From NCBI GenBank assembly GCA_025774805.1, contig JALGZR010000032.1, forward strand, positions 1 to 34,807: 34,807 bases of DNA. The letters are read 5' to 3'. This document shows positions 1 through 34,807 of this stretch, piece by piece. The notes under the pieces were generated by a model. That model ran no database searches, had not been told where the DNA came from, and was given only the letters and a program-made list of their open reading frames with translations. The stretch's first letter is position 1; the number at the start of each line of letters is the position of its first letter. Made by a program: the position numbers and the translations under genes. The DNA comes from a bacterium (GTDB taxonomy: Bacteria; ARS69).

Positions 1-110
1 ACGGCCCATCGCCATCTCTCATCCCCCCCATCGCGTCGACAGTGAGCCTCAAACGCCACCATCCTACCCTTTCCTCCCCGATCGTCCGAAGGGACTTTTG
101 CCACGGGCTG

Positions 111-1658
111 CTAGTGGAGCCGGACCAAGCGCCGTGTGAGTCGTTGACCCTCGCCGCTCACCACCAGGAAGTAGGATCCCGCCGCGGCCGGGCCCCCTGC
201 CGCGGTCTCCCCATTCCAGGAGAACGTATGGGCCCCCGGGGGACGTCGGCCCCGAAAAAGACGGGAGACCTCGCGACCCGCGGCGTCCACGACGCGAACG
301 TCGATCACGGCCTCGGTCCCGAGTCGAACAACGAACGATGTGCTCTCGCAAAACGGGTTCGGACGACTCGCGCCGAGCCGCAGCGAGCCTCCGGGTTCGG
401 CGATGGGAGCGATGCCCGTGATCGTGATATCCGTTTCGCTCTCGGTGAAGTAGATCTCGAGGTTCCCATCTCTCGCGTCTTCCCAGACCACGACTGCGTG
501 ACGCACCGCATCGCCTCCCGAAACCTGCACGTGCTCCAGGGCGAGTGATGGGTTCGCTCCCTCGGCCCCCGTTTCGCTGATCGAAGTCTCGGCGTCTTGA
601 GATCCGAGGTCGACGTAGCGTATCGACTCCGGCGCCCCCGTCTCGCTTTGCTCCTCCCAGGCGATTGCCGGGAAGGTGCACCACACGAGCCCGAACGGCC
701 CCTGCGCGACGTGGTACGAGGAGAAGAGGGAAGGATGGCGCGAGGGTGTGTCGCTCGTCGTGATCCGGTGCTCGATGGACCACGCCCCGAAGGCTCCTTC
801 AGCGAAATAGATCTCGTCGTTCCCGTCGCGATCGTCCTGCCAGACGACTCGATTCGCCGGAAATACGAGGTCTGAACAGCCGCCCCACTCGACCGCGGCG
901 GAAGGAAATTTCGAGTGGGCCGAATCGTCCGTAACGCGCGTTTCGGAGGTCCAACCCACGAAGTCCTCGAAGAGTCGCGAATAGATTTCCAGATTCCCGT
1001 TGCGATCGTCCTGCCAGACCACGAGCACGAGATCCGGAAGTCCGAGCCGGGAATCGAGGTCCGTCGGTCGTGCAACCGAGGGATGGCTCGACTGGCCCGG
1101 ATCGTCGGAAACGCGGAACTCGGGTCCCCACACGCCGCCCGTAGAGCGTCCGCGGTAGTAGATCTCGCGATTGTGGTCCTTCGTTTCCTCCCACACGAGG
1201 TGGACTCCCAGGCGATCGAGGGCGGGTCTGGCGGATTCGAACTCGTCGCACGTGACGCAGGAGTCGGGCCCCCATGCCCCGAGGATCCGGCGCTTCGTCC
1301 AGATCTCGGGGTGGCCGGACCGCTCGTCCTCGAAGACCACCCGAACCTCACCCGGCAGGCGGCCGATCGCGGGGTGGGTCGAGCCTGCCGTTTGCGTCGT
1401 GAGTCGCTCGGGGGCGCTCCAAATGTCATCGAATCGCTCGCGAAAGTAGATCTCGTGGTTGCCGTCGCGGTCGTCGCTCCAGACGACCATGACGAAGCCG
1501 TCGTCGACGAGCACGTTTCGGCCTCCATCAGTTTCCGTCCGTGAGCTCGAGGTGTCGGTGGTCACACGGAGGTCGTCCGACCAGTCCGCAAAGACGGTAC
1601 TGGCCCGGAGAGCAAAGGCGAGAGGGAAAATGATCCTCAGGAAGGTCCGCGGTTTCAT
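111..1658 (-). CDS. Secreted BNR/sialidase-like beta-propeller protein with FlgD-type C-terminal domain
   Basis: 515 residues from the ATG at 1658, chosen because it opens a signal peptide (MKPRTFLRIIFPLAFALR..., cleavage near VFA-DW) behind a GTGAGG ribosome site; the frame is open further upstream but without signal character. The body is built from about seven degenerate blades, each with a core like VVW-[SQ]-DDRDGN-x-EIYF, which resembles BNR/sialidase-like propellers; catalytic sialidase residues are not evident, so binding or a structural role is as likely as hydrolysis. The last 85 or so residues form a FlgD/type-IX-sorting-like Ig domain: 'SRPNPF' start, 'DVRVVDAAGREV', 'GAHTFSWNG', 'AAGSYFLVV', ending RRLVRLH. 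In FCB bacteria such domains direct proteins to the cell surface or medium. No operon partner is apparent. Confidence 0.85.
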   Translation of the reverse strand: MKPRTFLRIIFPLAFALRASTVFADWSDDLRVTTDTSSSRTETDGGRNVLVDDGFVMVVWSDDRDGNHEIYFRERFDDIWSAPERLTTQTAGSTHPAIGRLPGEVRVVFEDERSGHPEIWTKRRILGAWGPDSCVTCDEFESARPALDRLGVHLVWEETKDHNREIYYRGRSTGGVWGPEFRVSDDPGQSSHPSVARPTDLDSRLGLPDLVLVVWQDDRNGNLEIYSRLFEDFVGWTSETRVTDDSAHSKFPSAAVEWGGCSDLVFPANRVVWQDDRDGNDEIYFAEGAFGAWSIEHRITTSDTPSRHPSLFSSYHVAQGPFGLVWCTFPAIAWEEQSETGAPESIRYVDLGSQDAETSISETGAEGANPSLALEHVQVSGGDAVRHAVVVWEDARDGNLEIYFTESETDITITGIAPIAEPGGSLRLGASRPNPFCESTSFVVRLGTEAVIDVRVVDAAGREVSRLFRGRRPPGAHTFSWNGETAAGGPAAAGSYFLVVSGEGQRLTRRLVRLH

Positions 1659-1783
1659 GGCAAACCTCACCCGGTAGGCGTGGCGAATGGGACAGAAGGG
1701 AGCTCCGGAACGTGGTCCTCCCAATCCACTTTAGCGATCGAAATGCGCCGCTGCAAATCCCACCGCGATCACATCCGGCCGCC

Positions 1784-4180
1784 TCACCCCTCCTTCTTGA
1801 CGTACCGGCCGAACCACTGGAGCTGCTCCCAGAGCACGTGCTCCACCGACTCCTTCGCCCGGTAACCGTGTCCCTCGTAGGGCAGCGAGACCCACCGTAC
1901 CGTGCCGCCCACCCCGCGCACCGCCTCGAACAGGCGCTCCGACTGGAAGGCGATCGTGCCCGGGTTCTCGTCGATCGCCCCGTGGACCAACAGCAGCGGC
2001 TCGTTGATCTCCGGTGCGTGCATCACCGGCGACAGGTGCAGATAGGTGTCCTTCGCCTGCCACAGCGTCCGTCGCTCGGACTGGAACCCGAACGGTCGGA
2101 TCGTGTGGTTGTAGGCGCCGCTCCGGGCAATTCCCGCCTGGAACAGGTCCGAATGGGCGAGCAGGGTCACGGTCATCAGACCCCCGTGGCTGTGTCCCAT
2201 CACCCCGACCCGCTCCGGATCGGTGACTCCCAGCCGCACCGCCTCCTCGACGGCGGCCGCCGCGCCCGAGACGAGCTGTTCCACGAAGGTGTCGTACGCA
2301 GTGTCCGGGTCGCCGATCACCGGCATGCGCGTGTTGTGAAGGACAACGTATCCTTCCAGCGCGAAGAACAGGTGGGAAGGACCCATGATGCGGGTGAAGG
2401 TCTTCTCCGATCCGCGTACCTGGCCCGCGGTCTTCGCGTCGGAGAACTCGAGCGGGTAAGCGTAGACGACCGTCGGCAGGGGTATGCCCTCCTCGTACCC
2501 GGGCGGCAGGTAGAGCGTGAAGGAAAGCGGCACTCCGTCTTCCCGTTCGTAGGTGATGATCCGCCGCTCGATTTCCCGGAGGACGGGGGTGGGATCCTCG
2601 AACGACGTGATCACCTCGGTCGACCGCGCCCGGACGGCCTCGCCGGGCTCGGCCTCCACCGCGTCCCCGAGTGTCACGAGATGCAGATTCGGCGGATCCG
2701 TCGGGGACTCGCTGAACATCAGAAAAGTCCCGGCAGCCGGATCCACGAAGGCCACGTACCGCTCGTAGCGCTCGGGATCACAGCGAAAGAGCCGCTCCGC
2801 TCGGTCCGAGCCCAGGGCTCGCCGGTCCAGGAACGGCCGGTCTCCCGACTCACTGGAGCCGGTACCCACGAAGAACAGCGCGCCGTCCTCTTCCAGGAAC
2901 ACGCTGTGACCGCTCGGGAGCGGCCGGGTCACGGGGCGACCGGGGTCCGCGTATCGATCGTTGTAGGACAGGTCGAACCAGGGGCGTCCGGTCCGCGAGT
3001 CTACATCGACCTGCCACACGTGCCGCCACCGCTCTGCCCGCTCGTACTGCTCGACGATGAGGTTCCCTCCTTTCTCACCCCACCACCAGTTCTGCACGCG
3101 ATGTTGCGCCTGGAAGACGATGGCCGGCTCGTCCTGGTGCGGCACTTCCTGCATCATGAAGTAATCCCGGTGGGGGACTTCCACCGACCAGTCGCCTCCG
3201 TCCTGGGCCTCGAGCCACACGAGAGTCGCCGGGGCGGAGGACCTCCATTCGATGAATCGAGGACCGGTGCGCACTCCGTGGATCGGCACGCTCTCGGCAA
3301 GCGGCAGCTCCGCCACCGTGTGGACCCGCTTCCCGTCGGGGAGGCTCCACAGCTCCACATCGCTGGCAAAGCGCCACCACGCGTGCCGGTGGGACCAGGG
3401 GCCTCTCAGGCGCTCGACCAGCAGGTACTTCCCGTCGGGCGACGGCGACGCGTCCGTGTAGACCGCCGGCGGTCCCAACGCCGTGAAGCCGAGATCGTCG
3501 GCGTCGACGATGCCGATCTGCGAGGTGGTGTAGTAGGTGAAGAGCGTGTCGTCGTGGGCGGTCTTCAGCAGGTCGCGCGCCTCGTAGGTGCTGATCGCGG
3601 TGCCGCCCTCGCCCTGCCGGGTGTCGGGACCGGGCGGGACCAGAGGCGCCTCGGGGACCGTGGATCGATCCGCCGGCACCCTGAGCACCACGAGCCGCTT
3701 CTGGTCCGGCAACCAGGTGATCTCCGGTCCGAGGAGCGGGTTGAGCGCGAGGTCCGGCACGATGGCGCCCCGGCCGTCGGGCGTACCGAGCCACAGGCCG
3801 ATGTGATCCTCTTGCTTCAAGGTCAGCGCCAAACGATCACCGTCCGCCGACCATTCCACGTCGAGGACCCGCACGCCGCCCAGGTCCAACGGGGTCTGCT
3901 CGCCCGTCTCGATGTGGACGAGAACCGGATCGCCGTATCCGTACCACCCATGGTATCCGTTGGTCCGCGCGTCCACGCGGATCCCGGCGAGAGGGACCAT
4001 CGCCGCGGCCTTGTCGGCCAGCGGTGGGTACTGGACATATCGGAGAAGGAGCGCGTGCTCGGCATCGGGACTCGTCCACGGCCACGGGGTCTGCGGGGCG
4101 TGCAGAACTTCCAGAATGGGCTGGGGTGGCTGTTGCCAGGTCGTGGCCAGGGCCACGGCGGACAGGAGCGCGACGAACAT
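1784..4180 (-). CDS. Secreted S9 family serine peptidase (glutamyl endopeptidase/GEP-like)
   Basis: 798 residues from the ATG at 4180, which has a GGAGGGA site and opens a signal peptide (MFVALLSAVALATTW). The N-terminal 500 or so residues are the propeller that gates prolyl-oligopeptidase-type enzymes; the C-terminal 250 are an alpha/beta hydrolase. The triad is visible: Ser664 in GHSHGG, Asp737 in HGAIDENPGT, His771 in YEGHGY. Blocks such as 'DLFQAGIARSGAYNHTIRPFGFQSERR' (split here by eye) and 'RAKESVEHVLWEQLQWF' match the GEP/S9D branch, which cleaves after acidic residues in its plant and bacterial members. The usual GHSYGA nucleophile elbow is HSHGG here. It is predicted to degrade peptides outside the cytoplasm. 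It is divergent from the DUF418 gene across a 172-base gap. Confidence 0.9.
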   Translation of the reverse strand: MFVALLSAVALATTWQQPPQPILEVLHAPQTPWPWTSPDAEHALLLRYVQYPPLADKAAAMVPLAGIRVDARTNGYHGWYGYGDPVLVHIETGEQTPLDLGGVRVLDVEWSADGDRLALTLKQEDHIGLWLGTPDGRGAIVPDLALNPLLGPEITWLPDQKRLVVLRVPADRSTVPEAPLVPPGPDTRQGEGGTAISTYEARDLLKTAHDDTLFTYYTTSQIGIVDADDLGFTALGPPAVYTDASPSPDGKYLLVERLRGPWSHRHAWWRFASDVELWSLPDGKRVHTVAELPLAESVPIHGVRTGPRFIEWRSSAPATLVWLEAQDGGDWSVEVPHRDYFMMQEVPHQDEPAIVFQAQHRVQNWWWGEKGGNLIVEQYERAERWRHVWQVDVDSRTGRPWFDLSYNDRYADPGRPVTRPLPSGHSVFLEEDGALFFVGTGSSESGDRPFLDRRALGSDRAERLFRCDPERYERYVAFVDPAAGTFLMFSESPTDPPNLHLVTLGDAVEAEPGEAVRARSTEVITSFEDPTPVLREIERRIITYEREDGVPLSFTLYLPPGYEEGIPLPTVVYAYPLEFSDAKTAGQVRGSEKTFTRIMGPSHLFFALEGYVVLHNTRMPVIGDPDTAYDTFVEQLVSGAAAAVEEAVRLGVTDPERVGVMGHSHGGLMTVTLLAHSDLFQAGIARSGAYNHTIRPFGFQSERRTLWQAKDTYLHLSPVMHAPEINEPLLLVHGAIDENPGTIAFQSERLFEAVRGVGGTVRWVSLPYEGHGYRAKESVEHVLWEQLQWFGRYVKKEG

Positions 4181-4289
4181 GAGTCCCTCCGGTGAACGAG
4201 ACGGAGAACGGCTTTGCCGATCGCGGCCGACGTTACCGCAACGGGGGCTCAAACCCAACCGGAACCGAGAGGGGCCGCGGGCCGTGATT

Positions 4290-4298
4290 TGCTAAGAT
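4290..4298 (+). promoter_or_regulatory. Possible extended -10 promoter for the DUF418 gene
   Basis: TGC followed directly by TAAGAT (4293-4298) fits an extended -10 element 54 bases before the ATG at 4353. No convincing -35 hexamer lies 16-18 bases upstream, which is tolerated for extended -10 promoters. Weak, sequence-only call. Confidence 0.3.
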
Positions 4299-4352
4299 CG
4301 TCCTGCGTCCCCCCAGGGCGCTCTTTCGCCCGATGACCAACGTGAGGAGCTG

Positions 4353-5522
4353 ATGGCTCAGCCGCTCGCACCTCGAGAGCGAATCCAAGTCATCGACATC
4401 GTTCGTGGGATCGCAGTGTTCGGGATTCTCGTCGTGAACATGGCGCTCTTCAAGTCGGCCGCCCAGTACGAGCCGGTAGAGTGGCCTCGGCTTCCGGATC
4501 AGGCGATTCAAACCTCGATCCGGTTGCTGCTGGCGGGGAAGTTCTATCTGCTATTCACGTTCCTGTTCGGGCTGGGATTCCACCTCCAGATGTCTCGCGC
4601 CGGGGAGCGAGGAGATTCTTTCAGCGCTGTGTACGCGAGACGTCTGCTCATCCTGCTGATGATCGGATGCATCCATTCCCTCTTCCTTTGGAGTGGGGAC
4701 ATTCTGGCGAAGTACGCGATTGCCGGATTCGCTCTTCTCCTGTTTCGAGCGTCGTCTCCCCGATCGCTTATCCTCGGGGCGATCCTGCTGGTGGTCGCGT
4801 CCCTTCTCGCACAAGGTGCGGCGCTGGCCCTGGGCATCACCTGGATCGACCCACTGATCCGTCAGGTTCCGGAGGTGTACGCGGGCGGATCCTACGGTGA
4901 GGTCCGGCTCGCGGCGCTGAAGGAGCTCGCCTACTCCTACCACCCCCTTCACTTCGCGGGGACGGCGCTGTACATCCTGGCCTACTTCCTCGTCGGTGTG
5001 GCGGTCGGAAAGACAGGAGCCTTCCGAGATCCGGAACCGCATCGCTCGGCCCTGTGGAAGTTCGCGGCGTGGGGACTCGCCCTCGGTCTCCCGGGGAATT
5101 TGATTGCCGTCCTCGCGACGGGGGGCACGGTTGTCGGGGCCACGGTCCCGGGTCTGGTGATCGGGACTCTCGCCCTCGTCGTGGGTGGACCGGCCCTGGC
5201 CGCGTTCTACGTGAGCGGCACCCTGCTCCTCTCATCGCGCGAATCCTCTCGACGGGTGCTTCGTCCCTTCGCGGCGGTGGGCCGCATGGCGCTCACGAAT
5301 TACCTGATGCAGTCGTTGATCTGCACGACTCTGTTCTATGGGTACGGATTCGGACTCTACGGCCGCCTGGGACCGGCCTCGGGTCTACTGGTTTCCTTGG
5401 CCGTGTTCGCTTTTCAAATGCTGTTCAGCCATGTGTGGCTCGGGCGCTTTCGGTACGGACCGGTGGAGTGGGTGTGGAGGACGGGAACGTACGGAGGGCT
5501 GACGGCGCCCGCCGTGCCTTGA
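4353..5522 (+). CDS. DUF418 (YeiB-like) polytopic membrane protein
   Basis: 389 residues, ATG at 4353 preceded by GAGGAGCTG. The start 'RIQVIDIVRGIAVFGILVVNM' is the characteristic first helix of DUF418/YeiB proteins, and the C-terminal part carries the family's 'FAAVGRMALTNYLMQSLICTTLFYG' region and 'GPVEWVWRTGTYG' tail (quoted in parts). About ten hydrophobic helices are visible, so it lies in the inner membrane. The family is widespread and of unknown function, with proposed links to acyltransferase-3-like membrane proteins. Length is normal for the family. It stands alone: 201 bases separate it from the BlaI operon, which has its own promoter. Confidence 0.9.
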   Translation: MAQPLAPRERIQVIDIVRGIAVFGILVVNMALFKSAAQYEPVEWPRLPDQAIQTSIRLLLAGKFYLLFTFLFGLGFHLQMSRAGERGDSFSAVYARRLLILLMIGCIHSLFLWSGDILAKYAIAGFALLLFRASSPRSLILGAILLVVASLLAQGAALALGITWIDPLIRQVPEVYAGGSYGEVRLAALKELAYSYHPLHFAGTALYILAYFLVGVAVGKTGAFRDPEPHRSALWKFAAWGLALGLPGNLIAVLATGGTVVGATVPGLVIGTLALVVGGPALAAFYVSGTLLLSSRESSRRVLRPFAAVGRMALTNYLMQSLICTTLFYGYGFGLYGRLGPASGLLVSLAVFAFQMLFSHVWLGRFRYGPVEWVWRTGTYGGLTAPAVP

Positions 5523-5615
5523 GCCACCCCCGGCGCACAGGAGACGTCTCGACCGCCCTGCCCGCGGCTGGAGGACCGGCTCTCTTGCCTCTCCGCGGTT
5601 CCAGGGCATCGGGGC

Positions 5616-5644
5616 TTGACTTCGAGGGCTGGTGCTAATAGATT
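5616..5644 (+). promoter_or_regulatory. Sigma-70-type promoter of the BlaI/M56 operon
   Basis: TTGACT (5616-5621), a 17-base spacer, then TAGATT (5639-5644). The -10 lies inside the perfect palindrome at 5631-5650, so a bound repressor would block RNA polymerase. Start codon of the repressor is 80 bases downstream. Confidence 0.6.
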
Positions 5645-5650
5645 AGCACC
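5631..5650. promoter_or_regulatory. Putative BlaI-family operator (perfect 9-2-9 palindrome)
   Basis: GGTGCTAATAGATTAGCACC: two 9-base arms around an AG centre. It overlaps the -10 of the promoter upstream of a BlaI/MecI-type repressor. BlaI dimers are known to bind short palindromes overlapping their own promoters, so autoregulation is the natural reading. The arm sequence is not the classical TACA/TGTA box, so the specificity is inferred from position. Confidence 0.65.
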
Positions 5651-5723
5651 AAGGGTGGTCGGGCAGGCGCCCGGGCGCCCGGCCGGCCCGGACCCCTTCC
5701 CGCCGCTCCCTGGAGGAATCCCC

Positions 5724-6113
5724 ATGGCCGTCGATCCCCGTGCCGGCCTCGGCCGCCGCGAGCGCCAGATCCTGGAGGCGGTCTATCGTCTCGGCCGGGC
5801 CTCCGTGAGCGAGGTTCTCGACCATATCGACGACCCGCCGAGCTACTCGGCCGTCCGTGCCCAGATGCGAATCCTCGAGGAGAAGGGCCATCTCCGCCAC
5901 GAAGCGGACGGGCCCCGCTATGTCTATCTGCCGGTGATTCCACCCGAGAGCGCGGGCCGGTCGGCCCTGCGCGATCTCGTGCGCAACTTCTTCGAGGGAT
6001 CCCCTGAGCGCCTCGTCGCCTCGCTCTTCGAGGACTCTTCAGACGATCTGACGGAAGAGGAGCTCGCGCGGCTCGCGCGGCTCATCGACCGGGCCCGAGA
6101 GGAGGGGAGGTGA
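5724..6113 (+). CDS. BlaI/MecI/CopY family transcriptional repressor
   Basis: 129 residues. ATG at 5724 is preceded by GGAGGA (5712-5717); an earlier in-frame ATG at 5616 lies inside the promoter and is rejected. The winged helix-turn-helix is clear: 'GRRERQILEAVYRLGRASVSEVLDHI', 'SYSAVRAQMRILEEKGHL', 'RYVYLPVI' (quoted in pieces), followed by an acidic C-terminal dimerisation helix 'DDLTEEELARLARLIDRAREE'. Family members repress their own operon and are inactivated by proteolysis triggered by a BlaR1/M56 partner. That partner follows at once, four bases after the stop. The palindrome at 5631-5650 is the likely operator. Target genes besides its own operon are not visible. Confidence 0.93.
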   Translation: MAVDPRAGLGRRERQILEAVYRLGRASVSEVLDHIDDPPSYSAVRAQMRILEEKGHLRHEADGPRYVYLPVIPPESAGRSALRDLVRNFFEGSPERLVASLFEDSSDDLTEEELARLARLIDRAREEGR

Positions 6114-6117
6114 CCCC

Positions 6118-7566
6118 GTGACGAGCCTCCCGATTCTTGCCGTCGGATTCCTGCTCGAGCTGTCCGTCCGGGCCGCCGTGCTCCTCGCTGCGGCGGGCCT
6201 CGCGACCCGTCTGCTCACCCGGGCCGCCGCCGCCGCCCGGCACCTCGTCTGGGCGACCGCCGTGATCGCCGTGCTGGTGCTGCCCCTGGTGCCCTCGGTA
6301 TTGCCCGCCGGCTGGCTGCCTGCGCTGGTGATCCCCTCCCGAGAGTCCTCGACCGTCGTACCGAACGAGGCCACCGCCGGTGCGGTGGCTCCCGGTCCGG
6401 AAGGGCTTCCGCCGTCGTGGCAGACGGGGCCCGAGCGTCCGCTCCGGCTCCTCCCCCTGCTGGCCCTCGCGGTTTGGGGCTCCGGCTCTTTGGCTCTCGC
6501 CGGGCTCCTGGCGATGGCGAGTTTTCGCCTTCGACGCCGTATCGCCGCCGCCACGCCGGTCGACGAAAGGGTCTGGCGCGACTCGCTTCTCTGGGCGGTC
6601 GCGCGGGCGGGCGCCGGAGCCACGATTCGATTGCGGTGCTGCTCCGACGCCATCTCCCCGATCCTTCACGGCACGCGCGACCCCGTGCTGCTCCTTCCCG
6701 CCGACGCCGATCGCTGGCCGGAGGCACGCAAGCGGCAGGTGCTTGTCCACGAGCTCGCGCACGTCCGACGTCGGGACGTCCTCCTCCAATGGCTGGCCGA
6801 GCTCGTTCGCGTGATTCACTGGCCCAACCCGCTGGCGTGGCTTCCGGCCCGCCGCATGCGGATCGAGCGTGAGCTCGCCTGCGACGACGAGGTGCTCGGT
6901 TCGGGCGTGAAGGCGTCCGACTACGCGATGCATCTCCTCGACGTGGCCCGTGCCTTCCGGTGGCGCGCGCAGACGGGCCGGATCGGGGTCGCCATGGCGA
7001 ACGAGCCCTGGGTCGAGCGGCGCATTCGGGCGCTCCTCGACTCCCGATCGTCCCGCCGTCTCCCGGGCCCGCGCGGTCTCGTCCTCCTCTTCGGGATCGC
7101 CGCCGCGGGGACGTTCCTGCTCGGAGCTCTCGATCCCCACGATCCCGGAGCACGTCCCGGCGGATCGACGTCCGTCGCGTCCGCGACACGGGTCACTTCC
7201 GGCCCGGAACTGCCGGCCTGGTTGATCGAGGCCAACGGTCGCTACCTGCAGGCAGTCACCGGCGGCGATGCCTGCGCCGTGTCCGAGCTCTACACTGCCG
7301 ACGCTGTTTCCCGAGGAGGAGACGGCGAGTACCTCCGGGGACGTACCGCCATCCGCGAGTATTGGGAGGGTATCTTCGCACTCGGGCTGGGCCGGCCCAC
7401 GGTGCGAATCCTGAGCTGCGTCGAGCGGGGGGATCGAGCCTACGAGACCGGCGACTTCACCCTTCGTTGGCTCGGCATAATCGAGCTGCCGACCTGGCGC
7501 TACCAGGCCGTGTGGGTCCGAGAGAACGGTCAGTGGCGAATCGACAAGGAGACGGGGTCGTTCTGA
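6118..7566 (+). CDS. M56 (BlaR1-type) membrane metallopeptidase fused to a SnoaL-like domain
   Basis: 482 residues, GTG at 6118 with GGAGGGGAGG just upstream, four bases after the BlaI stop. N-terminal helices (about 5-75 and 110-135) anchor the protein. The zinc motif HELAH is at 211-215, followed by the RRRD segment and 'RIERELACDDEVL' (about 248-260), which supplies the third ligand. One more helix lies at 320-338. Instead of the penicillin-binding sensor of BlaR1, residues from about 366 to 482 look like a SnoaL/DUF4440 (NTF2-like) fold: 'NGRYLQAVTGGDACAVSELYTADAV', 'GRTAIREYW', 'YQAVWVRENGQWRIDKET'. Such domains often bind small molecules. Inference: it senses a ligand outside and triggers cleavage of the repressor. 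Confidence 0.9.
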   Translation: MTSLPILAVGFLLELSVRAAVLLAAAGLATRLLTRAAAAARHLVWATAVIAVLVLPLVPSVLPAGWLPALVIPSRESSTVVPNEATAGAVAPGPEGLPPSWQTGPERPLRLLPLLALAVWGSGSLALAGLLAMASFRLRRRIAAATPVDERVWRDSLLWAVARAGAGATIRLRCCSDAISPILHGTRDPVLLLPADADRWPEARKRQVLVHELAHVRRRDVLLQWLAELVRVIHWPNPLAWLPARRMRIERELACDDEVLGSGVKASDYAMHLLDVARAFRWRAQTGRIGVAMANEPWVERRIRALLDSRSSRRLPGPRGLVLLFGIAAAGTFLLGALDPHDPGARPGGSTSVASATRVTSGPELPAWLIEANGRYLQAVTGGDACAVSELYTADAVSRGGDGEYLRGRTAIREYWEGIFALGLGRPTVRILSCVERGDRAYETGDFTLRWLGIIELPTWRYQAVWVRENGQWRIDKETGSF

Positions 7567-7666
7567 GCGGTCGCTCCGAAACCGTGCGTCACGTGCTGCG
7601 ACGGGGAGAGCCGAAGGCGGCCAATTGACGACGGGCGGGTTCAGTGCCGGGATGAAATCCTACCGG

Positions 7667-8413
7667 TCACTCCCACTGATCCTCTTCCGTCTCCGGTTCC
7701 GGCTCCCGTTCCGGCTCCAGGTCCTCCGCTTCCCTTTCGAGGAAGTTCAGGTCGAGCGAGATCCCGAAGAAGATCTCCCAGTATTCCGGATCGATCTCGC
7801 GCATCTCCCCCTCGAAGTCCAGGGGCTGATCCAGTCCGAAACTCCGCAGGTACTTGACTCCGCCGTATCCACCCACGGTGTTCTTGTAGTTCAGATTCAC
7901 GCCCAGAGTGATGTCGTAGCCGATCCCCCAATCGTCCTCACCCTCGGTCTGTGTAATGGTGTTTTCCGGATTGGCGTCATCCGGCAGCGTGAGTGTGCTG
8001 CTGATCGAGTGGCCCACCACCGCACCGCGAATCCCGACGTGCGGCTGGAAAAAGCCTTTTCCATGGGGGCCGATCTCCGTTCCGAGAGTGAACCGAAGGA
8101 AGTCCTGGTCGGTGCTCAGCTCTCTGCGGAACTCGAAGGGGCCTTCTTTCGCGACGATCGTCTTGGAGTCGAACTTCGCGGCCTCGAACCCGAGCGCACC
8201 CGCGACGAGCCTCTGAAGGCCCGGCACGACAACCACGACATCGAGTCCTCCTCCCCAGCTGGCCTCACTCAGGTCCTCCACATCTCCCCTCGGCTCGAGA
8301 CGGAGGGCATGCACTCCGATGCGGCCGGCAACGGCCTGAGCATCCTGGGGACAGAGGAGAAACAGCAGTGTCACGAGAGGCGAAACAGAGATCCGAGAGA
8401 GCATCGACTTCAT
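7667..8413 (-). CDS. Predicted outer-membrane beta-barrel-type protein
   Basis: 248 residues from the ATG at 8413 behind GAGGAGG. Signal peptide MKSMLSRISVSPLVTLLFLLC...AQA. The mature part alternates polar and hydrophobic residues in strand-length segments ('GGGLDVVVVVPGL', 'FFQPHVGIRGAVVG', 'GIGYDITLGVNLNY', 'FFGISLDLNFL') with repeated aromatic residues, as in small outer-membrane barrels. It ends in a charged Glu/Pro-rich tail (EPEREPEPETEED) rather than a terminal aromatic, apart from a Trp two residues from the end. It reads in the same direction as the lipoprotein upstream (50-base gap), so the two may be co-transcribed. No named family recognised. Confidence 0.7.
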   Translation of the reverse strand: MKSMLSRISVSPLVTLLFLLCPQDAQAVAGRIGVHALRLEPRGDVEDLSEASWGGGLDVVVVVPGLQRLVAGALGFEAAKFDSKTIVAKEGPFEFRRELSTDQDFLRFTLGTEIGPHGKGFFQPHVGIRGAVVGHSISSTLTLPDDANPENTITQTEGEDDWGIGYDITLGVNLNYKNTVGGYGGVKYLRSFGLDQPLDFEGEMREIDPEYWEIFFGISLDLNFLEREAEDLEPEREPEPETEEDQWE

Positions 8414-8462
8414 TCTGTCATCCTCCTCTGATGGAGAGCCGCGCGCGCCCTGATCGGGCCGG

Positions 8463-9533
8463 TCAGGGCGCGTCGACCTCGTTCCGGCTCGAATCGGTTT
8501 TCGTTTCCGCATGGACCTGTTTGAGCTCCGCCATCCGGTCACGGCACCGATCCATCCACGGTCCGTCGATGTACTCGTTCTTGATCCTTTTGAGAGCCTC
8601 GAATTCCCCCCGAGGCGTATAGGCGATCTCGCACGTATCTTCATCCATCTTTGTCTTGTGGCGATCGATGCCGCTTCCCGATTTCCGGTAGGGTGGGCCT
8701 TCGTCCGCGATCAACGTGAGCATGCCGAAGTACCGGGGTTCCCCCAACTCCAGAGTGAAGCGGAACTCATCGGAGCGCGAGGCGGAGGGAACGAAGTGAA
8801 GCTCCACGGCCTCGGTGCAACTCATTACACGTGGAGGGTCGAGCTCACAATCGTAATGCTCTTTGTTCTCTGCATCGCTCAGTTCGTAGTAAGCGACCAG
8901 GCTCGAGAGAGTGTAGTCACCGGGAAGAAGGTTTGGGAAGATCACCAAGTCGGTTTCGAATCGATCCGCGAGCACGGTACCCCCTACCCTGACCCCGGAT
9001 TCGTCGATGAGGAACCCTCGCCGGACGGGGGCCGACATGTCGGGCCCTCCGAGTCCGAAGACGTCATCCAGGATTCCTCCCAAGAAGCCCCTGGACCAGC
9101 CGAAAAGAGCCCGGGTCTCGATGACCAGCATGGAACTGGAATCGGGGGAGCCGAAATTCAAGGGGGGCTCTTCCGGAACGGGCTGACTCAGCTTCTCCAG
9201 GGGCGCGCATCCGGATGCGACGAAGAGAGCCCCGGCAAACGCGAAGAGAATGAGGAATGGTCTTGTGGCGACGCGGCCATTGACAACAGGGTCTGGTCTG
9301 CATTTCTCACCAGGCTCGTCACGAGGCTGTGGATAGTCGTGTCTGGCGAGGAGATGGGGTGCTTTCGCCCGAGGCGGGGCCGTAGCCCCGTCGCGGGGCG
9401 GAAGCGCCGCAACGACGACGCCAGACGCGGCTTGCCGCTGCCGCAGCAGAGGCTGATGAGATATGCAGGCTAGGGATCGGACGCAGGAAGTCCGAACGAG
9501 GATTCGATCGTAGAGCGTCCAAGAGTACCTCAT
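8463..9533 (-). CDS. Predicted lipoprotein with a MITE-like element in its 5' end
   Basis: The protein proper begins at a lipoprotein signal, 'ATRPFLILFAFAGALFVASGC', with Cys near 9202. No ATG, GTG or TTG lies in frame close before it. The nearest in-frame ATG is at 9533, and the frame between passes straight through the 174-base repeat element at 9298-9471 (58 codons, no stop). Either the element displaced the native start or it has added an internal segment to a long N-terminus. The mature part (about 245 residues) has a beta-rich region 'GGTVLADRFETDLVIFPNLLPGDYTLSSLVAYYEL' (approximate) resembling a carboxypeptidase-regulatory or Ig-like fold, then a conserved-looking Cys pair. Family not recognised. 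It is probably co-transcribed with the barrel-type protein downstream. Confidence 0.55.
   Translation of the reverse strand: MRYSWTLYDRILVRTSCVRSLACISHQPLLRQRQAASGVVVAALPPRDGATAPPRAKAPHLLARHDYPQPRDEPGEKCRPDPVVNGRVATRPFLILFAFAGALFVASGCAPLEKLSQPVPEEPPLNFGSPDSSSMLVIETRALFGWSRGFLGGILDDVFGLGGPDMSAPVRRGFLIDESGVRVGGTVLADRFETDLVIFPNLLPGDYTLSSLVAYYELSDAENKEHYDCELDPPRVMSCTEAVELHFVPSASRSDEFRFTLELGEPRYFGMLTLIADEGPPYRKSGSGIDRHKTKMDEDTCEIAYTPRGEFEALKRIKNEYIDGPWMDRCRDRMAELKQVHAETKTDSSRNEVDAP
9298..9471. mobile_element. MITE-like inverted-repeat element, copy 1 (longer)
   Basis: The left end CTGCATTTCTCACCAG is matched by the inverted right end CTGATGAGATATGCAGGCT. It shares CTCACCAGGCTCGTCACGAGGCTG (two pieces) on the left and GCCGCTGCCGCAGCAGA on the right with copy 2 at 13278-13363. 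The interior is longer and has its own stem, GTCTGGCG near 9340 with CGCCAGAC near 9420. No transposase gene is present. No target-site duplication was seen. The outermost bases of the left end differ from copy 2 (TGGT for AGCC), so that end may be trimmed. Confidence 0.7.
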
Positions 9534-9534
9534 G

Positions 9535-9777
9535 TCAAACCCCGTCGGAGAAGAGGGGAGATCTCGAGGACGAGAAGAGTATAGGCGTTCCGCCACGGAG
9601 CTCGGCGGACGTCGCATCGATGAGTTTGGTGGTGACGCCGGCCACGAACGGATTGCTGTCGGCGGGGAGGACCGAAGCGACGGCGCGAGCGACGGTTGGT
9701 GGGCGCGAAGCCTGAGTGGAAAGCGGCGTCGCAGTACGAGAGAGAGTGATCACCCCGAGGTCGGGAAACCGGGGCAT
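9535..9777 (-). CDS. Possible small protein, translationally coupled to the lipoprotein frame
   Basis: 80 residues. ATG at 9777 has a well placed GGAGGT site (9783-9788), and its TGA is followed after one base by the ATG at 9533. Third-position G+C is only moderately high, and the sequence (MPRFPDLGVITLSRTATPL...) matches nothing I recognise. It may be a real leader gene, or the remnant of the original 5' end of the gene that the repeat element entered. The good ribosome site is the main support. Confidence 0.3.
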   Translation of the reverse strand: MPRFPDLGVITLSRTATPLSTQASRPPTVARAVASVLPADSNPFVAGVTTKLIDATSAELRGGTPILFSSSRSPLFSDGV

Positions 9778-10146
9778 GCGACACCTCCGGGGGTCGAGCC
9801 GGACTCGAGGATACTCTCGCCGGGGGGCGAGAAACAAGAATTTAGAGTCGGGTATCCTCGCGCAGTGGTACCGGCGGATTCCCATTCCCTGGCAACGAGC
9901 TGAACCGACTCAAACTCCTCGGTGACTACGACTCTCGTGGACTCGGCCGCGCGGTTGCGGCTTGCCGGGCGGGGTCATGGCGTGGGCACCGAGCGGGGAG
10001 GGCCGGCACGCCAGGCCGGCCCCCGCCCCGCATTTCTCTTTTCGCGATTTCGAGCGGCCAACGGAATCGACGGACGCAGGGCTCGAGACAAGAAGCCCGG
10101 ACACCCCCGGGTTTCGCCCCGTTGGATGATGCGCTGCGCGCCGCGC
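9778..10146. other. Gap without a confident gene
   Basis: It holds a strong stem-loop at 10000-10022 (GGGCCGGC / GCCGGCCC with a 7-base loop, extended by G and C runs), downstream of the minus-strand gene ending at 10147. A T-rich stretch (10032-10041) lies on the plus strand only, so the hairpin is not a clean terminator for that gene. Frames here have poor codon character. Confidence 0.4.
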
Positions 10147-10779
10147 TCAGTTCCGATAGAGCGTCTTGATTCCCCCCCACGAGTGAGACTCCACCGAGAC
10201 CGGCTCGGTGCAGGTCTGACCGACGGCGGCCACCACGCCCGTTTCTCCTGCGTAGCCCGACTCGACCGTCTCGTAGAAGTAGTATTTCGGGGCGGTGTCC
10301 AGCCCCGGCGCGATGTAGGAAAACCCCGAAACGGTCTCTCCCGGATTGATCGGGTCTGTCGTGTTGGGCCAGTCCGGACCCCAAGTGTTGGACACCCACT
10401 GGAGCTGGGGATCCAGGTTCCGCGCATCATAGGCGGGATGGACACCGTCCAAGGGGGAGGCACCGGTCATCCAAAGGGGATGCGTGGACCACGATGCGGT
10501 GGGCGTCAGATCCGTGAGAACGGAGTAGACTCCGAAGTGCCAGATGTGGGCCGCGTCCACGTTCTCGAAGCTGTAAGAGTACTCGTAGAAACCGCCACCG
10601 AGATCGGTGATGGTCTCCAGGACGCACAATGGAGACCAGTAACCCCACTGAATGTCGCGCGGGTGGTCGGGCGTCGATCCTATGTCCGTGGTGACCGGAT
10701 TCGCGCCCGCGAGGGCAAACGTGGTCAGAGTCCAGACGGACACCGTCAGCGCGAGCAAACGGAATCGTCGCAAGTTCAT
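10147..10779 (-). CDS. Secreted protein with C-terminal VE-x3-WG-x-IK-x2-YR motif
   Basis: 210 residues from the ATG at 10779, eight or so bases after GGAGGG. Signal peptide MNLRRFRLLALTVSVWTLTTFALA. The mature part has strand-like segments and many aromatic residues ('DIQWGYWSPLCVLETI', 'GGGFYEYSYSFENVDAAHIWHFGVYS', 'KYYFYETVESGYAGETGVV', each quoted in part), which suggests a beta-sandwich. I do not recognise the family. The C-terminus, VESHSWGGIKTLYR-N, is the shared signature found on three other secreted proteins of this window. It is monocistronic, with 742 bases of gene-free DNA upstream. Confidence 0.85.
   Translation of the reverse strand: MNLRRFRLLALTVSVWTLTTFALAGANPVTTDIGSTPDHPRDIQWGYWSPLCVLETITDLGGGFYEYSYSFENVDAAHIWHFGVYSVLTDLTPTASWSTHPLWMTGASPLDGVHPAYDARNLDPQLQWVSNTWGPDWPNTTDPINPGETVSGFSYIAPGLDTAPKYYFYETVESGYAGETGVVAAVGQTCTEPVSVESHSWGGIKTLYRN
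10153..10194 (-). other. C-terminal motif, member 1: VESHSWGGIKTLYR
   Basis: Residues 196-209 of 210, followed by one Asn and the stop. It fits V-E-x3-W-G-x-[IL]-K-x2-Y-R exactly. Confidence 0.85.
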
Positions 10780-11521
10780 GGAGAGCCCTCCAGGGGTTGA
10801 GGGTACGAGAGGCCCGGAGAATCTCCTCCGGGCAGTCGGACGACAGACGAGACCCGCGACCGGGGTCAAGCCGCGCGGGGAAGAGTTCGCTCATGAAGAA
10901 GGCGAGAATCATGCCATGCCATCGACGGAGAGGCTCAGCGGTAGAGTGGCCGCTGTCGGCGGTTGAAACGGGCAGTGTGCGGTCGGCGACCACGGCGGTA
11001 CGATTCCGTTTCATGCGAGAGCAGAGAGTCGGCCAAGGTGGGGAATGCGTCGAATGGAATCGCCGTAAGCCCGACGAATGGGCTACGTTCCGCATTTCCG
11101 CGAGGTTCCGCTTCAGCCCGCGGTACGGCAACCGTACGGCAACGCAGAGTGGCTCGGATCTTCGCACCGGACTGTAATCTCGGGAGTGGTACGATGATCG
11201 AGGGAAGTGAGACAGACAAGGCCCCGCGCCCCACCGGGAGGGACCGGTGGGGACGGGATCGGTGGTGATGGAGGAAGCAGTGGAATGAGTGAGAGAGAAG
11301 CCCCCGCATCCTCCGGATCCCTCTCCGGCACCGACGGGACCACGGGTGTGGCTTGATTGTTCATCCAGGAGCAGTATCCTGCGCAAGCCCGAGCGTTCCT
11401 GGAACCCGGGGCGGCTCGACCCGGAACGAGCTTCCGGATGCGGCCCCGGATCCGCCATCGAGCTCTGCCGGTCGGGGGTTGACCCGGGATCTCGGGCCGG
11501 ACGTCACTCCGAAGAGGCACG
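10780..11521. other. 742-base gap without a confident gene
   Basis: Short open frames exist on both strands, but none has a good ribosome site or consistent GC-rich third positions. Visible structure: a perfect hairpin at 11229-11252 (CCCCACCGG, loop GAGGGA, CCGGTGGGG) and a short direct repeat of CGTACGGCAAC around 11122-11144. TTGACC at 11479-11484 looks like a -35, but no -10 follows. The region separates the divergent genes at 10779 and 11522 and probably holds their promoters. Confidence 0.4.
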
Positions 11522-12025
11522 ATGAAGATCAAGATCATCACGACGGGCGGAACGATCGACAAGGTCTACTTCGACGCACAGAGCAAGTACGAGGTCGGAG
11601 AGTCGCACGTACCCGATATCTTCCGGGAGTCCCACGTGACCGTGGACTACGAGGTGGTCAACGCTCTCCGGAAGGACAGCCTGGAGATGACCGACGAGGA
11701 CCGCGCGCTGATCCGTGCGACGGTCGAGGCCGCTTCGGAAAGGGCGATCGTCGTGACCCACGGAACGGACACGATGGCCGAGACGGGACGCGCGCTCCGC
11801 GGCATCCCGGGCAAGGTGATCGTCTTGACCGGATCGCTTCACCCGGCCCGTTTCAAGAATTCGGACGCGGTCTTCAACGTGGCTGCGGCCGTCATCGCGG
11901 TGCAGACGCTTCCGGAGGGCGTGTACCTCACCATGAACGGACGCATCTATGACCCCGACTGCGTGAGGAAGAACCGGGAGCGGAACGCCTTCGAGGAGAT
12001 TATCGGAGAGTCATCGTTCGAGTAG
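11522..12025 (+). CDS. Short asparaginase-family protein (N-terminal catalytic domain only)
   Basis: 167 residues, ATG at 11522 with GAAGAGG upstream. It begins 'MKIKIITTGGTIDK', the first catalytic-threonine loop of asparaginases (T8-T11), and carries the second signature 'VVTHGTDTM' (79-84) and 'VLTGSLHPARFKNSDA' (100-115). Full-length L-asparaginases have about 330 residues in two domains. This one stops after the N-terminal Rossmann-like domain. Free-standing versions of this length exist in other bacteria, so the shortness is probably natural rather than a truncation; the sequence ends cleanly. Whether it deamidates asparagine or another amide is open, because the second domain contributes to the active site of the dimer in classical enzymes. 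It is not in an obvious operon. Confidence 0.85.
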   Translation: MKIKIITTGGTIDKVYFDAQSKYEVGESHVPDIFRESHVTVDYEVVNALRKDSLEMTDEDRALIRATVEAASERAIVVTHGTDTMAETGRALRGIPGKVIVLTGSLHPARFKNSDAVFNVAAAVIAVQTLPEGVYLTMNGRIYDPDCVRKNRERNAFEEIIGESSFE

Positions 12026-12800
12026 ACCGTCCGTCAGGCAGATCTCCCCGCGGGACCCGTCCGTCGGTTCGCGTGCTAACGGTCGGATGAAGATCCCGTC
12101 GACCTACGAGGTGGGAACGCATCACGCGGACCTCGACTTCGGCGAACGGACCCTTTTTTCGAAGCGCGTCGCGACCTTCTCGCTGGGCCGGAGTCGATCT
12201 CTCGGCCGAGGACGTCCCTGCGGGTGCGACTGGACTTCCGGCACCATGTCTTGGACAGTGATTCCGAGCCGGACCGGGCCGACGACGGTCGGGTGCTCGC
12301 CTTCCGGTCGCGTTCCCAGGGCGCGCGCGGCATTACTCGAAAAAGCCGCGATCGCTACGGAAGAGGACGGGCGGCCGGGAGCCTGCCGGGGTGCCCGTCG
12401 GTCACCTGACCGACGTAACAGATTGTTTTTCAACGATTTCCCGCCTGGCAGTCATCTCGCTCAGCGCGAGAGACCATGCGGCCGGCCTACTCCTCCTGCC
12501 CGAAAGAGCCACGCTTCGGGCCGATCTTTCTCGGATCGCGTAGGGCGGTCGGTCGATAAAGGGGTATCGTTCGAGTGCCCTCACAGGGCAGGATAGAGAA
12601 CGGAGCTCAGCCGAGGTCCCCTTCGGCGAGATTCCGGAAAGCCGGCGGGCTCGGCACCGCCGGAGCGGCGCCCCCAATAGTTGGAAGGCGTCACCGGGCG
12701 GGAGGGTTTCCCGCGAACACGAGTAGTCGGGCGGTACGGATGTTGCAGTTCAATCGCAGGGCCGGACTCCGACGATTCGAAAACCGGTAGGTGTACGGCA
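12026..12800. other. 775-base gap upstream of the cold-shock gene
   Basis: No frame here has convincing coding character. It contains a perfect 20-base palindrome at 12396-12415 with a T5 run ten to fifteen bases beyond, and a small stem-loop near 12457-12471. Part of it may be the long structured leader common on cold-shock mRNAs. Fragments of a degraded gene are possible around 12087-12412, but no family could be named. Confidence 0.4.
12396..12415. promoter_or_regulatory. Perfect palindrome CGTCGGTCACCTGACCGACG
   Basis: Nine-base arms around CC, 386 bases before the cold-shock start. The tiny loop argues for an operator or cruciform more than an RNA hairpin, though a T5 run follows at 12426-12430, so a terminator reading is also possible. 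Confidence 0.35.
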
Positions 12801-13016
12801 ATGCGTACGACGGGAACCGTGAAGTGGTTCAACGATCAGAAGGGCTTCGGCTTCATTTCTCGGGAAGACGGAGAGAAGGACGTGTTTTGTCACCACTCGG
12901 CGATCCAGGATTCGAGTGGGGGCTTCCGCACGCTGGCGGAAGGTGACAGAGTGGAGTTCGATGTCGTGGAGGGTGCGAAAGGCCCGGCGGCCGAGAACGT
13001 GGTGAAGGTCGGCTAG
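12801..13016 (+). CDS. Cold-shock protein (CspA family)
   Basis: 71 residues, ATG at 12801; the ribosome site is weak (GGTAGGTG). A single OB-fold cold-shock domain covers the whole protein: '[15 protein letters not shown]' with RNP1 KGFGFI at 14-19, and RNP2-like DVFCHHSAI at 27-35, then '[23 protein letters not shown]' (quoted in part). RNP2 is usually DVFVHFSAI; here Cys and His replace Val and Phe. Such proteins bind single-stranded RNA and DNA and act as RNA chaperones in the cytoplasm. The long gene-free upstream region may include a regulatory leader. A GC-rich hairpin terminator follows at 13047. Confidence 0.96.
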
Positions 13017-13046
13017 CGGAAGTGACTGAATTCCATGGAGTACGGG

Positions 13047-13077
13047 GCCCCGCCGGCGGGAGCTGGCGGGGCTTCTC
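13047..13077 (+). terminator. Likely intrinsic terminator after the cold-shock gene
   Basis: Stem GCCCCGCC (13047-13054), ten-base loop, GGCGGGGC (13065-13072), then TTCTC. It begins 30 bases after the stop codon. The short pyrimidine tail makes it imperfect. Confidence 0.5.
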
Positions 13078-13099
13078 AATCGCAACGAAGGAGGCAGGA

Positions 13100-13279
13100 T
13101 TGGGGAGGCGAACAAACTACGGCTTCGAGAAGCGACAGAAAGAGATGAAGCGCCAGAAGAGGAAGGAAAGGAAGCTCGAGGAGCGGAGGGCGAGGAGGCA
13201 GGCGAGGAATGAGGCCGGTGATGAGGACGGAGAGGGAGCGGAGGGGGTGACCCAGGAGGGTGAAGAGGGGCGCGACTAG
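13100..13279 (+). CDS. Small highly basic protein, TTG start
   Basis: 59 residues. TTG at 13100 is chosen because AAGGAGG lies at 13088-13094, five bases before it; an in-frame GTG at 13022 has no ribosome site and would read through the terminator hairpin. Sequence: 'GRRTNYGFEKRQKEMKRQKRKERKLEERRARRQ', then an acidic tail 'DEDGEGAEG...EEGRD' (quoted in parts). It should form a long charged helix. Short proteins starting T-N-Y-x-F-E-K-R-Q-[KR]-E are common in diverse Gram-negative bacteria; their function is unknown, perhaps nucleic-acid or ribosome binding. Its TAG stop touches the left end of the repeat element at 13278. Confidence 0.7.
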   Translation: MGRRTNYGFEKRQKEMKRQKRKERKLEERRARRQARNEAGDEDGEGAEGVTQEGEEGRD

Positions 13280-13363
13280 CCTGCAATTCTCACCAGGCTC
13301 GTCACGAGGCTGCGGCAGCGGCTCTGCCGCTGCCGCAGCAGAGACTGATGAGATATGCAGGCT
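13278..13363. mobile_element. MITE-like inverted-repeat element, copy 2 (short)
   Basis: 86 bases. Left arm AGCCTGCAATTCTCACCAG, right arm (inverted) AGCCTGCATATCTCATCAG, and next to them an inner perfect pairing of CTGCGGCAGCGGC with GCCGCTGCCGCAG. The whole unit could fold into one long hairpin. It shares both ends with copy 1 (9298-9471) but lacks that copy's interior. It lies between the stop of the small basic gene and that of the response regulator at 13409. Confidence 0.75.
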
Positions 13364-13408
13364 GGAGTACGAAGCGGCACCACACGAATCGCCCGTGGAG
13401 GACGACCG

Positions 13409-13900
13409 TCACTTCTCGCCGTCGTCCAGTTCCCGAAGAGCCCGAAGGATCCCGAGCGGACTCTGCCCCGTTCCGATCTGCTCGATCTGCTTCATCCGTT
13501 CTTCGTCCGCCCGGAACTTCTTGCGCATCCGTGTTTCGTACGCCTCCCGAAGGGACTCGAGAAGCTTGTCGATCTCGTAAGGCTTCGGGAAGTAGCCGTA
13601 GGCGCCGAGCTTCGTCGCCTCCACGGCGCTCTCCAGGGCGCCGTGGCCGGTCAGGATGATCACCTCGAGGAACCTGTGCTCCTGCTTGAGGATCTTGAGG
13701 AGCTGCATCCCGTCCATGCCCGGCATCTTGAGGTCCACGAGCGCCAGATCGAACTTGCAGGTACGGGCCAGTTCCAATGCATCCTCCCCACTGGAGGCCT
13801 TGCGCACGTCCAGGCCACGCATTACCAGGCGCTCTGCGATCGCATCGAGGAACCGAACCTCGTCATCGACGATCAGCAGCCTGATCTTCCTCTCTTCCAT
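13409..13900 (-). CDS. Response regulator, single receiver domain
   Basis: 163 residues from the ATG at 13900 (GAGGGA upstream; the longer frame to 13957 has no ribosome site). Receiver fold: 'IRLLIVDDEVRFLDAIAERL' with the acidic pair, phospho-acceptor Asp in 'LALVDLKMPGMDG', Thr in 'VIILTGHG', Lys in 'YFPKPYE'. After about residue 125 there is a charged helix and no DNA-binding domain, so it works through protein contacts or as a phosphate relay. It is the last gene of the minus-strand cluster that starts at 16539 and the only one besides the first regulator's receiver part that is undamaged. Confidence 0.92.
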   Translation of the reverse strand: MEERKIRLLIVDDEVRFLDAIAERLVMRGLDVRKASSGEDALELARTCKFDLALVDLKMPGMDGMQLLKILKQEHRFLEVIILTGHGALESAVEATKLGAYGYFPKPYEIDKLLESLREAYETRMRKKFRADEERMKQIEQIGTGQSPLGILRALRELDDGEK

Positions 13901-13934
13901 ATCCCTCACTCCCTCGCGGCCGGGCCCCCTCGCC

Positions 13935-14784
13935 TCACGAGATGTTCGGGAACCCAATCCAATCCCAGTATCCCCGGAACGCCCACATCCAGAGTACTAG
14001 CAATGAGAGCGCCACGGCCACCATTCCGTGCCTCAAGGAATCACCCAGCTTCACGAGCTGCTCGCCCGTCTGAGGGTCCTTTGCCATGTAATAGGCAATG
14101 GCATCGTTGGGTGTTCCGATGGTCAGCATGTGCGCGAAGGAGGACGCGAATGCTGTCGCGGAACCCACCGTTCAGGGATGGACGCCCGCGAGCTTCGCCA
14201 TGGGGACGGTGATCGGCCCGATGGCGGCGACGGTGGCGCCGTCGCTCATGAAATTGGTGGTCAGTCCGGTGAACAGGCTTGCGGCCATTGCCAGGCCCAT
14301 CCCCTCCAGCATCGAGGCCGGAAGGAGGGAGACGAATCCGTCCGCGAGATAGAGAGCCCCTCCCGTCACGGCGAGCCCCTTTCCAATGGCGCCGGCGGCC
14401 GCGTACAGGAAGACCACCTCCCATGGGATTCTCACGATGTCCCTCCAGGGCATCACGCGAAGGAGGTTGAGTGCGACGAGGCCAAGGATCACGGGGCCTC
14501 CCATTCCCAGGGACGTACCTGCGGTACTCCACAGTACGATCACGGCGACCAGAACGATCGCCGTGATGTACTCGTTCCTCGTCATCGGGCCGATCCGTCG
14601 GGAGGCGACGCGGACGATGCGGGCAACATCGAGGTCCTTCATCCCGCCTCGGAGACGGCATGAGCAACAGGGTCGCCATCAACACGGCCCCGATCAGAAT
14701 GAAGAGAGGTCGGGAGTTGTGGCTTCCCACGAGCCATGTGGCCAACGAAGGGGACTTCCGGACCGGGATCTCGAATCGCGCCAT
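13935..14784 (-). pseudogene. Broken DASS/SLC13-family anion transporter
   Basis: Three pieces of one Na+/anion symporter are seen. First, 'ARFEIPVRKSPSLATWLVGSHNSRPLFILIGAVLMATLLLMPSP' (quoted in part; from 14784 to about 14650), the family's N-terminus and first helix. Second, in another frame from 14642, the C-terminal half, with 'TTNFMSDGATVAAIGPITVPMA' and four or so helices. Third, after an in-frame TGA at 14172-14174, 'VGSATAFASSFAHMLTIGTPNDAIAYYMA', the second family signature, ending at 13935. The N-terminal half between the first helix and 'DLDVARIVRVASRRIGPMTR' is missing, so an internal deletion left an out-of-frame junction near 14650. The TGA falls where Trp would fit (HP-W-TVG). 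Intact members have 450 or more residues; here about 285 remain. Confidence 0.8.
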
Positions 14785-15156
14785 CGCGTGGACCGGTTGA
14801 GCACGGGCCCAGTCCACGCCTTCCAGCAGGCGATCCAGGTCCACCGGTTTCTCCATGTAACGGAACACGTCGAGCCGGCCCGCCTCGGCAGCCGATTCGA
14901 GGCTGCCGTAAGCCGTCAGCATGATCACCTGGATCTCCGGACGGAATTCCTTGACGATCTTGAGCGTCTCCTCTCCGCTCAGTCCCGGCATCATGCGATC
15001 CAGAAGAATCACGTCGATGTCGAGATTGGCCCCGACCATCTTCACCGCGTGATCGCCGTTGGACGCCTCAACCGTTTCGTGCCCGCGGAGCTTGAGACGC
15101 GCGGCCAGGGAGGTCCGGAGCTCGTGCTCGTCGTCGACGAGGAGGATCTTCGGCAT
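14041..15156 (-). CDS. Response regulator whose frame runs into the broken transporter
   Basis: ATG at 15156 with AGGAGA upstream, eight bases after the CBS stop. Residues 1-120 are a normal receiver domain: 'KILLVDDEHELRTSLAARL', phospho-acceptor Asp53 in 'VILLDRMMPG', Thr in 'IMLTAYG', Lys in 'RYMEKPVD'. No stop separates it from the transporter's N-terminus (Met125 onward, 'ARFEIPV...'), so either the two were a natural receiver-transporter fusion or the regulator's stop has been lost. After about residue 169 the frame leaves the transporter reading frame and continues as about 200 meaningless Arg/His/Pro-rich residues to 14041. Only the receiver part (about 14797-15156) should be treated as functional. 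Confidence 0.7.
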   Translation of the reverse strand: MPKILLVDDEHELRTSLAARLKLRGHETVEASNGDHAVKMVGANLDIDVILLDRMMPGLSGEETLKIVKEFRPEIQVIMLTAYGSLESAAEAGRLDVFRYMEKPVDLDRLLEGVDWARAQPVHAMARFEIPVRKSPSLATWLVGSHNSRPLFILIGAVLMATLLLMPSPRRDEGPRCCPHRPRRLPTDRPDDEERVHHGDRSGRRDRTVEYRRYVPGNGRPRDPWPRRTQPPSRDALEGHRENPMGGGLPVRGRRRHWKGARRDGRGSLSRGRIRLPPSGLDAGGDGPGNGRKPVHRTDHQFHERRRHRRRHRADHRPHGEARGRPSLNGGFRDSIRVLLRAHADHRNTQRCHCLLHGKGPSDGRAAREAG

Positions 15157-15164
15157 CGGATCTC

Positions 15165-15728
15165 CTAGGCGGCGGAGTCGTCGTCGCCTTCGAGAATGCA
15201 GTCGGAGAGGTGTTCGAAGACGTCGCTCAGCCGGAGCACCCCGACGACGACGTCGTCATACCGGACCAGCAGGGAGGGCGTCTGATGTTCCACCAGGAGC
15301 CGTACGGCGGCGAGGAGCGGTACGTTGTGGTCGATCGAGATCGCCTCACGAGATGTCAGATCGCCAACTCGGATCGAGCGGGCTCTCTCGCAGATGTCGG
15401 AAAGGTGCTCGTGCAAGAGGGCGAGATTATCCATGGTTTGACGCACGAGCTCTTCGCTCACCCACGCGCGCTTGAGCATCGGAATCTGAAATTCGTCCTC
15501 GTGCCACGGCAGGAGAGCGTCGAGGATCAAGAAGTGGTCGAGTCTTCCGACGAAGTTGCCTCCGGCGTCTCGCACCAGGATCGCGCGGTAGGGCGGTCGG
15601 CCCGGCGGCAACTATTGCTGAGCATCGTGCAGGGCCCGGAGGGCCTGCCCGAGGGTATCGCTCTCACCGACGCCGGCATGCTCCGACAGCGGGATCATCA
15701 AACCGACTACGGTCATAAAGGACGCCAT
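15165..15728 (-). pseudogene. CBS-domain protein with an in-frame TAG
   Basis: ATG at 15728 behind AGAGGAG, overlapping the end of the histidine kinase gene. The frame encodes two CBS domains: 'VVGLMIPLSEHAGVGESDTLGQALRALHDA' continues into 'RAILVRDAGGNFVGRLDHFLILDAL' and, after a helical linker, 'VGDLTSREAISIDHNVPLLAAVRLLVEHQ' and 'SLLVRYDDVVVGVLRLSDVFEHL' (all quoted in parts). A TAG at 15612-15614 interrupts the first domain between its two halves, in frame, after 'HDAQQ'. Full length would be 187 residues. Reinitiation at the TTG right after the stop would give a protein lacking the first half of CBS1. CBS pairs usually bind adenylates and gate transporters or kinases, which fits the neighbours. 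Confidence 0.8.
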
Positions 15729-15736
15729 CGTCTCCT

Positions 15737-16539
15737 CTACTTGACTTGTGCCCATTCGGCGCGGCTCTCCTCGCCACTGAACTCTTCGGTCGGAAGGTCG
15801 GAGCGAAAGCGGCTCCCACGACCCGGCTCGCTGCCCACGAAGAACTCGCCCCCGAGGTTCTTGATGATGCCGAGACTCACGGAAAGACCCCGTCCGGTGC
15901 CCTTGCTCGATGGTTTGGTCGTAAAGAAGGGTGTGAAGAGGCGCTCGAGTTGATCCGGGGTCATCCCGCACCCCGTATCCCGAACAGAGACCGAAACGCG
16001 TCCGTCCCGGAGGTGGGTCTCGAGCGTAAGTGTTCCACCACGCTCCATGGCGTCCACCGCGTTCCGAATGAGATTGACGAGAACCTGCACGATCTGGGCC
16101 CGGTCGGTCTCCACGCGAGGGAGGTCCGCGCCGTAACGCTTCACGACGTCGATGTGAGCCAGGGGAAGCTTGCGACCCAGAAGGCCGTCCGCGGCCTCGT
16201 CGACGATCTCGTTGATCGAGTGAGGTAGGATCTTGACCTCGCTCTGGCGCACGAAGCTCGAGAGCTTCTGCGTGATATCTCGACAGCGGTAGACGGCGGA
16301 GTGGATGGTATTCAGACGGAGCTTCAACTCCTGAGTCGTGAGCTCTCTCCCGAACTGCGGATCTTGCAGGTCTTTCATCATGCCGACCTCCTCGGCGATG
16401 ATGGAGAGAGGATTGTCGATTTCGTGGGCGATGCCCCGGCGAGTTCTCCCACGGAAGCGAGCTTTGCCGCGTGCACGAGCTGACCCATCGAGCGCCAGGC
16501 CGACGAAGCGCCCGCCGCGTGGGCCGGATCGACTTTCAC
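15737..16539 (-). pseudogene. Histidine kinase with a one-base deletion in its H box
   Basis: Start inferred at GTG 16539; the frame gives 'MGQLVHAAKLASVGELAG' and then is lost. Restoring one G in the C4 run at 16434-16437 (plus strand) regenerates the textbook phospho-acceptor motif GELAGGIAHEIDNPLSII. The remaining frame from 16381 to 15737 is intact: dimerisation helices, N box 'QVLVNLIRNAVDAM', G1 box 'VRDTGCGM', F box 'FTPFFTTKP', G2 box 'GTGRGLSVSLGII'. There is no sensor domain in the about 267 codons, so it would be a soluble kinase taking input from a partner such as the CBS protein. A homopolymer sequencing error could mimic this lesion, but the adjacent genes carry independent lesions. 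Confidence 0.8.
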
Positions 16540-16723
16540 TCTCCTCGGTTCTCCTCTACATTCGCACCGAGATCCTTGCCCAGGTCGCGCTCATGGTTCC
16601 GCGGCGCCTCGGTCCGGGCGACCTCGACTTGTCGGTCCGGCGGTGGGAGTCATTCCCGCCTCTTCGGTCAAGGCGCACCGAACCGGACCGGAACCGGGGG
16701 CGACGAGCGAACGGAGGACCCCA

Positions 16724-16906
16724 GTGAGCCGGAATACACTTCTCGTGTGGTTGGTTTCTCTCGCGGTCGTGGACGTCGTGATCCCGATCCCGATCCTCGC
16801 GATCACCCTGGTGGTCGTCGTCCTGAGGCGTCCGGCGTGGTTTCTGGATCTCGTCCGGGCCGTGTACGGGCCGGACGCGGTGCCCGCCGGTGAAGACGCC
16901 GCTTGA
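16724..16906 (+). CDS. Small single-pass membrane protein
   Basis: 60 residues, GTG at 16724 with GGAGGA nine bases or so upstream. Sequence 'SRNTLLVWLVSLAVVDVVIPIPILAITLVVVVLRRPAWFLDLVRAVYG' (quoted in part): one or two hydrophobic stretches broken by Pro-Ile-Pro, then an amphipathic 'RRPAWFLDLVRAVYG' tail on the cytoplasmic side. I do not recognise the family. It is divergent from the kinase pseudogene. A Pro-rich frame beginning at 16923 could be a second small gene but has no ribosome site. Confidence 0.6.
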   Translation: MSRNTLLVWLVSLAVVDVVIPIPILAITLVVVVLRRPAWFLDLVRAVYGPDAVPAGEDAA

Positions 16907-17360
16907 GCCGGGCGGATCCGAAATGCCACCCACCGATGACCCGAGGCCGAGCTCCCGTCCGAGAATCCAAGTCGTCGACGGAGGACGAGCCCCCGGTCAA
17001 GAGTCCGGCCGACTCCGGCAGCTCAAAGCGGCACCGACCGGGGCCGGAGGGCACTCCGGCTCCGGGGCAAGTCACCTAACTTCCTTCAGGAAAAGAGGTT
17101 AGCCAGAGTCGGGAGGAGGGAACCGGCCCTCCGCGGCGTCGGACCCCAGCATCCCCGCCGCCGGGGCCGACAGGAGGGTCCGCCAGGGTTTGGCTATAGT
17201 TCATGGGTGGGGTCATGGAGGGGGACCGGTCTCCTCGATCCCGCTCGATTGAGCTTGATTCTCGGAAAGGATTCGGCATCTTCTGCGAACCCGGCTTCGC
17301 GGACACCCTGTGCCCGCCCCCCGAAGACTCTCGGAACACTCTCAGAATCGGAGGTACACC
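16907..17360. other. 454-base gap upstream of a secreted-protein gene
   Basis: It holds a possible -10 TATAGT at 17195-17200 without a clear -35, about 160 bases before the ATG at 17361. A frame at 16923-17102 (59 residues, Pro/Arg/Gly-rich) lacks a ribosome site and strong codon bias. Nothing else is supported. Confidence 0.35.
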
Positions 17361-17921
17361 ATGAGGCGGTTCATGACCCTGGTTTCAGTTCTCGCGGTCT
17401 GCGCCCTCGCCACGGGCGCGTTCGCCACGACAGACCACGAGTTCGGCTGGACGATCAGCAGCAGCACGACCAGTCCGGATGTGAACTACTCGCCGACCCC
17501 CATGGGTGGCCCGGGCACCTTGTATCTGTGGCTGAAGTGTTCCTCGGAAGTGACCGGAGCGGCCGCCTCCGAGTGGGGGTTCGTCCTGACCGGGATGCTC
17601 TGGGGCGGCATCGCCGGGGTCTCTCCCTATCTCTTCACCGGGTCGGAGTCGGACATGCTGGGCGCCTATGGCAACGTGAATCCTGAGACAATGGTCGGCA
17701 TCATCACGGTCTTCGATTTCAGCGGCGGAAACATTTGCCTCGGCAACTCCGCGGCCAACGACCGCAACATCACGGTCGGCGTGGACGGCAAGGGGTATGT
17801 CAACGACTGGCGAGGCTTCGCCAGCGTGGATGGCGCGCCCTGCGAGACATCCACCGAACTCTGCTCCACGGAGGCCGTCGAGGCGGAGACCTGGGGCAAC
17901 ATCAAGAGCCTGTACCGGTAG
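17361..17921 (+). CDS. Secreted protein with C-terminal VE-x3-WG-x-IK-x2-YR motif
   Basis: 186 residues, ATG at 17361 behind GGAGGT (17350-17355). Signal peptide MRRFMTLVSVLAVCALATGAFA. The mature part is Gly/Ser/Thr-rich with strand-like stretches ('TLYLWLKCSSEVTGAAASEWGFVL', 'ETMVGIITVFDFSGGNICLGN', quoted in part) and four Cys residues (60, 127, 161, 168) that could pair outside the cytoplasm. Family not recognised. It ends exactly with VEAETWGNIKSLYR. The gene is monocistronic, with a tautomerase gene convergent to it. Confidence 0.87.
   Translation: MRRFMTLVSVLAVCALATGAFATTDHEFGWTISSSTTSPDVNYSPTPMGGPGTLYLWLKCSSEVTGAAASEWGFVLTGMLWGGIAGVSPYLFTGSESDMLGAYGNVNPETMVGIITVFDFSGGNICLGNSAANDRNITVGVDGKGYVNDWRGFASVDGAPCETSTELCSTEAVEAETWGNIKSLYR
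17877..17918 (+). other. C-terminal motif, member 2: VEAETWGNIKSLYR
   Basis: Residues 173-186, directly before the stop. Codons differ from the other three members. Confidence 0.85.
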
Positions 17922-18055
17922 CACCGCAGATTGTGATCGCCGAATGATCGTCCTCCGAAGAGCAAGAGGGTTTCGCCTTTGAGTCGAGGACCGCCTTCCG
18001 GAGGAGCCGCCGGGGCAGCTCGCCCCGGGCTGCTGCTTGCTCACGAATCGCCCGC

Positions 18056-18298
18056 TCACGATCGGCGAAACGGCAGGAGTCGGATCTCCACTTCCGGCTC
18101 AGGGCTTCGGTTTCGGGCGGATCGGCCTGCCTCCGATAGCCCCGTCATCGGCTTTGATCTCTCGATCACGACCCAGGTTAAGTCACGCGATCCCTCACCC
18201 TCGACCTCGATCATCGCTTCCGTGATCTTCTCGATGAGGCGGGTCTTCCGTTCTTCGGTGAACACTCCCTCAACGACTTTTGCCGTGGTGAATGGCAT
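18056..18298 (-). CDS. 4-oxalocrotonate tautomerase-family protein
   Basis: 80 residues from the ATG at 18298 behind GGAGGGAGAG; the frame extends upstream without a better start. After Met removal it begins with Pro (PFTTAKVVEGVFTEERK...), the catalytic N-terminal proline of the tautomerase superfamily. 'TRLIEKITEAMIEVEGEG' and 'LTWVVIERSKP' give the beta-alpha-beta core, residues 1-55. The C-terminal 25 residues are Arg/Pro-rich and longer than in typical 62-residue members. Cytosolic and probably oligomeric. The natural substrate cannot be read from sequence or context. Confidence 0.88.
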   Translation of the reverse strand: MPFTTAKVVEGVFTEERKTRLIEKITEAMIEVEGEGSRDLTWVVIERSKPMTGLSEAGRSARNRSPEPEVEIRLLPFRRS

Positions 18299-18578
18299 GG
18301 CGCTCTCCCTCCATTCCGTCGGTGACCTCCGCCGGCGACCGACAGACGGACCCATCCCGTATCCGCGGGCCGACGGCTCTCTCGAGCTCGCCCCAACGGA
18401 GCGAGAATCGACGAAAGCCCCCATTGCAGATTAGTCACCCCGGTACTTGTCATATGCATTCGAGTCGTCTTCACCGATAGGTCGCTGCATTGTCATCCTC
18501 CATCGTCCATGGCACAATCGGACGCGCGGATCTCCGAACAGACTCCCCGAACAATCCCTGAACCCGAGCGAGGTGATC

Positions 18579-19085
18579 ATGTTTCTGACGAGGAGAGGTA
18601 CCCGGATTCTCGGAAGCATCGGTGTTGCAGTGATCGGAGGGCTGGCGTTCAGTACGACGGGCATCGCCGGTCCGGTCAGCATCGACGGAACCTATGAGTT
18701 GGTTTCCCGTGAGCTGCCCGATGGGACGATGCAGGTACCGCCGGCCATCATGGGGCTGGTCACCTTTGCGGATGGCCACAGGAACTTCAACGTCTACTGG
18801 ACCAAGGAAGATGGGAGCACCTTCTCCCTGTCCATGATCTCGACCTACGAGATCTCCGAGTCGACGTACAGCGAGACCTGCAAGTACCTTCTCGTGAATG
18901 ACGGAGAGAAGAGCCCCGAATACGAGCTCTCGACCGTGGCGGGGACAGCGGCCGTATCGAAGAAGGGTCAACGCATCGAGTTCGATCTGCCCCTCTTCAA
19001 CGAGCCCATCGTGGTGTTCGAGGGCGACCGGTTGACGGCGACGCGTGAGGGGGAGTTCGTCGATCACTGGGTGAAGGTCAAGTAG
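18579..19085 (+). CDS. Secreted lipocalin-like protein
   Basis: 168 residues from the ATG at 18579 (GAGG just upstream), giving a signal peptide with Arg-rich start and hydrophobic core 'ILGSIGVAVIGGLAFSTTGIAG'. The mature part starts 'SIDGTYELVSRELPDGTM' and contains 'GLVTFADGHRNFNVYW', 'SLSMISTYEISESTYSETCKYLL', 'IEFDLPLFNEPIVVFEGDRLTATR' (in parts), the eight-strand pattern of lipocalin-like domains that begin G-T-[WY]-x-L. It ends 'DHWVKVK' and lacks the VE/WG motif. Likely periplasmic or secreted; ligand unknown. Confidence 0.75.
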   Translation: MFLTRRGTRILGSIGVAVIGGLAFSTTGIAGPVSIDGTYELVSRELPDGTMQVPPAIMGLVTFADGHRNFNVYWTKEDGSTFSLSMISTYEISESTYSETCKYLLVNDGEKSPEYELSTVAGTAAVSKKGQRIEFDLPLFNEPIVVFEGDRLTATREGEFVDHWVKVK

Positions 19086-19194
19086 TCCGAAGGGGCCCGG
19101 GGTCCGCTCCGGCGGGAACGGTGCCGTTCGATCGGCGGGGCGACCCCGGGCGGTCTCCACAAAGTCCTGAGAGTCCCACGCCGCAAGGGCTTCC

Positions 19195-19995
19195 TCATGG
19201 ATTGAGCCCTTCGGCCTCATCGTTCGAGTCCAGAAACGCCAGAATCCGTTCGAGCTCCGCCGCGGGAGGATGGGGGACTCGGTGCCCGAGGCCCGGGTAC
19301 TCCACGAACCTCACGGTGCCTCCGCGCCTCCGCAGTGCCTCGGCAACCTCGAGGGCATTGCCGGGTCTCGGCTCGAGCTCCCCACGACCGATGTATACGC
19401 GGAGACCGGAGAGCACGCCGGGAGGACGGTCCGGGGGTAGTTCGCTCAGATCATACGAGCTTCCCAAGAGGGCGAGACCCCGGAACACGTTCCGGTGGGC
19501 CAGCCCCATCGTGTAGGCAAGAGCGGCTCCCTGCGAGAATCCGAGAAGGAAGATCCGGGATCCGTCGATGTGGGCCATTTCCGTGATGCCGTCGATGGTC
19601 CGCTGGACGACGCGGACACGCGCCGACCCCCATCCCCATCCGATTCCCTCCGTGGTTCTCTCGTCGCCCTGCGGGGTTGCCAGTACGTAACCTCCCCGGA
19701 CGGTCGCGCGACTCCACAGATCGTGGAACGGCGCGGCACCGCTGCCGTATCCGTGCAACGCTACGAGAAGGGGGAAGGCCCGATCCGGATCATAGTCCTC
19801 CGGGACCGAGAACAGACAAATGGTCCGCTCTGCTGCCCGGGACGGGTCGCCCAGCGGGATGTCGAACGCGAGCACCTGGCCGGCGTCGATGGGCTCGTAA
19901 TCGGCACCGCAGGCGATCACCCGGGAAACGGATAGTGCGAGTCCGCCGCGGAGGAGAAGCGCCTTGGCCCGCGCGCCTGGGTTGGCGGGATTCAT
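19195..19995 (-). CDS. Alpha/beta-hydrolase, carboxylesterase/phospholipase type, probable lipoprotein
   Basis: 266 residues from the ATG at 19995 with GGAG upstream. The N-terminus 'RGGLALSVSRVIAC' has a possible lipobox (VIA-C29). The body has 'LLVALHGYGSGAAPF' (oxyanion region), nucleophile Ser154 in LLGFSQGAAL and catalytic His238 in PGLGHRVPHP, as in bacterial carboxylesterase/esterase-D and PHB-depolymerase-like enzymes. The acid usually appears as HGxxD; here the matching segment reads YIGRGELEPRPG, so Glu206 or Glu208 would have to serve. It probably hydrolyses short-chain esters at the cell envelope. Monocistronic. Confidence 0.85.
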   Translation of the reverse strand: MNPANPGARAKALLLRGGLALSVSRVIACGADYEPIDAGQVLAFDIPLGDPSRAAERTICLFSVPEDYDPDRAFPLLVALHGYGSGAAPFHDLWSRATVRGGYVLATPQGDERTTEGIGWGWGSARVRVVQRTIDGITEMAHIDGSRIFLLGFSQGAALAYTMGLAHRNVFRGLALLGSSYDLSELPPDRPPGVLSGLRVYIGRGELEPRPGNALEVAEALRRRGGTVRFVEYPGLGHRVPHPPAAELERILAFLDSNDEAEGLNP

Positions 19996-20337
19996 AGTCA
20001 GTGCTCCGTGACGTGCCGGCCTCGTGTACGCCGGCCGCCTCCTCCTCGGGGGACCCCGGGGAGCGTACCGCAAACCGTGATCCGCTCCCATCGCATGATG
20101 GCGGCGAAGGGGGCCGGCCCTCGGGCGAGCGCGGGTCACGGGCGCGATGAAGGCCGCCTGTGGCCCGGGGTCATTCTCGAGCCACGCCCGCTGGATGTGA
20201 TCGATGAGTGCCGGGGTCCGCAATCTTCCTTGACCCCCGGCCCCGACCCTGGTCACGATCAGGAGGGGAGCCAACTGCCTCGGGACTCTCCCCTGTCGCT
20301 CCCTCCGACCCTCGGATTCCGAACGGAGGTTGTGAGA
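19996..20337. other. 342-base divergent promoter region
   Basis: It separates the esterase (minus) from the small membrane protein (plus). No frame with coding character and no clear promoter hexamers were found. Confidence 0.35.
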
Positions 20338-20634
20338 ATGTCTCTCGAACTCGTAGTCCTCGCGTTGCTGGTCGGCTGGTGCGCCAGTGACGGCTCACGG
20401 ATCTCGCCGATCAAGCCCGAACCCCCGTTACCCCGGCCCGGCCCGTGGCGGTTCGTACTCGCCCTTCTGGGCGGTCTGATCGGTGCTTTTCTCATTCTCC
20501 GGATCTGGCCCGACGCGCAGAAGGGAATGGGCATGGACGTGCTCGTCACGGCGCTGGGGGCCTGGATCGGCTCGATTCTCTTGGTCGACATCGTGGGGCT
20601 GTTCCTGCCCTCGGCGCGGCCGGATGACGCATAA
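20338..20634 (+). CDS. Small three-helix membrane protein
   Basis: 98 residues, ATG at 20338 behind GGAGGT. Hydrophobic segments at about 4-16, 37-54 and 65-90 ('FVLALLGGLIGAFLILRIW', 'VLVTALGAWIGSILLVDIVGLFL', in part), with a Pro-rich link between the first two. The Gly-rich helices resemble small GlsB/YeaQ-like stress membrane proteins, but the match is not firm. It precedes the Ser/Thr kinase by 30 bases and is probably in the same transcript. Confidence 0.7.
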   Translation: MSLELVVLALLVGWCASDGSRISPIKPEPPLPRPGPWRFVLALLGGLIGAFLILRIWPDAQKGMGMDVLVTALGAWIGSILLVDIVGLFLPSARPDDA

Positions 20635-20664
20635 GGCGATCGATCCTTTTTCTCCGGCGGATTG

Positions 20665-23079
20665 ATGGGACTCGTCGGAAAGAAAATCGGGCACATTCGA
20701 ATCGGCGACCTCCTCGGCGAAGGCGGCATGGGGGAGGTCTACGTCGGTTTCGACGAGAAGCTCCGGAGAAGAGTCGCGGTCAAGGCGATTCGTTCCGAGT
20801 ACCGCCTGAGGCGGGAGACGAAGGCGCGCTTTCTCCGGGAGGCGCGTATGCTGTCGAAGCTCGACCACCCGAACATCTGCCGTATCTACGATTACGTCGA
20901 GGACGAGGAGAGGGACTTCCTCGTCCTCGAGCTCATTCCGGGTCGGAATCTCCGCCGAGCCCTGAAGCGAGGACTCGGAAGAACCGCCAAAATGCGCGTG
21001 GCCGAGCAGATGTTTCGCGTGCTGGCGGATGCCCACGAGAAGGGAGTCGTACACCGGGATATCAAGCCCGAGAACGTCATGCTCACGCCGGAAGGGGACG
21101 TCAAGGTGCTCGACTTCGGTCTGGCCCGTCCGGTCCCGCAGGAGATACCGCCCATTCCGGCGACGGAGAGCCCGGCGGGGGACGTGGCGCCGTCCGGGGG
21201 CGATCCGTCAGGAGACGACACGACTCCGGTAGGCCGGACAAGCCTGCCGGCTTTCGAGGCCGATGCCGAGGCCCGCACGGTGGGAGGGCAGATCCTCGGC
21301 ACCCCTTTGTTCATGAGTCCGGAGCAGGCTCGCGGCGAGACCGCAACGCCCGCCAGCGACATGTACTCCTGCGGCCTTCTGCTGCAGTGGCTCTTCACCG
21401 AGGAGTCTCACTACGGTGAGGCGCCCCACCGTCTGGCGATCCTCGAATGGGCCCGCGCCGGTGAGACACGACCCGTACGCGGCCTGGATCCCGATCTCAC
21501 CCGCCTGATCAATCGTCTGAAGTCGGTCGCACCGACGACGAGACCTTCGGCCGCCGAGGCGGGGGAGCGTCTGCGGTGGATTCTCGGGAAGCCCGCCCGG
21601 AGGATCCGCAATCTCGCGGCCGTCGCCGTCGTCGCGGTCGTCATCCTGGCCGGACTGCGGTACACGTCGGACCTTCGCCGGGAACGGGCGGCGGCACTGG
21701 CCGCGCGCGACGAGGTGACGGAGGTCGTCGACTTCCTCGTCAGTCTCTTCGAGGTCTCGGATCCGGGCGAGGCCCGGGGCAACACGGTGACGGCCCGCGA
21801 GATCCTCGACGCCGGCGCCGACCGCGTCGGAAAGGAGCTTGGCGATCGTCCGCTGACCCGGGCGCGGTTACTGGACACGATCGGCACGGTGTACCGCAAT
21901 CTCGGCTTGTACGAGGAGGCCGAGAGGCTGCTCGTGGACGGTCTCGAGGCCCGTCGCGGGCAATTGACCGGCGACGATCCGCTTGTCGCGGAGAGCCTCG
22001 ATCACCTGGGGGTGCTCTACGAGACCCAGGGTCGGTACGACGAGGCCGAGTCGCTGCTCTCTCGAGCGCTGCGAATCAGGGAATCGCAGCGGGACCCGAA
22101 TCGATCGGAGATCGCCGCGACCCTGCACGGCCTTGCGAGGTCTTTCCACAAGCACGGAGCGTTCTCCGTGGCCGAATCGCTTTACGCGCGCGCCCTGACG
22201 ATTCGCGAGACGGTCCTCGGACCCGAGCACCCGGACGTGGCCGAGAGCCTCCGCGACTTCGGAGTGCTCCTCTACATGCAGGGGGAGTACGAAGAGGCGG
22301 AACGGCTCTTCCGGAGATCGCTGGCGATTCGGGAGAGGGTGCTGGCTCCGGATCATCCCGACATCGGTCGGAGCCTCAACAGCCTCGCCGCTCTGTACTA
22401 CGTGCAGGGCGATCTCGACGCGGCGGAACCTCTCTACCGTCGAGCGCACCGGGTTCGAGAGAAGTCGCTCGGGCCGGATCACCCCGAAGTGGCGACGGGC
22501 CTCTTCAACCTCGCCTCGGTCGAATTCGGACGCGGCGATCTCGAAGCGGCTGAGTCCCTCTACCTCCGGGCGCTCGATATCCGAGAGCGGAGTCTCGGCC
22601 CCGAACACCCGGACGTCGCGGCCAGCCTCAACGGTCTGGCCATCCTCTACACACAGCAGGAAAGACACCGAGAGGCGGAAGCCTGCTACGAACGTGCGAT
22701 CGGAGTGCAGGAGCGAGCGCTGGGGCCGGACGACGTCGAGGTTGCGGCCAGCCTTCACAATCTCGCCTACCTCCTCCAGGAGCAGGCAAGACACTCCGAG
22801 GCGTTCGAGCTCCTCGAGAGGGCCCTCGAGATCCGCCGGGCGAAGCTCGGACCCGACCACCCGGACGTGGCGACGACGCTCGTCAACCTGGGCCACGCCG
22901 CGAGCGCTCTCGGTCGAATCGAACGGATGAAGAGCTCCTTCGAACGAGCGATCGAGATCCGTGAACGGCTTCTGGAGCCCGGCGATCCCCAAATCGCGAC
23001 GACCCGTGAGTCCTACGTCGAAGCACTGCGCGAACACGGTCTGGAGGAGGAGGCGAGCGCCATCGCCGCGCCGCACTGA
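20665..23079 (+). CDS. Ser/Thr protein kinase with transmembrane helix and TPR array
   Basis: 804 residues from the ATG at 20665 (poor ribosome site, CGGCGG; coupling to the upstream gene is likely). Kinase domain 10-305: P-loop GEGGMGEV (18-25), Lys40 in VAVK, catalytic HRDIKPEN (130-137), DFG 150-152, 'GTPLFMSPEQARGE' (212-225). All key residues are present, so it should be active. Between DFG and SPE there are 67 residues, about 40 more than usual, as a Pro/Gly/Ser/Thr-rich insert. One transmembrane helix (316-332) is followed outside by roughly nine 42-residue TPR units of the kinesin-light-chain type, each with 'LGPxHPDVAxSLxxLAxLYxxQG'-like spacing. Probably a receptor kinase whose TPR part binds proteins in the periplasm. 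Confidence 0.95.
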   Translation: MGLVGKKIGHIRIGDLLGEGGMGEVYVGFDEKLRRRVAVKAIRSEYRLRRETKARFLREARMLSKLDHPNICRIYDYVEDEERDFLVLELIPGRNLRRALKRGLGRTAKMRVAEQMFRVLADAHEKGVVHRDIKPENVMLTPEGDVKVLDFGLARPVPQEIPPIPATESPAGDVAPSGGDPSGDDTTPVGRTSLPAFEADAEARTVGGQILGTPLFMSPEQARGETATPASDMYSCGLLLQWLFTEESHYGEAPHRLAILEWARAGETRPVRGLDPDLTRLINRLKSVAPTTRPSAAEAGERLRWILGKPARRIRNLAAVAVVAVVILAGLRYTSDLRRERAAALAARDEVTEVVDFLVSLFEVSDPGEARGNTVTAREILDAGADRVGKELGDRPLTRARLLDTIGTVYRNLGLYEEAERLLVDGLEARRGQLTGDDPLVAESLDHLGVLYETQGRYDEAESLLSRALRIRESQRDPNRSEIAATLHGLARSFHKHGAFSVAESLYARALTIRETVLGPEHPDVAESLRDFGVLLYMQGEYEEAERLFRRSLAIRERVLAPDHPDIGRSLNSLAALYYVQGDLDAAEPLYRRAHRVREKSLGPDHPEVATGLFNLASVEFGRGDLEAAESLYLRALDIRERSLGPEHPDVAASLNGLAILYTQQERHREAEACYERAIGVQERALGPDDVEVAASLHNLAYLLQEQARHSEAFELLERALEIRRAKLGPDHPDVATTLVNLGHAASALGRIERMKSSFERAIEIRERLLEPGDPQIATTRESYVEALREHGLEEEASAIAAPH

Positions 23080-23153
23080 GTGGGACGGAGCCCCACTCCC
23101 TCTCGAGGGGGCCGAGGCCGACACCGGAAGGCACGACTCCGCAGGATGAGCGG

Positions 23154-24626
23154 CTATGCGTCGTCGCTCGCTCGGGAGAGTCCGAGGCCCCGGAGCACGA
23201 GGGCGAAGACACCCGTGCCGACCCAGCCTCCGACAACGGAGAGAACGAACGCGGTCAGGGGGTTCAACAGATAGTCGCCCAGGAGGACTCCCGCCAATCC
23301 GAGCACGCAGGCCCAGTAGAGGACGAATCCCGTCACGAGCCCCGCCAGGCAACGGAGACGGACCCCTCTCTGCTTCCACCAGCCCTTTCTGGGGCGTTTG
23401 GGAATCGCCGCAAGGACGCCACCCAGAACTCCACCGATCGCGGCCAGAACCATCAGCAGCGCCGGCCACGTGACCTTCACCTCGGTCACCACGGGATCGA
23501 ACCCCCGGGTCGAAGCCCTGATCACGAACACTCCCGGCCAGCGGGGGGTCAAGGTCGTCTGAGCGGTCATGTCGCCCGCGGCAATGGTCACCTCGAGATC
23601 CGAGAGCGTGCCCCTTCCCTCACGGATCTCGAACAGGACCGTACGGTTCTCTGTGTCCACCGCCGGCCTGTCATGTTGTGTCCAGAGCTGCGCGATGATT
23701 TTCGTCGACATGGTCAGGGGAATCGAGGGCCCACTCGCCGTGATCCCCAGACGTGTCGGAGGCGGCGGAATGAACGAGATCATCAAGCTGTCCGCGCCCC
23801 GCAGCTCGACCTCCGGATTGGAAGACACGTTACGGACGGTCACCGTCTTTGCCACGTTGAACGTCAGGGTTCCCAGACCTGAGTCATTCCCTCTCTCGAT
23901 CACGATGGGGTTCGGTCTCAGATTGCCGGTTCCATCGTCGAATCGAAGGGCGATGTCGGTATCCGGTCCGGAGCCCTCCAAATAGAAAGCCAGGACCTCT
24001 GCGGTGTCTTTCCCGTCCGCCCAGAAGTCCCGGTCAGGGGAATAGGTGATCAGGACCGGGTGCACTTTCTCCGGTGATGGTTTGGAACTCTCGGACGACG
24101 CCTCTCCCCCCGGTTCCGATTGTCGGGCGGTCTCTTCCCGCGGGGGCCCGGGACCTTCCGACAGTTCCCGTTCGGGCGCCCCCGCCATCACCATCTCTTC
24201 GACCCTCGGCTTCTTGATGAGCAGCCGCACGCCTCCCTCCAAGAGAGAACCGTGTTTGGCCCCGACATAGACGAGCCCGGGGGGGGCGATGACGCCCTCG
24301 AGCACGTGCTCCATACTCGATTCACCGCTCTCGAACCGGATGTTGCCGACGACTCGGGCCCGGCTCGAAGAACCGCGGGCCACGATCACCACCTCGATGT
24401 CTTCCTGTGTCGCGACTCGCGAGTTTTCCCGATCCACCAGGGTCAAAACCAGTTTGATCGGTGAACCGAAGTCGTAGCTTCGCTGATCCGTGCTCAGCAC
24501 GATCTTCACGGGTTTACCAGGGAGAGATTGCGCGTGGACAATCGCAGTGGAGGTGACGAGACCCAGAACCAGGAGCACGAGGAGGCACTGCGGAACCCGA
24601 CTCTTACGCAAACCTGAACATGACAC
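23154..24626 (-). CDS. Exported Ig-like-domain protein with C-terminal membrane helices
   Basis: 490 residues, GTG at 24626 behind GGAGGGG. Signal peptide 'RVPQCLLVLLVLGLVTSTAIVHA'. The mature part has Ig/Big-type repeats: 'KPVKIVLSTDQRSYDFGSPIKLVLTLVDREN' near 37-68, then, after a Glu/Pro/Ser-rich linker at about 155-187, 'HPVLITYSPDRDFWADGKDTAEVLAFYL', and 'TRLGITASGPSIPLTMSTKIIAQL...' up to 390 (all quoted in parts). Three or four hydrophobic helices follow (about 395-480) with a basic loop between the first two. So most of the protein is outside with a membrane anchor at the C-terminus. It is convergent with the kinase-TPR gene. Function unknown. Confidence 0.8.
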   Translation of the reverse strand: MSCSGLRKSRVPQCLLVLLVLGLVTSTAIVHAQSLPGKPVKIVLSTDQRSYDFGSPIKLVLTLVDRENSRVATQEDIEVVIVARGSSSRARVVGNIRFESGESSMEHVLEGVIAPPGLVYVGAKHGSLLEGGVRLLIKKPRVEEMVMAGAPERELSEGPGPPREETARQSEPGGEASSESSKPSPEKVHPVLITYSPDRDFWADGKDTAEVLAFYLEGSGPDTDIALRFDDGTGNLRPNPIVIERGNDSGLGTLTFNVAKTVTVRNVSSNPEVELRGADSLMISFIPPPPTRLGITASGPSIPLTMSTKIIAQLWTQHDRPAVDTENRTVLFEIREGRGTLSDLEVTIAAGDMTAQTTLTPRWPGVFVIRASTRGFDPVVTEVKVTWPALLMVLAAIGGVLGGVLAAIPKRPRKGWWKQRGVRLRCLAGLVTGFVLYWACVLGLAGVLLGDYLLNPLTAFVLSVVGGWVGTGVFALVLRGLGLSRASDDA

Positions 24627-24856
24627 GATTCCCCTCCGCCGCCATCACGTGTATCTGCGTTGGATACGACATCATCATCGTGGGGTCCGGTCGACTTTCA
24701 TCGTGACGGTTCTCCCCATGAACGTCAAGAACAGACGGAGCACCGATCCATGAGGCGCCGAGGGAATCCGTTCTCCCGGAGAACTCACATGGAATCGGCT
24801 GTACCTGCACCCGGGATGGGACGGCACGCGGTCCTTCCACGAATGAAACCGGCACT

Positions 24857-25786
24857 TCAAAGGCTACGGGGTCTCACGATCCCGATCTCGAAGGTGAGCT
24901 TGTAGAATCCCGCCTCCCGGAACAGGTCGTTGTCGAAACCCTCGGACGTGACCCCTTCGTATGCTTTGACGCCGCCCAGAGCGGTGGTGCTGAGACGGAA
25001 CCACCGCCACTGGACGAAAGAGACGCCGAGGCCGCCGTGAATGGCGAACACCTCGACGACATCGTCGTCGACCTCCTCTCCCGCCTCCACCTCGACGGGA
25101 TTGGCGAAGTCGTACAGCAAGACGCCGTAGTGCAAACCGGCCGTCACGTAGAGTCCGATGAACGTGTGGTGCGGGGTGAAGTAGTATCGACCGGTGCCGC
25201 CGATGGTCAGCTCGGTCAGGTTCTCGAGCGAGTCGTCGAGACCACGATCCGGATCGAGGTCGAAAGTGGCGACCTGGGCAAGCAACCCGCCGCGCAGCCG
25301 GCGGGATTTCGTATACGCTCCGATGTGCAATCCCATCGCTCCGATCTCGTCGAAGATCCCTCCGGCCTGAGATCCGAGACCGAATTCGAGAGATCCGTAG
25401 AAGCGCTCGGACTCGGGTGAGGCGTCGCCGGTCGCCGGAACCCGTACGTCGTCACTTTCGACCGATTCCCCGCCTTCCTCGGCGGTCGCGGCGTGCCCCG
25501 TGAGCACTGGTTCGATAACGATGATCTCGTCCTCCTCCTCTTCGTACGTCGGAGGGGGTTCGTGTTTAACGGTCTTCTCCTTCTTCTTGGTCCGGACCTG
25601 CTCTTCGGGCGGGCTCTTCGCGCGCTCGGCCGCATCGCTGAGCTTCCCGCGGGACGGCGCTCGAGGACTGGTCGTCCCGCAGCCGGCGAGGACGAGTGCG
25701 AGCATCGGAAATAGAACGAAGGTGCTTCGGGTGCGAGACAAGAGGTCGAAGGCAGAAAAGCGTGGTCCGGACGAATTGAGGTCCAA
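24857..25786 (-). CDS. Predicted lipoprotein with outer-membrane-type barrel
   Basis: The lipobox LVLAGC is preceded by 'SRTRSTFVLFPMLA'. TTG at 25786 is preferred (GGGGAG about ten bases upstream; 309 residues); TTG at 25741 would give a more standard signal but lacks a ribosome site. After the Cys comes a Lys/Glu/Pro-rich linker ('EEQVRTKKKEKTVKHEPPP', 'YEEEEDEIIVIE'), then 'RFYGSLEFGLGSQAGG', 'GLHIGAYTKSRRLRGGLLAQVATFDLD', 'GGTGRYYFTPHHTFIGLYVTAGLHYG', 'FRLSTTALGGVKAYEG', 'FYKLTFEIGIV' (parts), strands typical of an eight-strand OmpA/OmpW-like barrel. It lies downstream of a truncated kinase gene on the same strand. Confidence 0.7.
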   Translation of the reverse strand: MDLNSSGPRFSAFDLLSRTRSTFVLFPMLALVLAGCGTTSPRAPSRGKLSDAAERAKSPPEEQVRTKKKEKTVKHEPPPTYEEEEDEIIVIEPVLTGHAATAEEGGESVESDDVRVPATGDASPESERFYGSLEFGLGSQAGGIFDEIGAMGLHIGAYTKSRRLRGGLLAQVATFDLDPDRGLDDSLENLTELTIGGTGRYYFTPHHTFIGLYVTAGLHYGVLLYDFANPVEVEAGEEVDDDVVEVFAIHGGLGVSFVQWRWFRLSTTALGGVKAYEGVTSEGFDNDLFREAGFYKLTFEIGIVRPRSL

Positions 25787-25998
25787 GATGGTGTCTCCCC
25801 GGTTCGAGGGAATAACCGCGAAGAGACCTTGACACATCCGAGAGAGAAGGGCTCGGCAATCGGGTGCGACCCCAGGGTACTCCCGGGAGAGGGAGACTTC
25901 AAGCAACCGCTTCCCGACGGGACGCGGGATCTTCGATCAGGAACGAGTAGCAAACGGGGGTATTCACCGAGACTCGGCGTCGGAGGCGGCCAGTTCCT

Positions 25999-26409
25999 TT
26001 CCATCGCGAAGAAGTGCTGGCCTGCTTCCGTACGGCCGGACTCGTAGACGGCTCCGATGTTCGGATGTTTCCGTCTCGCGAGGGTCTCCACCCCGCGCTG
26101 GAACATCTTGATCCGCAGGTCGTCCACGAACGGACCGCCACGGATCACTTTGAGCGCGACGCGTCTCTGCGGATTTCGCTGCTCGGCTTCGTAGACGATA
26201 CCCATCCCGCCTTCCCCGAGCTTGCCGACAATACGGTACGCCGAAGGGGAATCGAGAGGGTCTGGGGAGTCGAGCCGTAGGCCCGGACCCGTGGGCGTGG
26301 TGTCCTCGCCGCCTGTGGTCGACGGGCGTGTCGAGTCCTTCAGGGGGACCGTGGCGTCCCCCGGATCTTCGGGCGAAGGGGAGGGTGGCCCGGAGGCCAC
26401 CCTCGACAC
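25999..26409 (-). pseudogene. Truncated Ser/Thr kinase gene (N-lobe only)
   Basis: GTG at 26409 with GGGAG upstream. After a Pro/Thr-rich leader of about 55 residues comes the kinase N-lobe: 'YRIVGKLGEGGMGIVYEAEQ', Lys87 in VALKVIRGG, 'KMFQRGVETLARRKHPNIGAVYESGRTEAGQHFFAME' (parts). Homology stops dead at 'FFAME' (about 25999), just before the hinge. No HRD or DFG motif follows in any frame. The open frame itself continues as unrelated residues to 25216, overlapping the lipoprotein gene in another frame. The family usually has 700 or more residues with C-terminal TPR or propeller repeats, so at least 80% is lost. It is not a copy of the kinase at 20665; the N-lobes differ. Confidence 0.8.
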
Positions 26410-26424
26410 GAACTCCCGTCCAAG

Positions 26425-27477
26425 CTAGCGGTAGGTCGCCTTGATGCGGCCCCACGGGCTCGACTCGACGGAAATTACGGGTTGAATCGTCACTATCGTC
26501 TCGCAACAGGTCGTCAGGGGTGGGTCGTCGTCGTCCGTGACGCAGAGCTCGACCGTGAACTCGCCCGCGACGGTGTAGATATGAGTCGGCATGACTCCCG
26601 AGCCGGTGTGGGTGTCACCGAAGTCCCACGCATAGCCCGTGATCGTGCCGTCGAGATCGTAGGAGCCGCTCCCGTCGAACACGATGGGTTCTCCGACGTC
26701 CCCCGCGTAAGGGCCGCCCGCATCGCAGATCGGCGGCTGCCCCGGCACACCCTTGACGTCGTGGCAGAGGTTGTCGAATCCGATGCCGGCGGGATCGAGG
26801 TTGTGAATGGAGATTCCGGCGATGTCGCGGATGCCGCCTGCACGGGCGAACCCGTACGTTTGGCTCGCCAGTCCGGGCAGCACGATCATATCGATAAGTG
26901 AGCCGTCGCGTCGGAAGAAGTTCACGAACGCGTCGCCTCCGTCTCCTCCGAGCAGATCGAAGCCGAACTCCGATTGATCGTAGTCGAACAGAACGGCGAT
27001 CGCTCCCTCTCCGATCGCATCGAAGTTGGGGAATCCCCGGAAGCCCAAACCGGAAAGGACTTGACTGTCCACCGGCTCATAGTACACCACGTCGAGGTTA
27101 TCGTTCGGATCGCCCACCTGAGGAGAGAGGGGATCCGTCGGCTCCCCCGACAGCACGTCGGAGTCGCCCGCGAAGTCGAGTACCTGGCCAACGAAACGTT
27201 CGGCAAAATAGGCCCCATCGGATTCGAAGACGTCGTCGTAGTTGGTGCCCGGAGGATCACCACCCGCGACGTCTTCGAACGTGATCATGCCCGAACAATC
27301 GAGCGTGCTCGGATCCACGGGGACGACTTCAGCCCCCAGAGAGTAGGGCTGTCCCGGATCGACCGGCTCCGTCGGCTCGGGACGGAGCGGGTCCCCGGCC
27401 GCCGAGACGTCGGCGGGTCCGCCTGCGGCCAAGAGCAGGACTGAAAGCCCGAACCACATCGCTGGCACGAATCGCAT
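26425..27477 (-). CDS. Secreted PKD-domain protein with C-terminal VE-x3-WG-x-IK-x2-YR motif
   Basis: 350 residues from the ATG at 27477 (AGGGAG upstream). Signal peptide 'RFVPAMWFGLSVLLLAAGG...VSA'. Residues 60-240 look like a beta-sandwich of the choice-of-anchor/PEP-CTERM type: 'MITFEDVAGGDPPGTNYDD', 'IAVLFDYDQSEFGFDLLGG', 'AGISIHNLDPAGIGFDNLCHD'. A PKD domain follows at about 249-332 ('CDAGGPYAGDVGEPIVFDGSGS', 'YAWDFGD', 'HIYTVAGEFTVELCVTDDD', parts). The C-terminus is exactly VESSPWGRIKATYR. PKD domains usually mediate surface or carbohydrate binding. The truncated kinase starts just 15 bases beyond its stop, on the same strand. Confidence 0.88.
   Translation of the reverse strand: MRFVPAMWFGLSVLLLAAGGPADVSAAGDPLRPEPTEPVDPGQPYSLGAEVVPVDPSTLDCSGMITFEDVAGGDPPGTNYDDVFESDGAYFAERFVGQVLDFAGDSDVLSGEPTDPLSPQVGDPNDNLDVVYYEPVDSQVLSGLGFRGFPNFDAIGEGAIAVLFDYDQSEFGFDLLGGDGGDAFVNFFRRDGSLIDMIVLPGLASQTYGFARAGGIRDIAGISIHNLDPAGIGFDNLCHDVKGVPGQPPICDAGGPYAGDVGEPIVFDGSGSYDLDGTITGYAWDFGDTHTGSGVMPTHIYTVAGEFTVELCVTDDDDPPLTTCCETIVTIQPVISVESSPWGRIKATYR
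26428..26469 (-). other. C-terminal motif, member 3: VESSPWGRIKATYR
   Basis: Residues 337-350, directly before the TAG. It follows a PKD domain, unlike the other members. Confidence 0.85.
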
Positions 27478-28100
27478 CTCGCGTCTCCCTTCGCTTGGAG
27501 GATCGAACCCGGTCGCGCGGCCCACGGTCCAGCGGGTCCGGTCGGAGCATTATCGCCGCTGGAGAAGGGGTGAGACAATGGCCCGGGAGCGGAGCGCGGT
27601 CCGCGGACTTTCAGGGCAGTCTGACATAGATCACATTGACGACTGACATTCGTCAGCAACTCACGACTCGATGGCACCGTTGCGGAGCCGGAGTCCCGCT
27701 AACCGCATGTCGGGTGATTCGATAGCCTTGCCCGCGTGCATGGCTTCGAGATCCACCGCGCGGACGGTGGCGACCCGGCCACCGCCCTGGACCCGCCTGC
27801 CGCCGACCTCGGTGGCTCGCGTGCTCTGCGTCCGGGGGACCCCGAACCGCTCACGGCGCCCTCGGGAGTCGGTGGGCTCGGAGGAACCGGGTCCGGTGAG
27901 CGGCCGTCGCCGGGACCACGCCGCGAGATCGGGGAATCGGCTCCCCCGCCAGGCCTCGGTCGCCAGCGATCACCGTGACCCACCCGAGGAAGCGCTCTGG
28001 AGTGACCCGGCCACCGCCCGGAGTGTGCGGATCTTGAACTGCCGCGCCCGTATCGCGTACGGTTCCTGACCCCCCCTCGACGTCGGATGGAGGCGTGATC
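27478..28100. other. 623-base divergent intergenic region
   Basis: An AT-richer patch at 27615-27660 holds the inverted repeat CTGAC-ATTC-GTCAG (27643-27656) and repeated TGTCAG/CTGACA words; it may be the promoter or operator zone of the PKD gene. No frame in 27660-28090 has convincing codon bias or a ribosome site. Confidence 0.35.
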
Positions 28101-29054
28101 GTGACCGACCGGTTCTCTCGAGCAGTTGCCGTGCTCCCCTTCGTTCTCCCGGCGTCGAGTGCCCTGGCCGCGGACGGCTCCATTGTCGCCTGGGGATCGG
28201 ACACCTACGGCGTGGTCTCGAACGCGCCTGACGGAGACGGCTATCGGGCAATCGCGGCCGGTGACTTCTTCAGTCTCGCGCTCACCGAAGGCGGGTCCAT
28301 CGTTGCCTGGGGGGATGACACTCGCGGGCAGGTCTCGAGCACGCCCACCGGCACGGGCCACCTCGCCATTGCCGCGGGGGGATCACACGGTCTCGCTCTT
28401 GGCGCGGACGGCTCGATCGCCGGATGGGGGGCCGACGGCCACGGCCAGGTTTCGGGTGCACCCACGGCCTCCGGCCACCAGGCCATCGCGGGAGGGGGGT
28501 TCTTCGGTCTCGCCCTCGCCGCCGACGGCTCCGTCTCCGCCTGGGGTCGGGACAACTACAACCAGGTCACGAACGCGCCGGGGGGCAACGGCTACGAGTC
28601 GATCGCCGCGGGGGTGGGTCACGGACTGGCCCTCACCGCGGATGGATCCATCGTCGCCTGGGGGTGGGACAGTGACGGCCAGGTGTCCGCCGCGCCCGCC
28701 GGAACCGGTTTCCGGTCCATCGCGGCAGGGCATTCACACAGCCTCGCTCTCGCCGCGGACGGTTCCATCGTCGCATGGGGGTACGACCACCACGGTCAGG
28801 TCTCGGACACGCCCGCCGGAACCGGGTATCGAGCCATCGCGGCGGGAGGGCACAGCAGTCTCGCCCTCGCGGCCGACGGATCCGTCGTGGTTTGGGGGTG
28901 GGACGACAACGGGCAGATCTCGGATGCGCCTCCCGGGACCGGTCATGAGGCCATCGCGGCGGGAGTGGGTCACGGACTCGCCGTCCACTCCCGTCCCAGC
29001 CTCGTCGAACGCTCCTCCTGGGGTTCCCTCAAGGAGCGGTACCGCGACTGGTAG
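28101..29054 (+). CDS. Secreted RCC1-like seven-bladed propeller with C-terminal VE-x3-WG motif
   Basis: 317 residues. GTG at 28101 is preferred to GTG 28095 because GGAGG at 28089-28093 is then seven bases away. Signal peptide 'DRFSRAVAVLPFVLPASSALA'. Seven tandem 39-residue units follow (28173-28991), consensus DGSIVAWGxDxxGQVSxAPxG (then TGxxAIAAGxxHxLALAA), matching RCC1/BLIP-II-type blades; seven units fill a complete propeller. The C-terminus is VERSSWGSLKERYR plus Asp-Trp. In eukaryotic RCC1 the propeller is a protein-interaction platform; secreted bacterial versions are mostly uncharacterised. High identity between units suggests recent duplication or gene conversion. Confidence 0.9.
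   Translation: MTDRFSRAVAVLPFVLPASSALAADGSIVAWGSDTYGVVSNAPDGDGYRAIAAGDFFSLALTEGGSIVAWGDDTRGQVSSTPTGTGHLAIAAGGSHGLALGADGSIAGWGADGHGQVSGAPTASGHQAIAGGGFFGLALAADGSVSAWGRDNYNQVTNAPGGNGYESIAAGVGHGLALTADGSIVAWGWDSDGQVSAAPAGTGFRSIAAGHSHSLALAADGSIVAWGYDHHGQVSDTPAGTGYRAIAAGGHSSLALAADGSVVVWGWDDNGQISDAPPGTGHEAIAAGVGHGLAVHSRPSLVERSSWGSLKERYRDW
28173..28991 (+). repeat. Seven tandem 117-base repeats encoding RCC1 blades
   Basis: Period 117 bases (39 codons), each beginning near GA(C/T)GG-TCC-AT(C/T)-GTC-GC-TGGGG. The units differ mainly at the x-D-x-x-G loop (SDTYG, DDTRG, ADGHG, RDNYN, WDSDG, YDHHG, WDDNG). Confidence 0.85.
29004..29045 (+). other. C-terminal motif, member 4: VERSSWGSLKERYR
   Basis: Residues 302-315 of 317, followed by Asp-Trp and the stop. 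It has Leu in place of Ile and a two-residue tail. Confidence 0.8.
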
Positions 29055-29519
29055 TCCGCTCGACGACACCGTCTCGGACGGGACGTCCCGCTGTCATCAG
29101 GGAGGCGGATGGGGGGGCCGTGCCCAAGCCTCCGGGAGCCGGTCGCGGAAACGGCGTAGGACGCGGGCCGACTCGTAGATCCTCAGGGTATCGGCCCGGT
29201 TCGAGCTGGCCGGCCGGATGTGCGCCGCCATCAAGCAGATCGTCTTCGCGAGGCACGCCGACGTCTCGTCCTTCAGGACGGTCGTCCGGACCCGTAGCAT
29301 CGACCGGACCGGCAAAAGCACATTCTTCGAAGCACAACCGATTGGGAGGGGCCTTCCCCCCCGTCCCGGCCGACGTGAGTCGGCCCCGAACCGCCGAGTG
29401 GGTCGCGGGGGAGATCGATCGGGCCCATCCCCCCGTCGTGCCCTACCGATGCGCTCCCCTTCTCCTGCCCGAGCCGGGGGTGCGCACGGGGTAGCGCCGA
29501 TCTCAGCCCCTCGACCGCG
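29055..29519. other. 465-base convergent gap with one possible small gene
   Basis: It lies between the propeller gene and the Lrp-like gene. Apart from the small minus-strand frame at 29097-29300 nothing is supported. Confidence 0.35.
29097..29300 (-). CDS. Possible small helical protein or gene remnant
   Basis: 67 residues from the ATG at 29300 (or GTG at 29321, 74 residues). Third codon positions are almost all G or C, as in the real genes here, and the residues are helix-like: 'LRVRTTVLKDETSACLAKTICLMAAHIRPASSNRADTLRIYESARVLRRFRDRL' (in part). No ribosome site stands before either start, so it may be the tail of a decayed gene. Family not recognised. Confidence 0.35.
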   Translation of the reverse strand: MLRVRTTVLKDETSACLAKTICLMAAHIRPASSNRADTLRIYESARVLRRFRDRLPEAWARPPHPPP

Positions 29520-30080
29520 TCACGAGTAGGCGCCCGTCGTGGTCTCGATCGTGTTGTACTCCTTCCAGGTCCCCTCGAAGGCCGGATTCCACCAGCAATC
29601 GAGAGGGGCGTGGTACTCGATCTCGTATCCCTTGGTCTGGAGATCCCGCATCCAGCGGTAGAGCACATCCCAGCTCTCGGCGTGGAGCATGGCCACACAA
29701 TCCCACTCGCCCGGGATGCAGCCCACGCACGCCGTGCAGTCGTAGTTCTTCAGCTCTTGGTAGACGGAATACACCTGGTTGGACCGGACCTTGATCCAAG
29801 ACCATGCGGGCTGCTCCCAGAAGCGGTCGTCTCTCCGGTAACCGTAATACGTCATCTCGGTACAGGTTCGATCGACCTCGGGCCAGTTCCGCATCTCCGA
29901 GATCCACTTGTAGGCCGACTCGACGTCCTGGGTGTCCATCCAGAGCATGAGGTCCCACTTCCCTCCCAGAGCGAAGACTCCGATCGTCGTGTCCCATTCC
30001 CGGAGCTTCTTGAAGGCGCTTTCGGTCGTACCCGGTTGGCACTTGATGAACACGTAGGCAGAACGCTTCTCCCACTCCAT
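29520..30080 (-). CDS. Stand-alone tandem Lrp/AsnC-type ligand-binding domain protein
   Basis: 186 residues, ATG at 30080 behind GGAGGAGAAGG. Residues 6-80 resemble the RAM/AsnC C-terminal ferredoxin-like fold: 'RSAYVFIKCQPGTTESAFKKL', 'IGVFALGGKWDLMLWMDTQDVESAYKWI', 'TCTEMTYYGYR' (parts). Residues 94-165 repeat the pattern: 'SWIKVRSNQVYSVYQELKN', 'ACVGCIPGEWDCVAMLHAESWDVLYRWM', 'GYEIEYHAPL'. There is no helix-turn-helix. The second copy carries a Cys cluster C115-x2-C118-x2-C121 with C128 and C162, absent from usual RAM domains, so metal or redox sensing is possible. Free RAM-domain proteins are known; the clustered cysteines are odd. Cytosolic, no signal peptide. Confidence 0.7.
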   Translation of the reverse strand: MEWEKRSAYVFIKCQPGTTESAFKKLREWDTTIGVFALGGKWDLMLWMDTQDVESAYKWISEMRNWPEVDRTCTEMTYYGYRRDDRFWEQPAWSWIKVRSNQVYSVYQELKNYDCTACVGCIPGEWDCVAMLHAESWDVLYRWMRDLQTKGYEIEYHAPLDCWWNPAFEGTWKEYNTIETTTGAYS

Positions 30081-30537
30081 GGTCCTTCTCCTCCGACGGC
30101 GATCCCCACGAGTTGGTAGGGAATCGAGTGATTGAGGAAACCAGCGAGCTCCGACTTCATGAGGGCGATGTCAGGCCGGACCCCGACTGCGAGCCGGGGG
30201 GCACGGTTGCTCCTCTTGGGTTCGGGTACGAGACGGCTCGACCTGAGGATTGACGAGATCGCTGCCGTGGGATGCAGGCTAGTTACCACATGTAGCAGCA
30301 CCCGACACGCCCGACGCCGATGCCCGCACCCGAGGGTCGTCCGAACTTCGAGGAGTTCCGTGCAGTGAGGGACCGCACTCAACGACCTGGGACGCTGCAG
30401 GAGGTCCGTGGAGGCACGGGGGACCCCGGAGCGCCCGTCTTCGCGCTTCACCGCAACCGCACGATCTTGCGGGTGGCGACGAACCCGGTGAGAAACGCGA
30501 GCCGCCCGAGCGCGACCGTCGATGAGCTTCCGGGCGG
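30081..30537. other. 457-base gap without a confident gene
   Basis: Both neighbours read leftwards, so it contains the promoter of the Lrp-like gene. The word ATGCAGGCTAG near 30272 equals the right tip of the repeat element at 9298-9471, but the flanking sequence does not match. No frame has good coding character. Confidence 0.35.
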
Positions 30538-31107
30538 CTACGGGCACTCGGACTGGCAGTTCCCTTCGCGCAGGGCGTGCGGAAGCACTCCTTCCGAGAT
30601 TCCGGAGAGCAGGTCACGGATCGGCGTGGTCACCACTGCACAGCCCCATATCGAGCGAACGGTGTCGGCTGGATCGACATGCGTATGCACGAGCCGGCAA
30701 AGGGCCGCCGTATCCGTGTAGTAGACTCCGCAAAGCCCGTAGAGCCGGCCGGCATTCGTGCCCTCCTCCACGAGATGCTTGAACTGACCATCGGCCTGGG
30801 GATGGCTCAGCACTTCTCGAAAGGCGCACTTCTCTGCCGGCATGAGTCCGCTGAACCCTTGACAGTACGGAGCGAACCATTCTGTCTCCTTCAGGAACTC
30901 CAAGGCCTCAGTGATGACGAGGGGCTTGTCCTCCTCCGGCGGATCCTCTTCCTCCGGCGGATCCTCGGTCGTTGGCGGATCCTCGAGCCCGGTCGGAGGC
31001 CGTGGGCACCTCGTCGGTGGGTCTTCTTCGGGCAGGAGATTGCAGGAGGAGACGAGTGCGGAGGCACCTAGCAAGGGAATCAGGAATAGCGTCTTCGTCC
31101 AAAGCAT
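30538..31107 (-). CDS. Predicted lipoprotein with Pro/Glu-rich linker
   Basis: 189 residues from the ATG at 31107 behind GGGAGG. Signal 'LWTKTLFLIPLLGASALVSSC', lipobox VSSC with the Cys at 22. A Pro/Asp/Glu linker of short repeats (DPPTTEDPPEEEDPPEEDKP, 30925-30985 as near-repeats of CTCCTCCGGCGGATC on the plus strand) spans about 28-63. Then comes a Cys-rich helical domain: 'FLKETEWFAPYCQGF', 'PAEKCAFREVLSHPQADGQFKHLVEEGTNAGRLYGLCGVYY', 'IWGCAVVTTPIRDLL' (parts), with about seven Cys that could form disulfides. It resembles small secreted lipoproteins that contain HEAT-like or dockerin-free helical domains, but no family is recognised. Confidence 0.75.
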   Translation of the reverse strand: MLWTKTLFLIPLLGASALVSSCNLLPEEDPPTRCPRPPTGLEDPPTTEDPPEEEDPPEEDKPLVITEALEFLKETEWFAPYCQGFSGLMPAEKCAFREVLSHPQADGQFKHLVEEGTNAGRLYGLCGVYYTDTAALCRLVHTHVDPADTVRSIWGCAVVTTPIRDLLSGISEGVLPHALREGNCQSECP

Positions 31108-31344
31108 GACGGTTCCTCCCGACGGACGATTCCTCGAGGGGAGCGTCGAAAGGCTCGCATCTCCGACTATCCCCGCGGCGGGGCGAATCGGCAACACTCC
31201 CGGAACCGATCGAACGAGATTCGACCCGCGCCCGGATTTGACGGCTTCTTTACCCCTCGCGGGAGGGTCGGAGTAGCCGGCTCCGGACCGCCGGGCCTTG
31301 GACCTGAGGACCCCACTGGTCGAACTCAGCTCGAAGGAGGAGTG

Positions 31345-31908
31345 ATGTTTCCGAGAGAGGACTGGGAACGGGGACTGAGTTGGGAGGAATACCGGCACGA
31401 CAAAATCCGCAAGAACGTCGAGGCGTTCGAGGCCGACTTCGCTTCGCCCGCCTACCGGCCGGCCGAGCGCGACGTTCTCCGGACTCTTCCCGCACTCAAA
31501 GTCGTCGCGGTGGCCGAGGACTGGTGCCCCGACGTCTATCACACGCTCGGCACCTGGGCGCGTCTCATCGAGGACCTCGCCGGATGGGAGCTGAGAGTCT
31601 TCGCCCGCGATGAGAATCCGAACGTGATGAAACGGTATCTCTGGCTCCGGGAGAAGAAACGAATCCCCGTCTACGCTTTTCACGACGAGGATCTTCGGCC
31701 CGTCGTTTGGTGGTCGGGCCGAGGAGCCGCCGCCCAGAAAGCGGTCGACGAGATCCTTCGCGGAAGAACGCACGCCGAGGCGGGGGAGGCGGAGAAATCG
31801 GCGCTGCGCGAGGTGTTCGACCGGCGGTACCGCGACGAGTTCCGCCGGTCAAATTTCCTCGAGATCTTCGGGGTGCTGGCCGGGGTCTTCCACGGGCCTC
31901 TCGAGTGA
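31345..31908 (+). CDS. Thioredoxin-fold protein with a single active-site Cys (WCPDV)
   Basis: 187 residues. ATG at 31345 is preferred to GTG 31342 because AAGGAGG (31334-31340) is then four bases away. Thioredoxin-like core: 'LKVVAVAEDWCPDVYHTLGTWARL' (51-74), 'WELRVFARDENPNV', cis-proline in 'KKRIPVYAFHDED' (P108), then a C-terminal helical extension 'REVFDRRYRDEFRRSNFLEIFGVLAG'. It matches the bacterial family with E-D-W-C-x-D-C, but the resolving Cys is Val64, so the usual disulfide cannot form. It could be a monothiol or non-redox protein. Cytosolic. Its stop is 14 bases from that of the convergent MscS gene. Confidence 0.8.
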   Translation: MFPREDWERGLSWEEYRHDKIRKNVEAFEADFASPAYRPAERDVLRTLPALKVVAVAEDWCPDVYHTLGTWARLIEDLAGWELRVFARDENPNVMKRYLWLREKKRIPVYAFHDEDLRPVVWWSGRGAAAQKAVDEILRGRTHAEAGEAEKSALREVFDRRYRDEFRRSNFLEIFGVLAGVFHGPLE

Positions 31909-31922
31909 ACTCGTGGCCCGGG

Positions 31923-33062
31923 TCAAGGCCCGGTACCGCTGATCGTCGTCGAGGGGGAGCCCTGATCCGGCTCGGACTCGGGAGAGCGGTCCGGCCTCTC
32001 GACATAAACGGTCCGGGTCGGAAAGGCGAACTCGATTCCCTCCCGCTCGAACGCCTCGTGGATGCCGAGGTTGATCACCTGCTGGATGTCCATGTAGGCG
32101 GTGTAGTCGGGGACCTTGACGTAGTAGACGGACTCGAAGAGGAGCGCGGAGTCCCCGTACTCCTTGAAGTGGGATCGATCGAAGCGGGCGTTCTCCTGGC
32201 CCTCGATGAGGCTCCGGATGATCTCGGGGATCCTCTTCAGCTTTTCGCGGGGCGTCCCGTACGTCACTCCCAGTCCGAACACGACCCGCCGTTCGTACAT
32301 CCGCCCGTAGTTCCGTATCCGGCTCTTCAGGAGGTCGTTGTTCGAGAACACGAGCTGCTCGCCGGAGAGGCTTCGGACGCGGGTGGTCTTCAGACCCACG
32401 TGCTCGACGGACCCTAGGTAGTCGCCGACGACCACGAAGTCCCCGATGACGAAGGGCTTGTCGAGTACGATCGAGAGAGACGCCAGGAGATCGCCGAGGA
32501 TGTTCTGAACCGCCAGCGCGACCGCGATCCCTCCGACCCCGAGACCGGCAACCAGCGTCGTGATCTCCACGCCGAGGTTGTCGAGGGCGAGAAGTACGAC
32601 CACCGACCAGAGAACGAGCTTCGCGATGAACCCGATCGCAGTCACCGTCGTGACGGCGCTCGCGTCCGTTCCGGCCCGCTGGCGGCGGAAGGAGTCCAGC
32701 CACAGGCTGACGCCGGTCGACGCCCAGACACCCACCTGCCACAGGAGGCCGAACACGAAGACCACCCGGACGACGCTCTGCGCCCGGCCCGCGGGGAACA
32801 GGTACGCGGAGGCGGTGTACACCGCCGCGACGACGAGAAAGAGCGACCGCGTCCGTCCGAGAGCGCCGACGAGGATGTCGTCCCACTCGGTCTTCGTGTG
32901 TCGGGCCAGGGCGACGAAACGGCCCCGCACGATCGCCTGGAGCAGGCGCAGCACGACGAAGACCGCCACGGCCAGGGCGAGTCCCCCCAGCCAGCGGCGG
33001 ATCGTCAGTCCGAGCAGTTCGAGTTCGAGGAACTCCATCATGGGGGCGGAGTATAGGGCCAT
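31923..33062 (-). CDS. MscS-family mechanosensitive ion channel
   Basis: 379 residues from the ATG at 33062 (weak ribosome site; ATG 33041 or 33038 are alternatives). Five hydrophobic helices lie in residues 20-190. The pore helix 'LVAGLGVGGIAVALAVQNILGDLLASLSIVLDKPFVIGDFVVV' (parts, about 175-220) with its Gly/Ala pattern and the following beta domain ('VEHVGLKTTRVRSLSGEQLVFSNN') are diagnostic of MscS; 'RRVVFGLGVTYGTPREKLKRI' and 'FAFPTRTVYVER' complete the cytoplasmic vestibule. It opens under hypo-osmotic stress to release solutes through the inner membrane. Length is that of small-conductance relatives with two extra N-terminal helices. Confidence 0.95.
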   Translation of the reverse strand: MALYSAPMMEFLELELLGLTIRRWLGGLALAVAVFVVLRLLQAIVRGRFVALARHTKTEWDDILVGALGRTRSLFLVVAAVYTASAYLFPAGRAQSVVRVVFVFGLLWQVGVWASTGVSLWLDSFRRQRAGTDASAVTTVTAIGFIAKLVLWSVVVLLALDNLGVEITTLVAGLGVGGIAVALAVQNILGDLLASLSIVLDKPFVIGDFVVVGDYLGSVEHVGLKTTRVRSLSGEQLVFSNNDLLKSRIRNYGRMYERRVVFGLGVTYGTPREKLKRIPEIIRSLIEGQENARFDRSHFKEYGDSALLFESVYYVKVPDYTAYMDIQQVINLGIHEAFEREGIEFAFPTRTVYVERPDRSPESEPDQGSPSTTISGTGP

Positions 33063-33201
33063 CCGACGGGAGTGACCAATCCCGAATCGTCCGTTCCAAG
33101 AGTCGACCCGTCCGGAGCCTCGCGGTCCGAGCCCCTCCCGTTCGCCTCGGTCCCGCCCGAACCACGCGGACCGACGCCCCTGTGCCGGGGACCCGCCGCC
33201 C

Positions 33202-34807
33202 CTACCGGAGCAGAACCGTCTTCCTCGTCACGACGCGATCGTCCGCCTCGATGCGGAGGAAGTAGACTCCGCTCGGCAGACCTTCCGCCCGCCAGGTCGT
33301 GAAATGAGGCCCGGATTCCCGGATCGCGTTGACGAGGGTCGCGACTCTTCGCCCCGACAGATCGAACACCTCGAGTCTCACGGGGCCCTCGACCGGGAGG
33401 GAGAAGTCGATTCGGGTGACCCGATCGAACGGGTTGGGTTGAATCGGACCCACGATCAGCCGGGCCGGCACGTCCGGCTCACCCGAGGCGATCGCCGTCG
33501 GGCCCAGGACGACCGTCTCGCCCTCGTAGGGCAGATAGTTCTGTCGGCACGCGGTGACCAGGAGCGTGCCGGCCGACGCCGCCGTGAAACCGAACGTCAC
33601 GCTTCCCCCCGACGTCTCGGCGACGTCGTAGATGTCGCCCTCCTTCCAGAGGCAGACCCGGACACCGTCCAGGGGCCCGCTCCCGTCGGACACCGCGACC
33701 GGAAAACTCACCGCCTCTCCCGCCCGGACCGTTGCGTCGTGGGTGACGGCGAGGCTCTGCGGATCGTCGGTCCAGAGAGACAGACCGGGATCGCCGAGAA
33801 GAGTCAGCTGGGTGAAGCAGTACTGGTGCAGGTTGTACGGGTCCTCGGGCTCATAGACGTCGTTCTTCAGGTGGGAGAAACACTCCCCGAGATGAACCGT
33901 TCCGAAGTCGAAGAGTTCACGGTAGAAGTAACGGTCCTGGCGAATGGAGTACTTGTCGCGATCCGGTGGCGCACCTCCCCACCCGTAACACGTGTTGCCG
34001 ATGAACGCGACGCATCCGCCGGCCGAATTGCGGACGAGAGCTTCCCCGATGCACAGCGGGTAGGAGAAATCCGCCGGATAACATCCCGTGGCGAGCATGA
34101 TGCTCTGACGACTCCCGTTCGTCAGTGCGGTCACGTCGGCAATGTCGAGGACGTCGCCGTGGCAGGTCGAACCGGCACCGAGTACCGTGATGTTGCAGTG
34201 CTCGTTGAGGTTCACAAGGTGGTGGCCCTGGTTGAAATAGCCGATGAAGTCCGCCTTGTGGGGTCCCGGTTCGCTGTCGTACTCGGTGTTCAGGACCCAA
34301 TGAGGAGGAACGTGCTGACTCCGGACGTCCTCTTTGCAGAGCTCGCCGTACTGATCGCCGGCCGAGTCGATGTCGAACCCGAGGAAGACCGCGCTCGCCG
34401 CGTAGTCGGCGAGCGGGGGAGCCATCTCATAGGTGAATACCTTGTCGAGGGCCGCGGCGATCGCGGGGGGGCCATCCACGGACATCCGTCCGACGTGAAC
34501 CTCGCAGATCCAGTCCTCGTCGTAGTCCGCGTAGTACGTATCGTTCGGGATGTCGTCGGTCCAGTACCCGGGGACGGTGATCGTCCGGATGTGCGCCGGG
34601 ATGTCGTTCGAGTCTCCCCCGAGCAGGAAGTAGGTCGCCCCCCACGTGGCGTGGGCATCCATGACGAAGGCGCGGATCTTCTCGACCACCGTACCGGTGT
34701 AGCCTCCCTCGTTGACGATCCAGCCCTTGGGAACCACGGTCGCGGGACGCCCGGTTCTCGTTCGCCAGTCGGCGAGCGGCTGAAAGGAGTCCGTCCAGGC
34801 GTGGCGC
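33202..34807 (-). CDS. Gingipain-type C25 cysteine peptidase with type-IX-like C-terminal domain (partial)
   Basis: At least 534 residues; the 5' end lies beyond the right edge, and the frame is open through it. The peptidase region starts 'WTDSFQPLADWRTRTGRPATVV', then 'IRAFVMDAHATWGATYFLLGGDSNDIP', as in C25 enzymes. A likely catalytic His lies in LVNLNEHCN and a likely Cys in MLATGCYPADF, then 'GGCVAFIGNTCYGWGG' and 'LTLLGDPGLSLW' (the family's usual end). An Ig-like domain follows ('AVTHDATVRAGEAVSFPVAVSD'). The last 80 residues are a FlgD/type-IX-sorting domain: 'IQPNPFDRVTRIDFSLP', 'VRLEVFDLSGRRVATL', 'GLPSGVYFLRIEA', ending KTVLLR. Predicted to be a secreted or surface protease. Confidence 0.92.
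   Translation of the reverse strand, partial: RHAWTDSFQPLADWRTRTGRPATVVPKGWIVNEGGYTGTVVEKIRAFVMDAHATWGATYFLLGGDSNDIPAHIRTITVPGYWTDDIPNDTYYADYDEDWICEVHVGRMSVDGPPAIAAALDKVFTYEMAPPLADYAASAVFLGFDIDSAGDQYGELCKEDVRSQHVPPHWVLNTEYDSEPGPHKADFIGYFNQGHHLVNLNEHCNITVLGAGSTCHGDVLDIADVTALTNGSRQSIMLATGCYPADFSYPLCIGEALVRNSAGGCVAFIGNTCYGWGGAPPDRDKYSIRQDRYFYRELFDFGTVHLGECFSHLKNDVYEPEDPYNLHQYCFTQLTLLGDPGLSLWTDDPQSLAVTHDATVRAGEAVSFPVAVSDGSGPLDGVRVCLWKEGDIYDVAETSGGSVTFGFTAASAGTLLVTACRQNYLPYEGETVVLGPTAIASGEPDVPARLIVGPIQPNPFDRVTRIDFSLPVEGPVRLEVFDLSGRRVATLVNAIRESGPHFTTWRAEGLPSGVYFLRIEADDRVVTRKTVLLR

Follow-up and report, generated by a model that had tools for sequence, protein, structure and literature searches.

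A MITE with IS1380-type ends lying in frame at the 5' end of a bacterial lipoprotein gene, and its rod-shaped relatives

Mobile palindromes that insert in frame are known, though rare, as a source of new protein segments, and the best-described cases are those of Rickettsia. The Rickettsia palindromic elements, as presented in the part of the source available, are about 150 bp long, carry one frame that is open from end to end, and are found inserted in frame in unrelated genes (PMC10969869). A second system is QMITE2 of Coxiella burnetii, which, according to the accessible portion of its description, measures about 190 bp, has inverted ends and small REP-like derivatives, and can extend a gene in frame (PMC5896051); IS1380 ends are not mentioned there for either QMITE1 or QMITE2. 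No published MITE with IS1380 ends was found in the open-licence literature: the word IS1380 does not occur in PMC10969869, and PMC4133298, PMC11578231 and PMC9330008, in the sections available, mention IS1380 elements and MITEs with no IS1380-ended MITE among them.

The stretch analysed here (hereafter the window) is a contig of 34,807 nucleotides (JALGZR010000032.1, assembly GCA_025774805.1) from a bacterium of the GTDB lineage ARS69. On its minus strand, at 8463-9290, lies a lipoprotein frame with a signal sequence and a lipobox (...FLILFAFAGALFVASGC...) that matches no Pfam family. Directly upstream is a full-length copy of a MITE, at 9293-9473, whose ends were set by aligning it to 29 further copies of the source genome; most copies have CTAG or a variant of it at both ends. 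The right terminal CTAG (the target or its duplication) is at 9470-9473, and a CTGG at 9293-9296, probably a decayed CTAG, closes the left end; between them the left inverted arm occupies 9297-9317 on the plus strand and the right one 9449-9469 on the minus strand. The original prediction had recognised an element here but placed it at 9298-9471 with a length of 174 bases; the element is real, and its limits have to be moved so that it spans 181 nt, a net insertion of 177 nt over a single CTAG. The net insertion, like the 174 bases first given, is a multiple of three. The label MITE-like has also stood up, given the copy number, the inverted arms, the CTAG target and the IS1380-type ends described below: copies are short (181-182 nt), have no transposase gene and end in inverted repeats of 18-21 nt. 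Rfam gave no match above the gathering score for this element, or for the elements of two loci from other genomes (L133 and L134). A second, shortened copy of 90 nt lies in the window between convergent genes (13276-13365), its left CTAG coinciding with the TAG stop of a short and weak ORF (13145-13279). At 33202-34737 the window also encodes a gingipain-type (C25) peptidase that carries a Por secretion tail, which suggests a type IX secretion system.

In the source genome the element is abundant. An arm pattern of 15 positions, allowing up to two mismatches, occurs at 530 sites in the 5.1-Mb genome, against 15 for the reversed control, and a profile of full copies detects 88 loci in 63 stretches totalling 1,242,312 bases, a copy number as high as that expected of MITEs. 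Copies longer than 160 nt make up 29 of these 88 loci; the rest are either palindromes, about 55-90 nt long, from which inner parts are missing, or copies with one decayed arm. At 5 of 30 loci a neighbouring element shares one CTAG. Among 58 distinct full copies, 26 measure 182 nt, 20 measure 181 nt and 12 have other lengths. Most elements are intergenic, only one of the 88 sampled loci lying inside a called gene, with placement counts of this kind resting on a crude gene caller. The element was not found in the plasmids searched, nor in viral contigs when these were searched for the exact arm pattern. A region of 4.4 kb between two facing arms (C55:31055-35421), considered as a possible autonomous copy, contains ordinary genes and was rejected.

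The preference for CTAG deserves comment, because this tetramer is some 12 times rarer in the 1.24-Mb sample than base composition predicts (306 occurrences against about 3,739). In the sample it is concentrated at stop codons and at element ends. One end of the element falls on the TAG stop of an incoming gene at 31 of 88 loci, while TAG stops of called genes account for 77 of the 209 CTAG sites outside elements; since these fractions are alike, a separate preference for stop codons was rejected, and the position of elements on the stops of neighbouring genes is explained by the rarity of CTAG and its concentration there. CTAG is its own reverse complement, so that a duplication of the two bases TA and one of all four bases look the same in this genome. 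In a metagenome-assembled genome (MAG) of Eisenbacteria (G061), one arm type is flanked by NTAG...CTAN (GTAG...CTAT, for example), and these flanks would favour a duplication of TA only.

Both the arm, CC(C/T)GCATNTCTCAC, and the CTAG on either side of it are common to the MITE and to the ends of IS1380-family elements, whose transposase is described by PF13701. IS1380-family elements on plasmids of Pseudomonas putida, Stutzerimonas and Bradyrhizobium have ends CCCGCATTT(C/T)TCACA between CTAG repeats, and the ends of these copies either read CCCGCATTTCTCACA or differ from it by one base. Of the 92 arms in full copies of the source genome, 29 have C at the third position, as IS1380 ends do. 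The Eisenbacteria MAG contains a full PF13701 gene (E 1e-155), and about 210 bases past it there is an end that differs from the arm at one of 17 positions; the opposite end of that IS1380 element was not found. The DNA preceding the gene resembles, by reading, another insertion sequence. When six plasmid relatives of this transposase were compared for their ends, three (L187, L189, L191) had matching ends between CTAG; in a Rhizobium copy (L186) the ends are similar but decayed (14/18), in IS1380A of Acetobacter (L188) the inner part of the end alone is shared, and in a Sinorhizobium copy (L190) no matching end was found. The MITE thus combines IS1380-like ends with the IS1380 target, as an IS1380-derived element would.

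Because the ends are alike, we infer that the MITE is moved in trans by an IS1380-family transposase. In the source genome itself, PF13701 is represented by a single C-terminal remnant of 113 residues (profile positions 319-433); no complete transposase of the family was found there, in an assembly of 284 contigs from which a copy may be missing, and there was no PF13701 match in a second genome that carries the element (G002) or in a MAG of Acidobacteriota. Other candidate mobilisers were looked for in the source genome and set aside: PF13358 (DDE_3, IS630 type), PF01609 (DDE_Tnp_1, IS4/IS5 type) and PF01797 (Y1_Tnp, the Y1/RAYT or IS200 type) gave no match, and the controls matched in 3, 9 and 5 of 14 genomes, respectively.

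The whole element folds as one long rod, with z-scores of -5.7 for the window copy, -11.1 for an Acidobacteriota copy and -12.4 for a copy from G002, and among 24 copies from three genomes compensatory change, with both sides altered at least once, is seen in 35 of 61 predicted pairs. The two arms of a copy also agree with each other better than shuffled arms do, at 833 of 966 positions where shuffling gives 798 (sd 6) in full copies, and at 632 of 840 where it gives 606 (sd 8) in short forms, an agreement that may be due in part to subfamilies. A covariance model built from the 24 copies, at E up to 1 and with both-strand matches of one copy counted, matched 70 times in the Acidobacteriota MAG, 46 times in the Eisenbacteria MAG, 12 times in G002 and 3 times in G004, with 2 weak matches in G001 and no match in G003; matches in G002 and at the Acidobacteriota locus L133 are expected, since the model includes their copies. 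At E of 0.001 or less, 7 of 193 genomes had a match, the source genome included, and five of these are outside the family. It therefore appears, as judged by the covariance model, that the same rod-shaped element is present in several bacterial phyla. Four G002 copies (L122, L123, L124 and L125) have cores that are 77-87% alike; their arms differ strongly from one copy to the next, each copy having two arms that complement each other, and the Eisenbacteria MAG has two arm types of the family, from which it follows that arms and core sometimes travel separately. By eye, several G002 copies begin at a TAG that may be the stop of the flanking gene, and one Eisenbacteria copy (L134 1-160) lies upstream of what reads as a thiC-like gene.

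What, then, does the window copy do to the lipoprotein gene? It was predicted that the lipoprotein frame has no stop within the element and stays open from ATG 9533 to the lipobox, and both statements are correct: a stop-free frame of 60 codons crosses the MITE on the minus strand (9294-9473), the lipoprotein continues in the same frame, and the frame is open from ATG 9617 as well. The in-frame ATG at 9531-9533 is the candidate start of an uninterrupted gene. Equally, no in-frame ATG, GTG or TTG occurs between the element and the signal sequence, as had been claimed, and the next in-frame start codon is 131 nt beyond the element. An ATG that does lie there (9278-9280, minus strand) is out of frame with the lipoprotein, and the same is true of an ATG in the MITE arm (9301-9303, minus strand) behind a Shine-Dalgarno-like GGTGA. 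Arms of this kind (GGTGAGANATGCAGGCTAG) read outward as GGTGA and ATG in the 1.24-Mb sample and at loci L002-L030.

A chimeric N-terminus translated through the element is possible, and so is a lipoprotein gene left with no start. A start at ATG 9533 would place about 30 residues before the hydrophobic core even with the element removed, which is long for a lipoprotein. The codon score and GC3 are -0.30 per codon and 0.60 in the stretch upstream of the element and -0.10 and 0.62 in the signal region, against gene means of +0.41 and 0.863 (sd 0.037). The main part of the lipoprotein is itself below the mean in GC3 (0.72-0.75), and the signal region, like the element and the 144 nt that precede it, has values of 0.60-0.62; with GC3 so low in the gene and its surroundings, codon use cannot decide for or against a start at ATG 9533. 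A search of positions 9200-10200 gave no promoter-like site. A homologue of the lipoprotein was found neither in the five other genomes searched (G001, G002, G003, G005 and G006) nor in the plasmid collection, which left no element-free allele for comparison.

An open frame characterises the 181-nt subtype in general, and the window copy is no exception: read in the direction and phase of that copy, 19 of 20 distinct copies of 181 nt contain no stop, versus 2 of 26 copies of 182 nt. Of these two lengths 181 nt alone keeps the frame of a gene; the commonest length, 182 nt, would shift it. Reading 44 full copies in every direction and phase gives 264 combinations, and 28 of these are open and also keep the frame, which means that an arbitrary copy would look like the window copy about one time in nine. 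In the peptide frame we count 63 synonymous changes where 51.3 (sd 5.9) are expected, a value reached by 60 of 2000 simulations; this may hint weakly at selection on that frame, and is no proof because the copies share ancestry.

Other copies also lie in frame at the front of genes. Read-through into coding sequence was sought in 86 arm pairs and then in 34 more, and four copies, judged from sequence, are convincing: the window copy, C55:71926, C11:42860 and C8:95092. Three of the 58 distinct full copies (the window copy included) and one short copy are therefore in frame inside a gene. The three full copies are all of 181 nt, with one direction and one phase, and all four lie near the N-termini of genes for exported proteins, the signal sequences having been read by eye without a predictor. 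At C55:71926 an ATG overlaps the stop of the preceding gene, 17 more codons resembling a signal peptide lead into the element, and the frame runs on past it for 1,085 more residues; at C11:42860 the element splits a signal-peptide-like stretch; at C8:95092 a 55-nt form lies in the linker after the signal-like sequence of an M28 peptidase. Three of the seven candidates from the 86 pairs (C105:53236, L066:3687 and L109:17349) were dropped for possible starts of their own close downstream, and the three candidates from the 34 pairs, all short, were not kept. In the Acidobacteriota MAG (L133 125-400) a copy follows the likely start of a DUF6599 lipoprotein by five codons, and its frame ends at a TGA in the far arm, with the ATG of the arm one codon later in the same frame; this looks like a stop and restart.

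We think that the best account, to which we assign a probability of roughly 55%, is that a non-autonomous MITE with IS1380-type ends entered the front of the lipoprotein gene in frame, at a CTAG. An IS1380-family transposase acting in trans would have brought the MITE into this minus-strand gene, probably among codons that lie downstream of a start near ATG 9533 and upstream of the hydrophobic signal segment. The gene would have tolerated the insertion for want of a stop: read as in the window copy, the 181-nt subtype is stop-free and adds 59 codons, and the product would be a lipoprotein with a long stretch encoded by the element ahead of its signal sequence. That the insertion is in frame near the N-terminus holds as a fact of sequence, and the idea of a coding insertion is made likelier by C55:71926, C11:42860 and C8:95092. 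Against it count the incomplete IS1380 transposase of the genome, the lack of an element-free allele and of a promoter-like site, the long N-terminus that ATG 9533 would imply, the weakly coding character of the upstream stretch and the fact that three frame-keeping cases are few when 20 of 58 copies have 181 nt. The serious competitor, which falls short of even odds yet has a substantial chance of being right, is that the MITE landed in the 5' leader and that the open frame is a property of its subtype without meaning here, the real start having been lost, having decayed, or being masked by a difference of one base in length (a mutation or an assembly error) near ATG 9280, which is one frame off. 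The position of that ATG near the signal sequence, in another frame, agrees with such a leader insertion, as do the region upstream of the element, which is not coding-like, the codon use of the lipoprotein, atypical as in a decaying gene, and the intergenic position of most elements (1 of 88 sampled loci inside a called gene). Against it are the two full copies and one short copy that read in frame at gene fronts elsewhere, and the likely start upstream of the element at C55:71926; on balance we lean slightly towards insertion in frame near the N-terminus, over insertion in a leader whose gene has its start lost or hidden.

Two further possibilities carry little weight with us. One is that the element provides the start, the gene downstream being translated from the GGTGA and ATG of the arm. 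This would suit genes that read as glycosyltransferase-like and CopA-like, in which the arm ATG is the first codon, and the DUF6599 lipoprotein of the Acidobacteriota MAG, which is in frame behind it; for the window, where the arm ATG (9303) is out of frame unless there is an error in the sequence at 9260-9303, we hold it to be very improbable. Outbound arms that have an intact ATG followed by coding sequence number 44, of which 20 are open and in frame and 13 are open in the other available frame (all three counts include some chance matches of the arm pattern), which is no clear excess, the third frame being closed by the TAG of the arm itself. More improbable again is that these repeats are palindromes of the REP/REPIN kind moved by a RAYT (Y1) transposase: the high copy number and the short palindromic forms of 55-90 nt would fit, but full copies of 181-182 nt have CTAG ends and IS1380-type arms, and the source genome has no match to PF01797.

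If the preferred reading of an in-frame insertion is right, an IS1380-ended family present in several uncultured phyla would widen what is known of the in-frame insertion of palindromes, and the dependence of transparency on length (181 versus 182 nt) would be a simple rule to tell which copies may persist within a gene. A second question is what preserves the covarying core when its arms are exchanged. A bolder view, which we regard as doubtful, is that a rod family spread over several phyla keeps its core and exchanges its arms, some of them of IS1380 type, and that the 181-nt subtype has become a "transparent" cassette, its open frame maintained by selection, which can enter signal-peptide regions and so lengthen exported proteins, much as Rickettsia palindromic elements do.

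With IS1380-family insertion sequences the element has its arm sequence and CTAG flanks in common; the MITE differs in having no transposase gene, and as far as the two were compared the likeness is one of ends alone. Like other bacterial MITEs, as characterised in the available part of PMC10969869, it is short, non-coding and mostly intergenic, has inverted ends and hundreds of copies, and forms a stable stem-loop; unlike them, it has a conserved rod-shaped core with arm sequences that differ across genomes. QMITE1 and QMITE2 of Coxiella burnetii are set apart by direct repeats of 7-9 bp in place of CTAG, going by the portion of PMC5896051 at hand. A further parallel, in a comparison by description with the accessible text on them, is with the Rickettsia palindromic elements, which likewise have one frame open from end to end and insert in frame into genes; the family described here differs from them in its hosts and in that 3 of 58 distinct full copies are in frame, all near the N-termini of exported proteins.

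Follow-up and report, generated by a model that had tools for sequence, protein, structure and literature searches.

A short C-terminal peptide on secreted bacterial proteins: a probable new signal for sorting or attachment outside the cell

The window, the whole 34,807-nucleotide stretch of DNA analysed, comes from an uncultured bacterium and encodes four secreted proteins that end in the same short peptide, along with two proteins that have a C-terminal domain (CTD) similar to those of type IX secretion (T9SS) substrates (Table 1). The earlier note had read the four tails, and a Sec signal on each of their carriers, in the sequence. Both readings hold: every tail is present, 0–2 residues before the stop codon, and all four open reading frames begin with a Sec-type signal peptide.

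Table 1. Tags, carriers, and T9SS-like proteins of the window
Feature	Position	Strand	Basis
Secreted protein, T9SS-like (FlgD/Por_Secre-type) C-terminal domain, contrasting signal	111..1724	minus	C-terminal sequence
Carrier 1, secreted protein, ~210 aa, signal peptide MNLRRFRLLALTVSVWTLTTFALAGA, unassigned fold	10147..10779	minus	sequence
C-terminal tag VESHSWGGIKTLYR, then N, stop	10153-10194	minus	read in sequence, profile search
Carrier 2, ~186 aa, signal peptide MRRFMTLVSVLAVCALATGAFA, cohesin-like β-sandwich body, disordered tail	17361..17921	plus	sequence, AlphaFold2 model
C-terminal tag VEAETWGNIKSLYR, stop directly after	17877-17918	plus	read in sequence, profile search
Carrier 3, PKD-domain protein, ~350 aa, signal peptide	26425..27477	minus	sequence
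C-terminal tag VESSPWGRIKATYR, stop directly after	26428-26469	minus	read in sequence, profile search
Carrier 4, RCC1-repeat propeller, 319 aa, signal peptide	28095..29054	plus	sequence
C-terminal tag VERSSWGSLKERYR, then DW, stop	29004-29045	plus	read in sequence, profile search
C25 (gingipain-type) peptidase-like protein, T9SS-like C-terminal domain, 5' end outside window	33202..34806	minus	sequence features recognised

The bodies of the carriers are unrelated extracellular folds rich in β structure. The claim that the four share no common fold was borne out, with the amendment that one carrier described as unassigned and β-rich resembles cohesins. Among the carriers are β-helix, NosD, PMP, RCC1, PKD, cohesin, CHRD, plastocyanin, and propeller bodies. 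Carrier 2 has at least five tagged paralogues in its own genome and homologues elsewhere, and a homologue of carrier 3 at locus L110 (48% identical) has its own tag. In the AlphaFold2 model of carrier 2, the body has pLDDT values of mostly 74–94 and residues 141–164 values of ~42–52. This single well-predicted model shows the tag as a free tail, predicted to be disordered. A second model, of the PKD carrier from a two-sequence alignment, had a pLDDT of 30 and was uninformative.

The tag has the approximate consensus V-E-x-x-S-W-G-x-I-K-x-x-Y-R, and in its fuller form of 14–17 residues reads [PAS]-V-E-x-x-[ST]-W-G-x-[IV]-K-[AS]-[LM]-[YF]-R. Relative to the tryptophan, position -1 is nearly always S or T, while positions -4 and -5 are as a rule E and V, without being fixed. 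The two positions preceding Y/F prefer a small residue (A, S, or G) and then L or M. The tails found by profile include W[GSA], K/R, and terminal YR/YH variants. These details refine the motif of the earlier note, which had described seven positions as fixed. The tail is polar to amphipathic and has no hydrophobic helix. Most of the strict motif matches (175 of 197) end exactly at the arginine, and a few tails extend up to ~10 residues past YR; a free carboxylate is therefore dispensable.

The earlier note had suggested looking for other proteins ending in the motif, in this genome and its relatives, and had named a scarcity of such proteins, or internal copies of the motif, as evidence to the contrary. 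We found neither. An unbiased profile search identified ~65 tagged tails in the whole genome, and many related genomes have them as well. The degenerate DNA pattern WGx[hydrophobic]Kxx[YF]R had 49 matches in the 5.1 Mb genome as compared to 0 for a reversed control, and 29 of 30 inspected matches sit 0–10 residues before a stop. A sample of 900 complete genes from this genome (358,632 residues) contains 48 C-terminal copies of a loose core motif and no internal ones. The enrichment among signal-peptide proteins that the note had proposed to examine is pronounced: by a crude rule for calling signal peptides, 39 of 50 tagged genes have one, as compared to 219 of 850 untagged genes (odds ratio ~10, p ~1e-13).

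The tag is conserved at the protein level, as had been claimed: its third codon positions are variable, and conservation ends at the stop. The third bases of the Gly and Arg codons in the tag carry 0.13 and 0.27 bits, as compared to ~1.6–1.9 for the first two bases, and conservation after the stop amounts to 0.12 bits. This pattern and the empty reversed control contradict both chance and an origin as a terminator, recombination site, repeat, or other DNA or RNA element that incidentally encodes a peptide; we consider either origin extremely improbable.

The tag was found in all five genomes examined of this phylum and in 40 of 47 Eisenbacteria genomes. Among the matches listed, it also occurs in genomes labelled Krumholzibacteriota, UBP1, Coatesbacteria, and others. 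Three IMG/VR matches to the tag look like chance or bacterial sequence. No match was found for 48 tails in NCBIfam and Pfam, a profile search of the PDB with the tag gave insignificant matches only, and no description turned up in the literature searched on the motif and on secretion signals of Eisenbacteria. We consider it very probable that the tail is a sorting or targeting signal.

The lineages with the tag have T9SS machinery. A match to the family of SprA, the T9SS translocon, was present in 35 of 35 tag-bearing genomes (31 above the cut-off), and all 31 genomes tested have PorU and 6–15 copies of PorV. Individual genomes encode between 35 and at least 120 T9SS CTDs. By regular expression, none of 50 tagged proteins combines tag and CTD, and TIGR04183 has no match among the family hits of 83 carriers. 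Related bodies occur with either signal: the 971-aa CTD protein of L103 matches tagged proteins of 185–256 aa from L103 and L146 at 39–45%, and a 1229-aa CTD protein of the window's genome matches tagged β-helix proteins. Judged from these sequences, the tag and the T9SS CTD are apparently mutually exclusive alternatives on related bodies, with the shared body seen in two families only, one of them a repetitive β-helix. Tag genes adjoin CTD genes 11 times, as compared to 6.5 expected (p 0.037). Coupling of the tag to T9SS is the likeliest single reading, although at slightly below even odds. SprA, PorV, PorU, and PorU2 also occur in relatives that have a single tag or none, so T9SS parts are insufficient and their co-occurrence with the tag is confounded by phylogeny. 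Tag-rich genomes cannot be told from tag-poor ones by PorV copy number, and about two close pairs of PorV and tag genes, counted by eye among the listed positions, are about what chance would give. The PorP/SprF shuttle (PF11751), expected for the T9SS type B CTD, was found in none of the phylum's five genomes and as weak matches in 4 of 31 overall, and was rejected as a partner of the tag.

A different receptor or transpeptidase might instead read the tail in a dedicated sorting or anchoring system, with T9SS merely common in the same lineages. Tag number ranges from 0 to ~80 among T9SS-bearing genomes, as in dedicated tag/enzyme pairs like PEP-CTERM/EpsH (PMC1569441), and no tested T9SS component tells tag-rich from tag-poor genomes. 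Such a system is nevertheless rather unlikely, since our search gave no candidate enzyme for it. Neighbour clustering across ~160 tag loci found no conserved non-tag neighbour. Classical sortase (PF04203), absent from the phylum's five genomes and present in 2 of 31 overall, was rejected as the tag enzyme, and the helix-free tail offers nothing to an intramembrane enzyme.

Exosortase (PF09721) is found in many of these genomes, the window's included, and is more frequent in tag-rich (15 of 19) than in tag-poor (5 of 12) ones, as would be expected if the tag were its substrate. However, four tag-rich genomes have no exosortase, one of them being 92% complete with 26 pattern matches, and the tag has no PEP, membrane helix, or basic cluster. 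By content, we judge these to be ordinary PEP-CTERM systems: exosortase lies in exopolysaccharide loci, and in several of them PEP-CTERM proteins are encoded alongside. That the tag is an exosortase substrate is highly improbable.

The sole enzyme lead is PorU2, a second PorU-like C25 protease with its Cys/His intact, whose gene is bordered in several genomes by arrays of tag genes. In nine genomes other than those where this pattern was first noticed, tag genes lie within 6 kb of PorU2 in four (expected 0.9, p ~0.006). Another five regions and an additional control either were too short or showed no tag close to PorU2, and PorU2 of the window's own genome is not close to tags. The earlier note had proposed a new helix-free C-terminal sorting, anchoring, or processing signal, perhaps with a dedicated enzyme. 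The signal gained strong support from its exclusively C-terminal placement, varied folds, signal-peptide enrichment, occurrence in several candidate phyla, and lack of a family model. The dedicated enzyme did not, with no sortase in the phylum, patchy exosortase, and no conserved neighbour.

Secreted proteins with Ig plus dockerin-like parts occur near PorU2 loci and suggest the building of surface complexes. They are consistent with a docking motif for extracellular assembly, in which the tail of the secreted protein would bind a scaffold, S-layer, or surface polymer, never be processed, and hold proteins together with no role in export. The tail that is free and flexible in the model, the cohesin-like carrier family, and the minority of tails that continue past YR also fit such a motif. 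Docking motifs can usually be internal or repeated, whereas the tag is strictly C-terminal and mostly ends exactly at the arginine, which is more typical of a sorting signal. We consider docking improbable.

Our main reading, to which we give a probability of about 0.5, is that the tag is a linear C-terminal sorting signal read by an outer-membrane export or attachment apparatus, as a minimal alternative to the CTD. The carriers would be exported by Sec through their signal peptides and fold in the periplasm, with the tail of 14–17 residues staying free. A protein of the apparatus would recognise the tail; if T9SS parts do so, a shuttle of the PorV type and PorU2 are candidates. This protein may then release the carrier to the cell surface, the carrier presumably crossing the outer membrane, or attach it there, possibly with cleavage of the tail. 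On its small carriers, the tag would be a minimal stand-in for the usual β-sandwich CTD. A more specific version is speculative and unlikely: a specialised type IX branch, such as a PorU2 transpeptidase attaching proteins to the surface, would read the helix-free peptide, giving several uncultured phyla two parallel C-terminal codes for the exoproteome.

The tag thus resembles a C-terminal address label, not previously described, by which proteins would be sorted or attached outside the cell. It in effect delimits the exported or surface proteome of several large uncultured lineages, and provides annotators with a one-line signature for tagged proteins, of which there are dozens per genome, most without annotation. 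It also points to a recognition step not yet described. If linked to T9SS, it would mean that T9SS is able to read a 14-residue peptide instead of a folded domain.

To our knowledge, no helix-free linear C-terminal sorting peptide of such length exists among known Gram-negative signals. LPXTG/sortase shares with the tag the logic of a C-terminal anchoring signal, but the tag has neither LPXTG nor helix, and the phylum has no sortase gene. GlyGly-CTERM/rhombosortase and MYXO-CTERM/myxosortase are likewise C-terminal sorting tags of Gram-negative bacteria, but have a tripartite structure whose hydrophobic helix, lacking in the tag, is the site of cleavage by an intramembrane protease. Like the tag, the signal of PEP-CTERM/exosortase (EpsH) is a short region of homology at the C-terminus that occurs dozens of times per genome and patchily among clades, and signal peptide and tail are the sole parts common to its carriers. 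PEP-CTERM tails differ in having a PEP motif, a transmembrane helix, and a basic cluster after the helix, and exosortase is neither universal in tag genomes nor linked to the tag. The T9SS type A CTD (TIGR04183, Por_Secre_tail, with SprA/PorV/PorU) is, like the tag, a C-terminal signal on many unrelated Sec-exported surface or extracellular proteins of diderm FCB-type bacteria; a given body domain can take either signal, and the CTD machinery occurs in the same genomes. Known T9SS signals are folded domains of ~100 aa (type A) or 150–235 aa (type B), the shortest reported being 40–51 aa (PMC12618676, PMC11969387). The type A CTD is a β domain of 40–100 residues, whereas the tag matches neither TIGR04183 nor any other model and is a tail of 14–17 residues that is disordered in the model.

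An earlier note had claimed that four secreted proteins of the window share a C-terminal signature. On re-reading the sequence, its positions for the four ORFs and their tails agreed exactly, and the tag was found throughout the genome. As a DNA pattern, WGx[hydrophobic]Kxx[YF]R occurs at 49 places in 5.1 Mb, as compared with 0 for the reversed control, and a stop lies 0–10 residues downstream in 29 of the 30 places fetched. The sole exception (L029, a 51-codon ORF) looks like a chance match. A 17-position profile built from 48 of the genome's own tails gave 70 matches at E ≤ 10, ~65 of them credible; the weaker ones inspected were C-terminal too (variants WA, WS, IR, and YH). A sample of 900 complete genes from this genome contained the core motif at the C-terminus 48 times and internally 0 times; about half of the underlying stretches were picked for holding tags, which inflates tag density and leaves the C-terminal-to-internal ratio unaffected. 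The note's expectations of many further tagged proteins and of a C-terminal, not internal, motif were thus borne out.

The consensus from 192 distinct tails across all loci is [PAS]-V-E-x-x-[ST]-W-G-x-[IV]-K-[ASG]-[LM]-[YF]-R. In many of these, W, G, K, Y/F, and R were imposed by the search pattern itself, as were V and E in the named loci; the S/T that precedes W and the small-then-L/M pair ahead of Y were left free and therefore provide independent support. Of 197 strict matches, 175 end exactly at R and the remainder have 1–10 extra residues, with two non-C-terminal exceptions. What is conserved is the peptide, not the DNA, as had been proposed: in 58 tails of this genome, the first two bases of the G and R codons carry ~1.6–1.9 bits versus 0.13 (G) and 0.27 (R) at third bases, and post-stop sequence carries 0.12 bits per base.

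By one crude rule, 39 of 50 tagged complete genes encode a signal peptide versus 219 of 850 others (odds ratio 10, p 1e-13), the enrichment that the note had anticipated; a signal peptide is obvious in several of the 11 missed by the rule (e.g., MRIAVASAGALFLLGFAGAASA), which puts the true fraction higher. Pfam and NCBIfam searches of 83 carriers (tagged proteins) identified beta-helix, NosD, PMP repeats, RCC1, PKD, cohesin, CHRD, plastocyanin, propellers, and M36/InhA-like parts. No tail model matched among these, nor did 48 tails scanned alone against both databases. We consider it very likely (probability ~0.9) that the tag is a sorting or targeting signal. Tagged paralogues also occur in tandem, suggesting a surface-protein set expanded through duplication.

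Tags occur in all five genomes examined from this genome's phylum, which belong to one family (20–51 pattern matches each). A stop-anchored pattern was found in at least 115 stretches from at least 43 assemblies, labeled, among the matches listed, Eisenbacteria, Krumholzibacteriota, UBP1, Coatesbacteria, Effluviviaceae, and Latescibacterota. Genomes carry 1 to 81 tags, and where a tag-poor genome has a lone tag, its carrier usually has a signal peptide. In Eisenbacteria, 40 of 47 genomes have tags; one tag-poor group (G041, G046, G081–G088) has 0 or 1.

Coupling of the tag to type IX secretion (T9SS) is plausible at a little under even odds; a separate dedicated system is rather unlikely, and an extracellular docking motif is improbable. 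The translocon SprA matched in 35/35 tag-bearing genomes (31 above the curated cut-off, the others fragments or weak), which have 35 to at least 120 T9SS C-terminal domains (CTDs) each. Tag genes have CTD genes as neighbors 11 times versus 6.5 expected (p 0.037), and they sit next to one another 8 times versus 2.9 (p 0.002), with labels shuffled within loci; one array contains a PorV-family gene, CTD genes, and a tag gene with a variant ending YH. No T9SS-like CTD was found on tagged proteins, whose genes have a median length of 237 aa versus 701 for those with CTDs. Comparison of bodies stripped of their tails or CTDs gave a CTD-protein match for 23 of the 185 tagged ones, all from two families: one with a 971-aa CTD protein adjoining its tagged homologue (L103), the other with a 1229-aa beta-helix CTD protein of this genome.

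PorV and PorU are both present in 31/31 genomes of a contrast set (19 tag-rich, 12 tag-poor); known T9SS parts therefore do not account for the difference in tags; the type B shuttle PorP/SprF was absent from this genome's phylum. Sortase is nearly absent. Exosortase occurs in 15/19 tag-rich versus 5/12 tag-poor genomes, in exopolysaccharide loci, several with PEP-CTERM neighbors. In some genomes PEP-CTERM, the T9SS CTD, and the tag coexist, making three C-terminal codes or more.

The PorU search also revealed a distinct PorU-like C25 protease, PorU2, with conserved His and Cys intact. Found across phyla, it separates in the tree (support 1.0) from the PorU that adjoins PorV. Tag genes, as arrays in several genomes, flank PorU2 in L293–L296, L298, L299, L301, and L304, in the last of which it adjoins that genome's only tag; none flank either copy in this genome or those in tag-poor genomes other than that of L304. 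The association, prompted by four genomes, was tested on nine others: 4/9 have a tag within 6 kb versus 0.93 expected (p ~0.006, relatedness ignored). As PorU2 also occurs in genomes without tags, the link is a lead only.

The mature carrier at 17427–17918, modeled with seven homologues, is a predicted beta-sandwich (mean pLDDT 79; tail 42–52) with cohesins as best Foldseek matches. Its homologues keep the tail after a linker variable in length and sequence. In several genomes, ~200-aa secreted proteins with a dockerin-like C-terminal motif adjoin PorU2; one has a weak Dockerin_1 match, and most have an Ig-like middle. From sequence and model, these and the tagged family of 17361–17921 (+) may form a surface cohesin–dockerin system. 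Elsewhere in the window, adjacent genes resemble a BlaI regulator and a BlaR1/M56 membrane protease with a C-terminal extension.

Coordinates of features discussed in the text
Locus	Positions	Feature
Window	5616-6113 (+)	BlaI-like
Window	6118-7566 (+)	BlaR1/M56-like
L295	13705-19000	Tandem tagged paralogues, 3-6 copies
L299	97-3403	Tandem, as L295
L298	8256-12462	Tandem, as L295
L203		Tandem, as L295
L212 (G000:C125)	1807-5565	PorV-family/CTD/tag array
L309 (G000:C187)	7097-11212	PorU2, this genome
L310 (G000:C63)	5427-10262	PorU2, this genome
L309	11421-12047	Dockerin-like, beside PorU2
L311	11397-12104	Dockerin-like, beside PorU2
L293	11167-11757	Dockerin-like, beside PorU2
L298	10854-11423	Dockerin-like, beside PorU2
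L276	4466-5197	Ordinary PEP-CTERM, beside exosortase/exopolysaccharide genes
L277	10247-11050	PEP-CTERM, as L276
L278	1158-1985	PEP-CTERM, as L276
L280	9404-10183	PEP-CTERM, as L276

The tag behaves like known C-terminal sorting tags yet is a member of none tested. It lacks the helix that defines PEP-CTERM, GlyGly, MYXO, and LPXTG signals and the domain that defines T9SS type A. The T9SS signals described in the literature are folded domains 40–235 residues long (PMC12618676, PMC11969387). For the way in which such a code came to light, the nearest precedent is PEP-CTERM (PMC1569441).
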